Below are positions 1 to 64,000 of a stretch of 64,000 nt of DNA, piece after piece. Within the stretch, counting starts at the first letter, position 1, and the number at the start of each line of letters is the position of its first letter. The position numbers were made by a program, and so were the translations under genes. The stretch lies in NCBI RefSeq assembly GCF_019704555.1, contig NZ_AP024745.1, forward strand, positions 2,414,001 through 2,478,000, given 5' to 3'. Source of the DNA: Actinoplanes sp. L3-i22. Lineage in GTDB: Bacteria > Actinomycetota > Actinomycetes > Mycobacteriales > Micromonosporaceae. The notes under the pieces are model-generated. The model was not told where the DNA came from. It made no database searches and worked only from the letters and a program-made list of their open reading frames with translations.

Positions 1-2
1 TG

Positions 3-1040
3 CGCATCGCGATCATCGACTCCGGCGCCGCCGGCACCCACCCGGACCTGGCCGGCCGGGTCACCGCGGGCCTGCCGGAGAGCGACGACGGCGGCTGGCG
101 GGTGGACACCGTCGGGCCCGGCTCGCACGCCGCCGGGATCATCGGCGGCAAGGACGACGGTTACGGCATCGTCGGCGTCGTCCCCGAGGCCGAACTGCAC
201 GCCTGCAAGATCTTCCCGGACGGGCGGTTCAGCGACCTGATCGAGGCGCTCGACTACTGCCTCGCCCAGCGGATCGACGTGGTGAACCTGAGCCTGACCA
301 GCGCGCAGCCGTCGCTGCTGGTGGCCCGCAAGATCGAGCAGGCCCGGCAGGCCGGGATCGCCTGCGTCTGTGCGGCCGGCAACTCCGGCGGGCCGGTCGG
401 GTTCCCGGCGTCGATGCCGTCCGTGCTGGCGGTGGCCGCGATCGGCAAGGTCGGCGAGTACCCGCCGGAGAGCTATCACGCGACCCAGGTGTACGGCGTG
501 CCGACCGTCGACGGGTACTTCGCGGCGTCGTTCAGCAGCCACGGGCCGGAGATCGACGTGTGCGCGCCGGGCGTCGCGATCGTCTCGGCGGTGCCCGCGG
601 CCAACTACGCGGCGTGGGACGGGACGTCGTTCGCCGCGCCGTACGTCACCGGGCTCGCCGCGCTGCTCCTCGCGCACCATCCGGAGCTGCGGGAACTGTT
701 CCCCGGCCGGGACGCGACCCGGGTGGACCGGCTGTTCGAGCTGATCCGGGGCAGCTGCCGGCCGCTCGCGCCGATCGACCGGAACCGCAGCGGAGCCGGT
801 CTGCCGGACGCGGTGGCGGCGCTCGGACTGCTTCCGCCGGTCACCACGACGCCGCCGGCGCATCCGATGCTGGCCGAGCTGTGGCAGATGATGGCGCAGT
901 CCGGACTGATCGGCGTCAACGTGCCGACGGTGGCCGAGCCGGGCATCTCGCTCACGGTTCCGGCCGGGGAGCCGCTGGATCCGCTGCGCGCGGCGATGCG
1001 CTCGGCCGGCCTTCTGCCCCTTGACCCACAACAAGCTTAA
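3..1040 (+). CDS. Subtilisin-like serine peptidase (S8), 5' end outside the window
   Basis: The reading frame is open from the first bases of the window, so the gene begins upstream and only its last 345 codons are visible. All three catalytic blocks of a subtilase are present in order: the Asp block AIIDSG (visible residue 6), the His block GSHAAG (residue 42) and the Ser block GTSFAAP (residue 209), with the oxyanion-hole Asn in AAGNSGG between them. Family knowledge predicts an extracellular or cell-wall-associated endopeptidase. About 110 residues follow the catalytic domain, proline-rich and with no recognisable domain or membrane anchor; mycosins of type VII secretion end in a membrane helix, so this is probably not one. 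Signal peptide and prodomain cannot be judged. It converges on the downstream GGDEF gene. Confidence 0.9.
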   Translation, partial: RIAIIDSGAAGTHPDLAGRVTAGLPESDDGGWRVDTVGPGSHAAGIIGGKDDGYGIVGVVPEAELHACKIFPDGRFSDLIEALDYCLAQRIDVVNLSLTSAQPSLLVARKIEQARQAGIACVCAAGNSGGPVGFPASMPSVLAVAAIGKVGEYPPESYHATQVYGVPTVDGYFAASFSSHGPEIDVCAPGVAIVSAVPAANYAAWDGTSFAAPYVTGLAALLLAHHPELRELFPGRDATRVDRLFELIRGSCRPLAPIDRNRSGAGLPDAVAALGLLPPVTTTPPAHPMLAELWQMMAQSGLIGVNVPTVAEPGISLTVPAGEPLDPLRAAMRSAGLLPLDPQQA

Positions 1041-1069
1041 AACCGCTTTTCCCGTACGGATTCTGCCGC

Positions 1070-1205
1070 GCGGCCGCCTGAACGCCGGGCGGCCGCGTGC
1101 CCGTTTCTCGCCGTTCTCGGGCGGCCGCACTCCGGGCCGTCCTTTCTCGGGCGGCCGCTTTTTATCGGGCGGCTGCCGCCGGATCGCCTTTTCTCAGGCG
1201 GCTGC
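1070..1205. repeat. Short-period intergenic repeat with four NotI octamers
   Basis: The 153-bp gap between two converging genes holds four copies of the palindrome GCGGCCGC (1070-1077, 1089-1096, 1121-1128, 1151-1158). The 15-mer TTCTCGGGCGGCCGC occurs at 1114-1128 and 1144-1158, exactly 30 bp apart, and a diverged copy TTCTCAGGCGGCTGC at 1191-1205 runs into the stop codon of the GGDEF gene. A GGCGGC-T-GCCGCC inverted repeat lies near 1170-1180. Any two palindromic copies can pair, so a role as a bidirectional terminator region is plausible, but only one short T-run (after 1158) is present. Confidence 0.6.
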
Positions 1206-2636
1206 GTTGCGGTGGTGGCGGCCGGGCTTGCCGGCGTACATCCGCGCGTCGGCCCGGGCGATCAGCCCGGCCCGGTCCACGCCGCTGCCGGCGGTGGCCC
1301 GCGCCGCGCCGATGGTGACGCCCACCGACACCGAGCCGGCCGGCAGCTCGATCGGCGCGCGGACCGCCGCCTGGATCCGGTCCCGCAGGCCGGCGATCTC
1401 GGTGTCGGCGCCGCCCCGGCACAGCACCAGGAACTCGTCGCCACCCAGCCGGCCGACCTCGCGGTCCGGTCCGGCGGTCGCGGCCAGGCGCACGGCGACC
1501 GCCCGCAGCACGTCGTCACCGGCCGCGTGGCCGTACCGGTCGTTCACCGGCTTGAAGCCGTCCAGGTCGCAGAGCAGCACGATCACGTCGTCCGGGCCGG
1601 TCAGCGCCCGGTCGATCTCGGCCATGATCCGCCGCCGATTGTAGAGATCGGTCAGCTCGTCGTGCGAGGCCTGGTGGGCGAGCACCCGCTCGGCCCGCTC
1701 CCGCTGGCCGGTGAGCTGCTTGAACCGGACCAGCACCAGCGGGATGATCAGCATCGTCGCGAGCGGCAGCTGCGGGCCGGCCGTCTGGTCGCCGCGCAAC
1801 GCCTGGACCGCCGCGATCCCCGGGTTCACGCTGAGCGCCAGGCCCAGCCAGAACAGCCGGTACCGGCCGTCCGGTCGCTCGACGACGGCCTGCGGCTCGA
1901 CCGCCGCGGGCGCGCCCGGGTGCACCGCGCCGGCCGCGATGGTCAGGAACGCGGCGAGCATCAGCACCCCGGACACCGCGCCCCGGTGCGGCACGCTCAA
2001 CGCCCCGACGGTCATCGCGCCGCCGGTCAGCACCACGGTGAGCAGCAGGTACGCGATGGTGCCGCGGGCCGCGCCGGTCGCCGCCACCGCCATCCGGAGC
2101 AGGCAGCCGGCGCACGCGCTGAGCAGCAGCACGTCGGTGAGCATCTGGGTCTGGCCGAGCGGGGTGGAGCCGGCCGGCAGGTGCGACTGGAAGACGAAGA
2201 CCCAGAGCGCGCCGCCCGCGCACATGCCGAAGATCGCGGCGTCGATGATGCCGCCGGCGTCCGCGCTCATCCGGTGCCGGACCGCCATCGCCGCGCCGAC
2301 CAGGAACAACCCGTGCGCGACGGCGAGCAGCAGGTCGGCCGGCGCGCCCTCGCCGCGGCCCAGGTGGCCCTCGACGATCCAGTACGGCCAGAGCAGGTGG
2401 TCGGCGAGCAGCAGGACCAGGCCGCCGATCGCGAGCATCCAGGGCCGCCGGTGGGTGAGGTGCCCGGAGATCAGCGCCTGGCCGAACAGCGCGATCGACA
2501 GCACCACGACCAGGGTGTAGATCACCACCCGGGAGTGTCCCGCGGTCAGGGCGTACCCGGTGCCGCCGGCGAGGACGCAGGCCAGGAACCCGGCGTGGAC
2601 TATCCACGCCGGGGCGGTGGCTCGGGGCCAGCGCAT
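1194..2636 (-). CDS. Membrane-bound GGDEF diguanylate cyclase
   Basis: This 480-residue protein has about eight hydrophobic segments in its first 300 residues followed by a C-terminal GGDEF domain with an intact RLGGDEF signature (GGDEF at residues 398-402) and the upstream LCDLDGFKPVND metal/substrate block. It should condense two GTP into cyclic di-GMP at the cytoplasmic face of the membrane. The inhibitory RxxD motif expected five residues before GGDEF is absent, so product inhibition through that site is unlikely. I chose the ATG at 2636 because GGAG lies about 8 nt upstream and the preceding in-frame codons look non-coding; a longer frame reaches 2900. No phosphodiesterase domain is fused here, unlike the second GGDEF protein at 35.7 kb. 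Confidence 0.9.
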   Translation of the reverse strand: MRWPRATAPAWIVHAGFLACVLAGGTGYALTAGHSRVVIYTLVVVLSIALFGQALISGHLTHRRPWMLAIGGLVLLLADHLLWPYWIVEGHLGRGEGAPADLLLAVAHGLFLVGAAMAVRHRMSADAGGIIDAAIFGMCAGGALWVFVFQSHLPAGSTPLGQTQMLTDVLLLSACAGCLLRMAVAATGAARGTIAYLLLTVVLTGGAMTVGALSVPHRGAVSGVLMLAAFLTIAAGAVHPGAPAAVEPQAVVERPDGRYRLFWLGLALSVNPGIAAVQALRGDQTAGPQLPLATMLIIPLVLVRFKQLTGQRERAERVLAHQASHDELTDLYNRRRIMAEIDRALTGPDDVIVLLCDLDGFKPVNDRYGHAAGDDVLRAVAVRLAATAGPDREVGRLGGDEFLVLCRGGADTEIAGLRDRIQAAVRAPIELPAGSVSVGVTIGAARATAGSGVDRAGLIARADARMYAGKPGRHHRNAAA

Positions 2637-3033
2637 GCGGTCTCCGCTCTTTCGGCTCGACCGGCACTCATCGGCGGCCGCCCGGCGGAGCTGAGCGGAA
2701 GAGCCCCGGGGTGTCCGCTTCCCGTTCCGGGCGCTTTCCGGCTCCGGATCCGTTTTTGTCCCGATCGCGACGAGTGGGCCGCCGGCGTCCGGACGAACAG
2801 AGGATATGCCCCAATTCTCCGGAAACATACGGTGATATCCGTCAGTCGGCGGCGGCGGGACGCCCCATCGCGGACCTGGGACGACCCACCGCCGGCTCAC
2901 ACCCCCGCGTCCCGCGCCCGCTCGCCGCCGCCGTTGAACGCTTCCGTCCGTGCTGCCGAAACCCGCGAGGCCGCGGCTGGGCCTGGTGTGGCACAGCTGG
3001 CTCGCGTGGGTCCTTTGAAACCGCTACCACCCG
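2637..3033. other. Intergenic region upstream of the GGDEF gene
   Basis: Together with the element at 3034-3116 this is a 592-bp gene-free gap between two minus-strand genes. Open frames cross it on both strands, but none has a ribosome-binding site and a continuous G/C third-position pattern. The ordinary part (2637-3033) shows no convincing promoter hexamers beyond the GGAG preceding the GGDEF start. Confidence 0.5.
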
Positions 3034-3116
3034 CGGACGTCGCCCTGGAGGGTCTCGCGTTCTTGGGCGCCCCGCGCCCTGCGAGGCCCGGAAGGGTCCC
3101 CGCGGGAGCGACGATC
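3034..3116. ncRNA. Copy 1 of a dispersed structured element (candidate RNA or repeat)
   Basis: This 83-bp block recurs with one deleted base at 32934-33015, and the similarity continues more weakly on both sides, including a tail resembling GAAGAATTTGATCTT near 3141-3155. Seen on the plus strand, the ends CGTCGC and GCGACG can close a stem. Inside it are a strong hairpin GGGCGC-CCC-GCGCCC extended by CTCGC/GCGAG, and a GCCC-GGAA-GGGT hairpin with a GNRA-type loop. Such layered complementarity plus conservation suggests a structured RNA or a mobile repeat such as a MITE-like sequence. The transcribed strand is unknown. It lies 112 bp beyond the stop codon of the M23 gene. It matches no riboswitch consensus I know. 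Confidence 0.45.
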
Positions 3117-3180
3117 AGTTATTGGCCGCAGCCGAGGCAAGGAAGAATTTGATCTTCAGGGGTTGAGGCCGGGAATGCCG

Positions 3181-3210
3181 GCGCCCGGCTGAAATGGATC
3201 AGCCGGGCGC
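3181..3210 (-). terminator. Terminator-like hairpin after the M23 gene
   Basis: A perfect 12-bp inverted repeat, GCGCCCGGCTGA and TCAGCCGGGCGC, encloses a 6-nt loop and starts 18 nt after the M23 stop codon. There is no U-tract, which is common for actinobacterial terminators; it could also protect the 3' end of the message. Confidence 0.7.
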
Positions 3211-3228
3211 GGGAAGCTGGGCTGGGGG

Positions 3229-3963
3229 TCAGCCGAAGGTGGTCGGCTTTTTGGGGCAGCCGTTTTCGGACTGCCACTTCTTGACGGCGGCGACCGGGGA
3301 CCTGTTCTTGCCGGCCTTCCAGGAGTCCAGGTAGGGCCACGGGAAGATGGTGCCGCGCTGGTTCCACCAGTCGCCGACCTTGGCGCAGGCCGGGGAGATG
3401 CCGAAGTGCAGGTGGCAGGCGCTGGCGTCGCCGGTGTCGCCGATCTTGCCGATGGTCTGGCCGGCGGTGACGCGTGCGCCGATCTTGACCTTGGCGTCGA
3501 TCTTCGACAGGTGGGAGCCGTAGTAGCGGACGCCGTCGTCGCCGAGGAACGAGATCGACAGGCCGCCGCGGGTCTCGCCGGCGTTGACCGAGGCCTTCCA
3601 GCGGTCGACCCGGTTGACCACGAGGATCGTGCCGTCGGTGACCGCGCGGACGGTGTTTCCGCAGTTCGTGATGATGTCGGTGGCGGCGTAGTCGTGGTGG
3701 GTGTGTGCGTACGAGTTGTTGCCGACGACCGGGAAGACGTACTTCAGCGCCTTCTTCGTGGCGCTCGGGGTGACCGAGGCCGACGCCGCCGCGGAGGTGG
3801 GTGCGGCGGGCGGCGCGCTGGTCACCTCGAGGGACGGCACGTCGGCGGTCGGCGCGGCCGAGCCCGTCTGGCTGACGAAGTACGGCTCGTCGCTCGTGCC
3901 GCCGCAGGCCGCCAGCGCCAGCGCCGTCATCATGGCCGCGACCCCGGCCACGAACTTGCGCAT
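3229..3963 (-). CDS. M23-family metallopeptidase lipoprotein
   Basis: The 244-residue protein begins with a lipoprotein signal: positive start MRK, hydrophobic stretch, and lipobox LAAC with Cys20 as lipidation site. A Thr/Ser/Ala/Pro-rich linker of about 60 residues leads to a LytM/M23 peptidase domain (about residues 90-215) with the zinc ligands of the HxxxD block (AHTHHDYAATD) and the HxH block (CHLHFG). It should cleave peptide cross-links in peptidoglycan outside the membrane, or act as a cell-wall remodelling factor. I chose the ATG at 3963 because GAAGGGGG lies 7 nt upstream; the frame extends to 4026 without a better signal. A strong hairpin sits just upstream of the ribosome-binding site. 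The C-terminal 30 residues are Lys/Trp-containing and not assigned. Confidence 0.9.
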   Translation of the reverse strand: MRKFVAGVAAMMTALALAACGGTSDEPYFVSQTGSAAPTADVPSLEVTSAPPAAPTSAAASASVTPSATKKALKYVFPVVGNNSYAHTHHDYAATDIITNCGNTVRAVTDGTILVVNRVDRWKASVNAGETRGGLSISFLGDDGVRYYGSHLSKIDAKVKIGARVTAGQTIGKIGDTGDASACHLHFGISPACAKVGDWWNQRGTIFPWPYLDSWKAGKNRSPVAAVKKWQSENGCPKKPTTFG

Positions 3964-3982
3964 GGTGCGTCCCCCTTCAGGC

Positions 3983-4012
3983 CGATCGGGTCCACGGCCG
4001 CGGACCCGATCG
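3983..4012 (-). promoter_or_regulatory. Inverted repeat in the 5' leader of the M23 gene
   Basis: Eleven-base arms CGATCGGGTCC and GGACCCGATCG flank an 8-nt loop. The hairpin ends about 6 nt before the Shine-Dalgarno sequence of the M23 gene. On the minus strand a -10-like TAGAGT (4021-4016) lies just upstream, which would place the hairpin at the very 5' end of the transcript. It may stabilise or gate the message, serve as an operator, or terminate the upstream phospholipase-D transcript. Confidence 0.5.
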
Positions 4013-4054
4013 CCCACTCTAGGCAACGATGCCGCCGAGGGCGACCTGAGCGGG

Positions 4055-5155
4055 TCAGGCGGGGCGGGACAATTCCGTGATGATCCGGTCGATCTCGGCG
4101 AGGGCGTACCCGGCGAGCCGCTTCTGGGCGGTGATCGCGCCCGGGTCGGTCTCCTCCAGGTCGCCGAGGACCACGATGTTCTCGTCGTTCAGGGTGGCCG
4201 CCGGCGCGGTGTAGTTGAAGCTGCCGACGATGGTGAGCTGCTCGTCGATCACCATCAGCTTGTGGTGGATCTTGCGGACGCCGTTGCCCGGCGTGTTCTC
4301 GAACAGCTGCGCCCCGGCCTTGCGCAGCAGCTCGGTCGCCGCCCACTTCTGCGAGCCCTGCCCACGGTCGAGCACCCCACGCACCGGGATGCCGGCCCGC
4401 AGCATCCACGCCATCGTGTCGTCGATGCCGGACGACTGCGCGAACGTGAACATCGCGAAGTCGACCCGGGTGGCCGCCTTCAGCATCTGCTTCATGATCT
4501 CCATCTCCGGGCCCTGCTCGGGCGCGAAGACCGGCTTGACCCGGATCCCGCCGAGCCGGAACTCGCGCGGCTTCGGCTCGTGGCGTTCGTGCAGGTCACC
4601 GAAGGTGCCGCTGCGCAGCCGCTCGAACTCGGCGAGGTAGAGGTCGCTCGCCGACCGGCCGTGCAGCACCACGACGTGGTTCAGGTTGTTGCCCGGCTTG
4701 TCGAGCATGCCCGGCGGGTTCGTGCCGGTGTCGGTGTGCGTGAAGTTGGCCGAGCCGGTGAGCACCGCCGCGGTCGGCTTCCCCGGGTCCCGGACGATGA
4801 ACTTCTGGTGGAAGATGTTCGGGTTCAGGTCGGTGACCAGGTCGATCCCGGCGCGCAGCAGCGCCGCGTGGATCACCCGGTTGCCCTCGTTCTCGCCGCC
4901 CGCCAGCCACGGGTCGGCCGCCGGCTTCGCCTCCCGCAGGTAGTCGCCCTCCAGGATGATCTGCGTCCGGACCCGGCGCGCCCTGGCTCCCACGATCGCG
5001 TCGGCGATCAGCCGGGAGTCCAGTTCCTGCACCGCGACCAGCAGCCGGGTGGTCGCGCCGTCGATGAAATTGCGGATGACCGCGTCCAGGTCATCCGGCC
5101 CGCCGAGGACCGGCGGACCCGCGTAGAACTCGATTCCGCCCAGGTCGACACCCAT
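4055..5155 (-). CDS. Phospholipase D-like protein
   Basis: This 366-residue protein has two HKD half-sites: HQKFIVRD with downstream GSANFT (His116, Lys118) and HHKLMVID with GSFNYT (His297, Lys299). Two such motifs normally build one active site that forms a phosphohistidine intermediate on phosphodiesters. The superfamily covers phospholipases, cardiolipin synthases and nucleases, and I cannot say which substrate applies. No signal peptide or membrane segment is evident, which argues for a cytoplasmic protein. The ATG at 5155 is the first start in the frame. It is followed on the same strand by the M23 lipoprotein after a 91-bp gap, and faces the divergent response regulator across about 100 bp. 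Confidence 0.88.
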   Translation of the reverse strand: MGVDLGGIEFYAGPPVLGGPDDLDAVIRNFIDGATTRLLVAVQELDSRLIADAIVGARARRVRTQIILEGDYLREAKPAADPWLAGGENEGNRVIHAALLRAGIDLVTDLNPNIFHQKFIVRDPGKPTAAVLTGSANFTHTDTGTNPPGMLDKPGNNLNHVVVLHGRSASDLYLAEFERLRSGTFGDLHERHEPKPREFRLGGIRVKPVFAPEQGPEMEIMKQMLKAATRVDFAMFTFAQSSGIDDTMAWMLRAGIPVRGVLDRGQGSQKWAATELLRKAGAQLFENTPGNGVRKIHHKLMVIDEQLTIVGSFNYTAPAATLNDENIVVLGDLEETDPGAITAQKRLAGYALAEIDRIITELSRPA

Positions 5156-5243
5156 GCGGCAAGTGTGTGCCCGGGGTGCGCGGCGGGGTGTCGGCTGGCC
5201 GACCCTGGCCCGGGGAGCAACCGGAAGGACTATCGGCCGTCGA

Positions 5244-5249
5244 TATTCT
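5244..5249 (+). promoter_or_regulatory. -10 box for a probably leaderless response-regulator gene
   Basis: TATTCT fits the actinobacterial -10 pattern TAnnnT and ends 7 nt before the GTG at 5257, so transcription would begin at or next to the start codon. No Shine-Dalgarno sequence precedes that GTG. Confidence 0.5.
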
Positions 5250-5256
5250 GGCGGGC

Positions 5257-5874
5257 GTGACGGTACGTGTGATGGTCGTCGACGACCACCCGATGTGGCG
5301 CGACGGGGTGGCCCGGGACCTCGGCGACGCCGGATACCTGGTGACCGCGGCGGTCGGCGAGGGCCGGCAGGCGCTGCGGGTGGCCGCCGCCGCCCGGCCC
5401 GACGTGGTCGTGCTCGACCTGCAGCTGCCCGACCTGTCCGGGGTCGACGTGATCCGCGGGCTGCTCGCCGCGCTGCCCGGGGTGCGGATCCTGATGCTGT
5501 CGGCGAGCGGCGAGCAGCGCGACGTGCTCGACGCGGTCAAGGCCGGCGCCACCGGTTACCTGGTGAAGTCGGCCGGCCGGGAGGAGTTCCTGGACGCCGT
5601 GCGACGGACCGTCGAGGGCGAGCCGATCTTCACGTCCGGGCTGGCCGGGCTGGTGCTCGGGGAGTACCGCAAGCCCGGTGGGCCGCGGCTGACCGAGCGG
5701 GAGACCGAGGTGCTGCGGCTGGTCGCGAAGGGGCTGTCGTACAAGCAGATCGCCGAGCGCCTGGTGCTCTCGCACCGGACCGTGCAGAACCACGTGCAGA
5801 ACACGCTCGGCAAGCTGCAGATGCACAACCGGGCCGAGCTGGTCCGCTACGCCCTGGAGCAGGGGTTCCACTAA
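5257..5874 (+). CDS. NarL/LuxR-family response regulator
   Basis: The 205-residue protein has an N-terminal receiver domain with the acidic pair in VVDDHP, the phospho-acceptor Asp54 in VVLDLQLPD, and a conserved Lys in GYLVKSAG. A LuxR-type helix-turn-helix follows at about residues 140-200 (LTERETEVLRLVAKG, then HRTVQNHVQNTLGKL). It should be a DNA-binding transcription factor switched by phosphorylation. The frame is open upstream to 5167, but those codons overlap the divergent promoter and do not look like receiver sequence; the GTG at 5257 starts the fold correctly and follows a -10 box, suggesting a leaderless message. Its stop overlaps the stop of the converging four-gene kinase operon, whose HisKA_3-type kinase is the obvious partner candidate. 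Confidence 0.92.
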   Translation: MTVRVMVVDDHPMWRDGVARDLGDAGYLVTAAVGEGRQALRVAAAARPDVVVLDLQLPDLSGVDVIRGLLAALPGVRILMLSASGEQRDVLDAVKAGATGYLVKSAGREEFLDAVRRTVEGEPIFTSGLAGLVLGEYRKPGGPRLTERETEVLRLVAKGLSYKQIAERLVLSHRTVQNHVQNTLGKLQMHNRAELVRYALEQGFH

Positions 5875-7418
5875 AGGTCGACGAGGACGTTCCGGTCGCC
5901 GCGGACCACCAGGACGCGGCCGTCGGGGCTCACCGCGAGCTGCTCGCGCCGCCCGGCGCCGGGGTAGACGTCCAGCGGCGTCCGGGTGCAGTCGTTCGGG
6001 CCGGTGCAGCGCCACACCACCTCGCGCCGGAACTCGGGCGGCGTTCCGGTGCTGATCCGGAATCCGGAATCCGGCTCGGTGGTCAGCGCGGCCGCCACGT
6101 AGACCGCGTCGTCGGCGGCCACGATCGCGCCGGATTCGCCGGTGCCCGCGTCGCCGAGCTGCCAGCGGCGCGTGCCGTCCCAGATCTCGCTGCCCTGCAA
6201 CGAGAGGGTCCGCCGCGGCGAGGCCGTCCACGCGGTGCCGGCGGCGTCCTGCTCGGCGCGCCGCGGGTTCGCGCAGCGGACCGGGTCGCAGGTGTAGCGG
6301 GCGATCGAGTGACCGATCCAGAACACCGCGGACGGCCGCCCGTCGGTCCCGATCATCACCCGGGCGCGCTGCCCGGCGGGATAGCCGTCGGCCGGGGTGC
6401 GGTCGGTCTCGCCGAGCGCGTGGCGTTCCGGGTCCGCGCAGGTGGCGTCCGCGCACCGGATCATCGAGAGGCGGTAGCGGCCGTACTGCCCGCCGGTCAC
6501 CGGTGCGGCCAGAAAGAACCAGATCGCGCCATCCGGCGCGGCGGCCGCGGCCGCCTCGGTGTCCGCGGTGCGGTCCAGCCGGTCGTCGGCCGAGGTCCGG
6601 ATCGGGAGGTACGCGGTCCGGCAGCCGTCCCGCACGCATCGGGCGAACTGCACGAACGGGCCGCCGGTGTCCGGCCCGCCACCCACCACCGCCTTGACCA
6701 CCGTGCCGTCCGCGCCGATCGAGACCGCGCCGTACCCGTCGCTCGCGATCGGCAGCCCGGTCACCCCGTGGAAATTCGCGCACAGGTCGTCGTCGCAGTA
6801 GCGGATCCCGGCGGTCGTCACGATCACCGGGTGCTGCCCGGCCGGCCAGGCCACCGCGACCGGATCCCCGCCGGTGCCCCAGCCGGTGCGGATCACCGGC
6901 GCCTCGAACGGGTTCTGCACCGCGACCCCGATCGTCAGCACCGCGGTGAGCCCGGTCGCGATCGACGGCCAGAGCCGGCCCGGCTGCTCGGCCGGCGCCT
7001 CGCCGGCCCGGCTCGCCACCACGCCGGCCTGCACCGCCAGCACCGCGGCCAGCAGCAGCGCGTCGAGCAGCCGGTCCGCGTACGGCACCGGGCCGGCCAG
7101 GTTCCGCAGCACGGCCAGCCCGATCGGCGCGACCACCGCGCTGAGCAGGACCGCCCCGGCCGTGACCCGGCCGGTGCGCGGGGTGACCAGGCCGGCGGCG
7201 AGCAGCCCGGCCAGCCACAGCGTGCCGATCACCAGTACGCGGCCCCACATCGGCTCCGGCCGCGGGTTGCCGTCCAGGATCACCATGCCGTCGCCGTCGG
7301 CGAGCAGGTCCAGCAGCGAGGCGGCGAGCAGGTACGCCGTGACGACGAGCAGCAGCACGCCGGCGAGCGGCCGCCGGGCCGCCCAGGAGCGGTGGAAGCC
7401 GGACGTGAGCGAAGACAT
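5871..7418 (-). CDS. Membrane protein with a Cys-pair-repeat extracytoplasmic domain
   Basis: I do not recognise the family. The 515-residue protein starts with about five hydrophobic segments (residues 20-185) and ends in a roughly 330-residue soluble, beta-rich region that probably faces outward. In that region five short Cys pairs recur: YCDDDLC, CVRDGC, CADATC, CDPVRC and CTGPNDC, spaced about 50-90 residues apart and each in a similar local context. The regular layout suggests a propeller-like repeat fold with one small disulfide per blade. The ATG at 7418 lies 20 nt after the stop of the truncated kinase and lacks a Shine-Dalgarno sequence, so coupling to upstream translation is likely. 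It is the last gene of the VanY-kinase operon and could be the sensor subunit or its target. Confidence 0.75.
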   Translation of the reverse strand: MSSLTSGFHRSWAARRPLAGVLLLVVTAYLLAASLLDLLADGDGMVILDGNPRPEPMWGRVLVIGTLWLAGLLAAGLVTPRTGRVTAGAVLLSAVVAPIGLAVLRNLAGPVPYADRLLDALLLAAVLAVQAGVVASRAGEAPAEQPGRLWPSIATGLTAVLTIGVAVQNPFEAPVIRTGWGTGGDPVAVAWPAGQHPVIVTTAGIRYCDDDLCANFHGVTGLPIASDGYGAVSIGADGTVVKAVVGGGPDTGGPFVQFARCVRDGCRTAYLPIRTSADDRLDRTADTEAAAAAAPDGAIWFFLAAPVTGGQYGRYRLSMIRCADATCADPERHALGETDRTPADGYPAGQRARVMIGTDGRPSAVFWIGHSIARYTCDPVRCANPRRAEQDAAGTAWTASPRRTLSLQGSEIWDGTRRWQLGDAGTGESGAIVAADDAVYVAAALTTEPDSGFRISTGTPPEFRREVVWRCTGPNDCTRTPLDVYPGAGRREQLAVSPDGRVLVVRGDRNVLVDL

Positions 7419-7438
7419 CCGGGGAGGATACGCAGCGA

Positions 7439-9004
7439 TCAATGACCGTGGGTCTCGTCGTCCCGCAGTTCGTCGTCCCGCAGGAGCTTGCGCAGGGCCA
7501 CGTCCTGCTCGCCGGCGAGCTCGGCCAGGCGCGGGTCCACCTCCCCGCGCTGGACCAGGGCCAGGACCTGGAGAACGCCGTCGTGCATCGGCCCGGCGAG
7601 CCGGTCCCGCTCGGCCTCGGCGGCCTCCCGGCGGATCTGCTCGGCCTGCCGGCGTCGCGCCCAGCGCTCGGACAGGTGCCGGGCGAGCCCGAGGCCGCCC
7701 ACCGCGCCGGCGGCGACCAGGAGCAGCAGGCCGGTGGTGGCGAGGTGCTTCGTCGGATCCAGGTAGTCGTCCGCCTCCAGGTAGGTGACGTCCAGCACCT
7801 GTACCAGGCCGGAGGCCATCAGCCCGGCGAGCGGGCCGTACACCGCGGGCAGCGAGCGCCGCGCGGCCACCGCCGGCGTGACCGCGGCGGCCACCGCGGT
7901 CACCGCCGCGACGACCAGGACCAGGATGAGCACGGCGGGCACCGTCCGGTGCCCGGTGCCGATCCGGTCCGGCGCGCCGCCGGTGGCCAGGTCCGCGACG
8001 AACAGCGAGGTGGCCGCGGTCACGCCGAGGACGCCGGTCGCGGCCACCGGCCATCGGGTCGCGGTGGCGGCGAGCCCGAGCGCGACCCCGGCCAGGAGCC
8101 CGGCGCACCGGGCGGCGGCGTCGTGCTCCAGCGCGAAGTACACCAGCGCCAGCGGCACGGCGAGCGCGGCCTGCGCGACCGTCATGGTCAGCGCGCCGCC
8201 GAGCGACCACGGGCCGGCGACCGCCGCGACCGCCGCGGCCAGCACCAGGGTGACCGCGCCGGCCACGGCCGCCATGAGGTGCCGGTGGCCGGCCAGCTCG
8301 CCCGACGCGATGCCGAGCAGGCCGGCCAGGTCGCTGCGGGACACCTGGGACAGCGGGATGATCGCGAACAGGGCCACCCCGGCGAGCACCGCCGTCCGGG
8401 CCCGGGCCCACAGCGGCCGGTCGCTCCGCGGGTCGGCGTTCTCCCGGTCCGCCCACTGCACCCGCCAGGCGAACGCCAGCAGCGCGAACAGCGCCACCGC
8501 GGTCATGCCGAGCCAGAGCAGGACGAGCTGCTGCCGGCCGAGGCTCGAACCCCGGCCGATCAGCGCGGTGTCGAACAGCCGGGCGCCGAGGGCCAGCCCG
8601 GCCATCGCCGTGCCCCACCGGTGCGCCCCGCCCCGCCACAGGCTCTGCGCGCAGGCCAGGACGCCGATCAGGGCGAAGGCGCGGGTGACCGGCCCGGTCA
8701 GGTAGAGCACCAGCCCGAGCTCACGCGGCAGCACGTCCCACCCGATCAGCACCTGCGGCACGCTCAGCAGCGCGGCCACCACCAGCTGGAGCGGCCACCG
8801 CCGCAGGGTCATCAGGGCCAGCACGATCGCGGCCAGCGGCGGCCCGATCACCAGCGGCGCCGCGACGCCCGGCATGCCGTAGTAGTAGTCGTTGCCGGCC
8901 GCCGGGATCATCGCCAGCCCGGACTCCGCGCCGGTCGGCATCGTGGCCAGCAGCAGGCAGCCGCTCAGCCCGGTGACGATCGCCGGCATGCGGTACCGGT
9001 TCAC
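7439..9004 (-). CDS. Histidine-kinase paralogue lacking the ATPase domain
   Basis: The 521-residue protein aligns throughout with the complete kinase encoded just upstream: similar N-terminus (TGLSGCLLLA), about a dozen membrane segments, a basic linker (RRRQAEQIRREAAEAERDR), and a HisKA_3-like H-box with GPMHDGVLQ (His474). It then stops within about 48 residues, so no HATPase_c domain follows. It may still dimerise with, or be phosphorylated by, the full kinase, or act as a decoy or sensor subunit. Translation starts at a GTG that overlaps the upstream kinase stop by 4 nt (GTGA), and the frame is clean to its end, which favours a maintained gene over a decaying one. Confidence 0.82.
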   Translation of the reverse strand: MNRYRMPAIVTGLSGCLLLATMPTGAESGLAMIPAAGNDYYYGMPGVAAPLVIGPPLAAIVLALMTLRRWPLQLVVAALLSVPQVLIGWDVLPRELGLVLYLTGPVTRAFALIGVLACAQSLWRGGAHRWGTAMAGLALGARLFDTALIGRGSSLGRQQLVLLWLGMTAVALFALLAFAWRVQWADRENADPRSDRPLWARARTAVLAGVALFAIIPLSQVSRSDLAGLLGIASGELAGHRHLMAAVAGAVTLVLAAAVAAVAGPWSLGGALTMTVAQAALAVPLALVYFALEHDAAARCAGLLAGVALGLAATATRWPVAATGVLGVTAATSLFVADLATGGAPDRIGTGHRTVPAVLILVLVVAAVTAVAAAVTPAVAARRSLPAVYGPLAGLMASGLVQVLDVTYLEADDYLDPTKHLATTGLLLLVAAGAVGGLGLARHLSERWARRRQAEQIRREAAEAERDRLAGPMHDGVLQVLALVQRGEVDPRLAELAGEQDVALRKLLRDDELRDDETHGH

Positions 9005-10965
9005 CGCGGCACCCAGAACTCGACCTCGGTGCCGTCACCCGGGCGGCTCTCCACGGTCATCGTCCCGTGCAGGTCGGTGATCCGGCCGCGCATCGACTGG
9101 GCCACGCCGAGCCGGCCGTCGCGCTCCGCCTCGTCGAGCCGGCCGGCCGGGATCCCGGCCCCGTCGTCGCGGACCGTCACCCGGACCCCGTCGCCCTCGT
9201 CCTCCAGCAGGATCCAGGTGCGGGCGCCGTCGCCGGCGTGCCGGCGCACGTTGTCCAGCGCCGCGCGCACCGCCGCGACCAGTTCCCCGGCCGTCGCCTC
9301 GGCCAGCGGCACCGCCTCGGCCGGGGCGGCCACCTCGATGCCCGGCGCGGCCAGCTCGGTCAGCGCGGCCCGCAGATCGGCCCGGTCGCCCGGGCGCGCG
9401 TCCGGGACCAGGGTGCCGCCGCCGGCCAGCAGCCGGCGCAGCGCCGCCTCCTGCTCGCCGGCGAGCACGGCCAGGTCCGAGCCGCCGTCCTGGCGCTGGA
9501 CCATGGCCAGCACCTGGAGGACGCCGTCGTGGATCGGGCGGGCCAGCCGGTCCCGCTCGGCCGCGGCCGCCTCCCGGCGGATCTCCTCGGCCCGCCGGCG
9601 TTCGGCCCAGCGCTCGGTCAGGTAGTGCGCGACCCCGAGCCCGCCGACCGCCGCGCCGGCGACCAGGAGCAACAGGGCCGAGGTGCTGAGGTGCGTGGTG
9701 TCGTTCAGCGTGCTCGACGTGGGCAGGCCGTTGCTCTCCAGGTAGGTGGCCTGCAGCGTCTGCGACCCGGCCACCGCCAGCACCCCGGCGAGCGGGCCCA
9801 GCACGGCCGGGACCGCGCCGCGCCCGGCCAGCGGCGCGCAGGCCGCGGCGGTGACCGCGGTGCCGGCCGCCACGACCAGCACCAGGATCACCAGGCCGGG
9901 GACCACGCGGTGCTGCTCGCCGAGGCGCTCCGGGTGACCGGTGGTCGCGGCGTACGCGATGAACAGCGCCGTCGCCGCCGCGACCGTGAGCCCGCCGGCC
10001 GCCGCCACCCGCCACCGGCTGAGCACCGCACCGGCGCCGAGCGCGACCCCGGCGAGCGCACCCACCCAGCGGGCCGTCCCGTCGTACTGGAGCGCGTAGA
10101 ACGCCAGCGACAGCGGCGTGACCACCGCCGCCTGCGCGGTCGCGACGGTCAGCGCGCCGCCCAGCGGCCACAGCCCGGCCAGCGCGGCCAGCCCGGTCGC
10201 CAGCAGCAGGGCGACCGCGCCGATCATCGCGACCTCGGCGTACGGATGCCGCTGCAACGTGGACGGGGCCACCCCCATCAGCGCCGCGACATCCGAGGTG
10301 GACAGGTACGACAGCGGCACGGAGAGCGCCAGGACCAGCGTCCCGGCCAGCGGCACCCGCAGCCGGCGCCACGACCACGGCGAGCCGTCCGCGGGACCGG
10401 CCACGTCCGGCCCGGCCCGCCACAGCCTGGTGAGCGCGGCGGCGGCACCGGCCAGACCGGCCACGACCAGGGCGTACCGCCAGTGCGGGACGCCGGCCCC
10501 GGTGCTGTACCACCCGGCCTGGGCGTCCAGCAGCGCCGAGCCGAACAGCCGCGCGCCGAGGGCCAGCCCGGCCAGCGCCGCGCCCAGCCCGGCCGCCCCG
10601 CGGCGGAGCAGGCTCTGCGCGCCCGCCAGCACCCCGATCAGGGCGAACGCCGGCGGGACGGTCTCCAGCGCGAGCCGGACGAGATAGCCGGTCCGATCCG
10701 GCGCCACCAGGGCCCAGCCGGACAGCAGGCCGCCGGCCACGATCAGGTACGGCCACCGGCGCAGCAGGAACAGCGACAGGCCGATCGCCACGATCGGGGC
10801 GAGCACCAGACCCCACTCGGTGCCGTGGTACTCCCGGCCGTGCCCGGTCACCGCCGCGAACAGCGGCAGCCCGCTGTTCGCGGGGGCGGGCGCGGCGGCG
10901 AGCAGCAGGCAGCCGCTCAGGCCGGCCAGCAGCGCGGGCCACCGGCCGGTCCAGGACGCATTCAT
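9001..10965 (-). CDS. Membrane sensor histidine kinase (HisKA_3 / HATPase_c)
   Basis: This 654-residue protein has many N-terminal membrane segments (about residues 10-420), a charged coiled linker, the dimerisation/phospho-acceptor helix with IHDGVLQ (His479), and a C-terminal GHKL ATPase domain with N-box NVRRHA (Asn572), G1 box DDGAG and a GRLGVAQS segment. It should autophosphorylate and pass phosphate to a NarL-type regulator; the one at 5.3 kb is the only candidate in the window. The ATG at 10965 overlaps the VanY stop by 4 nt (ATGA). An upstream in-frame ATG at 10977 would add only four residues. The membrane part is unusually large and shows no classical extracellular ligand domain, so the signal is probably perceived within or near the membrane. 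Confidence 0.9.
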   Translation of the reverse strand: MNASWTGRWPALLAGLSGCLLLAAAPAPANSGLPLFAAVTGHGREYHGTEWGLVLAPIVAIGLSLFLLRRWPYLIVAGGLLSGWALVAPDRTGYLVRLALETVPPAFALIGVLAGAQSLLRRGAAGLGAALAGLALGARLFGSALLDAQAGWYSTGAGVPHWRYALVVAGLAGAAAALTRLWRAGPDVAGPADGSPWSWRRLRVPLAGTLVLALSVPLSYLSTSDVAALMGVAPSTLQRHPYAEVAMIGAVALLLATGLAALAGLWPLGGALTVATAQAAVVTPLSLAFYALQYDGTARWVGALAGVALGAGAVLSRWRVAAAGGLTVAAATALFIAYAATTGHPERLGEQHRVVPGLVILVLVVAAGTAVTAAACAPLAGRGAVPAVLGPLAGVLAVAGSQTLQATYLESNGLPTSSTLNDTTHLSTSALLLLVAGAAVGGLGVAHYLTERWAERRRAEEIRREAAAAERDRLARPIHDGVLQVLAMVQRQDGGSDLAVLAGEQEAALRRLLAGGGTLVPDARPGDRADLRAALTELAAPGIEVAAPAEAVPLAEATAGELVAAVRAALDNVRRHAGDGARTWILLEDEGDGVRVTVRDDGAGIPAGRLDEAERDGRLGVAQSMRGRITDLHGTMTVESRPGDGTEVEFWVPR

Positions 10966-11615
10966 GACGCTGAGCATGTCAGACCGAATTCGGCCACCCG
11001 ATCGGCCCGCCGGGAGCGGTCCGGGCGGGCCGTCGCGTGGATCGAGCGGTAGATCGTGCCGCGCGGGGCGGCGCCCGGGTGCGGCAGTCGCGGGGGCGGC
11101 CCGTCCGGGTGGTGCTCGAAGTGCCACCACTCGTTGTCGTAGACCCGATAGAGGCTGTGCAGCGCCCCGTGCCGCTCCAGCCACTTCGCGCCCTCACTGG
11201 GCCGGACGTCCAGTGCCGTCCCCGCGACATGCCGGGACTCCTCCGGCGGCAACGCCCACCGCCGGGCCTCGGTGACCGATCCGCACCGCCGTACCTCGGC
11301 GCGGTAGATCTCGCCCTGAGCGGCGGGATCGCGGTAGCCGGAGGTGAGACCGAGCAGCACGCCGTGCTCCCACAGCGCCCGGGTGCGGGCCGCCTCGAAC
11401 GCCGCCCGCGCGCCCGGGGCCAGCCCGTCCAGGCACTGCGCCGGGAAACGGGCGGTCAGCGCCCACCGGCAGGCGGTCTGCCGGACGCGGCCGGGGGCGA
11501 CCGCGGCGGCCATCGGGGCCAGCGCGAACGCCAGCATCCGGGTGGCCGCGGCGTAGACCGGATCGCGGCGGCGGGGCGGCTCGGCGGCGTCCCGTTCGGT
11601 GTCGTGCAGGTGCAT
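10962..11615 (-). CDS. VanY-type D-alanyl-D-alanine carboxypeptidase
   Basis: The C-terminal half carries the zinc motifs of M15B/VanY peptidases: SRHVAGTALDV (the SxHxxGxAxD block) and EWWHFE (the ExxWH block), preceded by SGYRDP. Such enzymes remove the terminal D-Ala from peptidoglycan stem peptides. The first 60 residues are Arg/Ala-rich with a moderately hydrophobic segment (LAFALAPMAAAVA) that may anchor it. The frame extends to 11726, but I prefer the ATG at 11615 (217 residues) because the longer version would translate through palindromic DNA that looks like an operator. It heads the operon with the two kinase-like genes, so cell-wall modification may be the output or feedback of the signalling pair. 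Confidence 0.85.
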   Translation of the reverse strand: MHLHDTERDAAEPPRRRDPVYAAATRMLAFALAPMAAAVAPGRVRQTACRWALTARFPAQCLDGLAPGARAAFEAARTRALWEHGVLLGLTSGYRDPAAQGEIYRAEVRRCGSVTEARRWALPPEESRHVAGTALDVRPSEGAKWLERHGALHSLYRVYDNEWWHFEHHPDGPPPRLPHPGAAPRGTIYRSIHATARPDRSRRADRVAEFGLTCSAS

Positions 11616-11649
11616 GTACTCAAGATCCCGGGTCGCGGGCCCGGACTCA

Positions 11650-11665
11650 TGAGTACGAGTACTCA
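11650..11665. promoter_or_regulatory. Palindromic operator candidate between vanY-like and type VII genes
   Basis: TGAGTAC-GA-GTACTCA is a perfect inverted repeat in the 122-bp divergent intergenic region. An overlapping palindrome ACTCATGAGT lies at 11645-11654, and a further half-site GTACTCA occurs at 11616-11622, directly against the vanY-like start codon. The cluster is well placed to control both directions. Confidence 0.6.
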
Positions 11666-11737
11666 GATCGTTCTGAACGGGTCCGCGCGGCGCGGCGTAC
11701 AAGCCGGTGTCGGGAGTGGACGACACGGGGGGATGCC

Positions 11738-12049
11738 ATGAGCGATCTACACATGGAGCCGGATGTGGTCGAGCGGTGCGGTGACCGGCTGACCGACAGT
11801 GGTGCCGCGGTGTCGGCGCAGGCCCGGTCGTTCTCCGGGACGCGGGCGCTCACCGCCGCGCATCCGGGCCTCGCAGCCGCGCTCACCCTGGACTTCTGCC
11901 GCCGCAACTGGTCGGATCGCATCGACAGCCATGGAGCCGAGACCACGCTTTTAGGAGACAACTTCCATTTCGCCGTACGGGATTATCTCGTCGCCGACGC
12001 CCGGCACGCCGCCCTGTTGCGGGGCCACAGCCGGGTCCCCGGTGAGTGA
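11738..12049 (+). CDS. Small WXG100-like helical protein (type VII secretion partner candidate)
   Basis: The 103-residue product is predicted to be mostly helical, without a signal peptide, and ends with the pattern GDN(x)nAVRDYLVADARHAA, which resembles the C-terminal helix of actinobacterial WXG100-like proteins. No canonical WxG turn is visible, though a Trp occurs in RRNWSDR. A GGGGGG stretch supports the ATG at 11738. Its stop codon overlaps or abuts the start of the amidase gene, as is common for secretion partners encoded upstream of their effector. Secretion through a type VII apparatus is inference from family resemblance; no secretion ATPase is in the window. Confidence 0.7.
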   Translation: MSDLHMEPDVVERCGDRLTDSGAAVSAQARSFSGTRALTAAHPGLAAALTLDFCRRNWSDRIDSHGAETTLLGDNFHFAVRDYLVADARHAALLRGHSRVPGE

Positions 12050-13340
12050 CATGGTGAGCCTGGCGCAACTGCGTGACCTGGACGTCGCGGCCTGGGACAC
12101 CGGCGCGAACGAGTGGGCGGCGCGGTACACGAACCTGCTGGCCCAGGTCCGTGACCTGCACGACAACCTGGATCCGCAGCTGGCCGCGGGCGCGTGGACC
12201 GGGGCCTCCGGCGACGCGGCGCTGGCCCACGTGCGGGCCGTGACGACCGGGCTGGAGATCGACGCGCTGGAGTGCCAGGCGGTGTCGCTGGTGCTGTCCG
12301 GGCTCACCCACGCGTTCCGGATCAGCCAGAACAGCCTGCGGAGCGCGCTCGGGGCGGCCCACGCCGACGGCTTCCCGGTCACCGAGGACGGCCAGGTCGG
12401 CCTCCCGGACACCGAGCTGGCCCGCCACGACCCGGACTACGCCGAGTCCTACCGCGATCGGCGGATGCTTCTGCAGGAGCTGGTCCGGCAGGCGGTGGAC
12501 GCGGCGACGACGGCCGATCAGAAGGCCTACGAGATGCTCGACCACCTGAGCCAGCAGACGTTCCAGACCGACGTGGCGGTGGCCCTGAACGAGGATGTCG
12601 GCATGGCGTCGAAGCTGGAGATCGACCTGATCGCCGCGACGGTGCCGAGCGGCAGCCCGGCGGCGGTCGGCGCGTGGTGGTCCGGCCTGTCACCGGAGGA
12701 TCAGCAGACCTTGCGGATGGCTGCCCCCTGGGCGTTGGAGAACCTGCCGGGAATCCCCGCTGAGGTGCAATCCGTCCTGCGCGGAACCGACGGCTACGAC
12801 CGCACCGGGGTCGCCAAATGGGCCATCGACCATTGGAATGACGAGAGTGCGGACGTTTTCCGCAACAACTGCACGAACTTCGTCTCCAACGCTCTGGAGG
12901 GTGGCGGTATGCAGGAGCATCTCGACCCTTGGCTCGGCACTCTCTCCGACAACTCCTGGGGCAAGGGCGTGCAGTTCGGCAAGGACGTGACGATCGACGG
13001 CAAGCCGCTCGATCGTCTCGATTACTCGCACTCGTCGAGTTGGGCGCAGGCCCAAGACTCCTACGACTTCTGGCAGGAGCACGGCACCGAGGTGAGCCTG
13101 ACCGAGGCCCAGCCGGGGGACATCGTCTACTGGGAGCAGACCGAGGCGGGCGACGGCGCGGCGGCCGGCGAGGTGCACCATGCCGCGGTCGTCACCGGAG
13201 TGGTCGACGGCGACATCCGATACACCCAGCACACTTTCAACCAGGTGAACGCGTCGCTCGATGCCCGTGCCCCGATCGGTGAACTCTCCGGGTCGCCCGA
13301 TCAGCAGATCCATGTCGTTCGCCCGCAACCGGATTGGTGA
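12042..13340 (+). CDS. WXG-type protein with C-terminal amidase (Amidase_6-like) domain
   Basis: Residues 1-200 are helical with a W-T-G turn near residue 52, resembling a WXG100/LXG-type N-terminal secretion domain. A segment WWSGLSPEDQQTL ... LENLPGIP (about 212-240) is a module I associate with large exported actinobacterial proteins. The C-terminal 160 residues form a Cys/His hydrolase like the putative amidase family PF12671: Cys277 in NNCTNFVSN, PGDIVYW, and His379/His380 in EVHHAAVVTG. A role as peptidoglycan amidase or secreted toxin is likely. The GTG at 12042 overlaps the upstream stop; an ATG at 12051 gives a protein three residues shorter and is equally possible. The small membrane protein following after 3 nt may provide immunity. 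Confidence 0.8.
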   Translation: MSDMVSLAQLRDLDVAAWDTGANEWAARYTNLLAQVRDLHDNLDPQLAAGAWTGASGDAALAHVRAVTTGLEIDALECQAVSLVLSGLTHAFRISQNSLRSALGAAHADGFPVTEDGQVGLPDTELARHDPDYAESYRDRRMLLQELVRQAVDAATTADQKAYEMLDHLSQQTFQTDVAVALNEDVGMASKLEIDLIAATVPSGSPAAVGAWWSGLSPEDQQTLRMAAPWALENLPGIPAEVQSVLRGTDGYDRTGVAKWAIDHWNDESADVFRNNCTNFVSNALEGGGMQEHLDPWLGTLSDNSWGKGVQFGKDVTIDGKPLDRLDYSHSSSWAQAQDSYDFWQEHGTEVSLTEAQPGDIVYWEQTEAGDGAAAGEVHHAAVVTGVVDGDIRYTQHTFNQVNASLDARAPIGELSGSPDQQIHVVRPQPDW

Positions 13341-13343
13341 CCA

Positions 13344-13745
13344 ATGACGACCACGGCGCAGCGCAGTCGACTCGGCGGATGGATGCTCGCGGCCTCGGTG
13401 GCGAGCCTGCTCGCCGGGCTGATCCTGATCAGGTCGGTGACGGCCCTCAACGCCCTGTTCGACCGGGATTGGCAGGCGGCACTGAACCGTCTCTGCCAAT
13501 CCCCACCCCCGCGGTTCCCGGAGGTCTCCGCGGCCGCGGTGCCGCTGGGCATCACCGCGACCGCGCTTTTCCTGGTGGGGGCGGTGCTCGCCGGCCTCGC
13601 CGGGCGGTGGCTGCCGCCGTCACGATGGCGTGGCTGGGTCGTCGCCCTGCTCGTCATCGCCGGGCTGATCGGAGCCATCTACAGCGGGCTGGCCGGCATC
13701 TCGGGCCCACTTTCCGACGGGGGAAACCAGGCGTCCTGCCTCTGA
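13344..13745 (+). CDS. Small membrane protein, possible immunity partner
   Basis: This 133-residue protein has three clear hydrophobic segments (about residues 12-32, 70-95 and 97-118) and a loop containing a Cys and several Pro between the first two. I do not recognise a family. It starts 3 nt after the stop of the amidase gene, so the two are very likely co-translated. Its position directly after a candidate secreted wall hydrolase suggests an immunity, membrane-partner or anchoring role; that is inference from context alone. Confidence 0.7.
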   Translation: MTTTAQRSRLGGWMLAASVASLLAGLILIRSVTALNALFDRDWQAALNRLCQSPPPRFPEVSAAAVPLGITATALFLVGAVLAGLAGRWLPPSRWRGWVVALLVIAGLIGAIYSGLAGISGPLSDGGNQASCL

Positions 13746-13791
13746 TGACGGATACTCGTGGGTAACAATCCGGAAAGGTCGGTGTGACGTC

Positions 13792-15951
13792 ATGGTGGAC
13801 GTGAATCGCACGGCGTACCGCACGTGCCCGCTCTGCGAAGCCGCCTGCGGCCTGGCGCTCACCGTCGCCGGCGACGTGATCACCGCCGTCCGGGGCGACC
13901 GTGACCACGTCTTCAGTCACGGGTTCGTCTGCCCGAAGGGCGCCACCTTCGCCAGCCTCTCCAGCGATCCCGACCGGCTCCGCCGGCCGATGATCCGCCG
14001 AGGTGGGCGGCATGTCGAGGCCGCCTGGGACGAGGCGTTCGCGGTGGTCGAGGCCGGCCTCCGGCCGATTCTCGCGACGTACGGGCCGCAGTCCGTCGCC
14101 GCCTACCTCGGCAACCCGAACGTGCACACGATGGCCGGCGGCCTCTACGTCACGCCGCTGCTCAAGGCCCTCGGCACCCGGAACGTCTTCTCCGCCAGCA
14201 CGGTCGACCAGATGCCCAAGCACGTCTCGTGCGGCTACCTCTACGGCAGCCCGCTGGCGATCCCGGTGCCGGACCTGGACCGCACCGACTTCCTGCTGAT
14301 GCTCGGCGCCAACCCGTGGGAGTCGAACGGCAGCCTGGCCACCGCCGCCGACTTCCCGGGGCGGCTCAAGGCGATCCAGGCCCGGGGCGGCCGGTTCGTG
14401 GTGGTCGACCCGCGACGCACCCGGACCGCCGAGCACGCCGACGAGCACCTGTTCATCCGCCCGGGGACGGACGCGTTCCTGCTGTTCGGGATCGTGCACA
14501 CGCTGTTCGCGGAGGGTTTGGCCGACCTCGGGCGGCTCACGCCGTACGTCCAAGGGCTTGAAGATCTTGAAGGTCTTGCCGTTGATTTCGCTCCGGAGGT
14601 GGTGAGCGCGGTCTGTGACGTGCCGGCCGACCGGATCCGCGGGCTGGCGCGGGAGCTCGCGGCGGCGCCGACCGCGGCGGTCTACGGGCGGATCGGCACC
14701 TGCACGGTCGAGTTCGGCACGCTGACCAGCTGGCTCGTCGACGTGCTGAACGTGCTGACCGGGAACCTGGACCGGCCCGGTGGGGTGATGTTCCCGATGG
14801 CCGCGCACCTGCGGCCGAACGCGCGGCCGGGCGGGCGCGGGTTCACCACCGGCCGCTGGCACAGCCGGGTCCGCGGGCTGCCCGAGGTGAAGGGCGAGCT
14901 GCCGGTCGCGACGCTGGCCGACGAGATCGAGACGCCGGGGGAGGGCCAGGTCCGGGCGCTGCTGACGGTGGCCGGGAACCCGGTGCTGTCCGCGCCGAAC
15001 AGCGGCCGGCTGGACCGCGCGCTGGCCGGGCTGGACTTCATGGTCAGCGTCGATCCGTATCTGAACGAGACCACCCGGCACGCGGACGTGATCCTGCCGC
15101 CGCTGGACGCGACCCAGAAGGGGCACTACGACTTCTCGTTCCTGGCGCTGGCGGTGCGCAACTTCGCGGCGTACTCGCCGCCGGTGTTCCCGGCCGATCC
15201 CGGCGGGATGGACGAGTGCGACGTCCTGGCCCGGTTGATCATGATCGTCTCCGGTCAGGGCGCCGGCGCCGACCCGGCGGTCCTGCACGACCGGATGCTG
15301 GCCCAGGCGTTGGCGAAGTCCGGTCTGGACGAGGCCGCCGGGGACGGCCCGGCCGAGCGGCTGCTCGACGTGGCGCTGCGCTCCGGCGCGTACGGTCTCT
15401 CGCTGAACGACCTGCTGGCGGCCCCGCACGGGGTCGATCTGGGCCCGTTGCGGCCGCGGGTCCCGGAGGTGCTGCGTACGCCGAGCGGCCTGATCGAGCT
15501 GTGCGCGCCGCCGCTGGTCGCGGAGGTGGAGCGGCTGCGCGCGGCGCTGGACCGGCCGCGTCCCGGCCTGGTCCTGATCGGTCGCCGACACCTGCGGTCG
15601 AACAACAGCTGGATGCACAACGTGCCGGCGCTGGTGAAGGGCCGCTCGCGGTGCACCCTGCAGATCCACCCGGTCGACGCGGACCGGCTGACCCTCGCCG
15701 ACGGTGGCCCGGCCGCGGTCAGCTCGCGGGCCGGGACGCTGTCCGCGCAGGTCGAGGTCACCGACCGGGTGATGCCGGGGGTGGTCAGCCTGCCGCACGG
15801 CTGGGGTCACGACCTGCCCGGCGTGCGCCTCGGGGTGGCCGCCGAGCATCCCGGGGTGAACTCCAACATCCTCACCGACGACCTGGTCATCGATCCGCTC
15901 TCCGGCAACGCGGTCCTGAACGGCATCCCGGTGGAGGTCAAACCCGGCTGA
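13792..15951 (+). CDS. Molybdopterin-dependent oxidoreductase
   Basis: The 719-residue protein begins with a [4Fe-4S] motif CPLCEAAC followed by CPKG about 50 residues later, as in the formate dehydrogenase/nitrate reductase (DMSO reductase) superfamily. Downstream come the molybdopterin-binding alpha/beta domains (GANPWESNGSL, VVDPRRTRTAEHAD) and a C-terminal molydopterin dinucleotide-binding beta barrel (about residues 590-715, with LPHGWGHD). It carries bis-MGD-type molybdenum and should be a cytoplasmic oxidoreductase; there is no twin-arginine signal. The substrate cannot be told from sequence. GGAAAGG about 14 nt upstream and the ATG at 13792 fit. It stands alone, with no electron-transfer subunit or cofactor-assembly gene next to it. 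Confidence 0.9.
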   Translation: MVDVNRTAYRTCPLCEAACGLALTVAGDVITAVRGDRDHVFSHGFVCPKGATFASLSSDPDRLRRPMIRRGGRHVEAAWDEAFAVVEAGLRPILATYGPQSVAAYLGNPNVHTMAGGLYVTPLLKALGTRNVFSASTVDQMPKHVSCGYLYGSPLAIPVPDLDRTDFLLMLGANPWESNGSLATAADFPGRLKAIQARGGRFVVVDPRRTRTAEHADEHLFIRPGTDAFLLFGIVHTLFAEGLADLGRLTPYVQGLEDLEGLAVDFAPEVVSAVCDVPADRIRGLARELAAAPTAAVYGRIGTCTVEFGTLTSWLVDVLNVLTGNLDRPGGVMFPMAAHLRPNARPGGRGFTTGRWHSRVRGLPEVKGELPVATLADEIETPGEGQVRALLTVAGNPVLSAPNSGRLDRALAGLDFMVSVDPYLNETTRHADVILPPLDATQKGHYDFSFLALAVRNFAAYSPPVFPADPGGMDECDVLARLIMIVSGQGAGADPAVLHDRMLAQALAKSGLDEAAGDGPAERLLDVALRSGAYGLSLNDLLAAPHGVDLGPLRPRVPEVLRTPSGLIELCAPPLVAEVERLRAALDRPRPGLVLIGRRHLRSNNSWMHNVPALVKGRSRCTLQIHPVDADRLTLADGGPAAVSSRAGTLSAQVEVTDRVMPGVVSLPHGWGHDLPGVRLGVAAEHPGVNSNILTDDLVIDPLSGNAVLNGIPVEVKPG

Positions 15952-15959
15952 TCGGCTTG

Positions 15960-15979
15960 CTATGCAACTCGTTGCATAG
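15960..15979. promoter_or_regulatory. Perfect palindrome upstream of padR-type gene (probable autoregulatory operator)
   Basis: CTATGCAAC-TC-GTTGCATAG has 9-bp perfect arms and a 2-bp centre. It ends 12 bp before the ATG of the PadR-family regulator. PadR proteins are known to bind short AT-richer palindromes containing ATGCA-type half-sites at their own promoters, so this is a strong candidate operator for the regulator and the acyl-CoA dehydrogenase behind it. Confidence 0.75.
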
Positions 15980-15991
15980 GATGATGCGGAG

Positions 15992-16537
15992 ATGGCGCTG
16001 GAGCACGCGATCCTGGTCTCCCTGCTGGAGCAGCCCGGGTCGGGATATGAGCTGGCCCGCCGGTTCGAGCGGTCCATCGGCCGGTTCTGGACCGCGACGC
16101 ACCAGCAGATCTACCGGGTGCTGAAGCGGATGGAGTCGGACGGCTGGGTCACCGCGGTCGACGTCGGGCAGGACGGCCGGCCCGACAAGCGGGACTTCTC
16201 GGTCTCCGCGGCCGGGCGCGACGTGCTCACCGGGTGGCTGCGGGAGCCGGTGCAGCCGGAAGCCGTGCGGCACGACCTGGCGGTGAAGGTGCGCGGGGCG
16301 GCGTTCGACGACCCGGCCGGGCGGGCGGCGCTGATCTCCGAGGTGGTGCGGTACCGCGCCGACCACGAGGAGCTGCTCGCGCGCTACCTCGCCGGGGAAA
16401 AACGCGATTTTTCCGGACAAGAACCTGATGCCGGCCAGCGACTCCAGCACGTCGTGCTGCGCGGCGGCATCGCCTACGAGCGGATGCTCCTCGACTGGCT
16501 CGACGAGGTCCTGATCGAACTCCGAAAGGAATCCTGA
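15992..16537 (+). CDS. PadR-family transcriptional regulator
   Basis: The 181-residue protein has the N-terminal winged helix of PadR regulators (residues 1-85: ALEHAILVSLLEQPGSGYEL, FWTATHQQIYRVLKRMESDGWV, then the wing DGRPDKRDFSVS), followed by a helical C-terminal domain of about 90 residues typical of the Vir-like subgroup, used for dimerisation. It should repress transcription and release in response to a small ligand. GCGGAG lies just before the ATG, and a perfect palindrome lies 12 bp upstream, implying autoregulation. The acyl-CoA dehydrogenase gene begins 3 nt after its stop, so that enzyme is the likely regulated function. Confidence 0.92.
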   Translation: MALEHAILVSLLEQPGSGYELARRFERSIGRFWTATHQQIYRVLKRMESDGWVTAVDVGQDGRPDKRDFSVSAAGRDVLTGWLREPVQPEAVRHDLAVKVRGAAFDDPAGRAALISEVVRYRADHEELLARYLAGEKRDFSGQEPDAGQRLQHVVLRGGIAYERMLLDWLDEVLIELRKES

Positions 16538-16540
16538 ACA

Positions 16541-18208
16541 GTGCTGTTCAACCCGAACACCGCCGACTTCGCGCAGTTCGACGACGAGACCCGCCGGCTG
16601 CTGCGGGCCACCGTCGACTTCTTCGAGGAGCGCGGTAAGAAGGCGCTGATCGACCGGTACATCAACCGGTCCTGGTACGACGACTTCCTGGCCTTCTCGG
16701 CCAAGGAGGGGCTGTTCGCGACGTTCCTGACGCCGGGCGGGTCGGGCGACAAACGCTGGGATACCGCGCGTAACGCCGTACTCAGCGAGATCCTCGGGTT
16801 TTACGGGTTGGATTATTGGTACGTCTGGCAGGTCACCGTGCTCGGTCTCGGGCCGGTCTGGCAGAGCGGGGCGGACAGTGCGCGCCGGCACGCGGCCCAG
16901 TTGCTGGACGAGGGCCATGTGATGGCTTTCGGACTGTCCGAGCGCAGCCACGGCGCCGACATCTACTCCACCGACATGGTTCTGACGAAGACCGAGGACG
17001 GCTATCTCGCCAACGGCACGAAGTACTACATCGGCAACGGCAATGTCGCCGGGCTGGTGTCGGTGTTCGGGAAGACCGACGACGGCTACGTCTTCTTCAC
17101 GGCGGACAGCCGCCACCCGGACTACCACCTGATCAAGAACGTCGTGAACAAGCAGATGTACGTGAGCACGTTCGAGCTGCGCGACTACCCGGTGCGCGAG
17201 CAGGACATCCTGCACACCGGGCAGGACGCCTTCGACGCCGCGCTGAACACGGTCAACGTCGGCAAGTTCAACCTGTGCACGGCCGCGATCGGGATCTGCG
17301 AGCACGCGATGTACGAGGCGGTCACGCACGCCCACCGTCGCGTCCTGTACGGCAAGCCGGTCACCAACTTCCCGCACGTGCGACGGGAGCTGTCCGACGC
17401 GTACGTCCGGCTGGTCGCCATGAAGCTCTTCAGTGACCGCGCCGTCGACTATTTCCGCTCGGCCGGCCCGGACGACCGCCGCTACCTGCTGTTCAACCCG
17501 ATGACCAAGATGAAGGTCACCACCGAGGGCGAACGGGTCGTCGACCTGATGTGGGACGTGATCGCGGCCAAGGGCTTCGAGGCGGACACCTACTTCGACA
17601 AGGCGGCGATGGACATCCGCGGCCTGCCGAAGCTCGAGGGCACGGTGCACGTCAACCTGGCGCTGATCCTCAAGTTCATGCCCAATTACCTGCACCACCC
17701 GATGGCGTACGACGCGGTGCCGACCCGCCACGACGCCGCCGACGACGAGTTCCTGTTCCGGCAGGGCCCGGCCCGCGGGCTCGGCGCGATCCGCTTCCAC
17801 GACTGGCGGATCGCGTACGACAAGTTCGCCGCCCTGCCGAACGTCGCCCGCTTCCGGCAGCAGGCCGACGCCCTGGGCAGCCTGGAGGTGGCCCAGGAGC
17901 AGCACGCCGACCTGGACTTCCTGCTCTCGGTCGGCCAGTTGTTCGCGCTGGTCGTCTACGGCCACCTGATCCTGGAGCAGGCCGAGCTGACCGGTCTCGA
18001 CGCGTCCGTACTGGACGAGATCTTCGCGGTGCTGGTCCGCGACTTCGCCCAGCACGCGACCGACCTCCACGGCAAGACCGCGACCACCGACGAGCAGGCC
18101 GCGTGGGCACTTGACCAGGTGCTGCGCCCGGTGGCGGACGAGGCGCGCACCGCCGCGGTATGGAACGAGGTGCTTTCGCTCGTCGGCGCGTACGAGATGC
18201 GGCCCTGA
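16541..18208 (+). CDS. Acyl-CoA dehydrogenase family protein
   Basis: This 555-residue flavoprotein has the acyl-CoA dehydrogenase layout: an N-terminal helical domain, a middle beta domain (ALSERSHGADIYSTD-like FAD/substrate block, about residues 128-140, read here as GLSERSHGADIYSTD) and a C-terminal helical bundle with VLYGKPVTNFPHVRREL. It is longer than the usual 380-400 residues, with an extra C-terminal helical part of about 150 residues. It should oxidise an acyl-CoA or similar thioester to the trans-2-enoyl product using FAD. Translation starts at a GTG (16541) with GAAAGGA upstream, 3 nt after the padR-type stop. The substrate is unknown. Confidence 0.85.
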   Translation: MLFNPNTADFAQFDDETRRLLRATVDFFEERGKKALIDRYINRSWYDDFLAFSAKEGLFATFLTPGGSGDKRWDTARNAVLSEILGFYGLDYWYVWQVTVLGLGPVWQSGADSARRHAAQLLDEGHVMAFGLSERSHGADIYSTDMVLTKTEDGYLANGTKYYIGNGNVAGLVSVFGKTDDGYVFFTADSRHPDYHLIKNVVNKQMYVSTFELRDYPVREQDILHTGQDAFDAALNTVNVGKFNLCTAAIGICEHAMYEAVTHAHRRVLYGKPVTNFPHVRRELSDAYVRLVAMKLFSDRAVDYFRSAGPDDRRYLLFNPMTKMKVTTEGERVVDLMWDVIAAKGFEADTYFDKAAMDIRGLPKLEGTVHVNLALILKFMPNYLHHPMAYDAVPTRHDAADDEFLFRQGPARGLGAIRFHDWRIAYDKFAALPNVARFRQQADALGSLEVAQEQHADLDFLLSVGQLFALVVYGHLILEQAELTGLDASVLDEIFAVLVRDFAQHATDLHGKTATTDEQAAWALDQVLRPVADEARTAAVWNEVLSLVGAYEMRP

Positions 18209-18221
18209 GTTATAAACAGGC

Positions 18222-18911
18222 ATGGCCGTTGACCTGACCGACCCCGTCGGCGACGATGACGCGCGCGATGACCTCATCGCCTACTTCAACGAGGACGGCG
18301 AGCGGAGATACACCGGCCGCCGCTTCGACTCGTTCGCCGGCGGGGGCGACCTGCCCGGCGTCCAGGACGTGTTCACGCCCGAGGACCTGCTGGCCGTGCA
18401 GGCGCTGTCCGTCGTGGTCCCGTCCGAGACGGTGTTCGACCTGCTCGGCGGGCCGCTGGGCCGGGAGCTCACGGCGCTGCTGGCCCGGGTGCCGGTCGAC
18501 GTCGAGCTGGGCACCCGGGACGCCCGCAAGCTCGTCCAGGGCCCGGTGCTGGAGGCGTGGCAGCTGCTGAAGGAGCAGAAGCGGATCGGCTACGTGACCG
18601 CCGGCAAGCTGATCGCCCGGAAACGGCCGCACCTGATCCCGGTCTACGACGAGGTGATCCGGTGCCAGTTCGGCGGGCCGCAGCAGGTCTGGATCCGGTT
18701 GCACGACCGGCTCCGGGAGGACGACGGCCAGCTGCGCGGGATGCTCGCCGCGCTGCGGACCCGGGCCCAGATCTCGCCGCGGATCAGTCTGCTGCGGGTG
18801 CTCGACGTGGTGCTGTGGATGCGGCACCACGCCGAGCATCTCGACAAGGACTGTCCGGGGTTCGGCACGGTCTCGCTGGACCGGCTGTGGCCGGAGTCAG
18901 AGGAAGAGTGA
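18222..18911 (+). CDS. DUF6308-like conserved hypothetical protein
   Basis: The 229-residue soluble protein resembles a family I recall as DUF6308 in actinomycetes; that name is from memory. It starts acidic (DDDARDDLIAYFNEDG), continues with YTGRRFDSFAGGGD and ends with RVLDVVLWMRHHAEH. A segment KRIGYVTAGKLIARKRPHLIPVYDEVI is well organised and positively charged. No catalytic motif is clear. The ATG at 18222 follows an AT-rich stretch (TTATAAAC) by 5-7 nt and lacks a Shine-Dalgarno sequence. Its 3' end overlaps the converging fadB-like gene by 15 bp. Function unknown. Confidence 0.75.
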   Translation: MAVDLTDPVGDDDARDDLIAYFNEDGERRYTGRRFDSFAGGGDLPGVQDVFTPEDLLAVQALSVVVPSETVFDLLGGPLGRELTALLARVPVDVELGTRDARKLVQGPVLEAWQLLKEQKRIGYVTAGKLIARKRPHLIPVYDEVIRCQFGGPQQVWIRLHDRLREDDGQLRGMLAALRTRAQISPRISLLRVLDVVLWMRHHAEHLDKDCPGFGTVSLDRLWPESEEE

Positions 18912-20960
18912 GCCCTCGTCCGCCTTCTTGACCAGCAGCGGCGGCGGGTCGAACCGGTCACCGTAACGTCCGGCCAGCTCCCGGGCCCGGGCGACGAACC
19001 CGGGCAGCCCGCCGGCGTACTGGTTGACGTACTGCAGCACGCCCCCGGTCCAGCCCGGATACCCGATGCCCAGGATCGACCCGATGTTCGCCTCGGCGAC
19101 CGTGGTCAGCACCCCCTCGTCCAGGCACTTCGCCGACTCGATCGCCTCGATGAACAGCATCCGCTCGATGAGGTCCTCGAACGGGACGCGGCTTCGGGAC
19201 GAGGCGAACGCTTCGAGCCCGGGCCACAGCCCGGCGCGCTTCCCGTCGACGTAGTCGTAGAAGCCGGCGCCGGTCGACCGGCCCTGGCGACCGAACTCGT
19301 CGATCATGCGGTCCAGGACCTCGTCGGACGGGTGCGGCACCCAGGAGTCGCCGGCCGCGGCCCGGGTCTCGTCCCGGATCCGCCGCGGCAGGGTCAGCGT
19401 CAGCTCGTCCATCAGCGCGAGCACCGGCGCCGGGTAGCCGGCCTGGCCACTGGCCTGCTCGATGCTGGCCGGCGGAACGCCCTCGGCGAGCATCGCCATC
19501 CCCTCGCCGGTGAACGTGCCGATCACCCGGCTGGTGAAGAAGCCGCGCGAGTCGTTCACCACGATCGGCGTCTTGCGCAGCAGCCGCACCACGGCCAGGG
19601 CGCGGCGGACCGTGTCGTCACCGGTCTTCGCCCCGCGGATCACCTCGACCAGGGGCATCCGGTCGACCGGGGAGAAGAAGTGCAGGCCGAGGAAGTCGGC
19701 CGGCCGGGTCACCCCGTCGGCGAGCAGCGTGATCGGCAGCGTCGAGGTGTTCGAGCAGAGCAGCGCGTCCGGCGCGAGCACGCCCTCGAGCTCGGCGAAC
19801 ACCTTCGCCTTGACCGCCGGGTCCTCGAACACCGCCTCGATCACCAGGTCGGCGCCGGCCAGGTCGGTGACGTCGGCGGTGGCGAGGATCCGGTCCGGGT
19901 GCCGGGCCTTCGCGGCGCCGCGCCGGGCCGCTTCGATCGAGACATCCTTGAGTACGACCTCGAGCCCGGCCCGCGCGCACACGTCGGCGATGCCCGCGCC
20001 CATCATCCCGGCGCCGAGCACCGCGACCTTGCGGATCGGCGGGGTCGCGCCGATGTCCCGGGCCTCGGCGGCGTTCTTGTCGTAGAAGAACGCCTTGATC
20101 ATGTTCTTGGTGATCTGCCCGGTGACCAGCTCGACGAACCAGCGGCTCTCGATCGTGAACGCGGTGTCCACGTCGACCTGCGCACCCTCGACCGCTGCGG
20201 CCAGGATGTTCCGCGGCGCCGGGTAGGGGGCGCCCTTGAGCTGCTTGCGCAGCGTCGCCGGGAACGCCGCCAGCTGCGCGTGCGGGATGCCGCCGGGAAT
20301 CCGGTAGCCGGTGCGGTCCCACGGCTGCGCCGCGTCCGGATTCGCGAGGATCCACTCCCGGGCCGCGCTCAGCAACTCCTCCGGCGTGCTCACCAGGCGG
20401 TCGATCAGTCCCAGATCGCGGGCGGCCGCGGCACGGTGGCGGGTTCCCTTCAGCAACACCTGGGTCAAGGCCGGCACCAGACCGAGAAGCCTTACGGTAC
20501 GGACGACGCCCCCGCCCGCCGGCAGCAGCCCGAGCGTGACCTCGGGCAACCCGACCTGCACCGCCGGGCTGTCCAGCGCGACCCGGTGATGGCAGGCCAG
20601 CGCCAGTTCGAGCCCGCCGCCCAGCGCCGCCCCGTTGATCGCCGCGACCACCGGCCGGCCCAGCCGTTCCAGGCGCCGGAACTGGGCCTTCACCTCGTTC
20701 GCCGAGTCGAACGCGGCCCGGCCCTGGTCCGGCCCGGTCGAGCCGAGCTGGTCCAGGTCACCGCCGGCGAACCAGGACTTCTTCGCGGACACCAGGATCA
20801 CCCCGGTGATCGTGTCGCGCTCGTGCTCCAGCCGGGCGACGGTCGCCGCCATGCTGCGGATGTACGCCTCGTTCATGGTGTTGGCGCCGCGCGCCGGGTC
20901 GTCCAGGGTGAGCAGCACGATCCCGTCGGCGTCCCGCTCCCAGCGGATGGTCTCGGACAT
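18897..20960 (-). CDS. fadB: Bifunctional enoyl-CoA hydratase / 3-hydroxyacyl-CoA dehydrogenase
   Basis: The 687-residue protein is the alpha subunit of a beta-oxidation complex. The N-terminal crotonase domain (about residues 1-190) has both catalytic glutamates in expected places, GGGLELALA (Glu118) and GLPEVTLG (Glu138-140 region). The dehydrogenase domain begins with the NAD-binding GAGMMGAG (residues 316-323), followed by the C-terminal 3-hydroxyacyl-CoA dehydrogenase helices. It should hydrate trans-2-enoyl-CoA and oxidise the 3-hydroxyacyl-CoA. It begins 11 nt after the thiolase gene, which would supply the final step, so the pair forms a fadAB operon. FadB versus FadJ assignment is not possible from sequence alone. 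Confidence 0.93.
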   Translation of the reverse strand: MSETIRWERDADGIVLLTLDDPARGANTMNEAYIRSMAATVARLEHERDTITGVILVSAKKSWFAGGDLDQLGSTGPDQGRAAFDSANEVKAQFRRLERLGRPVVAAINGAALGGGLELALACHHRVALDSPAVQVGLPEVTLGLLPAGGGVVRTVRLLGLVPALTQVLLKGTRHRAAAARDLGLIDRLVSTPEELLSAAREWILANPDAAQPWDRTGYRIPGGIPHAQLAAFPATLRKQLKGAPYPAPRNILAAAVEGAQVDVDTAFTIESRWFVELVTGQITKNMIKAFFYDKNAAEARDIGATPPIRKVAVLGAGMMGAGIADVCARAGLEVVLKDVSIEAARRGAAKARHPDRILATADVTDLAGADLVIEAVFEDPAVKAKVFAELEGVLAPDALLCSNTSTLPITLLADGVTRPADFLGLHFFSPVDRMPLVEVIRGAKTGDDTVRRALAVVRLLRKTPIVVNDSRGFFTSRVIGTFTGEGMAMLAEGVPPASIEQASGQAGYPAPVLALMDELTLTLPRRIRDETRAAAGDSWVPHPSDEVLDRMIDEFGRQGRSTGAGFYDYVDGKRAGLWPGLEAFASSRSRVPFEDLIERMLFIEAIESAKCLDEGVLTTVAEANIGSILGIGYPGWTGGVLQYVNQYAGGLPGFVARARELAGRYGDRFDPPPLLVKKADEGSLFL

Positions 20961-20971
20961 GCGGTTCTCCC

Positions 20972-22168
20972 TTAGAGACGCTCGACGACGGTGGCGATGC
21001 CCATGCCGCCGCCGATGCAGAGGGTGGCCAGGCCGTACCGGCCGCCGCGGCGGTCCAGTTCGTCGACCAGGGTGCCCAGGATCATGGCGCCGGTCGCGCC
21101 GAGCGGATGGCCCAGCGCGATCGCGCCCCCGTTCACGTTGACGATCTCCGGGTCCACCTTGAGGTCGTCGATGAAGTGCAGGACGGCCGCCGCGAACGCC
21201 TCGTTCATCTCGACCAGGTCCAGGTCACCGACGGTCAGGCCGGCCTTGGCCAGCGCCTTGCGGGCGGCCGGGGCCGGCCCGGTCAGCATGATCGTCGGCT
21301 CGGCGCCGCTGACCGCGCCGGCCACGATCCGGGCCCGCGGGGTCAGCCCGGCCCGCGCGCCGGCCCGCTCCGAGCCGACCAGGACCAGGGCCGCGCCGTC
21401 GACGATGCCGGACGAGTTGCCGGCCGTGTGGACGTGCTCGATCCGCTCGACCCAGTGGTACTTCTGCAGCGCCACCGCGTCGAAGCCGGCCAGGTCGCCG
21501 AAGGACGGCTTCAGCTCGCCCAGGCCGTCGAGGGTGGTCCCGGGACGGACGTGCTCGTCATGATCCAGGATCAGCAGACCGTTGCGGTCGCGGACCGGGA
21601 CGATCGAGCGGCTCTGGTCCGGCGCGGCCGCCGCCCGCTGCTGAGAGCGCAGGGCGTAGGCGTCCACGTCCGCCCGCGAGTACCCGTTCAGCGTGGCGAT
21701 CAGGTCGGCGCTGATGCCCTGCGGGACGAAGCTCGTCGCGAGGGCGGTCTCCGGGTCCTGCGCCCAGGCGCCGCCGTCCGAGCCCATCGGCACCCGGGAC
21801 ATCGACTCGACGCCACCGGCCAGCACCAGGTCCTCCCAGCCGGAGCGGACCTTCTGCGCCGCCGTGTTCACCGCCTCCAGGCCGGAGCCGCAGAACCGGT
21901 TGAGCTGCACGCCGGCCACGGTGTGCGGCAGGCCGGCGGCGAGCGCCGCGACCTTCGCGAGGTCCGAGCCCTGGTCGCCGAGCGGCGAGACGACGCCGAG
22001 CACCACGTCCTCGATGTCCGCCGGATCCAGGCCGGGGTGGCGCCGCCGCAGCTCGCCGATCAGGCCGGTGAGCAGCGAGACCGGCTTGACCCCGTGCAGC
22101 GAGCCGGTCGGGCGGCCCCGGCCGCGCGGGGTGCGGATCGCGTCGTACACGAATGCCTCGGTGCCCAT
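20972..22168 (-). CDS. fadA: Acetyl-CoA C-acyltransferase (thiolase)
   Basis: The 398-residue protein is a complete thiolase: nucleophilic Cys93 in RFCGSGLEA, the NEAFAA segment, the catalytic His in [14 protein letters not shown], and the second Cys (about residue 384) in CIGGGMG. It should cleave 3-ketoacyl-CoA with CoA as the last step of beta-oxidation. The ATG at 22168 has GGGAG about 8 nt upstream. It leads the fadAB pair on the minus strand, divergent from the fadD gene, so one intergenic region may control uptake/activation and degradation of fatty acids together. Confidence 0.93.
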
Positions 22169-22291
22169 CCAGGGTCTCCCATCGATCGCCGTCCCATGCG
22201 AATCTCGATTAACTTATTCCTCTGTTTTCCCTTCCTGTCAAGGATTTCAGAGTTGATGGACAGGGGATGCTAGATCAACTTTCTGGGGCTC

Positions 22292-22320
22292 TTCACACGA
22301 CGGTAACCGCGGTTTACTGT
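22292..22320 (+). promoter_or_regulatory. fadD promoter with an operator-like palindrome in the spacer
   Basis: TTCACA (22292-22297) and TACTGT (22315-22320) resemble -35 and -10 hexamers and are separated by exactly 17 bp. The last ten spacer bases, 22305-22314, are the perfect palindrome AACCGCGGTT, directly against the -10 box. A repressor bound there would block RNA polymerase; a TetR-type fatty-acid regulator is the usual candidate in actinomycetes, by inference only. Confidence 0.6.
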
Positions 22321-22326
22321 GCCGAC

Positions 22327-22386
22327 ATGCACGACGGTCTCTCCGTGGCTGCCGCGGATCCGCCGGGTCGTCGGCGACCAGCTTGA
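22327..22386 (+). CDS. Candidate 19-residue leader peptide before fadD
   Basis: An ATG lies 6 nt after the -10 box TACTGT, so a transcript could start at or next to it and be translated without a leader. The 19-codon frame (MHDGLSVAAADPPGRRRPA) ends at TGA 22384-22386, and that stop directly touches the GAAGGAGG ribosome-binding site of fadD. The frame is too short to prove by codon use. If translated, ribosomes stalling at the DPP or RRRP codons would cover the fadD ribosome-binding site. Confidence 0.3.
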   Translation: MHDGLSVAAADPPGRRRPA

Positions 22387-22400
22387 AGGAGGCAACCCCG

Positions 22401-24218
22401 ATGGACTCCTCCCTCGCCCGACGGTGCGCGGACACCGCCCGCGGGCTGACCGTTCCCGCCCTGCTGCACCGCAACGCCACCGAGTTCGGCGACCTGCCGG
22501 CCCTCGGCGTCCTCGGCGAGCCGGACACGCTGACCTGGCGCGAGCTGCGCGACCGGGTCGCCGCGATCTCCCGCGGTCTGGCCGAGCTCGGCCTCGCCGC
22601 CGGCGACCGCCTGCTGATCAACATGTCGGCCCGGCCCGAGCACTGGCTGGTCGACCTGGCCGCGGCGCACCTCGGCGCGATCCCGTCCACCGTGTACAGC
22701 ACGCTCGCGCCGGCCCAGCTCGCCTACGTGGCCCGGCACAGCGGGGCGGAGATCCTGGTCCTCGAAGGGCCGGCCGAGCTGGCCCGGTGGACCCCGCTGC
22801 TGGCGTCGCTGCCGGCGGTGCGCCACGTGATCGTCGTCGCGCCCGGCTCCGACCGGTCCATTGATCTTCAGCAGGTGGCGTCCCGGGGCGAGGCCGCGCA
22901 CCGGGCCGACCCGGCGGCATTCGAGAAGGCGTGGCGGGCGGTCCGGCCGGACCAGCCGGTCACCCTGCTCTACACGTCCGGGACCACCGGCGACCCGAAA
23001 GGCGTGGTGCTCACCCACCACAACGTGATCTACCAGTCGGTGGTCCTGGCGGCGACCGTCCCCACCCCCGACCACGCGCCGTCGCTGGCCTACCTGCCGC
23101 TCGCGCACATCGCCGAACGGATGCTCGGCATCTACAACGCGATCTACCGCGCCGGCCACGTCACCATCTGCCCCGACCCGGCTCAGCTGCTGGCCGGGCT
23201 GTCGGAGGTCCGCCCGGTCTCGTTCTTCGGCGTGCCCCGGATCTGGGAGAAGATGGTCGCCGGCATCCAGGCCCAGCTCGCCGCCGCCGACCCGGCCGTC
23301 CGCCGGGCCGTCGAGGCCGCGCGCGAGGTGGCGCTGCAGGCCTACCGGGTGCGCGCCGCCGGGCAGCCGCTCTCACCCGAGCTGCGCACCCGGCTCGACC
23401 TGGTGGACACCCGGGTGCTGCGGCCGCTACGGGCCCGGCTCGGGCTGGACAACGTGCTCTGGCCGGGCAGCGGCGCCGCGCCGATCCCGGTCGAGGTGCT
23501 GCTCTACCTGGCCGGCATCGGGATCGACGTGCTCGAGGTCTGGGGGATGACCGAGACCACCGGCACCGCCACGATCAACACGCCCGACCACTTCCGGACC
23601 GGGACGGTCGGGCGGGTCAACCCGGGCATGGAGGTCAGGCTGGCCGGGGACGGCGAGATCCTGGTCCGCGGGCCGCTGGTCTGCGCCGGCTACCTCCAGC
23701 CGGACGGCAGCGTCGCGCCGGTCACCGACGCGGACGGCTGGCTGGCCACCGGCGACGTGGGCACGCTCGACGCCGACGGCTACCTGACCATCACCGACCG
23801 GAAGAAGGAGCTGATCATCAGCTCGGGCGGGAAGAACATCGCGCCGGCCCAGATCGAGAGCCTGCTCCGCGCCCACCCGCTGATCGCCCAGGCGGTCGCG
23901 ATCGGCGACCGGCGGCCGTACATCACCGCCCTGATCGTGCTCGACGACGAGACCGTGCCGGCCTGGGCCGCCCGGCACGGCCTGACCGGCACACCCCTGG
24001 CCGAGCTGGCCGCCCACCCGGACCTGCTCGCCGAGATCACCGCGGCGGTGGCCACGGCCAACGACCGCCTGTCCCGGCCCGAGCAGGTGAAACGCTTCCA
24101 CGTGCTGCCCCACGGCTGGACCCCGGAGACCGGCGAGCTGACCCCGACGCTGAAACTCCGCCGCCGGGTCGTCCAGGAGCGCTACGCGGCGGCGATCGGC
24201 GACCTGTACGCCGGGTGA
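22401..24218 (+). CDS. fadD: Long-chain fatty acid-CoA ligase (AMP-forming)
   Basis: The 605-residue protein has the ANL-superfamily signature LLYTSGTTGDPKGV, the WGMTETTG acyl-adenylate block, TGDVGTLDADGYLTITDRKKE and the SSGGKNIAPAQIE hinge. It should activate free fatty acids to acyl-CoA via acyl-AMP, feeding the neighbouring FadAB and acyl-CoA dehydrogenase. The length and the SGGKNI motif match the FadD15-like long-chain ligases of actinomycetes. I chose the ATG at 22401 because a strong GAAGGAGG lies 8 nt upstream; the frame itself is open to 22383. A promoter and candidate leader peptide precede it. Confidence 0.93.
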   Translation: MDSSLARRCADTARGLTVPALLHRNATEFGDLPALGVLGEPDTLTWRELRDRVAAISRGLAELGLAAGDRLLINMSARPEHWLVDLAAAHLGAIPSTVYSTLAPAQLAYVARHSGAEILVLEGPAELARWTPLLASLPAVRHVIVVAPGSDRSIDLQQVASRGEAAHRADPAAFEKAWRAVRPDQPVTLLYTSGTTGDPKGVVLTHHNVIYQSVVLAATVPTPDHAPSLAYLPLAHIAERMLGIYNAIYRAGHVTICPDPAQLLAGLSEVRPVSFFGVPRIWEKMVAGIQAQLAAADPAVRRAVEAAREVALQAYRVRAAGQPLSPELRTRLDLVDTRVLRPLRARLGLDNVLWPGSGAAPIPVEVLLYLAGIGIDVLEVWGMTETTGTATINTPDHFRTGTVGRVNPGMEVRLAGDGEILVRGPLVCAGYLQPDGSVAPVTDADGWLATGDVGTLDADGYLTITDRKKELIISSGGKNIAPAQIESLLRAHPLIAQAVAIGDRRPYITALIVLDDETVPAWAARHGLTGTPLAELAAHPDLLAEITAAVATANDRLSRPEQVKRFHVLPHGWTPETGELTPTLKLRRRVVQERYAAAIGDLYAG

Positions 24219-24260
24219 AGCGGGCCGCCGTGGTTTGCACCCAGCGGGCAGGATGGTCCG

Positions 24261-24917
24261 GTGATCGAAGATCGGGTCCGGGCCGGCGTGGCCGCCGCGG
24301 CGCTGGCCGTGCTGCTCGGCGGGTGCGCGCAACCGGGGACATCGGGGACTGTCGAGGCTGGGGACGGCGTCTCCGACACCGTCCCGGTGTGGAGTGCGCC
24401 GCCCAGCGGCCCGGCCGGCCCGGCCGGCCCGGCCAGCCCGGTTCCCACCGAGACCGCGGTGACCTGCCCGCCGGACGGGGTGCGGGTGGCGGCGGGGACC
24501 GGGGACGCGGCGTCCGGGCTGCGGGTGCTCGGCATCACGCTCACCAACTGCGGCACGAAGGTCTACCGGGTGAACGGCTACCCGTCGCTGCGGGCGCTGG
24601 ACCAGGACCACCAGGTCCTCGACGTGACCATGCTGAACGGGGCGAAGCAGGTCCTGCACACCGACCTGCCGTGGGACGGGCCGCCGAAGCCGGTCGTCCT
24701 GAAGCCCGGGCAACAGGCCGGCGTGGGCATCGCCTGGCGCAACACCTACGACGACCTCACCGACCCGCCGGTGACCGTGACCTACCTGGAGGTCACCCCG
24801 TCGGCCGGCGGCCCGGCGCAGGTGATCGCCCCGCCCAGCGGCCTGGACCTCGGCAGCACCGGGCGGATCGCGGTGAGCGCCTGGCAGCTCGATGCGGACC
24901 CGACCGGCGAACGCTGA
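24261..24917 (+). CDS. DUF4232-type lipoprotein
   Basis: The 218-residue protein starts with a lipoprotein signal whose lipobox LLGGC places the lipidated Cys at residue 22. A Pro/Gly/Ala-rich linker (about residues 40-70) is followed by a 140-residue beta domain like DUF4232: CPPDGVRV near its start, TLTNCGTKVYRVNGYPSL, and VVLKPGQQAGVGIAW. Two conserved cysteines probably form a disulfide. Such proteins are exported and of unknown function. Translation starts at a GTG (24261), 42 bp after fadD. The gene converges on a glycosyltransferase gene with only 4 bp between stops. Confidence 0.85.
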   Translation: MIEDRVRAGVAAAALAVLLGGCAQPGTSGTVEAGDGVSDTVPVWSAPPSGPAGPAGPASPVPTETAVTCPPDGVRVAAGTGDAASGLRVLGITLTNCGTKVYRVNGYPSLRALDQDHQVLDVTMLNGAKQVLHTDLPWDGPPKPVVLKPGQQAGVGIAWRNTYDDLTDPPVTVTYLEVTPSAGGPAQVIAPPSGLDLGSTGRIAVSAWQLDADPTGER

Positions 24918-24921
24918 CGAC

Positions 24922-26514
24922 TCAGGTGAATTTCCGGACGATCCGGCGGGCCGCTCGCGTGGCGGCCTCCGGCAGCGGGGAGCCGGCGCCGGTGCGGCGG
25001 GGTGGGATCGGCATCGGGGGGCCGCCGGCGGTGGGGCCCGCGTAGGCCGCGGTCAACCGGGCGGCGACCGCGGCGCGGCCGTAGCGGGCGTCCAGGGTGG
25101 CCCGGGCGGCGGGCAGGTCGAGGGTGGTGAAGCGGTCCTTCAGGCGGCGGTAGGCGGCCACGATGACGGCCGGGTCGGTGGTCGGCTCGAAGACCGCGCC
25201 GGCCGTGTCCCGCAGGCCGGCCAGGGTCTCGGCCGGGCCCTCGCTCAGCGCGGCCAGCACCGGGGTGCCGGTGGCCAGCGCCTCGACGATCGTCATGCCG
25301 AACGTCTCGCGGACGCTGGCGTGGGTCAGCACGTCGTGCTCGTGCAGCAGCGTGGACACCTGGTCCGGGCCGACCGGGGGGCGCCGGGTGATCCGGCCGG
25401 TCAGGCCGGCCGCGGCGACCCGGGCGTCGATCTGCTCGGCCAGCGGGCCGGTGCCGACCAGGGTCAGGGTGAGCGCCGGGTCCTCGGCCGCGACCGTGGC
25501 GAACGCGTCGATCAGGGTGAGGACGCCCTTGTGTTCCATCAGGCGGCCCAGGTAGAGCCAGCGGTTCGGGGCCTTCGGCGGTTCGGGGCGGACCGTGAAC
25601 GCGTCGAAGTCGATCACGTTCGGGACCACGTGCAGCTTGCCGGCCTGCTCGGGGAAGTAGCCGGCGAGCTGGACGCGCAGGCTCTCGCTGACGCAGAGCA
25701 GCGCGTCGGCGCGGTCGAGCATCCGCGCGTAGCGGTGCTGCAGGCCGGGCTGGGCGAACACCTTGTCGAGGAACGTGGAGTGCTCGGTGACCACGATCCG
25801 GGCGTCCGGGCGGGCCAGCCGGGCGGCCACCACGCCGCCCATGATGCCGGTGTGGGCGTGCACCACCGGCGCCTCGATGCGGCCGGTCGGCAGAGCCGCT
25901 CGGAGGGCCGCCGTCTGCTCATCCCCGTACGCCGAATAATCGCCGCCGGCCGGAGTCGGGACCGCAACCCTGGTGATCTCTCCTTCGAGGTCGTCGAAGA
26001 CGACCGAGTTGCCGGAGCGGACCGCCTGCCGTTCCGCGGCGACGCCCAGCAGCTGGCCGCGCAGCCGGCCCGGCGGGTAGAACCAGCTCTGGGTGTGCAG
26101 GACCGAGATCCGGGCGAAGCGGTCCCGGACCGCGCCGGTCGAGGAACGGACGAACGCCCCGGCGAATGGGTCGTCCGGCGACGGGTACCAGGGAGTGATC
26201 ACGGCGAGGTCGGCGGGCGCGGTCCGGCGGTCCGGCTCGGCGCTGGGCTCGAGGCGGGTGTCCAGGCCGTAGCAGGCGGCCAGCGCCTCGGGGTCACCCG
26301 CGTAGGCGACGTCCGCGGTCCCGGCCAGCCGGCGGGCCTCGGCGCGGGACCCCACCGGGCGTATCTCGACGGAGGGGTCGGCGGACACGGTGTCCCAGAC
26401 GGGATCGTCGATGCGGACCAGGCTGACCGAGTGGCCCTCGCCGGCCAGGCGGGCGGTGTGGGTGACGGCGGCGCGCGCCCGGCGCGTTCCGAGGGCAAGG
26501 TAGGTGATGTTCAT
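24922..26514 (-). CDS. GT4-family glycosyltransferase with an extra N-terminal segment
   Basis: The 530-residue protein contains a complete GT-B glycosyltransferase: a start-like LAVITPWYPSPDDPFAGAFV at about residue 103, the acceptor domain, then a C-terminal nucleotide-sugar domain with GRLMEHKGV and RETFGMTIVEAL (the Ex7E motif of GT4). It should transfer a sugar from a nucleotide donor onto a glycan or lipid on the cytoplasmic side. Residues 1-100 form a second, incomplete Rossmann-like beginning (MNITYLALGTRRAR), unusual for the family. The ATG at 26514 gives a natural-looking N-terminus; 26535 would add seven residues. Neither has a clear ribosome-binding site. It is divergent from the glycosyltransferase gene at 26632. 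Confidence 0.85.
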   Translation of the reverse strand: MNITYLALGTRRARAAVTHTARLAGEGHSVSLVRIDDPVWDTVSADPSVEIRPVGSRAEARRLAGTADVAYAGDPEALAACYGLDTRLEPSAEPDRRTAPADLAVITPWYPSPDDPFAGAFVRSSTGAVRDRFARISVLHTQSWFYPPGRLRGQLLGVAAERQAVRSGNSVVFDDLEGEITRVAVPTPAGGDYSAYGDEQTAALRAALPTGRIEAPVVHAHTGIMGGVVAARLARPDARIVVTEHSTFLDKVFAQPGLQHRYARMLDRADALLCVSESLRVQLAGYFPEQAGKLHVVPNVIDFDAFTVRPEPPKAPNRWLYLGRLMEHKGVLTLIDAFATVAAEDPALTLTLVGTGPLAEQIDARVAAAGLTGRITRRPPVGPDQVSTLLHEHDVLTHASVRETFGMTIVEALATGTPVLAALSEGPAETLAGLRDTAGAVFEPTTDPAVIVAAYRRLKDRFTTLDLPAARATLDARYGRAAVAARLTAAYAGPTAGGPPMPIPPRRTGAGSPLPEAATRAARRIVRKFT

Positions 26515-26616
26515 TTCCGGCGGCACGCTATTCATCGGGGGAGGCGGGAAAGTGAACAGGTCATGTCCAGTAATTGCACAAGAGCCCTTGATGATCTTCG
26601 TGGTTCCGGGTGACCG

Positions 26617-26622
26617 TACACT
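26617..26622 (+). promoter_or_regulatory. -10 box for a probably leaderless glycosyltransferase gene
   Basis: TACACT fits TAnnnT and ends 9 nt before the ATG at 26632, where no Shine-Dalgarno sequence exists. No good -35 hexamer is seen at 16-18 bp. Confidence 0.4.
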
Positions 26623-26631
26623 CGCGCCATC

Positions 26632-27900
26632 ATGAAGGTTGTCATGCTCGTCGACAACGGTGTGCACGGTGATTCGCGGGTCCAGAAGACCGCGCGGTCG
26701 GCGGCCGAAGCCGGTTGGAACGTAACCCTGCTGGGCTGCTCGCCCGACGACGTCGAGCATTCCTGGCACCTCGGCGGCGCCGAGGTACGCCTGCTGCCGA
26801 TGGGCGGCGGCTCGTCCGGCGCCGGCGGTGGCGGCCTGAAACGCCGGTTGGTCGAGCGGGGCGGGGTGCCGCTCGCGCTGGCCCGCAAGGCGCGCCGGCC
26901 GGTCGAACGGGCCCAGGTCCGCTACTGGCTGGCCCGCGAGGGCGACCGCGCCTGGCGGCGGCTGGAGCCCGGCCTGTGGAACTACGAGCGGGCGTTCGGC
27001 AAGGTGATCGACGAGCTGGCGCCGGACCTGATCCACGCGCACGACTTCCGGATGCTGGGCGTCGGCGCCCGGGCGAAGGTGCGCGCCGCGGACGCCGGGC
27101 GCACCGTCAAGCTGGTCTGGGACGCGCACGAGTTCCTCCCCGGGGCGCGGCCCCGCCGGGACAACGCCCGCTGGCTGCCGGCCCATCTGGCCTACGAGCG
27201 GGAGTTCGTGCCGTACGCCGATGCCGTGGTCACCGTCTCGGAAGCGCTCGCCGACCTGCTCCAGCAGGAGCACGGCCTGGCCGTGAAGCCGGGCGTGGTG
27301 CTGAACGCGCCGGCCCGGTCGGACGACGGGGACGTGCCGGACCTGCGGAAACTCTGCGGGGTCGGCCCGGACACCCCGCTGCTGGTGTACAGCGGCTCGT
27401 CCAGCCCGCAGCGCGGCCTGGACACGATCGTCGAGGCGCTGCCGTCGCTGCCGGGGGTGCACCTGGCCCTGGTCGTGTCGGACCCGTCGGCGCCGCACAT
27501 CCAGGCGCTGCTGAAGGGGAACGTGCACGCCGTCCCCTACGTCCCGGCCGATCAGGTGTTCCGGTTCCTCGCGCCGGCCGACATCGGGGTGATCCCGATC
27601 CACCACTGGCCGAACCACGAGATCGCGCTGATCACCAAGTTCTTCGAGTACTCGCACGCGCACCTGCCGATCGTGGTGAGCGACGTGCGCGCGATGGCCG
27701 AGGCGGTGCGCGCCACCGGGCAGGGCGAGGTCTTCCGGGCCCGGGACGCGGCCGACCTGGCCCGGGCGGTGCAGGCTATTCTCGCTGATCCGAAGCGCTA
27801 CCGGGCGGTCTACGACGGGCCGGACAGCCCGTTGCCCGGCTGGACGTGGGAAGCGCAGGCGGACCGCTTGAACACCCTTTATCAGGAGCTATTGCGATGA
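26632..27900 (+). CDS. GT-B glycosyltransferase (GT4-like)
   Basis: The 422-residue protein starts with a GT-B Rossmann signature (VVMLVDNGVHGDSRVQKTARSAAEAGW written here in two parts: VVMLVDNGVHGDSRV and QKTARSAAEAGW) and has the acceptor-domain PDLIHAHDF motif, then a C-terminal domain with YSGSSSPQRGLDTIVEAL and FFEYSHAHLPIVVSD. It should transfer a sugar from a nucleotide-activated donor to an envelope or exopolysaccharide intermediate. The ATG follows a -10-like box, suggesting a leaderless message. Its stop overlaps the start of the next glycosyltransferase gene by 4 nt (ATGA), so the two probably act on the same product. Confidence 0.85.
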   Translation: MKVVMLVDNGVHGDSRVQKTARSAAEAGWNVTLLGCSPDDVEHSWHLGGAEVRLLPMGGGSSGAGGGGLKRRLVERGGVPLALARKARRPVERAQVRYWLAREGDRAWRRLEPGLWNYERAFGKVIDELAPDLIHAHDFRMLGVGARAKVRAADAGRTVKLVWDAHEFLPGARPRRDNARWLPAHLAYEREFVPYADAVVTVSEALADLLQQEHGLAVKPGVVLNAPARSDDGDVPDLRKLCGVGPDTPLLVYSGSSSPQRGLDTIVEALPSLPGVHLALVVSDPSAPHIQALLKGNVHAVPYVPADQVFRFLAPADIGVIPIHHWPNHEIALITKFFEYSHAHLPIVVSDVRAMAEAVRATGQGEVFRARDAADLARAVQAILADPKRYRAVYDGPDSPLPGWTWEAQADRLNTLYQELLR

Positions 27901-29438
27901 GCACTCCGGATGTGACCGTGGTGGTGGCGGTCTACAACACCATGCCGTACCTGACCGAGTGCCTGAACTCGCTGGTCCGGCAGACCATCGGGGCGGACCG
28001 GATGCAGATCGTCGCGGTCGACGACGGCTCCACCGACCGCAGCGGCGCCGAGCTGGACCGCTTCGAGCGCCGCCACCCCGGCCTGGTCACGGTCATCCAC
28101 CAGGAGAACTCCGGCGGGCCGGCCGGGCCGTTCAACCGCGGGATCGAGGCGGCGACCGGCCGCTACGTGTTCTTCATCGGCGCCGACGACCTGCTCGGGC
28201 CGGAGGCCCTGGAGCGCCTGGTCACGGCCGCCGACGAGTACGGCTCGGACGTCGTCCTGGGCCGGGTGGTCGGGGTCAACAGCCGGCACATCTACCAGGA
28301 CATCTACCAGCGCAGCGAGCCCGACCTGGACCTGTTCGACTCGCCGCTGCCGCGGTCGCTGGCGAACACCAAGCTGTTCCGCCGGGAGCTGCTGGAGGAG
28401 CACGGGATCCGGTACCCGGAGGACATGCGGATCGGCAGCGACCTGCCGTTCACCCTGGCCGCCTGCTTCCACGCCAAGAAGATCTCCGTCCTTGCGGACT
28501 ACGACTACTACTTCGCCGTACGCCGGTTCAGCGCCACCAACATCACGTATCTCAGTCGCCACGGTCTCCGGATCGAGACCGTCGACAAGATCATCACGTT
28601 CGTCGCCAACCTGATCGAGGCCGGCCCGCGCCGCGACGCGATCATGGTGCACCGCTTCGACCACGAGGTCGCGCGCCTGCTCGAGGACGACGTGCTGCGC
28701 CTCGACCGGCCGACCCAGGAGCAGCTGCACGCGACGGTGGGTCGGCTCGCTGAGGCGTACCTGACCGACGGGATCGCCGCGCGGCTCGGCCCGGAGACCC
28801 GGATCCGGCTCGCGGTGGCCCGGCACGGCGATCTCGACGACCTGCTCGCGGTGATCCGGCAGGACGCCGAGGGCGGGGTGCCGCCGACCGTCGAGCGCGA
28901 CGGCCGCCGGTTCGCCGCCTACCCGGGCTTCGGCAAGCTGCCCGACGAGTGCTTCGACGTGACCGACGTGGCCGACTGGGACGCCAAGCTGGACGCGACG
29001 GCGTTCACCTGGGCCGGCGACCACCTGGTGATCACCGCGAGCGGCGGCCGGCCGGGCAGCGTGAGCGCCGAGGAGATCCCGGCCGTCGTCGAGACGACCG
29101 GCGCGACCGTGACGATCCGCCTCGACGTGGCCGAGGTGCTCGCCCGCAGCGGCGACTCCGGGCAGCGCCGCGCGGTGTCCGCCCAGCCCGGAACGTTCGA
29201 CCCGGCGCACGCGCTCGGCGCCCAGACGGCCACCGGCGCGTCCGGCGCCGCGGCGGTCCGCGCGGCCCGCGCCCGGATGCCCCGGCCGCTGGTCCGGCGC
29301 CGGGGCGGCCGCCTCTTCGCGATCGCCCCGACCGTCGACGAGTCCGGCCGCCTGATGATCTCGGTGGTGCCGCTCACCGCCCGGCGGGTGCTCTCCCGGC
29401 TGCCGCGCCCGTCGGCTTTGAAGCGGGCCGCCGGCTGA
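27897..29438 (+). CDS. GT2-family glycosyltransferase with C-terminal extension
   Basis: The 513-residue protein has an N-terminal GT-A fold (residues 5-220): TVVVAVYNTMPYLTECLNSL, the VDDGSTDRS nucleotide-binding block and the metal-binding FFIGADDLLGPEAL. A helical middle (about 220-340) and a beta-rich C-terminal part (about 345-510) follow; this layout resembles wall teichoic acid glycosyltransferases, but I would not assign that substrate. The ATG at 27897 overlaps the upstream stop (ATGA); an in-frame ATG at 27846 lies inside the previous gene. Its last 65 bp overlap the converging glycosyltransferase gene, an unusually long convergent overlap. Confidence 0.87.
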   Translation: MSTPDVTVVVAVYNTMPYLTECLNSLVRQTIGADRMQIVAVDDGSTDRSGAELDRFERRHPGLVTVIHQENSGGPAGPFNRGIEAATGRYVFFIGADDLLGPEALERLVTAADEYGSDVVLGRVVGVNSRHIYQDIYQRSEPDLDLFDSPLPRSLANTKLFRRELLEEHGIRYPEDMRIGSDLPFTLAACFHAKKISVLADYDYYFAVRRFSATNITYLSRHGLRIETVDKIITFVANLIEAGPRRDAIMVHRFDHEVARLLEDDVLRLDRPTQEQLHATVGRLAEAYLTDGIAARLGPETRIRLAVARHGDLDDLLAVIRQDAEGGVPPTVERDGRRFAAYPGFGKLPDECFDVTDVADWDAKLDATAFTWAGDHLVITASGGRPGSVSAEEIPAVVETTGATVTIRLDVAEVLARSGDSGQRRAVSAQPGTFDPAHALGAQTATGASGAAAVRAARARMPRPLVRRRGGRLFAIAPTVDESGRLMISVVPLTARRVLSRLPRPSALKRAAG

Positions 29439-30357
29439 GCACCGCGTCGCGCAGCCGGTGCCGCAGGCCGGGCGGCAACGCCCAGATCTGCAGGTAGGTC
29501 AGGTAGTCGACGAGGCCGGGGCGGCCGTTGCGGCGCGCCTCGGCGAGCACCTCGCGGAAGACCGCGAAGCTGCGGGTGGTGGCGGCCATCGAGCCGAGCA
29601 CACTCATCGCGAACGCCGCGTACGCCCGCGGGGTGAACAGCGGCCGGCTGTCCCGCAGCCAGGCCAGCTGCTCCCGCCACGGCATCTCCAGGCTGATCCG
29701 CTCGCGGTTCTCGTCCTGGTGCCAGAGCACCAGCGGCTGCGGGGCGAAGACCAGCTCGACGTCGTCGTGCCGGGTGGCCCGCAACGTCCAGTCCAGCTCC
29801 TGCTGGCGGCGCAGCCCGACGGTGAACGGCACCCGCCGGAACAGCTCGGTCGGGGCGAGGATCGTCGAGGTCTGGATGAAACCGTCGCCGTAGAACAGAC
29901 CACGCCGGACGGTCAGGTACTCACTGATCGGCTCGTCCGGCCCGGGCAGCCGGCGCGGCATGATCGAGTCGGCGCGCGGCGTGCGGTTGATCAGCCGGCT
30001 GGCGACGATCGGCGTGGCGACCGTCGCGGACGCGGCCACCCGCAACTGCACGGCCAGTTTCTCCGGCAGCCACTCGTCGTCGTCGTCCAGATACGCGGTC
30101 CACTCGCCGGCCGCCTCCTGGGCGCCGACGTTCCGCGCGTTCGGCGCGCCACCGCGCTCGGGCAGCACCAGCACGCGGACCCGGTCGTCGCCGAGTGCGG
30201 CGAGCGCCTCGGACGTGCTCTCGTCCGGCCCGTCCACCACGACGATCACCTCGAGCGACGCGTGGGTCTGAGCGAGCGCGCTGCGGACCGCGCGCGTGAC
30301 GAGATCGGGACGGAAGCGCGTAGGAATGACAACGCTAACGTCTGGTTTAGCCCCCAT
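29374..30357 (-). CDS. GT2-family glycosyltransferase
   Basis: The 327-residue protein is a compact GT-A enzyme: SVVIPTRFRPDLVTRAVRSA at the start, VVVDGPDEST, GGAPNARNVGAQEAAGEW and the DDDDEW metal site near residue 95. The C-terminal third is helical and basic and may associate with the membrane. It should add a sugar to an envelope or exopolysaccharide chain. The ATG at 30357 lies 7 nt after a -10-like TAACGT and has no Shine-Dalgarno sequence. Its 3' end overlaps the plus-strand glycosyltransferase gene by 65 bp, so the basic tail (SRRPASKPTGAAAGRAPAGR) is encoded opposite that gene's last codons. Confidence 0.87.
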   Translation of the reverse strand: MGAKPDVSVVIPTRFRPDLVTRAVRSALAQTHASLEVIVVVDGPDESTSEALAALGDDRVRVLVLPERGGAPNARNVGAQEAAGEWTAYLDDDDEWLPEKLAVQLRVAASATVATPIVASRLINRTPRADSIMPRRLPGPDEPISEYLTVRRGLFYGDGFIQTSTILAPTELFRRVPFTVGLRRQQELDWTLRATRHDDVELVFAPQPLVLWHQDENRERISLEMPWREQLAWLRDSRPLFTPRAYAAFAMSVLGSMAATTRSFAVFREVLAEARRNGRPGLVDYLTYLQIWALPPGLRHRLRDAVLSRRPASKPTGAAAGRAPAGR

Positions 30358-30364
30358 TACCGGG

Positions 30365-30370
30365 ACGTTA
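30365..30370 (-). promoter_or_regulatory. -10 box for a probably leaderless GT2 gene
   Basis: On the minus strand TAACGT fits TAnnnT and ends 7 nt before the ATG at 30357. No ribosome-binding site or clear -35 hexamer is present. Confidence 0.45.
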
Positions 30371-30510
30371 AGCTATGCGCGCAAAGCGGAGATGAATCAC
30401 AAGTGACGCCAGAGCGGCACTGAGCAGCAAAGTCCACCGGACAGGCCGGACCGGTGTCGCACGATCGTGGTGGCTCGATCACCCGCCCGGATGAGGGCCG
30501 TTCGGCCAGG

Positions 30511-31410
30511 TCAGGGCCGGCGCAGATGCTCGGCCGGGAAGTCCGCCGACGGCGCTTGCGCGCCGAGGTCGGCGGGCCGATATCCCGCCGGATATCCCGG
30601 ATAGGTGCGATTTTTCGAAGAAACCCCCAACACGGACGTACGGCGAGGCCGGCCGAACCACCGCAGGGTCAGCGCCCGCACCCGCAGCCCGAGTTCCCCG
30701 GCCGCCCCGACCCAGCGGGGCGCGGCCGGGAAACCGAACGCCCGCAGCATCGGCTCGTCGAGCATCCCGCGGACCGCCAGGCGCACCGCCGGGCGCAGGA
30801 ACGCCGGGAACCAGGCCGCGAACAGCCCGACCGTGTACTCGCCGACCCGCTGGTTCGTCGCCGAGAAGACGAAGTGCCGGTCCTCGTAGTCCTGCTTGAA
30901 CCGGGCGAACGCCGCGTAGCCGGCCGGGATCCCGGGGATCCCCATCCGCTTGCCGACCTCGCGGTAGTAGTGGAACGCGGCCAGCCGCTCGTGCTCGTGC
31001 GGCGGACGCCACCCGAACCGGTCGAGCCAGGCGATCGGCTCGAAGACAAAGGTGGACAGCACGTAGCGCATGTCATCGTCACTGATCGTGAACCGGCCGT
31101 GCGCCCGGTTCACCACCCGGAGCGCCTCCCGGCCGCGCGGCGAGTCGTAGCCGTGCGCGGCGATCTCCGCCATCAGCAGCGCGGTGTCGTCGTAGCGCTT
31201 CTGCGGGCGGTCCCGGAACTCGCCGGTCGCCGCGAGCAGCGCCGAGATGCTCGGCACGCAGTACGTCCGGAACAGCGCGAGTTCCAGCGCCCGGGTGTAG
31301 TCCCACGGGAACTCGCGCCCGGCGGACAGCTGGTAGATCTCCAGGTGGTCGCGTTCCGGATCGAGCCCGGCGATCCGGTCCCGCAACTCGTAGCGTCGGC
31401 GTGACATCAT
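30511..31410 (-). CDS. DUF2236 (MpaB/latex-clearing-like) family protein
   Basis: The 299-residue protein matches my memory of the DUF2236 family: the N-terminal RRRYELRDRIAGLDPERDH block, ALELALFRTYCVPSI, and DMRYVLSTFVFEPIAWLDRFGWRP, then an alpha-helical C-terminus. Members include the haem-containing rubber oxygenase Lcp and the mycophenolate enzyme MpaB, so an oxygenase or haem role is possible but unproven. I chose the ATG at 31410 because GGGAG lies 9 nt upstream; the open frame continues to 31959 through the divergent GntR gene. It is divergent from that regulator, which may control it. Confidence 0.8.
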   Translation of the reverse strand: MMSRRRYELRDRIAGLDPERDHLEIYQLSAGREFPWDYTRALELALFRTYCVPSISALLAATGEFRDRPQKRYDDTALLMAEIAAHGYDSPRGREALRVVNRAHGRFTISDDDMRYVLSTFVFEPIAWLDRFGWRPPHEHERLAAFHYYREVGKRMGIPGIPAGYAAFARFKQDYEDRHFVFSATNQRVGEYTVGLFAAWFPAFLRPAVRLAVRGMLDEPMLRAFGFPAAPRWVGAAGELGLRVRALTLRWFGRPRRTSVLGVSSKNRTYPGYPAGYRPADLGAQAPSADFPAEHLRRP

Positions 31411-31483
31411 CTCGATCAACTCCCGTGCGATCACATAGGACCCGGGGTCGTGCCCGATCGCATCATCGCGCGCTCCGCGTTGA

Positions 31484-31489
31484 TAGCGT
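31484..31489 (+). promoter_or_regulatory. -10 box for a probably leaderless GntR gene
   Basis: TAGCGT fits TAnnnT and ends 6 nt before the ATG at 31496. No Shine-Dalgarno sequence precedes that ATG. Confidence 0.45.
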
Positions 31490-31495
31490 GACCGG

Positions 31496-32143
31496 ATGCG
31501 GCCCCAATTGTCCGACGAGGTGGCCGCCGCGCTGCGCGGCCGGATCATGTCCGGGGAACTGCGCCCCGGCGCGCGGATCCGCCTCGAGGAGGTCGCGGCG
31601 CAGCTCGGCGTCAGCATCACCCCGGTCCGGGAGGCGCTGCTCACCCTGCGCGGCGAGGACATGGTCGAGCTGGAGCCGCGCAAGGGGTACGTGGTGGCCC
31701 CGCTCTCCGAGCAGGACGTGATCGACCTGTTCCGGCTGCAGGGGGACATCGCGGGGGAGCTGGCCGCCCGGCTCGCCGAGCGGATCACCGACGCCCAGCG
31801 GGACGAGCTGACCCTGGCCGACCGGGCGCTGCAGCGGGCCGCGCGGTCGCGCCGGGTCGACGAGATCGAGCAGTTGGAGTACGCGTTCCACCGGACCGTC
31901 AACGTGCTGGCGCAGGCGCGCAAGCTGAGCTGGTTCCTGCACGTGGCGACGCGGTACACGCCGGCCCGGTTCTACGCCGCCGACGCCGGGTGGCGGGAGG
32001 CGATGCGGGCGGATCACGAGGCGCTGCTGACGGCGTTCGCGGCCCGTGACCCGGCGGCGGCCCGCGAGTCGATGACCCGCCACTTCACCGACGGCGCCGA
32101 CCTCCTCGTCAAACACCTCCGCGACCTCGGCATCTGGCAGTAG
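31496..32143 (+). CDS. GntR-family regulator (FCD/FadR type)
   Basis: The 215-residue protein has the GntR winged helix at its N-terminus (ALRGRIMSGELRPGARIRLEEV is split here as ALRGRIMSGELRPGA and RIRLEEVAAQLGVS, then TPVREALLTLRGEDMVEL) and a helical FCD effector domain (about residues 80-210) with FHRTVNVLAQA and a metal-binding-type DHEALLTAFAARD segment. It should be a ligand-controlled repressor; FCD members often sense carboxylates or acyl compounds. It is divergent from the DUF2236 gene across 85 bp, the most likely target. The ATG at 31496 directly follows a -10-like box, so the message is probably leaderless. Confidence 0.9.
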   Translation: MRPQLSDEVAAALRGRIMSGELRPGARIRLEEVAAQLGVSITPVREALLTLRGEDMVELEPRKGYVVAPLSEQDVIDLFRLQGDIAGELAARLAERITDAQRDELTLADRALQRAARSRRVDEIEQLEYAFHRTVNVLAQARKLSWFLHVATRYTPARFYAADAGWREAMRADHEALLTAFAARDPAAARESMTRHFTDGADLLVKHLRDLGIWQ

Positions 32144-32213
32144 CCGCGCCCCACCCTCCCCGGCCGTCCGCCAGGACCCCCACGCGCCGCCAGACACACC
32201 CCAAGACCCAGCC

Positions 32214-32318
32214 GTGCCGCGCCCAGTCGTGCCGCGCCCAGTCGTGCCGCGCCCAGTCGTGCCGCGCCCAGTCGTGCCGCGCCCAGTCGTGCCGCGCCCA
32301 GTCGTGCCGCGCCCAGTC
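32214..32318. repeat. Perfect 15-bp tandem repeat (7 copies) with a degenerate continuation
   Basis: The unit GTGCCGCGCCCAGTC occurs seven times without a mismatch from 32214 to 32318. A diverged, purely G/C continuation built on GCCGCGCCCAG-like words runs to about 32580. The 15-bp unit keeps a pentapeptide frame open on both strands, but no ribosome-binding site or plausible gene is associated. It begins 70 bp after the GntR stop. Confidence 0.9.
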
Positions 32319-32866
32319 GTGCCGTGCCGCGCCGCGCCGTGCCGCGCCACGCCCAGCCGCGCCGCGCCCAGCCGCGCCATGCTCAGCCCGCCCGAGCCCA
32401 GCCCAGCCGCACCGCACCCAGCCCGGCCGCGTTGCGTCGCGTCCAGCCCGGCCGCCCCAATCCGGGCCGCGTCCAGCCCGCCCCAGCCCGGCCGCTCCAA
32501 GCCCAGCTGGGCCGCGCCGCGCGCAGCCCAGCCGCCCCAAGCCGGGCCGCGCCGAGCCTGCCCCGCCCGGCCGGCTGCCCCAAGCCCAGCCCGGTCGGGG
32601 CCCGCCTGCGGCGCCGCCCTGCGGCCCCGGCCCGCGCGAGGCTCGCGGCTTTCGGCTGGTGGTGAGGGCTTGTTCGAGGGCCGGGACGACCCTGAGCGCC
32701 AGCCGGGAGCGTGCCGCGCGCTGTGTCCCTGGGTTGCGCCAGCTGTGTCCCTGGGTCCGCTACAGGTAGAGAGGGGGCCGTAAAAGAGCAGGTCCCGCCC
32801 TCCCTGAGGGGGGCCACCGCCTCTGACGTAATTGTCGCGCGATTCGCCAAGATCGTGTTTGGGGCC
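32319..32866. other. Gene-free region behind the tandem repeat
   Basis: After the degenerate repeat, a 14-mer CTGTGTCCCTGGGT occurs at 32721-32734 and 32743-32756. A hairpin-like CCCTC-CCTG-AGGGG lies near 32799-32815. No frame has both a start signal and consistent coding bias, and the whole stretch 32144-33059 looks non-coding. Confidence 0.6.
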
Positions 32867-32892
32867 TGTGGATGACGCGGCAGTGTGGATAA
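32867..32892. other. Two DnaA-box-like 9-mers
   Basis: TGTGGATAA at 32884-32892 is the reverse complement of TTATCCACA, the E. coli DnaA-box consensus, and TGTGGATGA at 32867-32875 differs by one base. They lie in the same orientation, 17 bp apart start to start, just before copy 2 of the structured element. No origin-like AT-rich region or dnaA/dnaN gene is nearby, so this is not oriC. Confidence 0.35.
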
Positions 32893-32933
32893 CTCCCACG
32901 GGTTCGGATCTTGGGGTAAACCGCAACCACCCT

Positions 32934-33015
32934 CGGACGTCGCCCTGGAGGGTCTCGCGTTTTGGGCGCCCCGCGCCCTGCGAGGCCCGGAAGGGTCCCC
33001 GCGGGAGCGACGATC
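32934..33015. ncRNA. Copy 2 of a dispersed structured element (candidate RNA or repeat)
   Basis: This copy matches 3034-3116 with a single missing base (in the T-rich stretch before GGGCGC), which keeps every helix described for copy 1. Weaker similarity extends leftwards (AAACCGC..ACCACC) and rightwards (GAGGCAA.GAAGAA.TTGATCTT). It lies 44 bp beyond the stop of the minus-strand aldehyde dehydrogenase gene, again 3' of a minus-strand gene. The indel breaks any shared protein reading frame, so conservation is at the DNA or RNA level. Confidence 0.45.
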
Positions 33016-33059
33016 TGTACCCCGGCGGACCGAGGCAATGAAGAACTTGATCTTGATTT

Positions 33060-34475
33060 TCATCTGCTGCCCGCGGCACGGCCGCCCCTCGCATGGCGGA
33101 TTTTGAACAGGCGGACGGCGCGCGCGAGGACGGCCGCGTCACGGTCGAAGGTCATCAGGGCCAGCGGGGCGGGGAAGCGCCGCCAGGCGACCGACTGGGC
33201 GCGGCTGAACTCGCGGAGGCCGTCGGCGCCGTGTACCCGGCCGAAGCCGGAGTCGCCCAGTCCGCCGAAGGGCAGGGCCGGGACGGCGGCGAAGCCGAGC
33301 ACCGAGTTGATCGAGGCGGCGCCGGCGCGCAGGCGGCGGACCAGGCCGAACGCGGTGCGGCGGTCGCGGGTGAAGATCGAGGTGGCGAGTCCGTAGCGGG
33401 AGGCGTTGGCGAGTTCGACGGCCTGGTCGAGGTCGTCGACCGGGTTGACGACGACGGTCGGGCCGAACGTCTCCTCGGTGATCGCGGTGGAGTCCTCCGG
33501 GACTTCGGCGAGGATGACCGGGCTGATGTACGGCGGCCGCACCGACTCCACCCCGCCGACGACCGCACGGCCGCCGCGGGCGATGGCGTCGGCGACGTGA
33601 CCGCGAACGATCGCCGGCTGCTCGGGCGTGGTCATCCGGCCGTACGGCGCAAGGTCTTGATCTCCGGGTTTCAGGTTTTCCGCGATGCTCCGGAGTTTGG
33701 CCAGGAAGAGCGGGTAGGCGGCGCGTTCGACGTAGATCCGTTCGACGCCGGCGCAGGTCTGGCCGGCGTTGCCGAAGCCGCCGAACGCGGCCGCCTCGGC
33801 GGCGGCGTCCAGGTTCGCGTCGGCCGCCACGATCATCGCGTCCTTGCCGCCGCCCTCGACCACCAGCGGGGTGAGTGTTTCCGCGCAGGTGGCCATGACT
33901 TTCCGCGCGGTCGTGGCCGAGCCGGTGAACGCGATCTTGTCGACGCCGGCCCGGCAGAGCGCCGCGCCGGTCTCCCCGGCGCCGGTGATCACCTGGAGGA
34001 CCGGCGGGCCGGTGACCGAGACCGACCAGGCCTCGGCGAGCCAGAGGCCGGTTTTCGGGGTGTGTTCGCTGGGTTTGAAGACGACCGCGTTGCCGGCGGC
34101 GAGCGCGTACGAGATCGACCCGAGCGGCGTGTAGACCGGATAGTTCCACGGGCCGATCACGCCGATCACGCCGAGCGGCCGGTATTCCAGGGCGGCACCG
34201 TGGTCGGCGGCGAGCAGCCCGGAGCGGACCCGGCGGCGGCGCAGCACCCGGCCGGCGTTGCGGGCGGCCCAGTCCAGGTGCTCGACGGCCAGCATGATCT
34301 CCAGCAGGGCGTCGCCGTGCGGCTTGCCGGTCTCGGCGCGGATCACGTCGGCGAGCTCGTCGCAGTGCGTGGCGAGGTGCCGTTTCCAGGTCAGCAGATG
34401 GTTCTTGCGGTCGGCGGTGGCCCACCAGGTCGCGGCCTCGCGGGCCTGGGTGACCGCTGTGTCGACGTCGGTCAT
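33060..34475 (-). CDS. Aldehyde dehydrogenase family protein
   Basis: The 471-residue protein has the aldehyde dehydrogenase core: GPWNYPVYTPLGSI substrate block, VFKPSEHTPKTG, NAD-site FTGSATTARKVM, the general-base Glu in VVEGGGKDAM and the nucleophilic Cys in GNAGQTCAGVERIYV, with EETFGPTVVVNPV near the C-terminus. It should oxidise an aldehyde to the acid with NAD(P)+. The usual LGGK around the Glu is replaced by EGGGK, as in the YwdH/fatty-aldehyde-like subgroup. GGAGG about 8 nt upstream supports the ATG at 34475. It is divergent from an acyl-CoA dehydrogenase gene, so the two may serve one catabolic route. Confidence 0.92.
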   Translation of the reverse strand: MTDVDTAVTQAREAATWWATADRKNHLLTWKRHLATHCDELADVIRAETGKPHGDALLEIMLAVEHLDWAARNAGRVLRRRRVRSGLLAADHGAALEYRPLGVIGVIGPWNYPVYTPLGSISYALAAGNAVVFKPSEHTPKTGLWLAEAWSVSVTGPPVLQVITGAGETGAALCRAGVDKIAFTGSATTARKVMATCAETLTPLVVEGGGKDAMIVAADANLDAAAEAAAFGGFGNAGQTCAGVERIYVERAAYPLFLAKLRSIAENLKPGDQDLAPYGRMTTPEQPAIVRGHVADAIARGGRAVVGGVESVRPPYISPVILAEVPEDSTAITEETFGPTVVVNPVDDLDQAVELANASRYGLATSIFTRDRRTAFGLVRRLRAGAASINSVLGFAAVPALPFGGLGDSGFGRVHGADGLREFSRAQSVAWRRFPAPLALMTFDRDAAVLARAVRLFKIRHARGGRAAGSR

Positions 34476-34561
34476 TGCGCGCCTCCAGGACTCGCCAGAT
34501 TTGATATTTGATATGTTACGTTCGATGTCAATCCCCAGGTGATCACAGGGAAGTGATTGAC
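34476..34561. promoter_or_regulatory. Divergent promoter region with tandem TTTGATA
   Basis: This 86-bp region between divergent starts contains TTTGATA twice in tandem at 34500-34513, in the only AT-rich patch of the neighbourhood, and a GTGATCAC palindrome around 34540. Both fit binding sites of a shared regulator; the promoters themselves cannot be fixed by eye. Confidence 0.4.
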
Positions 34562-35665
34562 ATGAGTCTTGATTTCTCCGACGAGCAGCTGGCTTTCGCG
34601 GCGGCGGTGACCGATTTCTGCAAGCGCGAGACCGGCACCCGGGAGCAGCGCGGGAACGGTCCGCACCACCAGGCGGTCTACGAGAAGATGGCCGCGCTCG
34701 GGTGGCTCGGCGTGACCGAGTCGAGCCTGGTCGACACGTGCGTCTTCCTGGAGCAGACCGCGTACGGGATGGCCCCGATCGGCGGGTTCGCCACGTCGGC
34801 GATCGTGGCCGGCGCGGTCCGGCGGTTCGGGACCGAGTGGCAGCGGACGCTGGTCGGGGGAGGGCTGGCCGGCGGGCGTACGTTCGCGATCGCGATGTCC
34901 GAGCCGGAGGCCGGCAGCGACGTCGCGGCCCTGACCTGCCGGGCCGAACCCGGCCCGGACGGCGGCTGGGTGATCAACGGGCAGAAGACCTGGTGCTCGA
35001 ACGCGCACTTCGCGGACGCGATCCTGCTCGTCGCCCGGACCGCCGGCGGGCCCGGCGACCACGACGGGCTGACCATGCTGCTGGTCCCGGCCGGGACGCC
35101 CGGGCTGCGGGTCAGCGGCATCGACACGATGGGCGGCCGGGAGGTCAACGACCTGTACTTCACCGACTGCGCGGTGCCGGCCGACGCGGTGGTCGGCGCG
35201 GTCGGCCAGGGGTGGCGGCAGCTGATGGCCGGGCTGAACCTGGAGCGGCTGATCCTGGCGGCGCTGATGCTCGGGACCGCGCGGCGGGCCTTCGACGACG
35301 CGCTCGCCTACATCAAGGAGCGCAAACAGTTCGGGCGGGCGATCGGCACGTTCCAGGTGCAACGACACCGGATCGCCGACCTGGCGACCGAGCTGGAGTG
35401 CTGCCGGCTGCTCGTCTACCGGGTGGCCGAGCTGGCCGACCGCGAGCCCGGGCGGGTGCTGGCCCGGGAGAGCTCGATGGCGAAGCTGAAGGCGACCACG
35501 CTCGCCAAGGAGGTCGCGCTGGCCGGGATGCAGATGATGGGCGGGTACGGCTACGCGACCGAATACGACATGGAACGGCACGTCCGGGCGACGCTCGTCT
35601 CGACGATCTACGGCGGCACCAGCGAGATCCAGCGCGACATCATCGGAAAGACATATGGGCTCTAA
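34562..35665 (+). CDS. Acyl-CoA dehydrogenase
   Basis: The 367-residue protein has family-standard length and blocks: N-terminal helices, FAIAMSEPEAGSDVAAL with following WVINGQKTWCSNAHFAD (FAD and substrate site), and the C-terminal bundle with ALAYIKERKQFGRAIGTFQ and MMGGYGYATEYDMERHVR. ERKQFG and the IYGGTSEIQRDII ending are typical. It should introduce the alpha-beta double bond in an acyl-CoA, reducing an electron-transfer flavoprotein. I chose the ATG at 34562 because AGGGAAG lies about 12 nt upstream and the protein then begins as the family does; the frame is open to 34508. It is divergent from the aldehyde dehydrogenase gene. Confidence 0.92.
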   Translation: MSLDFSDEQLAFAAAVTDFCKRETGTREQRGNGPHHQAVYEKMAALGWLGVTESSLVDTCVFLEQTAYGMAPIGGFATSAIVAGAVRRFGTEWQRTLVGGGLAGGRTFAIAMSEPEAGSDVAALTCRAEPGPDGGWVINGQKTWCSNAHFADAILLVARTAGGPGDHDGLTMLLVPAGTPGLRVSGIDTMGGREVNDLYFTDCAVPADAVVGAVGQGWRQLMAGLNLERLILAALMLGTARRAFDDALAYIKERKQFGRAIGTFQVQRHRIADLATELECCRLLVYRVAELADREPGRVLARESSMAKLKATTLAKEVALAGMQMMGGYGYATEYDMERHVRATLVSTIYGGTSEIQRDIIGKTYGL

Positions 35666-35720
35666 ATACTGAAGATCCGGCCCGGTCTTACCGATCTTTA
35701 TCAGGACAGGACCGGGGAGG

Positions 35721-38012
35721 GTGGGGTTGACGACGTTCGCGCGCCTGCGGCGGGATCCGGTCCTGCTCACGCTGGTGGGTCTCACGCTGCTCTGCTGGGT
35801 GCTCTTCTTCGCGCTGGACGGCCGGACGGTCGACCAGACCCGGGTCTACTGGACCGGGCAGGTGCCGCTGGACTTCGCGCTCGCCTACGGCGGGTGGCGG
35901 CTGCGGAACCTCGCGCACGCCCGGTTCCGCCGGTTCTGGACGATGATCAGCTTCGCCGGCGGGTGCTTCACGGTCGGCGACAGCTACCAGGCCGTGCACA
36001 CGCTGGTCGCGCCCGGCACCCCGTCGCTGGACGGCGGCCCGGTGCAGACCGTGCTCTTCGCGATCGGCATGACCAGCAACGTCATCGCCTGCCTGATCTT
36101 CCCGCAGGGCCTGAACACGCTCCGGGAGAAGTTCGTCTTCTGGCTGGACGCCACCACGGTGCTGGTCGGCGGCGGCGTGGTCGCCTGGTGCTTCGCGTTC
36201 AACCCGGTCTCCGGCGGCGACGTCAACCGGGTCAACGACAGCGTCACCGCGGCGCTGGTGCTGGTCGCGACGTTCTCGGCGACCAAGGTCGCGCTGGTCC
36301 AGTTCCCGCCGATGCGCCGGATCGCGGCGTGGCCGATGGTCAGCGCGGCGATGGTCCAGGGCGTCGCCACGTTCCTGCCCGGCGACTTTCAAACCCTTGA
36401 TCATCCGTACGTCTTCACGATCCGTCTCGCCCCGTCCCTGCTGATCGCCCTCGGACCGTGGATCCAGCAGGTGATCGTGCGGTCCGGCGAGTCGCACCAG
36501 CCGGTCAAGCGACGGCCGTACAGCCTGCTGCCGTACGGCATGGTCGGCATCACCTTCGTGGTCTTCTTCATGATGCTGCCCGACCAGACCAGCTCCCAGA
36601 TGCTCGGCGCGACCGTCGGCGTCGTCGTGATCACCTGCCTGGTCGCCGGCCGCCAGCTGGTCGCGTTCCACGACAACTCGCTGCTGCTCGGCCGGCTCGA
36701 CGTGGCCATGGAGGAGCTGCGGGACCGGGCGTCGTACGACGGCCTCACCCGCCTGGCCAACCGCACCCACTTCGGCGACCTGATGCGCGACCGCCTGATG
36801 GGCGACTGCGACGGCGACGGCGCGGTCCTGCTCATCGACCTCGACGACTTCAAGACGATCAACGACACGATGGGCCACGCGTCCGGCGACACCCTGCTGG
36901 TCGAGGTCGCGCAGCGGCTCCGGTCCGCGGTCCGCGCCGACGACGTGGTGTCCCGGCTCGGCGGCGACGAGTTCGCCGTGCTGCTCCCCGGCGCCAGCCC
37001 GGACGTGGCCGGCCGGGTCTGCGCGGAGATCCTGCGCCGGCTCGCCGAACCGATCGAGATCCAGCACCACACCATCGTCACCCGGGCCAGCGTCGGCGTC
37101 ACCCAGGCCCGCTCCGGCGACGACCCGCAGGCCCTGCTCAGCAAGGCCGACATCGCGATGTACGAGGCGAAACGCCGCGGCAAGGCGATGTGGGTCGCCT
37201 ACACCGAGGAGATGGGCTCGCGGATCAGCGCCGAGGCGGTGCTCATCCGGGAGATGAACACGGCCATCGAGGAGGGCGAGTTCAGCCTGGTCTACCAGCC
37301 GATCGTGCGGCTGTCCGACGAACGGCTGACCGGCGTCGAGGCGCTGATCCGGTGGAACCACCCGACCCGCGGCATGGTGTCGCCGGTCGAGTTCATCCCG
37401 ATCGCGGAACGCACCGGGCAGATCGTGGCGATCGGCCGGTGGGCGCTGCGCGAGGCGTGCCGGCAGGCGGCCGTCTGGCGCGCGGAGTTCCCGGGCGCGT
37501 TCATCGTCGGGGTCAACGTGGCCGGACGCCAGCTGCGTGACCCGGAGCTGGTCGCCGACGTCGCGGCCGCCCTGCGGGTCAACAAACTGCCGCCCGACTC
37601 GCTCAGCATCGAGGTCACCGAGACCGCGGTGCTCGACGACGAGGAGTCGAACGAGGCGCTCGTCGCGCTGCGCGGGCTCGGCGTCAAGCTCGCCCTCGAC
37701 GACTTCGGGACCGCGGCGTCCTCGCTCGGCCTGCTCCTGACCTGCCCGGTGACCACCCTCAAGCTGGACCGCTCGTTCGTCGAGTCGATCAACACGGTCG
37801 GGCGGCAGTCGGCGGTCGCGACCGCGGTGAGCCAGATGGCGGCGGCGCTCGAACTGGGCTCGGTGGCCGAGGGCATCGAGACGGCCGAGCAGCGGGATCT
37901 GCTGCGGAACCTCGGCTATCAGTACGGGCAGGGGTATTACTGGTCGCGGCCGGTCCCGCCGGGCCGGATCGCCGAGTTGCGGCAGGCGGACCTCTCACCG
38001 TTCGCCGTGTGA
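35721..38012 (+). CDS. Membrane GGDEF-EAL protein (cyclic di-GMP turnover)
   Basis: The 763-residue protein has about eight membrane segments in its first 300 residues, then a GGDEF domain with intact RLGGDEF (near residue 415) and an EAL domain (about residues 500-755). The EAL domain keeps its key residues: GVEALIRW, NVAGRQL, the Glu of EVTETAV, LALDDFG, LKLDRSFV, EGIETAEQ and the terminal YGQGYYWSRP. Both synthesis and hydrolysis of cyclic di-GMP are therefore possible, unlike bifunctional proteins with one dead domain. The start is uncertain: GTG at 35721 directly touches a GGGGAGG, so TTG at 35727 (two codons later) is better spaced. It converges on the GntR gene with an 18-bp overlap. 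Confidence 0.9.
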   Translation: MGLTTFARLRRDPVLLTLVGLTLLCWVLFFALDGRTVDQTRVYWTGQVPLDFALAYGGWRLRNLAHARFRRFWTMISFAGGCFTVGDSYQAVHTLVAPGTPSLDGGPVQTVLFAIGMTSNVIACLIFPQGLNTLREKFVFWLDATTVLVGGGVVAWCFAFNPVSGGDVNRVNDSVTAALVLVATFSATKVALVQFPPMRRIAAWPMVSAAMVQGVATFLPGDFQTLDHPYVFTIRLAPSLLIALGPWIQQVIVRSGESHQPVKRRPYSLLPYGMVGITFVVFFMMLPDQTSSQMLGATVGVVVITCLVAGRQLVAFHDNSLLLGRLDVAMEELRDRASYDGLTRLANRTHFGDLMRDRLMGDCDGDGAVLLIDLDDFKTINDTMGHASGDTLLVEVAQRLRSAVRADDVVSRLGGDEFAVLLPGASPDVAGRVCAEILRRLAEPIEIQHHTIVTRASVGVTQARSGDDPQALLSKADIAMYEAKRRGKAMWVAYTEEMGSRISAEAVLIREMNTAIEEGEFSLVYQPIVRLSDERLTGVEALIRWNHPTRGMVSPVEFIPIAERTGQIVAIGRWALREACRQAAVWRAEFPGAFIVGVNVAGRQLRDPELVADVAAALRVNKLPPDSLSIEVTETAVLDDEESNEALVALRGLGVKLALDDFGTAASSLGLLLTCPVTTLKLDRSFVESINTVGRQSAVATAVSQMAAALELGSVAEGIETAEQRDLLRNLGYQYGQGYYWSRPVPPGRIAELRQADLSPFAV

Positions 38013-38378
38013 TTTCAACAGCGATTGGCGTACGGCGGTGACAGCCTGCTCGTCGGTGGCGCCGAGGCGGCGCGCGACGGCGACGTAGGCGGCCGCGTGC
38101 TCGGCCAGCAGCCGGTCCCGGTCCTGCGACGGTGCCACGTCGGCGACCCGGGTGCCGCCTCCCCGGCGGGACGTGACCAGGCCGGACAGCTCCAGCTCAC
38201 GGTAGGCGCGGGCGACCGTGCCGACCGCCAGCCCGAGGTCCGCGGCGAGCTGGCGCAGCGGGGGGAGCCGCTCCCGGGCCGGCAGGACGCCGTGCTCGAT
38301 GAGCGCGGCGAGCTGCGCGCGGATCTGCTCGTAGGGCGGGACCGGGCTGGTCGTGTCCACCCGCAGGTGAGCGGTCAA
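37995..38378 (-). CDS. YtrA-type GntR regulator
   Basis: The 127-residue protein consists of a GntR winged helix (SPVPPYEQIRAQLAALIEHG, LPPLRQLAADLGLAVGTVARAYREL, then the wing SRRGGGTRVAD; the second segment is quoted as LPPLRQLAADLGLAVG plus TVARAYREL) and a short helical C-terminus of about 45 residues, the hallmark of the YtrA subfamily. These repress operons for membrane or ABC-transport proteins. It most likely starts at a TTG (38378) that overlaps the membrane-protein stop by 4 nt; a GTG at 38360 is the alternative. Palindromes at the head of this two-gene unit may be its own operators. Confidence 0.85.
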   Translation of the reverse strand: MTAHLRVDTTSPVPPYEQIRAQLAALIEHGVLPARERLPPLRQLAADLGLAVGTVARAYRELELSGLVTSRRGGGTRVADVAPSQDRDRLLAEHAAAYVAVARRLGATDEQAVTAVRQSLLKSHGER

Positions 38379-39082
38379 CGGATCGCCCGGGCGGTGAAGA
38401 AGCAGGCGCCGAGCCCGGCCGTCGCCGCCAGGACCAGGACCGCCGGGTTCAGCGCCGGCGCGCAGGCGACCCGGCTCAGGGCGCCCGCCGCGAACAGGGC
38501 GGAACCGGCCAGCGGGGCGGTGATCAGCACCCCGCAGGCGGCCGTGATCGCCCCGGCGGCGGCGCGGCGCGACCGGTCGTCGGTGGTGCTGTCCGGGCGG
38601 TGCACCACCGTGCGGACGGCGACCGCCGCCATCGCCAGGCCGAGCAGGACCGCGACGGCGATCGGCAGGCTGTAGAAGCGGCCCGGCCACGGGGTCTCGC
38701 TGAACGTGACGTCGCCGCAGGTGACGGTCAGTGCGCGGCCGGCCCGGCCCAGGTCGTCGGCGTCCGCGGTCAGGCCGGTCATGATGAAGAACGCCGCGGC
38801 CAGGACGGTGAACCCGGCGACCGCGCGGGTCGTCCGGCGCGGCAGGAACGTGCGCGCCGCGCGGACCCGCAGGCTCGCGGTGCGGGTCGGGCCGGCCGGG
38901 GCGCGGACCGTGAGCTCGCCGAGGATCACGCCGGCGAGCAGGCAGAGCGCGAACGCCGGGGCGGCCAGCGCCAGGCCCAGGCCGAGCCGGGCCGCCGGGG
39001 CGGTGGCCACGGCGACGGCGGCGAGCAGGCCGGTGGCCAGCCCGGCCAGACGCCAGAGCAGCGTTCGTCTTGTATCAAGCAT
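38375..39082 (-). CDS. Membrane protein of the GntR two-gene unit
   Basis: The 235-residue protein has about six hydrophobic segments: two near the N-terminus (residues 10-55), one or two around 90-115, one near 140-160, and two after 175. It is otherwise featureless, with a Cys-containing loop (VTCGDVTFSETPWPG) probably outside. I do not recognise a family. The ATG at 39082 sits inside an inverted repeat; the upstream ATG at 39112 would begin inside the previous gene. It starts 10 nt after the SWIM-gene stop, and the GntR start overlaps its stop, so it could be read from the long operon or from its own promoter. Confidence 0.75.
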   Translation of the reverse strand: MLDTRRTLLWRLAGLATGLLAAVAVATAPAARLGLGLALAAPAFALCLLAGVILGELTVRAPAGPTRTASLRVRAARTFLPRRTTRAVAGFTVLAAAFFIMTGLTADADDLGRAGRALTVTCGDVTFSETPWPGRFYSLPIAVAVLLGLAMAAVAVRTVVHRPDSTTDDRSRRAAAGAITAACGVLITAPLAGSALFAAGALSRVACAPALNPAVLVLAATAGLGACFFTARAIR

Positions 39083-39114
39083 GCGGTACAAGTTAGTGGT
39101 TTGTGTCAACACAA
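39069..39114. promoter_or_regulatory. Two palindromes at the head of the GntR/membrane unit
   Basis: TTGTGT-CA-ACACAA (39101-39114) is a perfect 14-bp palindrome within the last codons of the SWIM gene. CTTGTA-N12-TACAAG (39069-39092) spans the start codon of the membrane gene. The shared TTGT/ACAA half-sites suggest one dimeric regulator, probably the adjacent YtrA-type GntR. Confidence 0.5.
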
Positions 39115-40823
39115 GTCCAGGCCTGCCGGGTGGTGTCCCGGCGGGCGGCGTGCTCGTAGACCGCCGCGGTCAGCCAGGCCTGGGCCAAGCGGTGGGTGTC
39201 GTGCGGGTCCAGGCGGCCGAAGACGTCGCGGGTCCGCTGCCGGCCTGCCGCGCCGAGGCCGGTGAGGACCGTGCTCGCGGTGACCAGGTGGGCGGCGGCG
39301 AGCCGGCGGGCGTCCGCGTCGACGCCGGAGAGCAGCACCGCCCGACCGGCGGCGGCGACCCGTTCGACCTGGTGGCGCAGTAGATGAAGGGGCGGCGGCT
39401 CGGCGCTCGCGGACGGTTGACCGGGTGGCGGGGTGGCCGTGGGCGCGTCCAGGTCGGCTCGGATCAGGGTGGTGGCGCCCAGGTCGACATGGCCGCCGTG
39501 GGCGGGGCCGAGCCAGGCGGCGGCGAAGGCCAGGCCGTCCACCCGGCGCGGGCCGGTGAACCGGCCGATCAGGCGGATCCGCCGGCCGGCGGCCTGGGTG
39601 GCGAGCAGGCGGAGATTGCCGACGTAGGGCAGCGCCGGGTCCTCGTGCGGCGCGGCGACCGCGATCGTCAGCCCACGCCCGGTGCTCTGCTCGTCGATGG
39701 CCAGCAGCAGCCCGTGCGGGTCCGCGCCGAGGACGGTGCCGTCGAGGAAGGCCAGGTCGTGGGCCATCGGCCGGTCGCCGGCGGGGAGCGCGGCGGCGGT
39801 CAGCCAGCGCGCGGCCTGGGCGCCCGGACCGGTCTGCCAGAGGGCGTCGAGCGGCGCCTCGAACCAGGTGGCGCCGGACGCGGTGACCGCCTGCCGGGCG
39901 CGCCCGTGGCTGAGCCGGCCGGCCGCGGAGGCGTGCGCGTTGATCGCGTGCAGCCCGGCTCGGGCCAGGGCGTGGTGGTTGAGCCGGACCTCGCCCAGAT
40001 CGACCGAGGTCCGGACCGCGGCGGCGGTGGCCGGCTGGTCGGCGGGCCGGACGTCGGAGACCACCCAGAGCCGGCCGGTCGCGTCGGCCAGGTAGGTGGC
40101 CGCTCCGGCGTGCCCGGTCGCGGCCCGGACCGGCTCGCAGAACAGGCCGTACAGTCGCAGGTCACCGACCGGTTCGTAGTCGCGGCGGGCGGTGCCCATG
40201 GCCGTACCGTCGCCGGTTTTGATCCGATGGCAGGCGGCCAGCACCTCGCGCAGGTCGTCGGTGAGGTCGGCCAGGTGGAAGGCCGGGTCCTCGCGCCGGG
40301 CCGCCCGCAGCCGCTCGACCACCCGGATCGCGGCCGCCGCCGGGCCGTGCAGGCCGGTCGCGCGGGCCTGATGGACCGCGCGCAGCAGGTCGGCCTGGGC
40401 GATCGCGCCCGCGCCGGGGATGCCGTTGGCGAGCACCGCGGCCGCGGCGGACCACAGGGTGTCGGCGGCGGCTTCCTGAACCGCGCTCACCGTCGGTTCC
40501 ACCGTCGTGGTCGCGCCGGCGGTGCTCGGCTCTTCCGGAACCGGCTCGCCGGTGTGGACCGGGGCGGCGCTCAGCACCGCCGCCCGGTGCAGGCAGCGCG
40601 GCGCGAGCAGGCAGCCGCAGACGGCGTCGTCCGGGACCAGGACCGGCACCTTCAGGGTGATCGTCACCTGATCGTCCGGGCGGACCGTGACGACGTCGCC
40701 GGCGGACTCGACGGGCCAGGCCGCGGCCTGCGGCACCGCCTCGTCCAGGCGTTTGCGCAGCCGGGCGGGGAGGGCCGCGACCGCCTCGGCGGTCACCGCG
40801 GGATCAACCGGGGGCAGACTCAT
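39093..40823 (-). CDS. SWIM zinc-finger protein of the yeh-like operon
   Basis: The 576-residue protein carries the SWIM metal motif CGC-x5-CLH (Cys69, Cys71, Cys77, His79) near its N-terminus, expected to bind zinc and to mediate DNA or protein contacts. The rest is unassigned; a basic segment with RRIRLIGRFTGPRRVDG and repeated WLT/W-rich stretches lies in the second half. Its ATG overlaps the stop of the DUF5682-VWA gene by 4 nt. By position and domain it corresponds to E. coli YehQ in the yehLMPQ set. Function is unknown in any organism that I know of. Confidence 0.85.
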   Translation of the reverse strand: MSLPPVDPAVTAEAVAALPARLRKRLDEAVPQAAAWPVESAGDVVTVRPDDQVTITLKVPVLVPDDAVCGCLLAPRCLHRAAVLSAAPVHTGEPVPEEPSTAGATTTVEPTVSAVQEAAADTLWSAAAAVLANGIPGAGAIAQADLLRAVHQARATGLHGPAAAAIRVVERLRAARREDPAFHLADLTDDLREVLAACHRIKTGDGTAMGTARRDYEPVGDLRLYGLFCEPVRAATGHAGAATYLADATGRLWVVSDVRPADQPATAAAVRTSVDLGEVRLNHHALARAGLHAINAHASAAGRLSHGRARQAVTASGATWFEAPLDALWQTGPGAQAARWLTAAALPAGDRPMAHDLAFLDGTVLGADPHGLLLAIDEQSTGRGLTIAVAAPHEDPALPYVGNLRLLATQAAGRRIRLIGRFTGPRRVDGLAFAAAWLGPAHGGHVDLGATTLIRADLDAPTATPPPGQPSASAEPPPLHLLRHQVERVAAAGRAVLLSGVDADARRLAAAHLVTASTVLTGLGAAGRQRTRDVFGRLDPHDTHRLAQAWLTAAVYEHAARRDTTRQAWTCVDTNH

Positions 40824-43800
40824 CGCACCTGATCTCCGATCCAGCCGGCCAGCTCGGCCGGGCTCAGCGCGGCCACCGGCATCCCCGCGCCGACCAGTTG
40901 CGAGGCGATGCCGGTGCTGTACCGCGGGCGTCCCCGGTCGTCCAGGCCGGCGCAGCCGAGCAGCGTGGCCCCGTCGTCGGCGAGCGCCCGCGCCGCCGCG
41001 AGCAGGTCGCCGACCGGGAAACCCTCCTCGAAGTCGCTGATCGTGACGATCATGGTCCGGCTCGGGACGAGCATGATCTGGCGGGCGTACCGCAGGCCGG
41101 CCGCGATGTGCGTGCCCCCGCCGACCTGGACCTCCAGCAGCAGCGACAGCGGGTCGGCGACCCGGTCGGTGAGGTCGATGACCTCGGTCGAGAACGTGAC
41201 GAAGTGCGTCCGCAGCGCCGGCACCCCGGCCAGCACCGACGCGGTCAGCGCCGCCCAGATCGTCGACTCCTCCATCGAGCCGGACACGTCGACGAGCAGG
41301 ATCATCTGCCAGTCGACGCTGCGCCGGCCCAGGCTCCGGAACACCGGGCGCTCCGGCAGCAGCCGCGGCCGCCCGGCCGCGTCGCGCCGCACGGTGTGCA
41401 GGTTCTGCCGCACGGTCGCGGCCAGATCGAGCCGGCCGGTCGGGCGGCGGGTCGGCCGGGGCATGCCCAGCCCGGTCAGCGCGGGGCGGATCCGGCGGGC
41501 CAGCCGCGCGGTGAGCTCGGCGGTGAGGCGCGCGATCAGCGGGCGCAGCCGGGCGAGCCGGGCCTCGGGCAGGCCGCCGGCCATCGACAGCACGGCGTGC
41601 AGGAGGTCGATCGAGGGGCGGATCCGGTCCGGGTCGGCGGCGAGGACGGCGTCGAGGCGCCCGCGTTCGGCGGCGCGGGCCAGGACCTCGTCGCGTACCG
41701 AAGCTCCGAAGAGGTTTTCCAGATCTTCCAACCAGACCCGGGCCTCCGGGTACGCGGGTTCGCGCCCCGCCCCGCCGACGTCGACCGGGTAGGCGCCCTC
41801 GCCCCGCCCGATGCCGTAGAGCTCGTCGAGCGCCGCGGCGAGCCGCCGTTGCCGGGCCGGCAGCCGGTCACTCTGCCGCCCGAGCAGGAGCCGCCACCGC
41901 TGACCGGGAGTGATCTCACCCGCGGCCGCCGCCGGCCGGTCGGGGACGTTCTCGCCGGCGGGTGTGGCCGGCTCGGGATCGGTGGTGAGGGGCAGGCCCA
42001 GCGCGGTCACCGCGGCGCGGCCGGCGCGGTCGGCGGCGACCCAGCCGGCCACCGTCGCGGCGTCGGTGGCCAGGTGCGGGTCGATGTCGCCGTGCCGGTC
42101 GCCGACCGTACGCAGCAGGCGGTCCCGATCGGCCGGGCTGAGCGCGTCGAAGCCCCCGCGCAGCGCCGGCAGCCGCCGGACGAAGTCGTCGTCGCTCATC
42201 CGGTCCACGGTGTCCAGCAGCGGCGTCAGGAACTCGCCGCCGGACTGCAGCAGCGCCCCGGCGACGCTGAGCGCGCCGCGCAGCCGGTCCGTCGCCCCGG
42301 CGTCCGACAGGTCCACCCAGGACGCCAGCCGGGTCCCGAAGGCCTCCGGCTCCTCGTGTCCGAGCAGCACCCCGACCGCGCCGGCCGCCCCGCTCATCAG
42401 CGGCGAGCCGTCCCGGGCCAGGCCCTCGATCGCCCGGCCGAGCCGGAGTCGCCGCCCGGCCTCGTCCGCCGCCTGGACCAGATCCAGCAGGGCCCGGGCA
42501 TCCTCGATCCGGGCGGACCCGGCCAGCCCACCGACCGCCGCGACCGCCGCCGCATGCAGTTCGTCCCGGGCCGCCGCCAGTCCCTCGCCCAGCTGTGCCC
42601 CGACCGCGGCCTCCGCATCGGACCCGGCGGGTGTGGTCGTGGACCCGGGTGCGGGCGTCGCCGCGGGCAGGCCGGGGAGGTGGCCGCGGGCGATGCGACC
42701 GAGCAGGTGCAACGCGGAGATGATCTGCTGGATCGAGCCGCCGTGGGCGACCGCCCGGCGCACGTCGGCGATCCGGGTGGCGGTCAGCTCGGGCAGGCCG
42801 CAGACCGCGGCCCGGTCCAGCCCGGCCAGCGCCTGCTCGGCGGTCGGGCCGCCGGCCCGCTGCTCGCGGCGCCGGCGGGTGGCCAGCAGGCCCGCCGCGG
42901 CCTGGGCGAGGGTGACCCCGTGCAGCCCGGCGAGCGCCAGGCCCGCGTCGGTCGCCGGGACCCACTCCACCCGCCAGGTGGTGGTCAGCGTCTCCCCGCC
43001 GGTGACCGGCCCGGCCGGCCCGGCCTCCCCGTAGGTCGCGCCGCACGCCGCCAGCCGGCGGATGGCCAGCTCGCGGGCCCGGTCGGTGGGGGAGCGCAGC
43101 GGATCGAGCCGGACCCGCTGCGCCGGATCGCCCGGCCCGGGCAGCTTCAGCGCGGCCAGTTCCCGTTCCACCGCCGGCCGCAGGCCGGTGACCGGCGCGC
43201 CGCCGGGCAGCCGCCCACGCCGCCGCCCGACCAGCACCTCCTCCATGGCCCGGGCCACCCCGCGCCCGGTCCCGGCCGGAGCGCCCTGGGCCAGCACGCT
43301 CTGCAGGGCCTCGACCAGCTCACCCCGGCCCGGCGCGGGCAGCCGGCGCAGCCCGGCGAGGTCCCCGGCCAGCCGGGCCACCTCGGCGGCCTCGGCCGGG
43401 CCGGCCGGTTGGCCCTGCGCCCGCAGCGCCCGCGCGACCTCGACCGCGAACCGGTCGGTGGCGGCCCGGAGCAGCCGGGGCTCGGCGCCGGCCTCGAAGA
43501 CCGCCTGCTGCCAGCGCGGATCCCGGATCCCGGCGGGATAGCCGGACCGCGCGTCCAGCAGGTCGAACGTGTAGGGAACCAGCGAAACGACCGGCTCGTC
43601 CCCACCCGTGGCCGGGGTCGCCCCGGGCCCGTCGAGCAGAGCGGGCGCATGAAACGCCCCGACGACCGCGGCCACCCGCCCCGGGACGCGCGCGAGGTGA
43701 GCCCGCATCCAGGCCTCCCGCCGCAGATCAAGCGGATCCACCCCGTGCCGGATCGCGTCCTGCCGCAGCGCCCACCCCGCGGCCAGCGCCGCCCGTCGCA

Positions 43801-44314
43801 CCGCGTCCGGCGAGCTCCCCGGCGCCTCCGCCTCGACCCACCGATCCCAGAGATCGTCCCCGGCCCGCCCGGAGACCGTGGCGTGCACGGCTTCCTCGAG
43901 CCCGCCCCCGGCCGTCCCGGGCAACCGTTCGCCCGCCCAGGCGGGATCGGTCAACGGCAGGTCCCCGCAGATCACCGGCACCCCGTGGCGCCGCGCCCAC
44001 CGGACCGCCGCCAGCTCCGGGCTGAAGTCCGCGAGCGGGTAGAACGCCAGCGGCCGATCCGCCCCGGCCGCGGCGAGTGCGACCGGTGCGACGGTGTCCG
44101 GATCGGACAGCCAGGGCACCCACGGCTGCATCTCGGCGGGCAGCTCGACCAGCACGGACTCCGGCTGGAACGCGTCCAGCAGCGCGGGCACGGCCACGGC
44201 GACGACCGGTGAGTGGTGCCGCACTCCGATGAGGTGGACCCGCGGGTCACCGGCGAGACGGTCGAGGACCGTACGCAAATCGGATTTTTCTGGTTTTTCA
44301 GGCTCGGAGGACAT
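40820..44314 (-). CDS. DUF5682 - VWA fusion protein
   Basis: This 1164-residue protein joins two parts usually encoded separately. The N-terminal 500 residues begin with the DUF5682 signature HLIGVRHHSPV and continue with VLVELPAEMQPW and RWARRHGVPVICGDLPL, a fold related to TraB/ChaN-like proteins. The C-terminal 250 residues form a VWA domain with a complete MIDAS: DVSGS (Asp1009 to Ser1013), Thr1068 in GGGTHI and Asp1094 in ISDFEEG. A charged helical middle links them. VWA proteins are typical partners of MoxR ATPases, and the next gene upstream encodes one. In E. coli the equivalents appear to be YehM and YehP. The ATG at 44314 overlaps the ATPase gene by 17 nt. Confidence 0.88.
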   Translation of the reverse strand: MSSEPEKPEKSDLRTVLDRLAGDPRVHLIGVRHHSPVVAVAVPALLDAFQPESVLVELPAEMQPWVPWLSDPDTVAPVALAAAGADRPLAFYPLADFSPELAAVRWARRHGVPVICGDLPLTDPAWAGERLPGTAGGGLEEAVHATVSGRAGDDLWDRWVEAEAPGSSPDAVRRAALAAGWALRQDAIRHGVDPLDLRREAWMRAHLARVPGRVAAVVGAFHAPALLDGPGATPATGGDEPVVSLVPYTFDLLDARSGYPAGIRDPRWQQAVFEAGAEPRLLRAATDRFAVEVARALRAQGQPAGPAEAAEVARLAGDLAGLRRLPAPGRGELVEALQSVLAQGAPAGTGRGVARAMEEVLVGRRRGRLPGGAPVTGLRPAVERELAALKLPGPGDPAQRVRLDPLRSPTDRARELAIRRLAACGATYGEAGPAGPVTGGETLTTTWRVEWVPATDAGLALAGLHGVTLAQAAAGLLATRRRREQRAGGPTAEQALAGLDRAAVCGLPELTATRIADVRRAVAHGGSIQQIISALHLLGRIARGHLPGLPAATPAPGSTTTPAGSDAEAAVGAQLGEGLAAARDELHAAAVAAVGGLAGSARIEDARALLDLVQAADEAGRRLRLGRAIEGLARDGSPLMSGAAGAVGVLLGHEEPEAFGTRLASWVDLSDAGATDRLRGALSVAGALLQSGGEFLTPLLDTVDRMSDDDFVRRLPALRGGFDALSPADRDRLLRTVGDRHGDIDPHLATDAATVAGWVAADRAGRAAVTALGLPLTTDPEPATPAGENVPDRPAAAAGEITPGQRWRLLLGRQSDRLPARQRRLAAALDELYGIGRGEGAYPVDVGGAGREPAYPEARVWLEDLENLFGASVRDEVLARAAERGRLDAVLAADPDRIRPSIDLLHAVLSMAGGLPEARLARLRPLIARLTAELTARLARRIRPALTGLGMPRPTRRPTGRLDLAATVRQNLHTVRRDAAGRPRLLPERPVFRSLGRRSVDWQMILLVDVSGSMEESTIWAALTASVLAGVPALRTHFVTFSTEVIDLTDRVADPLSLLLEVQVGGGTHIAAGLRYARQIMLVPSRTMIVTISDFEEGFPVGDLLAAARALADDGATLLGCAGLDDRGRPRYSTGIASQLVGAGMPVAALSPAELAGWIGDQVR

Positions 44315-45407
44315 CGCGGTGTTCCCATAGCTGGCGCCACATCCGCGACCCGGCCTCGGCCCGTCGTCGCAGGGCGCCGTCCCAGTACGCCAGCAGCCGT
44401 TCCGCGTCGGACGGATCGTCCTTCCGGACCACCCCGAGCAGGTGCCCCGGCAGCAGCGACAGCGGATCCGGGCCGGGCAGGTACGCCGCGGACAGCCCGA
44501 TCGACGCGGCCACCGCGACCGCCTCGGCGGTGCTCATCACCGACGACGGCCGTTCGACCTCCCACCCCTCCGCGCTGATCCCGTTGCGCAGGTCCCGGAA
44601 CGCGACGACCAGCGTCTCCAGCACCGCCTCGTCCACCGCGAACCGCGCGCCGCCGCGCTCGACCGCGGCCCGGGCCTGCCGCGCGACCAGCGCGACCTCC
44701 GCGTCCAGGTCGGCGATCGGCGGCACCACCTCGAAGTTGAACCGCCGCTTGAGCGCCGCCGACATCTCGGACACCCCGCGGTCGCGCAGGTTGGCCGTCG
44801 CGATCAGGCAGAACCCGGGCACGGCGTAGCCGACCGCCGCGTCCTGCCCGGTCAGCTCCGGCACGCTGATCCGCCGCTCCGACATGATCGAGACGAGTGC
44901 GTCCTGGACCTCGGGCAGGCAGCGGGTGATCTCCTCGACCCGGGCGACCGCGCCGGTGGTCATCGCGGTGAGGACCGGGGACGGCACGAGCGACTCCGCG
45001 GACGGGCCCTGGGCCAGCAGCAGGGCGTAGTTCCACCCGTACCGCAACTGGTCCTCGGTGGTCCCGGCGGTGCCCTGCACGGCGAGGGCGCTGGTCCCGC
45101 AGATCGCCGCCGCGAGCAGCTCGGACAGCATCGACTTGGCGGTGCCGGGCTCGCCGACCAGCAGCAGCCCGCGTTCCCCGGCGAGGGTGACGACGCAGCG
45201 TTCGACCAGGGCCCGCTCGCCGACGAACTTCGGCTCGATCACCCGCCCGCCGACCGGGACGCCGCCGGATCCGGCGATGAACGTGACCACCGACCGGGGT
45301 GTCATCCGCCAGCCGGGTGGTCGGGCCCCGGTGTCGGCGGTGGCGAGAAATTCCAGCTCATCGGCGTACCGATGCTCGGGCGGGTCGATCTGACGAGCGG
45401 CGGTCAC
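44298..45407 (-). CDS. MoxR-type AAA+ ATPase (YehL-like)
   Basis: The 369-residue protein has Walker A GEPGTAKS (residues 85-92), the Walker B region VARVEEITRC in the form usual for the YehL group (E instead of D in the first position), the SERRISVPEL segment, sensor 1 ATANLRDRG and an arginine-finger segment LKRRFNFE. MoxR ATPases remodel or activate partner proteins together with a VWA protein; here that partner is the next gene. It begins with a GTG overlapping the stop of giant paralogue 1 (GTGA). It is the best candidate for the motor of the whole locus. Confidence 0.92.
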   Translation of the reverse strand: MTAARQIDPPEHRYADELEFLATADTGARPPGWRMTPRSVVTFIAGSGGVPVGGRVIEPKFVGERALVERCVVTLAGERGLLLVGEPGTAKSMLSELLAAAICGTSALAVQGTAGTTEDQLRYGWNYALLLAQGPSAESLVPSPVLTAMTTGAVARVEEITRCLPEVQDALVSIMSERRISVPELTGQDAAVGYAVPGFCLIATANLRDRGVSEMSAALKRRFNFEVVPPIADLDAEVALVARQARAAVERGGARFAVDEAVLETLVVAFRDLRNGISAEGWEVERPSSVMSTAEAVAVAASIGLSAAYLPGPDPLSLLPGHLLGVVRKDDPSDAERLLAYWDGALRRRAEAGSRMWRQLWEHRDVLRA

Positions 45408-48400
45408 CGGGTCTCCTCCAGGTCGTGAAAGCGGGGCACGTCACCGTCGGTGACCCGCGCCCAGGCCGTGCGGAACAGGCGCGGCACCGGGGTCGGTGGG
45501 ACGGGCAGGCCGCCGTACATCGAAATCTTCCAGGTCTCGACGGGCAGCCTCGGCGCCCGGGCCGCCTGCCAGCCACCCGGCAGGAAGACCGGGCGCCCGG
45601 CGCGGGCCCGCTTGGCGGCGACCACCAGGCCGGCCTCGGTCAAGGCCCGCTGCGCTTCGCGCAACGCCTTGACCGACCAGCCAGTCCATTTCTGTACGGA
45701 TCTGTCTCCCGGATCCGGCAGCGCCAGCAGCTGCAGATAGTAGGCGGCGGCGTCGGCGCCCAGCCGGTGCCGCTCGCGCACCGCGCCGACCAGGTCCGGA
45801 ACGCTGATCCGGGGATCGTGAAGATAGCCGCGCACCCCGCCCGGCACGGCCACCACCGCGTCGATCCACTCCGACAGAACGGTCCGGAGAGCCGTGGCCG
45901 TGCCCTCGTCGACGAACCCGATCGCCGGATCGTCGATTCCGGACAGCCGGCTCGGCGCGACATGGTGGAACACCGCCGATCCCCGGGCCACGCCGTCGAC
46001 CAGCGCCGGCCCGGCCTCCGGACGCTCGCCGGCCTCGTGCGACCCATGGCCGACCAGCAGGTCCGGGTTTCGCAAGCGGTCCCGGACCAGCCGCAGCGCC
46101 GCGGGCAGCGCGGCCCGCACCGGATCGTCCGCGGCCAGGTGATACGCGAGCCAGGGCAGCGCGACGGCCGCGTCGGCCAGGTACTGCCCGTCGAACGGAA
46201 CCCCCTGATCAGAAACGGTCCGCTCGTCGGTGCTCAGCCAGTCACCGGGCGCGGGCGCCGCGATCGCCTGCAGCACGGGCGCGGCCCGGAACTCCCCGAT
46301 CACCTTCCCAAGATCAATAACCAGATCCTCCGGTACGGCGGCCCGCCGCCCCCGCAGCCCGATCCACACCTCGGCGATCGCCGCCACGTCCGGCCCCTCG
46401 TCCCACAACCGGCCCGGCTCCACCGGCATCGCCGCGTCCAGCAGCGCCACCCGCTCCGCGAGGCTCAGCTGCCGCAACCCCCGCCGACCGGTCTTGGCCT
46501 GCGCCGACGCGAGTCCCAGGAGCCTGCGCTGGACCGGCGTCAGGAAGTCCGCCTCCGCCCTGGCGATCCCGGGGAGCCCGGCCAGCAGCAGCACCGCCTC
46601 GGACCGGGCCATCCCGGTCGCCGCGACCAGTTCCGCGGCCGCCGCCGGTCGCCACGGCGCGGGCCCCCGGTCGGCCAGCAGGCGGAGGAACTCCCGCAGC
46701 CGGTCACCGGCGAGCCGTCCGCCGGGCCGGAACGAGCCCCGCACGGTCATCTCGGCCGGCAGCCCGAACTCGCCGTCCGGCGCGACCTGGATCCCGGTGC
46801 GCCGCCACCCGGCCGACCCGTCGTGCTCGGGCGCGAACATCAGCGTCGTCCGCGAGCCCTCGCGCAGCACGTACGTCTCGCCGATCGGCATCCGTTCCTG
46901 CGTGATCGAGTAGACCTGGACCGGGTGGCCGGTGCCGTCCAGCGGTGTCCCGGCGACCGCGCCGAGCAGGACGGCCAGGGCCGCCCGCCGGTCGTCGCCG
47001 GTGAGCGGGCTCGCGGCGCGCAGGGCGAGCGCGCCGAACCCGGCGACCAGGCTCGTCCACTGCGCGGAGACCGCCGACAGCGGCCCCGCATCGGCGGTCT
47101 CCGGTTCCGCGAGCATCGCCCCGGCCCGCTGGATCTGCTCCAGGATCCGGTCGCTGCCCGCCCGGCCGCGGTAGTACGTGGTGTTCCCGGTGCAGAGCCC
47201 GTCCCAGGCCAGCCGCAGTGCGCTGTCACCGGCCGTCGGCGCGATGGCGGCCACCGGCTCCAGCAGCGGCGCGATCTCCGCGATCCGCCGACGCAGCGTC
47301 ACCGCCCGGGCGACGACCGCGGCGATCCGGGCACGCAGAACCGGATCGGTGACCTCGGGCAGATGCTTCGCCTCGGGCCCGGCCATCGAGTCGTCGGCGT
47401 CGAGCAGCGCGGCCGCGGTCGATCTGGTCAGGGCCCGCAGCGCGGCCGACCCGGCCTCGTCGCGCGGTCGCATCGCGTGCCACCACTCCACCGGCGGCAC
47501 GGTCCCGGTCACGTCGGGTTCGTCGGAGACCAGCCGCCCGTCGGCCGTCCACAGCCGGACCTCGCCACGCGGGTGACCCCAGACCCGGGTGACCGCCAGC
47601 GGCTCGGTGGCGCCCGGCAGCAGCAACGCCCCGACCAGCATCTCCAGGTCGTTGCCCCGGGAGTCACGCTGCCGGTGGCGCTGCGGCAGCGTGACCCGCC
47701 GCCCGTCGATCCCCTCGCCGGCCAGCAACTCGCCCTCCTCGGTGACCCGCCAGCCGGTCAGGCCGTCCCGGGCGCCGAGCGGCGACCCGGCGAACTCCGG
47801 CGGGACCGGCCGCAGCCGGCCGAGGGCCGGCACGACACCGGGCACCGCGAAGAACTCCGGCACGCTGAACCGGCCGCCTTCACCGGTCCGCGGGTCGAAC
47901 TCCCGCCACCGCCAGGCGTCCTCGTGCCATTCACAGCGCCAGTACGCCCGGCCGTCGGTGGCCATCCGGTACGACTCCTGGTCGAGCGCCCGTGGCTCGC
48001 CGGCCCGCAGCGGCCCGGCGCCGATGGTCAGGCCACCGCCCGGGACCGGCAGCGCGTCCGGCATCCCGGCGGTGTCCCGCATGTGGCCGGTGAACACGTC
48101 GTTCGGCCGGGACGTCCAGTACGCCACCCGCTGCCCACCGGCGGACCGGATCACCAGCAGGTCGCCGTCCACGAACGTGCACTCCCGGGTGGTGTGCGCC
48201 GGGAACGGGAACACGTGCTCGGTGATCCGCCCGTCCGGCGCGACGATCCGCGCGGCCGAGCCGTCGTGGATCAGCAACTCCGGCCACGCCGTTCCGACCT
48301 CCGGCCGGATGAGACCGCTCGCCGCCGCCTCGTACGCCGGCCAGGTCAGCTCGGCGAGCAGCCCGGCCCGCAACGATCGGGCCAGCACCGCGGGCAGGTC

Positions 48401-49939
48401 CACGGCGAGCAGCCGCCGGAACCCGTCCGGCGCGAGCGCCACCCCGGCCGGCGACCACAGCGCGCACAGCTCCACCAGGGCGTCGTCGAGCGCGCCCAGG
48501 GTGGTCGCGCCGGCCGCCTCGTCGACCAGCTCGGCGAGCACGTCCCGGACGCCGGCCGCACCGAACGACCGCCGCAGGATCGGCTCCGGCAGCGGCGGCG
48601 TGGCCAGCGAGGTGCTGCCGCGCTGCCGGCCGAACCTGCGGCGCACGCCATCCCGGAGCAGCGGCCGCAGCACCGGGTCGGCGGCGACCGTGGTCAGGTC
48701 CCGCCCACCGGGAGCCCACTCGGGCACCACGAGGCGGGCGGCCGGGCCGATCGGGCCGATCCGGGCCGGCACGCCCAGGCTCCGGCACAGGTCGAGCAGT
48801 TCGAGGTCGGCGGCCACCGGCACCGAGGCGATCTCCAGCCCACCCTCCGCGACCAGCCGCGGCGCCAGCCGCTCGACCAGGGCGAACAGGGCCGACCGGG
48901 GCACGCTCAACCGCCTGCGCCGGAAGCGCGTCAGCCAGCCCGCGGCCGGGACGCCGGCGCTGCCGTCGATCAGCCCGGCCAGCGCACCGGTCGCCTCCAG
49001 CACCTCCAGCCACAGGTCACCCAGGGCGAAGTCGCTGAACGGCGGATTCGGGAGGATCTCCAGCAGGCGCGCCCGCACGCGAGCGTCCCGCTGCCCCAGA
49101 CGGATCAGACTCTTCCGGTACGACCGCCACAGCGCCGCCGGTCCACGAGCCGTCGCCGGATACGTCAGCAGCAGCGCCGCCACCTCGTCGGCCTCCCGCT
49201 CGGCGTCCAGCCCGGCGGCCGCCGCGAGCCGGTTCAGGTCGGCCGCCATCGTGCCGTGCGGCGGCAGCCCGCCCGCCACCCGCCGCAGCGACAGCGCCTT
49301 GACCAGCTCGTACGCCCGCGCCTGGCTCTTTCGCCCGCCGACGTCCCGCGCGTACGCGCTGAGCAGGCCCGCGGTCAGCGCCCCGGCCAGCGCGAACTCC
49401 AGGTGCACGTCGCGCACCCGCTCCTCGTCCACCACCAGCCCGTGCGCCTGCTCGGCCCGCCGCGCCTCGGCGAAGCAGGTCCCGGCCGCCCGCGGGTTGT
49501 CGGCGGCCAGGTACGCCCGCCCGGCCTGCTCCCAGAACGTCGGCAGCAGCTGCGGTGCGGCCACCCCGAGCCGCCCGGCCAGCACCGCATAGCCGTCCCG
49601 CGCCGTGCCGGGCTTGACCCGCGCCACCCGGGCCAGCCTCGCCATCTCCTTGACCAGGGCGAGCGCGTGCCCCGCGTTGGCCGGGTCGTGCACCAGCGCC
49701 CAGGCCGGAAACCCCAGGCCACGCCGCATCCCGTGGCCGACCTCGGCGGCACCGGCCGCCGCGAAGCCGAGAAACTCCAGGCTCAGGTCCTCGGCCTCGC
49801 CGGTCGTCGCCCCGACCAGCCGCACCACGGTCCGCCCGGCCAGAGCCGGATGCCGATAGGCCCGCGCGGTCATCACGTCGGCCACCGCCGGGTCCCCGGG
49901 CCCGGCCAGGATCGCGCCGGCCTCCAGCAGCCCGCTCAT
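45404..49939 (-). CDS. Giant paralogue 1 of the yeh-like operon (unknown function)
   Basis: This 1511-residue protein is one of three homologous giants encoded in tandem, and I recognise no named domain. The first 130 residues (ARAYRHPALAGRTVVRLVGAT, split as ARAYRHPALAG and RTVVRLVGAT) are followed by TPR-like helices around CFAEARRAEQAHGLVVDEERV, a helical block to about residue 500, a beta-rich block (about 540-840, containing VAYWTSRP and ending at WWHAMRPRDEAGS) and a helical end with DPRISVPDLV, YYLQLLALPDPGDR and GRPVFLPGGW. No signal peptide or membrane helix is seen, so it is probably a cytoplasmic scaffold or effector. Both ends overlap neighbours by 4 nt. It follows giant 2 and precedes the AAA+ ATPase. 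Confidence 0.8.
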   Translation of the reverse strand: MSGLLEAGAILAGPGDPAVADVMTARAYRHPALAGRTVVRLVGATTGEAEDLSLEFLGFAAAGAAEVGHGMRRGLGFPAWALVHDPANAGHALALVKEMARLARVARVKPGTARDGYAVLAGRLGVAAPQLLPTFWEQAGRAYLAADNPRAAGTCFAEARRAEQAHGLVVDEERVRDVHLEFALAGALTAGLLSAYARDVGGRKSQARAYELVKALSLRRVAGGLPPHGTMAADLNRLAAAAGLDAEREADEVAALLLTYPATARGPAALWRSYRKSLIRLGQRDARVRARLLEILPNPPFSDFALGDLWLEVLEATGALAGLIDGSAGVPAAGWLTRFRRRRLSVPRSALFALVERLAPRLVAEGGLEIASVPVAADLELLDLCRSLGVPARIGPIGPAARLVVPEWAPGGRDLTTVAADPVLRPLLRDGVRRRFGRQRGSTSLATPPLPEPILRRSFGAAGVRDVLAELVDEAAGATTLGALDDALVELCALWSPAGVALAPDGFRRLLAVDLPAVLARSLRAGLLAELTWPAYEAAASGLIRPEVGTAWPELLIHDGSAARIVAPDGRITEHVFPFPAHTTRECTFVDGDLLVIRSAGGQRVAYWTSRPNDVFTGHMRDTAGMPDALPVPGGGLTIGAGPLRAGEPRALDQESYRMATDGRAYWRCEWHEDAWRWREFDPRTGEGGRFSVPEFFAVPGVVPALGRLRPVPPEFAGSPLGARDGLTGWRVTEEGELLAGEGIDGRRVTLPQRHRQRDSRGNDLEMLVGALLLPGATEPLAVTRVWGHPRGEVRLWTADGRLVSDEPDVTGTVPPVEWWHAMRPRDEAGSAALRALTRSTAAALLDADDSMAGPEAKHLPEVTDPVLRARIAAVVARAVTLRRRIAEIAPLLEPVAAIAPTAGDSALRLAWDGLCTGNTTYYRGRAGSDRILEQIQRAGAMLAEPETADAGPLSAVSAQWTSLVAGFGALALRAASPLTGDDRRAALAVLLGAVAGTPLDGTGHPVQVYSITQERMPIGETYVLREGSRTTLMFAPEHDGSAGWRRTGIQVAPDGEFGLPAEMTVRGSFRPGGRLAGDRLREFLRLLADRGPAPWRPAAAAELVAATGMARSEAVLLLAGLPGIARAEADFLTPVQRRLLGLASAQAKTGRRGLRQLSLAERVALLDAAMPVEPGRLWDEGPDVAAIAEVWIGLRGRRAAVPEDLVIDLGKVIGEFRAAPVLQAIAAPAPGDWLSTDERTVSDQGVPFDGQYLADAAVALPWLAYHLAADDPVRAALPAALRLVRDRLRNPDLLVGHGSHEAGERPEAGPALVDGVARGSAVFHHVAPSRLSGIDDPAIGFVDEGTATALRTVLSEWIDAVVAVPGGVRGYLHDPRISVPDLVGAVRERHRLGADAAAYYLQLLALPDPGDRSVQKWTGWSVKALREAQRALTEAGLVVAAKRARAGRPVFLPGGWQAARAPRLPVETWKISMYGGLPVPPTPVPRLFRTAWARVTDGDVPRFHDLEETR

Positions 49940-52900
49940 CGCGGCCCCTCCGCATCGAGGTAGCGCGGCCGGTCGCCGGCCTCGGCCCGGGCCCACGCGG
50001 CGCGGAACAACCCGGGCACCGGCAGCGGCACCAGCAGCGTCTTCCCGGCCTCGGCGTACATCGGCAGTTTCCAGGTCTCCACCGGCAGATGCGGCGCCCG
50101 CGCCGCGCGCCACCCACCGGGCAGGAAGACCGCCCGCCCGGCCCGCTCCCGCTTCGCGGAAACCACCAACCCGGCCCCGGTCAAGGTCCGCTGTGCCGCC
50201 CGCAACCCCGGAAGATCAAGATCAAGCCATTCGCGTACGTTCTTGTCCCCGGGATCCGGCAGTGCGAGCACCTGGAGGTAATACGCCGCGGCGAGCGGGC
50301 CCAGCCCGTGCCGCTGCCGCACCTCCTCGACGAGATCGGGCACGCTGACCCGCGGATCGTGCGGATCCCCGCTCGCCCCGTCCGGAGTGGCCACCACCTC
50401 GTCCAGCCACCCGGCCAGCACGATCCGCAGCGCGGTGGCCGACTCGGTGTCCACCAGCCCGAGCGCCGGGTCGTCCGCCCCGCTCAGATGCGCCGGCGCG
50501 AGGTAGTGCGCCACGTGCGTGCCGTAGGTCGTCCCGTCGACGAGCGCCGGCCCGGCTTCCGGCCGGCTCGCCACCCGGTGCAGGCCCCACCGACCAGCAG
50601 GTCCGGGTTCCGCAGCCGCTCCCGGACCAGCCGCAGCGCCCCCGGCAGCGCCGCCCGCCGCGGATCGTCCCAGCTCAGCCTGTACGCCAGCCAGGGCAGC
50701 GCGACCGCCGCCGTCCGCAACCACTCGGCCGTGAACGGCGTTCCGTGGCCCGCCCGGTTCCGGATCTCGAACATCCCGTTCGGCTCACTGCGCCCGTCCG
50801 TGCTCAGCCAGTCCCCTTCAGCCGGTGAAGCAACCGCCCGCAGGACGTCTTGCGCCCGCTCGGTGTCGCCCAGCAGCCGCCCCAGCCCCACCACCAGCTC
50901 ATCCACCACACCCGCGCCCGTAGCGGAAGCCGGACCAGAGGCCACCTCGGCGGGCCCGGCATCGCCCGATTCCACCCGAGCTTCCGCGAACGCCGCCGCC
51001 CAGACTGCCGCCCCGCTCAGATGCGCCGGCACCTGGGCGAGCCGGCTCCGCACCTGGATCGCCCGCTTGACCAGGTCGATGATCCGCTCACGCAGGACCG
51101 CATCGGTCACCGCGGGCAGACACTCCGCCACATGCGCGCCCACCATCCCTCGCACGTCGAGCAGCGCGGCCGCGGTCTCCTCGTCGAGGACCCGCAACGC
51201 CGCCGACCCGGCCTCGTCCCGCGCCCGCAGCGCGTGCCACCAGGCCAGCGGCGGCACCGTCCGGCTCCCGGCCTCGTGCTCGCCGAGCGGGTGCCGGCCG
51301 TCGGCGGTCCAGACCCGGACCCCGCGCCCGCCCCGGCTCACCGGCAGCGGCTCACCGGCGCCCGGCAGCGACACCGCGGCCACCGGCGCCTCGTCGAACC
51401 GCCGATGCGGCCCGCGCGGCCCCGGCACCGAACGGCCGTCGATCCCGGTCCCGGTCATCGCGCCGTCGGCGGTCCGGCTGACCCGCCACCCGGCCAGCCC
51501 GTCCCGGACCCCGAGCGGCGACTCGGCGAACGGCACCGGCCGCAGCGTCGCCTCCGCCGGGACCAGGTCGTCACCGGCCGCGGCGAAGAACGCGGGCCGG
51601 CTCACCCGGCCACCCCGGCCGGTCCGCGGATCGAACTCCTGCCACCGGTGACCGTGCTGGGCCGGCCAGGCCGCGCCCGGGTTGGCCGGCTGGTAGCGCC
51701 AGAACGTCACGCCGTCCCCGGCCAGCGGCCAGCGGTCCGGCGAGACGGCCCGGGCGTCCCCGGGATGCACGGCCCGCAGCCCGGTCGTCAGCCCGCCGCC
51801 CGGAACCGGCAGCGCCGGCGTCAGCCAGCCCTGCGCCGGGTCCACCCGCCAGTCGCCCTCGATCACCTCGTGCGGCCGCGACGACCAGTAACCGGCCCGC
51901 CCGCCCGGGCTTCGCCAGTGCACCAGCAGGTCACCGTCGACCAGCAGGCACCGGATCTCCGGCGCCCAGTCCCGGGGCGCGTGTGCTTCCCCGGTCGCGG
52001 GGAACCGGAAGCCATGCTCGGTGACGTGCCCGTCCGGGCTGATCACCAGCGCGGTCCGCTCGTCGTGCAGCACCAGCTCGGGCCAGGACACGCCGACCTC
52101 GATCCGGTCCAGCCGGGCCGCCGCCGCCTCGTACGCCGGCCAGCTCAGCTCCGCCACCAGCCCGGCCCGCAGGGTCCGGGCCAGCACGGCCGGCAGGTCC
52201 ACGGCGGTGAGCCGCGCGAACGCCGCCGGTGCGGTGGCCAGGCCGGCCGCCGACCACAGCGGGGACAGCACGGCCAGGTCCGCCTCGACGCCGGCGACGG
52301 TGCTGCCGGCGCTCTGGGCGGTCAGCGTCCCGACGAGCTCGACCAGCACGTCCCGTACGCCGGCCGCGTCGAAGCGCGCGACCAGCAGCACCTCGGGCAT
52401 CGCCCGGCCGACCGGCTGCCGGTCGCGGAACCTGTCGAGCATCTCCCGCACGCCGCGCAGCAGCCGGGGCCGCAGGGCAGGGTCGGCGGCGATCGCGGCG
52501 AGATCGCGGCGACCGGCGCCGGCGTCGGCGGCCCACTGCTCGACCTCGAACCCGTTGGCCGGATGCCCGTCGCCGATGTCCACCGGAACCCCGGCGGCCC
52601 GGCACAGGTCCAGGACGTCCAGGTCGGCGTCCCACGGACGGTCGGCGAGGGTCACCCCGCCCTCGGCGATCAGCCGGGGCACCATCCGCTCGACCAGCGC
52701 GAGCAGCCGGGCATTGCGCCGTGTGTGCCGGTACACGTGGCGGTGCAGGTCCAGGAAGCGCGCCAGCCAGCGGCTCGCCGGGCCGGTCGGCGCGGCCAGG
52801 TCGGCGGCCGCCCCGGTCGCCTCCAGCAGCTCCAGCCACTGCTCCCGGATGTCGGTGTCCCACCCCGGCGGGCTCGGCATGATCTCCAGCAGCCGGGCCC

Positions 52901-53753
52901 GGACCGCCGGGTCCCGCTTACCCAGCCGGATCAGGCTCTTCCGCAGCGACTTCCACACGCCCGGGTGGGAACGGGCCATGGCCGGATAGCCGAGCAGCCG
53001 GGTGACCACGTCGTCGGTCTCCCGGTCGGCGTTCAGCCCGGCCGCCCGGGCCAGCCGGGCCAGGTCGGTGACCAGGCCGGCGTGCGGCGCCTGCCCGCCC
53101 GCGACCCGTTGCCGGCTCAGCGACCGGACCAGTTGGTAGGCCTCCGGGGCGGGCCGTCGCTCGGCGACCCCGCGGGCGTACGCGCTCAGCATCGCCGCGG
53201 TCAGCCCGCCGGCCAGGGCGAACTCCAGGTGCACGGCGCGGACCCGGTCCTCGTCCACGGTCAGCCCGTGCACCTGCTCGGCCCGGCGCGCCTCGGCGAA
53301 GCACGTCCCGGCCATCCGCTGGTTGCCGACGTCCAGGAAGGCCCGGCCGGCCTGTTCCCAGAACGTCGGTAGCAGCCGTGGCGCGGCGTCCCCGAGCCGG
53401 GCGGCCAGCGCGGTGTACCCGTCCTTGGCGTTGCCCGGCTTGTGCCGGGCCGTCCGGGCCAGCCGCTCCATGTCCTTGACCAGGGCGAGCGCGTCCCGCC
53501 CGTGGTCCGGGTCGTGCACCAGCGCCCAGGCCGGGAACACCAGCGTCCCCGGCCGCCCGTGCCCCACCTCGGCCGAGCCGGCGGCCGCGAAGCCGAGAAA
53601 CTCCATCGCGAGGTCCTCGGCCGGCCCGACCGTGGCGCCGACCAGCCGGACCACGGCCCGCCCGGCCAGCGCGGGGTGCCGGTAGACGCGGGCGGTGATC
53701 GGGTGCGGGCCGGTGCCGGGCAGGATCCCGCCGGCGTCCAGGACGCCGGTCAT
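49936..53753 (-). pseudogene. Giant paralogue 2, frameshifted and internally shortened
   Basis: The gene aligns with giants 1 and 3 from its ATG (53753, overlapping the upstream stop by ATGA) to its end, but it is interrupted. At a run of four C on the plus strand (50585-50588) the frame shifts by one base: the first frame reads LLVGG and then runs into unrelated residues ending near 50484, while the homologous sequence EAGPALVDG continues in another frame down to 49936. One extra base there restores a 1272-residue protein. It also lacks about 270 residues present in the others, between a RRRIAEI-like helix and the DLVxxLGxVI segment (join near 50870-51030). Genuine decay, a homopolymer sequencing error, or recoding are possible. 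Confidence 0.8.
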
Positions 53754-56700
53754 CGGCTGTTCTCCCCGAGGTCCAGGTAGCGGGGCACGTCCCCGGCGGT
53801 GATCCGGTCCCACGCGGCGGCGAACAGCCGCGGCACGGATCGGGTCACCACCGGCAGGTGCCCGTTGTCCAGGTAGAGCGATTCCTTCCAGGTCTCCATC
53901 GGCGGCCGCGGCGGCTTGTTGGCCTGCCAGCCGCCGGGCAGGAACACCGGCCGGCCGGCGCGTTCCCGTTTGGCGGCCACCACCAGCCCGGCCCCGGTCA
54001 GTGCCTGCTGAGCCGTCCTGAGGGCGGCCGGCTTCCACCCGTTCCACCCCTGCACCGCCCGGTCGCCCGGGTCGGGCAGCGCGAGCAGCTGCAGGTAGTA
54101 CGCCGCGGCGTCGTCGGTCAGGCCGTGCCGCTCACGCACCTCGGCGACCAGCTCCGGCACGCTGACCCGCGGGTCGTGCGGGTCGCCGGTGACCCCGGCC
54201 GGGGCGGCCAGCGCCTCGTCGATCCAGCCGGACAGCACGACCCGGAGCGCGGCCGCGGTGCCCTGGTCGACGAAGCCGAGCGCCGGGTCGTCCGCGCCGG
54301 TCAGGTGGGCCGGCACGAGGTGGTGCGCGGTGTCGTCGCCGTAACTGTCGCCGTCCACCAGGGCCGGCCCGGCGTCCGGTCGTTCGCCCTGCTTGTGCCG
54401 GCCGCGGCCGACCAGCAGGTGCGGGTTGCGCAGCCGCTCGCGGACCAGCCCCAGCGCCGCGGGCAGCGCGGCCCGCAGCGGATCGCCCCACGGCAGGTGG
54501 TACGCCAACCAGGGCAGCGCGATCGCGGCGAGCTGAAGGTGCACGGCGTCGAACGCGGTGCCCTCGGCGGCCTTCGTCGTGAGCGTCCGGTATCGATCGT
54601 GGGTGCTGCGCCCGTCGGTGCTCAGCCAGTCCCCGGCGGTCGGCGCCGCGATCGCCTGCAGCACGGACGCCGCCTGCGCGCCGTTGATCACCCGGGCCAG
54701 CTCGGCGACGAGCGTCTCCGGCACGGCGACCCGCCGCCCCCGGATCCGGATCCACGCCGCGGCGAGCCCGGCCACGTCCGGCCCGTGGTCCCAGAGGTCG
54801 GCCGGCTCGGCGGGCAGCGCCGCGTCCAGCAGCGTCATCCGCTCGGCGAAGCCGAGTCGCTGCAGGGCGGCCCGGCCCACCTTGGCCTGCGCCGCGTTCA
54901 GGCCGAGCGTGCCGCGCTGCGCGGCGGTCAGGAAGTTCGCCTCCCACTTGTGGATCGCCGGCAGCCCGGCCAGCAGCATCGCCGCCTCGGCCCGGGACAT
55001 GCCGGTGGCCGCGGTCAGCCCGGTCACCGCCTCGGGCCGCCACGGCGCCGGGCCGCGCTCGGCCAGCCGGTCCAGGAATGCGGTCAGCCGGGCCCCGGCC
55101 AACCGCCCGCCGGACCGGGCCTCGGACTCGACGGTCAGGCCCTCGGGCAGCCCGAAGTCGCCGTCCGGCGCGATCTGGATCGCCGCGCGCCGCCACTTGT
55201 CGGGCCCGAGCACGTAGTAGTTCCGCTCGGGTGGGAAGAGCACGGTGACCCGGGGGCCGTCGCGGTGCACGAACAGGCCGGTGCCGTCGCTGCGGGCCTG
55301 GCCCACCTCCAGGGTCCGCAACGGCGGGCCGGACCCGTCCAGCGGTGTCCCGGCGACCGCGGCCAGGAAGGCGGCCAGCGCGGTCCGGTCGGTGTCGCCG
55401 GTCAGCGGCGACGCCGCGCGCAGCGCCACCGCGCCCAGCCGGGCCAGCAGCCCGGGCCAGGTCCCGTGCACCGCGGGCAGGTCGGCGTGGCTGACGCCAT
55501 CCGGTGCGGCGAGCAGCGCCCCGACCCCGGCGATCTGCTCCAGGATCTGGAAGCGGGGCGCCGCCGAGTAACCCCAGCCGGACTCCCGCCCGGCCAGCCC
55601 GTCGATGGCCCGCCGCAGGTCGTCGTCGTTCGCCGGTGGCCGCTCCCGCACCGCCGCCGGGCTCCCGCCCAGGTGCCGCGGGATCTCGGCGAGCCGCCGC
55701 CGCATCCGGACCGCGCTCATGACCACCTCGGCGAGCCGGTCGCGCAGCACCGGGTCGGTGACCGCGGGCAGGTGCGTCACCAGGTTCGCGGTGATCGCCT
55801 CGCGCAGCGCCGGCGAGCTGGTCACCGCGTCGTCGACCACCAACAGCGCGGCCGCGGTCGCCTCGTCCAGGGCGCGCAGCGCGGCCGAGCCGGCCGCGTC
55901 CCGGGTCCGCATCGCGTGCCACCAGTCCAGCGGCGGCACGGTGCTGGTGGTCTGGCCCTGCAGGGCGACCAGGCGGGCCCCGTCCGCGCTCCAGATCCGC
56001 AGCTGGTCGTGGGCCGGGCCGCGGCCCTGGTGCCGGGAGATCGGCAGCGGCGCGGTCGCGCCGGGCAGCAGCACCGCGCCGACCACCAGCTCGTGGTCGG
56101 CGCCGACCACCACCCGGCGGCCGTCGACGCCCTCGCCGGTGATCGTGCCGTCCGGCGCCCGGGTCACCCGCCAGCCGGCCAGGCCGTCCCGCACGCCCAG
56201 CGGCGAGCCGGCGAACTCGGCCGGCACCGGCCGCAACTGGCACAGCTCGGGCAGGAGGTCGTCGCCGGCGGCGGCGAAGAACGCCGGGGCGCTGACCCGC
56301 CCGCCGTCGCCGGTACGCGGGTCGAACTCGCGCCAGTGCCAGGTCCGCTCGGCCCAGCCGGCGTCCGGGTCGACCGGCTCACGCCGCCAGAAGGCCGGCC
56401 CGTCCGAGGCCAGCTGGACGAACTCGTCCCAGCTCACCTTCCGGTCGCCGCGGTGCAGCGGACGCCGGCCGTTGGTCAGGCCGCCGCCCGGGACCGGCAG
56501 CACCGGCCAGTTGGTCATCCGCCACTCGCCGTCGGTCACCTCGTCCGGCCGGGACGACCAGTAGCCGGCCTGGCCGTCGTCGCCGTACCAGTGGACCAGC
56601 AGCTCGCCGTCGACCGAGGCGACGCCGATGCGGTTCCAGTACCGCCCGGGGGCGTGCTGCTGCCCGGCGGCCGGGAAGCGGAACACGTGCTCGGTGACCC

Positions 56701-58390
56701 GGCCGTCCGGCGCGATCACCTGGGCCGCCTTGTCGTCGTGGAGCACCAGCTCGGGCCAGGCGACGCCGACCTCGTGCTTGCTCAGGCGGCCGATCGCCGC
56801 CTCGTACGCCGGCCAGGTCAGCTCGGCCATCTGCCCGGCCCGCAGGGTCCGGGCGAGCACGGCCGGCAGGTCCACGTCCAGCAGAGCGCGGAAGCCGTCC
56901 GGCGCGAGGGCCATGCCGGCCGGGGACCAGAGCGCGGCGAGCTCGGTCAGGTCGGCGTCGAGACCGGCGACGGCGTTCGCGCCGGCCTGCCCGGTCAGCT
57001 CGCCGATGATCTCGACCAGCAGCTCCCGGCTGCCGGCCGCGCCGAACGCCGCCGCCAGCGTCTCGTCCGGCAGGGCCGGGCTGGTCAGCGCGAGCCCGTC
57101 GCGCAGGTAGCCGATCGCCTGCCGGACGCCCAGGCGCAGCCGGGGCCGCAGCTCCGGGTCGGCGGCGATGGCGGCCAGGTCGCGGCGGCCGGGCCGGTCA
57201 CCGCGGGCCCAGGCGGCGACCCCGAAGCCGTTGGCGGGGTGGCCGGTGCCGATCCGGACCGGCACGCCGCCGGCCCGGAGCAGGTCGAGGATGTCCAGGT
57301 CGGCGTTCCACGGCTGGTCGGCGATGGACACCCCGCCCTGGGCGATCAGGCGCGGCGTCATCCGCTCCAGCAGGGCCAGCAGCCGCGGGTTGCGCCCGAT
57401 CGACGGCCCGAAACGGCGGCCGCGCACGAACCGCTCCAGCCAGCCGGCGGCCGGGCCGTCCGGCGCGGTCAGGCCGTCGGCCGCGCCGGACGCCGTCAGC
57501 AGCTCCAGCCACAGCTCGACGAAGCCGGTGTCCCACCCGGGCGGGTCGGGGATGATCTCCAGCAGGCGGGCGCGCACGCCGGCGTCGCGCTTGCCGAGCC
57601 GGATCAGGCTCGCCCGGTACGCCTTCCACACCGCGGGGTGCGCCCGGCCCATCGCCGGATAGCCGAGCAGCTGCGTGACCACCTCGTCGGCCTCGTGCCC
57701 GGCGTCCAGCCCGGCGGCCTTGGCGAGTCGTGCCAGGTCGGCGGCCATCGTGGCGTGCGGTGCCAGACCACCGGCGACCCGGCGCAGGGCGAGCGTCTTG
57801 ACCAGCTCGTACGCCTCCGGAGCCGGCCGCCGCTCGACCACCTCCCGGGAATACGCCGCCAGCATCGTCGCGGTCAGCCCGCCGCCGAAGGCGAACTCCA
57901 GGTGCACGTCGCGGACCCGGGCCTCGTCGACGACCAGCCCGTGCACCTGCTCGGCCCGGCGCGCCTCGGTGAAGCAGGTGCCGGCCATCCGGGAGTTCTC
58001 CGCGGCCAGGAAGGCCCGGCCGGCCTCCTCCCAGAACGTCGGCAGGAACTGCGGGGCGGCGGCGTCCAGGCGCCTGGCCAGCTCGGTGTAGCCGTCCTTG
58101 GCGTTGCCCGGCTTGCCCCGGGCCACCCGGGCGAGCTTCGCCATCTCCTTGACCAGGGCGAGCGCGTGCCGCCCGTTGGCCGGGTCGTGGACCAGCGCCC
58201 AGGCCGGGAAGCCGAGCGCCTGCCGCTCGCCGTGCCCCACGTCGGTCACGCCGGCCGGGGTGAAGCCGAGGAACTCCATGGTCAGGTCCTCGGCGGGGCC
58301 GACGGTCGCGCCGACCAGACGGACCACCGTGCGGCCGTCGAGCACCGGGTGCCGGTACGCCCGGGCGGTGATCACCTCGGTGGTCGTCAT
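53750..58390 (-). CDS. Giant paralogue 3 of the yeh-like operon (unknown function)
   Basis: The 1546-residue protein is the longest copy and appears intact. It shares the N-terminal ARAYRHPVLDG and FLGFTPAGVTDVGHG blocks, the TPR-like CFTEARRAEQVHGLVVDEAR stretch, the beta-rich centre (about residues 560-820, with LLVHWYGDDGQAGYWSSRP and WWHAMRTRDAAGS) and the helical C-terminus (LLVGRGRHKQGERPDAGPAL, ALTGAGLVVAAKRERAGRP). No catalytic motif is visible. It starts 4 nt inside the end of the DUF4132 gene and overlaps giant 2 by 4 nt. By position it is the first giant translated, and the best choice for structure prediction of the family. Confidence 0.82.
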   Translation of the reverse strand: MTTTEVITARAYRHPVLDGRTVVRLVGATVGPAEDLTMEFLGFTPAGVTDVGHGERQALGFPAWALVHDPANGRHALALVKEMAKLARVARGKPGNAKDGYTELARRLDAAAPQFLPTFWEEAGRAFLAAENSRMAGTCFTEARRAEQVHGLVVDEARVRDVHLEFAFGGGLTATMLAAYSREVVERRPAPEAYELVKTLALRRVAGGLAPHATMAADLARLAKAAGLDAGHEADEVVTQLLGYPAMGRAHPAVWKAYRASLIRLGKRDAGVRARLLEIIPDPPGWDTGFVELWLELLTASGAADGLTAPDGPAAGWLERFVRGRRFGPSIGRNPRLLALLERMTPRLIAQGGVSIADQPWNADLDILDLLRAGGVPVRIGTGHPANGFGVAAWARGDRPGRRDLAAIAADPELRPRLRLGVRQAIGYLRDGLALTSPALPDETLAAAFGAAGSRELLVEIIGELTGQAGANAVAGLDADLTELAALWSPAGMALAPDGFRALLDVDLPAVLARTLRAGQMAELTWPAYEAAIGRLSKHEVGVAWPELVLHDDKAAQVIAPDGRVTEHVFRFPAAGQQHAPGRYWNRIGVASVDGELLVHWYGDDGQAGYWSSRPDEVTDGEWRMTNWPVLPVPGGGLTNGRRPLHRGDRKVSWDEFVQLASDGPAFWRREPVDPDAGWAERTWHWREFDPRTGDGGRVSAPAFFAAAGDDLLPELCQLRPVPAEFAGSPLGVRDGLAGWRVTRAPDGTITGEGVDGRRVVVGADHELVVGAVLLPGATAPLPISRHQGRGPAHDQLRIWSADGARLVALQGQTTSTVPPLDWWHAMRTRDAAGSAALRALDEATAAALLVVDDAVTSSPALREAITANLVTHLPAVTDPVLRDRLAEVVMSAVRMRRRLAEIPRHLGGSPAAVRERPPANDDDLRRAIDGLAGRESGWGYSAAPRFQILEQIAGVGALLAAPDGVSHADLPAVHGTWPGLLARLGAVALRAASPLTGDTDRTALAAFLAAVAGTPLDGSGPPLRTLEVGQARSDGTGLFVHRDGPRVTVLFPPERNYYVLGPDKWRRAAIQIAPDGDFGLPEGLTVESEARSGGRLAGARLTAFLDRLAERGPAPWRPEAVTGLTAATGMSRAEAAMLLAGLPAIHKWEANFLTAAQRGTLGLNAAQAKVGRAALQRLGFAERMTLLDAALPAEPADLWDHGPDVAGLAAAWIRIRGRRVAVPETLVAELARVINGAQAASVLQAIAAPTAGDWLSTDGRSTHDRYRTLTTKAAEGTAFDAVHLQLAAIALPWLAYHLPWGDPLRAALPAALGLVRERLRNPHLLVGRGRHKQGERPDAGPALVDGDSYGDDTAHHLVPAHLTGADDPALGFVDQGTAAALRVVLSGWIDEALAAPAGVTGDPHDPRVSVPELVAEVRERHGLTDDAAAYYLQLLALPDPGDRAVQGWNGWKPAALRTAQQALTGAGLVVAAKRERAGRPVFLPGGWQANKPPRPPMETWKESLYLDNGHLPVVTRSVPRLFAAAWDRITAGDVPRYLDLGENSR

Positions 58391-59247
58391 CGGTCGGACT
58401 CCTCCTCGGTGACCCGGCCGGCGTGCAGGTGGGCGGCCATCCGCAACCCCTCGGACCAGGCCACCGGCGGCACGTTCGCGGTGGCCAGGTGCTCCCCGGC
58501 GGCGTCGGTGAAGGCCAGGTCGGAGGTCTCGGTCTCGTAGCCCGGGTCGCCCTCGCCGATCCAGACCGAGGCGACCACGATCCGCCCGTCCTCCCAGATC
58601 CGGCAGACGGCCGTGCCGCCCTGCACGCGATAGCCGGCCGAGGTGGCCCGGGACTGGACGTGCCGCAGCTCCTTGAACTTGGCGTCGCCGTAACGACTCA
58701 GCTCGCGCCGCTGCCCGGCCTCGTCGGCCGGCTTGTGCCAGACCTCGCGGAACAGCTGCAGCGTGCCCTGCTCGACGCCCAGGTCGCCGGCGAACTCGCG
58801 CAGGTCCGCCAGGTCGGGCAGCCGGACCGGGTGCGGGATCAGCACCTGCTCGGCGGTGAACCGGGTGGACTCGCCGTCCAGATCGACCACGCCGAGGCCC
58901 TTGTCCACGTCGGCGTCGCGCAGCAGGGCCGCGGTGGCGAGATCCGCCCCGACCGGCACGACCACCAGGTCGCGCAGCACCGCGCGCCACGCCTCGTCGG
59001 CCCAGACCTGGGTGAGCACCGCGACCGGCACCGGCAGCGAGCGGATCATCCAGCGCTCCACCTCGGCGCGGCAGGTCGCCTCGTGCCGGGCCAGCCACTC
59101 GATCAGCTGGCGCAGGCCGGTCACCGCCTCGTGGTCCTTGATCGCTTTGGGCACGCTCTTCAACTGCTTGCCCGCGGTGGTGCGCGCGATCACCCTGCGA
59201 CCGTCGACGCTCACCTCGTAGTCGGCACCCGCCGCTACCCAACCCAT
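58387..59247 (-). CDS. DUF4132 (MolR-like) protein, first gene of the operon
   Basis: The 286-residue protein corresponds to the DUF4132 region of MolR/YehI-like proteins: AAGADYEVSVDGRRVIARTT, KQLKSVPKAIKDHEAV, WLARHEATCRAEVERWMIRS and QVWADEAWRAVLRDLVVVP near the start, then a second half with QRRELSRYGDAKFKELRHVQ. The first segment is 20 residues long. In E. coli this domain ends a much larger protein, whereas here it is separate and followed by the giants. I chose the ATG at 59247 because GAGGGGG lies 6 nt upstream; the ATG at 59253 touches that ribosome-binding site. Only about 50 bp separate it from the upstream terminator, so the operon promoter must lie there; a weak -10-like CACAAT is at 59282-59277. 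Confidence 0.85.
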   Translation of the reverse strand: MGWVAAGADYEVSVDGRRVIARTTAGKQLKSVPKAIKDHEAVTGLRQLIEWLARHEATCRAEVERWMIRSLPVPVAVLTQVWADEAWRAVLRDLVVVPVGADLATAALLRDADVDKGLGVVDLDGESTRFTAEQVLIPHPVRLPDLADLREFAGDLGVEQGTLQLFREVWHKPADEAGQRRELSRYGDAKFKELRHVQSRATSAGYRVQGGTAVCRIWEDGRIVVASVWIGEGDPGYETETSDLAFTDAAGEHLATANVPPVAWSEGLRMAAHLHAGRVTEEESDR

Positions 59248-59302
59248 GGCCATCCCCCTCGCCGAACGTGAGGCGGATTGTGCCAGCGGGCACCGACAAA
59301 AA

Positions 59303-59328
59303 CGGGGGCCCGGCGAACCGGACCCCCG
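59303..59328 (-). terminator. Rho-independent terminator after the acyl-CoA carboxylase gene
   Basis: On the minus strand an 11-bp stem (one G-U pair) with a TTCG tetraloop is followed by GTTTTTGT. It begins 22 nt after the carboxylase stop codon and separates that gene from the yeh-like operon. It is the clearest U-tract terminator in the window. Confidence 0.9.
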
Positions 59329-59349
59329 AAAAAACCTTCGAACCGACAA

Positions 59350-62300
59350 TCAGACGGTACGGCCCCGGATCGCCTCGATGATGCGCGGCCGCAGCTCAGC
59401 GGCCTTGATCACGGCGTCCACCGACCCGACCTCGACGGCCCGCTGGATGCTGTGCACCTTGTCGAACTCGGCGGCCACCTCACCCAGCTTCTCGGTCCGC
59501 ACCGAGGTCCGCAGGTCGTCCAGCTCGGCCGCGAGCGAGCTGCGCTCCGCGCCGGCCGCCGCGGCGACCCGCCCCTCCAGCTCCCGGACCCGCGGGTCGG
59601 CCGCGGTCCGGGCGGTCACGTCGCCGCTGAAGACGACGGCCGCGGCCGAGGCGCCGCCGAGCACCGAGGCGAACGAGCCCTCGACCGCCAGCACCGTCAT
59701 CGACGGGTTGAGCTGCTTGGAGAAGACCACGAACGCGCCGCCGTGGTAGCGGGAGATGACCACGAAGACGATCGGGCCGGAGAAGTTGACGATCGCCCGG
59801 CCGATCTCGGCGCCGTACTCCAGCTGCAGTTTCCGCATCGACTCGGGCGAGCCGTCGAAGCCGGACAGGTTGGCCAGTACGACGAGCGGACGGTTGCCGC
59901 TGGCCGTGTTGATCGCCCGGGCGGCCTTCTTCGACGAGCGCGGGAACAGCGTGCCCGCGTTGTACGCGTCCGGCCCGTCGGTGGGCGGGAACCCGCGACG
60001 AGGCACCGATCGCGACTCGATCCCGAGCAGACAGACCGGGATGCCACCCAGGTGCGCGTCCTGCACGACCGCGGTCTCGGCGTCGGCCATCCCGGCCCAG
60101 CGCTCCAGCACGGTGTGGTCCTGGTCGGCGAGCGCCTTCATGACCGTACGGATGTCGAAGGGCTTCTTGCGGTCGGGGTTGGAGGTTGCGGAGAAGATCT
60201 CGCCGACCGTGGTGAAGTCGCTGCCCTCCACGACGTGCGGGAAGTCCGAGACGTCCCGGTCCAGCGGGTCGGACGTCGGCACCTCGCGGGGCCCGGCCTC
60301 ACCGGGCACCACGTAGGTGTGGTCGTAGTGCGACATCAGCACGTCCCGGGCGGCCATCAGGTTCGGCGCCCAGTACTGTGCCTGCCCGTTCGGCCCCATC
60401 ACCCGGTCGTAGCCGCCGATGCCGAAGTTGTCCTCGGCCGACACGCCACCGGCGAAGTCCAGCGCGTGCTTGCCGGTCAGCACCATCGCCGAGTCCGGCG
60501 TCATGACCAGGATGCCCTTGGTGTGCATCAGCATCGTGGCCTCGGCGTTCCAGTACGGCTGGGCGCCCACGTTGATCCCGGCCACCACGATGTTGATCTC
60601 GCCGCCGGCCTGGGTGAACTCGACGATCCGCTTGAGCGCGGCCGCCACCCAGTCCATGTTCTCGGTGCCGGAGGTCATCGAGATCCGCGCGCCGGAGGAC
60701 AGCGCGTACCACTCCAGCGGCACGCCCAGCGACGACGCGAGGTCGAGCGCGGCGATCACCCGGCGGCACTCCGGCTCGGAGAGCGCGCCGAGCGACTTGG
60801 TCGGGTCACCCAGCAGCACGACCCGCTTGATGCCCTCGGGGTGCCGCGGTGTGACCGTGGTGACGACGCCCGCGACCAGGGCCGCGGTGTTCTTGCCCTT
60901 GGCCCGGTCGACCGGGATCAGCGCGTGGCTTCCGTCCAGGTCGTACTCGCTGAACGAGCCGAGGAACTCGGTCAGCTCGTACGGATAGACGGTGTTCCGG
61001 CTGCTCGCCCGCAGCACCTTCTGCCGGTAGCCGTCCAGCGGCTCGATCGGCTCGCTCGACGGCGGGCCGAGGATCAGCTCGGTGCCACCGGTCGCGCTGA
61101 ACGTGATCCGCACGTTCACCTTGACCAGCTCGCCGGTCTTCTCGTCGCGCCGCCGCGCGATGAACAGGATCTCCTCCAGGCCGGCGCCGGCCGTGGTCGG
61201 CGACACCCGCCGGGCGATCATCTCCATCTCGTTGTACGTGAGGCCCAGCTCCGGCCACACGTAGATGACGATCCGGTTGGTGCTGAACCGCTTGTCCGAC
61301 GGCCGCCGGGACTGCGCCCGCCGGATGCCGTCCAGGCAGGTGGCGATGGTGTCCTCGGTGGTCGGCAGCGCGACCAGCCGGCCGTCCTGCTCGCGCAGTT
61401 CGGTCAGGTCGCGGATCTGCGCGAACGCGACCAGCCGGTCGTCGCCCGGGTTCTCCCGGGCGACGCACTGGAAGAGGTAGATCTCCTCGTCCGCGGACGG
61501 CAGCCGGGTCAGGTCGAACTTGCGGAGGCGCTCCAGCTGCATCCGCTGCGCGATGTAGGGGTGCAGCCCACGGATCAGCCGCTCCTCCTCCATCCCGGTG
61601 CTCGACGGCCGGAACGTGAAGTGGTGGTGCATGACCGCGCCGCTGCGCCCGGCGACCGTGGTGGTCAGCCGCCGCACCTGCCCGGGCAGCGTCCGCTGGC
61701 TGATCACCTCGTGCAGGGCGAGAGCCATCTCCTCCGGGTCGGCCGGCTGGCCCTCCCAGGCGAGGTAGACGTCGGCGTCGACCGGACCGCCCTGCGCGGC
61801 CATCTCGGTCAGCCCGTTCAGCACCCCGTCCAGGTTGTCGAACCGCTCGGCGGCCGACGCGAGGCGCGCCCCGTCCCGCTCCGCAACGACAAACCCGACA
61901 TTCTTAAAATCTTGCTTTTGTACGCCGGTCAGGCCCTTGTTCCCGTAATAGCGCCGGGTCAGCACCTCGAGCAGCACCGAGTTGTCCAGGTTGTGGCGGA
62001 CCAGGCGCTGGCCGAGCAGCCGGACCAGCGGCTCGGTGCTGCGGACCATGTCGGCGATCCGCTCGTCCCGGTCAGCGGCCTGCGGGAACTCGTCCAGGTG
62101 CCGCAGGTGCTTGCGGATCTCCGCGTAGACGCGGGCCCGGTTGCGCCGCAGCAGCGGCTGGCCGAACCAGGTGAAGACCACACCGCGGGCCAGGTCGGCG
62201 ACCGCCGGGAAGCGCACCTGGGTGGCGGCGATCAGCCGCTCCAGGGCGAGCCCGGCCGGCTCGTGCAGGGTGGCGTCCGGCGGCGGCTCCTGCAGCCAGG

Positions 62301-64000
62301 AGCGCAGCAGGGTGGCGATCGCGGCCGCGTCCACCGAGGCCCGCTGCTGGGCCAGGAAGATCCGGAACACCGCGGCCTCGAGGGCCGGCGTGCGCTCCAG
62401 GTCGGCGACGCCGTAGTGGCCGAGCGCCTTGGCCAGCCGGGTCTGGAACGACTGCGGCAGGCCGGCCCGCTCCACGTCCAGGCTCTGCAGGTAGGCGTGG
62501 AAGTACTCGCGCGCGCTGTGCACGTGGGTGTCGCCGCCGCCGTCCTCGCCGGCCGGCCGGTTGCGGCTCAGCTCGGCCAGGTCGGCGAAGACCTCCATCA
62601 GCGCGATCTCGCGGTCCAGCGGCCGGTGCCCCTCGCCGGCGGCGGCGGCCCGGGCGGCCAGGTAGTCGCCGAGGACCCGGCGCTCGTCGTGCGGGTCGGC
62701 GTCGAAACCGAGCAGCAGGCTGCGCAGGTCCTCCACGCCGCGGGCGGCGCGGCGGCGGGCCGGCTCCTGCTCGGGCGTGGCCGGCAGGTCCACGTCGACC
62801 GTGGTCTCGGCGGCGGCCTGCTCCTCCTCGTCCCCGCCGATCGGGTCCAGGCGCATCAGCGCGGCGCCGGAGTCGACCTTGGCGCCGACCGCGACCAGCA
62901 CCTCCTTGACCCGGGCCCGGAACGGCGCGCGCAGCACCGCCTCCATCTTCATGGCCTCCAGGACCAGGACCGGCGCGCCGGCCTCGACCTCGGCGCCGGG
63001 CTCCAGCGGGGTGGCCACCACCAGGGCCGGCATCGGGGAGCGCAGCACGCCGCCCTCGTCCCGGCTGACCCGGTGGGTGACGCCGTCGACCTCGACCAGG
63101 GTGATCGCGCCGTGCGTGCCGGTGAGCAGCCGGTGCCGGACGTCGTTGACGGTGATCCGGCCGGTGTGGCTGTCGAAGCGCTCCAGGGTGACGTCGGCGA
63201 GGCGGACGTCGGCGCCGGCCTCGATGCCGACCCGGAACCGGTGCGCGCCGACCCGGGCGACCCGCACCCGGTACGTCGTCCCGCGCAGCTTCAGGTCGAG
63301 CGGCGCCCCGCTCTCGTGGCGCACCTGCGGCCGCCCGCCGAACGCGGTGGAGAGCAGGCGCTGCTGCTCGACGTGCTCCTCGTCCTCGTACGCCTCGATC
63401 GCCGCGGCGGCCAGGGCCACGCCGGAGTGCCGGTCGGAGACCAGCCGGCCCTCGCCGCGCACCCGGTCGATCCAGCCGGTGTCGGCGCTGCCGTCGATCA
63501 CCTCGGGCTGGTCGAGCAGGTCGAGCACGAAGCTCTTGTTGGTGGCGCCGCCCTCGATCACGACCGTGGTCTCGGCCATCGCGCGGCGCAGCCGGCCGAG
63601 GGCCTCGTCCCGGTTCTTCCCGTACGCGATGACCTTGGCGATCATCGAGTCGAAGTCGCCGGGGATGCTGTCGCCCTCGCTGACGCCGGTGTCGACCCGG
63701 ATGCCGGGGCCGGCCGGGAAGTCGAGGCGGGCGATGCGGCCGGGGGAGGGGGCGAAGTCGCGGTCCGGGTCCTCGGCGTTGAGCCGCGCCTCGATGGCGT
63801 GCCCGCGCTCGATCGGCCGGTCGCCCTCCAGGCGGTTGCCCAGGGCCACGTGGATCTGCAGCTTGACCAGGTCGGTGCCGGTCACGTACTCGGTGATCGG
63901 GTGCTCGACCTGCAGGCGGGTGTTGACCTCGAGGAACGCCAGCAGGTCCTCACCCGGGTGGTAGAGGAACTCGACGGTGGCCGCGCCGCGGTAGCCGACC
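59350..64000 (-). CDS. Fused acyl-CoA carboxylase (biotin carboxylase-BCCP-carboxyltransferase), 5' end outside
   Basis: The frame runs off the end of the window; about 1550 residues are visible. At the window edge the biotin carboxylase ATP-grasp domain shows FLEVNTRLQVEHPITEYVTG, then its C-terminal part (IEARLNAEDPDRDFAPSPG). A biotinyl domain follows with the lysine in LEAMKMEAV (about nt 62950). A long helical central region leads to the two crotonase-like carboxyltransferase halves at the C-terminus (GARISMTSGTENMDW and VVLANLSGFDGSPESMRKL). This single-chain layout resembles eukaryotic acetyl-CoA carboxylase and the fused actinobacterial carboxylases. It should make malonyl- or methylmalonyl-CoA. 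A strong terminator lies 22 nt downstream. Confidence 0.93.
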   Translation of the reverse strand, partial: VGYRGAATVEFLYHPGEDLLAFLEVNTRLQVEHPITEYVTGTDLVKLQIHVALGNRLEGDRPIERGHAIEARLNAEDPDRDFAPSPGRIARLDFPAGPGIRVDTGVSEGDSIPGDFDSMIAKVIAYGKNRDEALGRLRRAMAETTVVIEGGATNKSFVLDLLDQPEVIDGSADTGWIDRVRGEGRLVSDRHSGVALAAAAIEAYEDEEHVEQQRLLSTAFGGRPQVRHESGAPLDLKLRGTTYRVRVARVGAHRFRVGIEAGADVRLADVTLERFDSHTGRITVNDVRHRLLTGTHGAITLVEVDGVTHRVSRDEGGVLRSPMPALVVATPLEPGAEVEAGAPVLVLEAMKMEAVLRAPFRARVKEVLVAVGAKVDSGAALMRLDPIGGDEEEQAAAETTVDVDLPATPEQEPARRRAARGVEDLRSLLLGFDADPHDERRVLGDYLAARAAAAGEGHRPLDREIALMEVFADLAELSRNRPAGEDGGGDTHVHSAREYFHAYLQSLDVERAGLPQSFQTRLAKALGHYGVADLERTPALEAAVFRIFLAQQRASVDAAAIATLLRSWLQEPPPDATLHEPAGLALERLIAATQVRFPAVADLARGVVFTWFGQPLLRRNRARVYAEIRKHLRHLDEFPQAADRDERIADMVRSTEPLVRLLGQRLVRHNLDNSVLLEVLTRRYYGNKGLTGVQKQDFKNVGFVVAERDGARLASAAERFDNLDGVLNGLTEMAAQGGPVDADVYLAWEGQPADPEEMALALHEVISQRTLPGQVRRLTTTVAGRSGAVMHHHFTFRPSSTGMEEERLIRGLHPYIAQRMQLERLRKFDLTRLPSADEEIYLFQCVARENPGDDRLVAFAQIRDLTELREQDGRLVALPTTEDTIATCLDGIRRAQSRRPSDKRFSTNRIVIYVWPELGLTYNEMEMIARRVSPTTAGAGLEEILFIARRRDEKTGELVKVNVRITFSATGGTELILGPPSSEPIEPLDGYRQKVLRASSRNTVYPYELTEFLGSFSEYDLDGSHALIPVDRAKGKNTAALVAGVVTTVTPRHPEGIKRVVLLGDPTKSLGALSEPECRRVIAALDLASSLGVPLEWYALSSGARISMTSGTENMDWVAAALKRIVEFTQAGGEINIVVAGINVGAQPYWNAEATMLMHTKGILVMTPDSAMVLTGKHALDFAGGVSAEDNFGIGGYDRVMGPNGQAQYWAPNLMAARDVLMSHYDHTYVVPGEAGPREVPTSDPLDRDVSDFPHVVEGSDFTTVGEIFSATSNPDRKKPFDIRTVMKALADQDHTVLERWAGMADAETAVVQDAHLGGIPVCLLGIESRSVPRRGFPPTDGPDAYNAGTLFPRSSKKAARAINTASGNRPLVVLANLSGFDGSPESMRKLQLEYGAEIGRAIVNFSGPIVFVVISRYHGGAFVVFSKQLNPSMTVLAVEGSFASVLGGASAAAVVFSGDVTARTAADPRVRELEGRVAAAAGAERSSLAAELDDLRTSVRTEKLGEVAAEFDKVHSIQRAVEVGSVDAVIKAAELRPRIIEAIRGRTV

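Follow-up and report, generated by a model that had tools for sequence, protein, structure and literature searches.

A giant-protein operon in Actinoplanes sp. L3-i22 most likely adds a new subtype, with its own partner proteins, to the uncharacterised YehL class of MoxR-VWA systems

We analysed a 64,000-nt stretch of contig NZ_AP024745.1 from Actinoplanes sp. L3-i22 (the window), to which all coordinates refer. The minus strand carries a seven-gene set running from 59247 to 39093. An earlier note, made from the sequence, had listed these genes together with the motifs GEPGTAKS, DVSGS and CGC-x5-CLH; every gene was recovered at its claimed position and strand, and all three motifs are present. 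The features are as follows.

59303..59328, minus strand: strong terminator-like hairpin between the carboxylase gene and g1 (11 pairs, 10 of them G-C, then TTTTT)
58387..59247, minus strand: g1, short stand-alone DUF4132 protein, 286 aa, first gene after the hairpin
53750..58390, minus strand: g2, giant A, 1546 aa, with a solenoid, a beta-propeller-like part and a C-terminal module
56786..58390, minus strand: N part of giant A, residues 1-535, a small beta part followed by a TPR-like helical solenoid
55955..56758, minus strand: beta-propeller-like M part of giant A, residues 545-812
53753..55483, minus strand: C module of giant A, from about residue 970 to 1546, limits set from natural variants in alignment A1
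50484..53753, minus strand: g3, giant B, whose frame here gives 1089 aa, with N and M modules, about 300 aa missing and the C module broken
49936..50562, minus strand: remainder of the giant B C module in another frame, overlapping g4 by 4 nt
45404..49939, minus strand: g4, giant C, 1511 aa, with all three modules
44298..45407, minus strand: g5, MoxR-type AAA+ ATPase, 369 aa, P-loop GEPGTAKS
40820..44314, minus strand: g6, DUF5682::VWA fusion, 1164 aa, counterpart of YehM plus YehP
43547..44278, minus strand: N-terminal alpha/beta head of g6, residues 13-256, a TraB-like candidate
40841..41503, minus strand: VWA domain of g6, residues 938-1158 of 1164, with the MIDAS motif DVSGS
39093..40823, minus strand: g7, SWIM-motif protein, 576 aa, assigned by motif
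40587..40619, minus strand: SWIM motif CGC-x5-CLH of g7, residues 69-79, retained in other loci
38375..39112, minus strand: g8, which may encode a membrane protein and shares 20 nt with g7

Neighbouring genes overlap by 4 nt at g1/g2, g2/g3, g4/g5 and g6/g7 and by 17 nt at g5/g6. The near-universal 4-nt overlaps described earlier therefore hold for five of six junctions, a count that needs the broken 3' part of g3, because the g3 frame ends at 50484 and its other-frame remainder makes the overlap with g4. Three terminator-like hairpins were found between 45400 and 59700, compared with a mean of 1.3 in shuffled sequences. Of seven relatives, one (G014) also has g8 behind g7; the gene lies outside the conserved cassette.

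The motor genes resemble E. coli yehL-M-P. The g5 ATPase matches AAA_5 (E = 1.8e-37) and YehL (47%), while its score against the bpMoxR family (PF20030) is 21.4 bits, below the cut-off of 27. In g6, DUF5682 (PF18934, E = 4.5e-168) and VWA_CoxE (PF05762, E = 6.2e-53) both score far above cut-off, with 26% identity to YehM and 36.5% to YehP, which are separate proteins in E. coli. VWA matches, including that of NorD from the NorQ-NorD MoxR system, fill the PDB lists returned for the g6 model (pLDDT 74.9, pTM 0.56). The DUF4132 match of g1 (PF13569, E = 3.9e-30) covers residues 26-206, whereas in the 1210-aa YehI the domain occupies residues 954-1138. For g7, the Pfam SWIM score is sub-threshold (12.4 bits, cut-off 19.6) and tblastn gave no match to YehQ at 1e-4; the C-x-C-x5-C-L-H pattern is retained in 11 of the 11 other giant-subtype loci checked. 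The E. coli yehI-L-M-P-Q genes follow the same order, with MoxR, DUF5682, VWA and DUF4132 family members plus a protein annotated as SWIM, and tandem paralogues, yehH and yehI, likewise precede the ATPase gene, but that locus has no giants.

The giants are paralogous, as had been proposed: with g2 as query against its own genome, g4 matched at 62%, and g3 at 65% over its N-terminal part (query residues 6-911). Among 7991 candidates scored, giant A had 696 homologues at E ≤ 0.001. A model of its residues 1-967 (pLDDT 87) displays solenoid and propeller-like folds with middling fold-match Z scores, so that giant A is predicted to comprise a TPR-like solenoid, a beta-propeller and a C-terminal module. 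Searches of Pfam, NCBIfam, PADLOC and the sequences of solved structures gave nothing credible for the giants. A relationship to YehI was considered and is unsupported at the profile level (hhalign probability 0.1%); the yeh-like character claimed for the operon is supported through its MoxR, DUF5682 and VWA parts. Giant B also shows an apparent frameshift near 50560, within the C module, and a large internal deletion, neither of which appears in the earlier note.

We surveyed 396 genomes of the phylum and found full-length giants in at least eight, Actinoplanes sp. L3-i22 included, with an additional weak match in G098; at least 7 of 36 same-genus genomes, own included, carry the cassette. 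Copy numbers and presence are lower bounds, since two candidates per phylum genome and nine per same-genus genome were scored. In all eight full-length-giant genomes, the giant match has a DUF4132 match (open frames of 290-377 aa) at a distance of 0.2-0.4 kb, and 1.2-1.5 kb beyond the nearest giant there is a DUF5682 match, whose frame is at least 1237 aa long. A MoxR gene with 72-76% identity adjoins the giant in all seven other genomes, two of which (G082 and G239) were inspected for SWIM. Gene order is retained in the seven relatives' loci examined, with the SWIM gene of G049 cut by the contig start; the set omits an eighth matching genome, G031, whose match is scattered over small contigs. 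Five megaplasmids carry a near-complete giant, and the two inspected, both linear Streptomyces megaplasmids, have the same five genes in a row, 4-nt overlaps at three of four junctions, and transposase genes near the cassette. By the earlier note's own test, the single-system idea would fail if giants lay mostly apart from MoxR, VWA and SWIM genes; the test does not refute it, as giants adjoin MoxR, DUF5682 and DUF4132 in 8/8 survey genomes, 7/7 relatives and the 2/2 megaplasmids inspected.

The cassette keeps its order in different genomic places, and the gene set seems to travel as a unit. Neither of the flanks seen in the window turned up in the stretches fetched around the G015, G032 and G034 cassettes, and some flanking genes in relatives are what we take to be acyl-CoA dehydrogenase and aldehyde dehydrogenase genes. 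In G010 a GGDEF/EAL gene lies between cassette and carboxylase; of four carboxylase loci fetched, that of G468 lies 5.8 kb from the cassette, and the remaining three show no cassette genes. Both cassette flanks were sought in 60 same-genus genomes, and those compared by position included no clean empty site.

A MoxR tree was built from 38 of 65 matches, leaving out repeat copies of the same places and the incomplete rows L049/L050, L077, L083 and L089. Rows were labelled A by MoxR similarity, B by giants and Y by a long DUF4132 gene. All 15 giant-linked MoxRs fall into a single clade (100/100), distinct from both the YehL type and the SWIM-DUF5691 type, and YehL with two same-class YehL-type genes forms another (100/100). 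The giant-linked clade shares a side of the tree with the YehL clade, apart from the type found at 10.02 Mb in the same genome (97/89, long branches flagged). The A clade is partly circular because its rows were labelled by MoxR similarity; a SWIM-DUF5691 neighbour was checked for 3 of its 18 rows (L046, L105 and L108).

The SWIM-DUF5691 loci (10.02 Mb in the own genome, L105 and L108) use the same MoxR, DUF5682 and VWA families, but keep DUF5682 and VWA separate and, in the own-genome copy, fuse SWIM to DUF5691; the 10.02-Mb locus has no giant and its P-loop reads GVPGTAKT. The beta-propeller MoxR-vWA ternary systems (subsystem 4) share a GXXXTAKS-type P-loop and have a large TPR plus beta-propeller partner, which giant A may resemble in its predicted solenoid and propeller-like folds (middling Z), whereas g6 ends with its VWA domain and has no propeller after it; they are reported mostly from other phyla (Kaur et al. 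2020, PMC7159879), and a term search of the main text of that paper returned zero hits for SWIM, Yeh and DUF4132. In RavA-ViaA and NorQ-NorD, too, a VWA protein accompanies a MoxR ATPase, and the VWA of NorD is a structural match to g6. DUF5682, DUF4132, SWIM and the giants are not known as parts of either. Both systems belong to MoxR subfamilies other than YehL, which is one of seven named subfamilies (PMC3893208).

The DUF5682 head offers a candidate activity. Glu57, Ser98, Glu100, Asp118, Glu161 and Arg184 are invariant in 40 of 40 sequences from three subtypes. That alignment combines 23 locus rows chosen by an RHH-containing pattern with 17 others cut at RHH, and omits L091 (the 24th locus, which gave no row) and a divergent 8.03-Mb copy. 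Because rows were picked or cut at RHH, Arg32, His33 and His34 are invariant there by construction; they are also invariant in 15 of 15 rows of a separate alignment. Among the viral fold matches of g6, a TraB-family protein ranks 45th (E = 0.017, probability 1.00, 237 columns), a match that presumably falls on the head, the list showing no aligned range. The TraB/PrgY family (PF01963) reached a sub-threshold E of 0.014 in 1 of 15 DUF5682 members. Comparison by hhalign was not significant with either a YbaP-type TraB alignment (E = 0.18, shuffled controls 0.11-0.79) or an EreA-type alignment (E = 0.088, shuffled controls 0.15-0.78); the former is shallow, with 43 close YbaP relatives, YbaP and one actinomycete sequence, and the latter has 21 rows, one of them short. 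A survey of 198 genomes meant to enlarge the TraB set yielded one, and neither g6 nor its alignment brought up anything useful among solved-structure sequences. The head is possibly TraB-like, but the link is weak, with one fold hit and one sub-threshold family match in favour and a profile comparison against.

Judged from sequence, the MoxR, DUF5682 and VWA parts correspond to E. coli YehL, YehM and YehP, the SWIM-motif protein stands in YehQ's place, and YehI is replaced by a short DUF4132 protein and one to three giants. Since DUF4132 is a separate 286-aa protein and the giants do not match YehI by profile, the operon is a variant rather than a plain member of the YehL class. The 8/8 full-length-giant neighbourhoods, the gene order shared with megaplasmids and the single giant-linked MoxR clade make it most likely that the seven genes form one system, a new partner subtype of this class. 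Proteins consisting of no more than the giants' C-terminal module, whole or partial, are encoded apart from MoxR and count against a strict one-system view.

We propose that MoxR would assemble as a ring and that the VWA domain would capture a client or partner peptide and transmit the motor's work, following the general MoxR-VWA mechanism (PMC7159879, section 8). Through its fusion to the VWA, the DUF5682 head, a candidate TraB-like hydrolase, might be remodelled or un-gated in every ATP cycle. The giants, with their predicted solenoid and propeller, could serve as recognition or adaptor subunits delivering targets to the motor, with recognition altered as giants duplicate and lose modules; the DUF4132 and SWIM proteins would be accessory. 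One ATP-driven system of the giant subtype working in this way is the account we favour, by a modest degree of confidence. Its patchy, plasmid-borne occurrence suggests a conditional role, in stress or conflict, rather than housekeeping. In Deinococcus radiodurans, the DUF4132 gene DRA0166 is strongly upregulated on depletion of the DdrO repressor (PMC8533742), which by analogy hints at a stress role for the operon.

Two other functions are possible, though we think neither probable. The machine could be a dedicated assembly or maturation chaperone in the style of RavA-ViaA, CoxD-CoxE or NorQ-NorD, remodelling a metalloenzyme or respiratory complex with the giants as client scaffolds. Most characterised MoxR-VWA pairs serve assembly or metal insertion (PMC7159879), RavA-ViaA bind Nuo subunits (PMC3893208), and the NorD match of g6 fits this role; however, no conserved client enzyme gene stands out near the cassette in the G015, G032 and G034 stretches or on the two plasmids, although a client might be encoded elsewhere. 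To a similarly limited extent, the locus could be an anti-phage or inter-bacterial conflict system, in which invaders are sensed by the giants, whereupon the motor would switch on the DUF5682 head or free an effector. Its patchy presence (7/36 same-genus and 8/396 phylum genomes), megaplasmid carriage near transposase genes, duplicated giants with modules missing in the B line, and a P-loop and TPR/propeller parts like those of the beta-propeller ternary systems (PMC7159879) all point that way. Against it, PADLOC-DB 2.0.0 gave one match to six proteins (g3 left out), which at E = 0.069 is not meaningful, Pfam scans revealed no known effector domain, and 50,697 phage records contained no match to giant A and one MoxR relative, in an unannotated record. 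Chance clustering of unrelated genes, to which the stand-alone C-module proteins might point, is scarcely credible beside the conserved neighbourhoods (8/8, 7/7 and 2/2) and the single MoxR clade.

The literature searched yielded no function for the YehL operon and nothing on DUF5682, on MoxR with DUF4132 or on MoxR with a SWIM domain; no description of the giant-type operon was found among the papers listed, with subscription journals and preprints outside the search. Read as a giant subtype of the YehL class, the operon joins YehI and SWIM-DUF5691 as the third partner subtype of one core, so that what was a lone curiosity of E. coli becomes open to comparison. The six invariant polar residues of the DUF5682 head common to all three provide a concrete enzymatic hypothesis that is testable in E. 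coli K-12 and Streptomyces. A bolder version, which we consider unlikely, is a previously undescribed, plasmid-mobile actinomycete conflict system whose MoxR-VWA motor gates a VWA-tied, TraB-like DUF5682 hydrolase, with duplicating TPR-propeller giants as triggering receptors. If the conflict-system reading were true, E. coli yehI-Q would encode a remote form of this machine with another mode of sensing.

The cassette lies in the 12.0-Mb, single-contig genome of Actinoplanes sp. L3-i22, and the one-strand run of DUF4132, three giant, MoxR, DUF5682-VWA and SWIM-motif genes claimed by the earlier note is present in the window:

59247 to 39093, minus strand throughout: cassette, g1 to g7 (g2, g3 and g4 encoding giants A, B and C)
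g1: short DUF4132 protein
g5: MoxR-type AAA+ ATPase
g6: DUF5682 and VWA_CoxE domain in one fused protein
g7: protein bearing a SWIM-like CGC-x5-CLH motif
59328-59303: hairpin of 11 pairs followed by a T-run, separating g1 from the carboxylase gene upstream
59350-63885: carboxylase gene, adjoining the cassette

The near-universal 4-nt overlaps described for this run hold at g1/g2, g2/g3, g4/g5 and g6/g7, and again between g4 and the separated final piece of giant B, but g5 and g6 overlap by 17 nt. Given the position of the hairpin, g1 is likely the first gene of the unit; a promoter search gave no consensus match, which carries little weight in such a genome. The neighboring carboxylase combines biotin carboxylase C-terminal, ACC central, biotinyl and carboxyl-transferase domains in a single protein; the gene is probably longer than the listed frame, which would start partway into it (open frame 1823). 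ARAGORN placed one tRNA-like gene, with no anticodon assigned, at 18979-19067.

We compared the cassette with the E. coli K-12 gene row yehH (pseudogene), yehI, yehK, yehL, yehM, yehP and yehQ. The proposed yeh-like character is borne out by g5, which is 47% identical to YehL, and by g6, which is 26% identical to YehM and 36.5% to YehP. No match of g7 to YehQ was found by tblastn at 1e-4, nor any match of the giants to YehI by profile comparison. The central finding of these comparisons is that the core is common to the giant type and yeh, and the large partner differs. Full yehI-L-M-P-Q sets in E. coli order, with YehL 63–64% identical to that of E. coli, are found in two genomes of the window's own class, G185 and G391:

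L103, 8337-17365: E. coli-type yeh set
L104, 4980-12547: E. coli-type yeh set

In a 38-row MoxR tree with flagged long branches, all 15 giant-linked ATPases fall into a single clade (100/100), with the three YehL-type ATPases in a separate one (100/100); the label of the third group (SWIM-DUF5691 type) is partly circular. This third type occurs in the window's genome at 10.02 Mb (L046) as SWIM-DUF5691/MoxR/DUF5682/VWA, with the SWIM-DUF5691 fusion upstream of its MoxR, and a search of that genome found no giant there. A divergent VWA/MoxR/DUF5682 set lies at 8.03 Mb (L045). Separately, a YehL-like MoxR, 45.5% identical to g5, is encoded at 12876-13910 of MT835988.1, a 14-kb record without annotation that is titled "Bacteriophage sp." and comes from human faeces.

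Giant A, whose best named homologues are from Actinoplanes, was matched in at least 9 of 60 related genomes and at least 7 of 36 of the same genus, its own included in both counts. We searched window proteins by tblastn against loci of seven of the eight other matching genomes (G031, whose match was scattered over small contigs, was omitted), and all seven keep the order DUF4132, giant(s), MoxR, DUF5682/VWA, SWIM, the SWIM gene of G049 being truncated by the contig start. Three giants each occur in G010, G014 and the window, and one in each of the remaining five loci. Across 396 genomes sampled evenly from the phylum, the giant profile matched at least 9, eight at full length; the ninth match (G098) spans about 64 positions (E 6e-4). 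All eight full-length-giant genomes have a DUF4132 match (open frame of 290–377 aa, 0.2–0.4 kb off the giant match) and a DUF5682 match (frame of at least 1237 aa, 1.2–1.5 kb past the nearest giant). In the seven other than the window's, the MoxR adjoining the giant is 72–76% identical to g5, and SWIM is present in both survey genomes checked for it (G082 and G239). The remaining DUF4132 matches have mostly longer frames (514–1791 aa); two others measure 466 aa, with a match that falls below the cut-off, and 220 aa. Because DUF5682 occurs in at least 24 of the 396 genomes, against eight with full-length giants, the core exists without giants too.

Eleven records of the plasmid collection match giant A, five across at least 80%. 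We examined two of these five, which are linear Streptomyces plasmids (846 and 912 kb) and carry consecutive genes for DUF4132, a giant annotated as "DNA-binding protein," an AAA ATPase, DUF5682 and a SWIM-motif protein, with 4-nt overlaps at three of four junctions, a giant-ATPase gap of 138 nt and transposase genes in the surrounding DNA. The earlier note's single-system idea was to fail if giant homologues lay mostly away from MoxR/VWA/SWIM genes; the relatives, the phylum survey and both plasmids keep this neighborhood. The cassette is present or absent at one neighborhood: G468 (L115) has it 5.8 kb from the carboxylase orthologue, whereas G035, G022 and G463 (L113, L114 and L116; same genus), whose carboxylase end is 86–90% identical to the window's, have no cassette gene within roughly 11 kb downstream of that orthologue.

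A strict one-system view is weakened by C-terminal (C) modules, alone or in part, outside the cassette and away from MoxR in G015, G239 and one plasmid:

L102, 4156-5487: C-module-only or partial protein
L100, 7858-9756: C-module-only or partial protein, adjoining a gene resembling a Ser/Thr kinase by eye
L119, 3432-5426: C-module-only or partial protein, near annotated HTH and MarR regulators

Alignment with relatives displays the modular build of the giants: in giant A, an N module, predicted to be TPR-like, runs from 1 to about 460–535, an M module, predicted to be beta-propeller-like, to about 965 and the C module from about 970 to 1546. Natural variants consist of N+C only (P0064, P0069, P0074 and P0077) or N+M only (P0067). 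In the genome search giant A matched giant C at 62% and, over query residues 6–911, the N-terminal part of giant B at 65%. Giant B keeps N and M, lacks about 300 residues relative to A and C, and has its C module divided over two frames by a frameshift near 50560 (region 49936-50600), which may be a sequencing error or real decay; its relatives include intact and differently shortened ones. In a midpoint-rooted N-module tree of 25 rows of our choosing, giant B and all five shortened forms fall in one 8-row branch (94/96; seven of the eight rows, 98/94), which includes two full-length-sized forms, P0020 and P0024. This grouping suggests that giant B represents an old paralogue line that probably lost M or C more than once while retaining N.

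For MoxR-VWA pairs, of which RavA-ViaA is a case (PMC3893208, in part), it has been proposed that the VWA protein binds a peptide and that whatever is bound is remodeled by the ATPase ring (PMC7159879, in part). By analogy, motor work in the cassette would pass via VWA into the covalently joined DUF5682 head, and the giants would be adaptors recognizing targets. The cassette's P-loop is of the GXXXTAKS type, as in the beta-propeller ternary systems outlined in PMC7159879 (in part), and its predicted TPR and propeller regions are probably a further common trait, but the cassette is without two of the defining features of those systems. We hold a conflict system to be a tentative reading, and give similar, equally modest weight to an assembly chaperone. 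A Deinococcus DUF4132 gene is strongly induced upon depletion of the DdrO repressor (PMC8533742, in part), which may by analogy hint at stress and nothing more. A search of the literature outside subscription journals and preprints found no paper describing a giant-type operon. The giant-type cassette is a variant of the known YehL-class core, previously undescribed in the literature searched, and its patchy, plasmid-borne presence suggests a conditional role.
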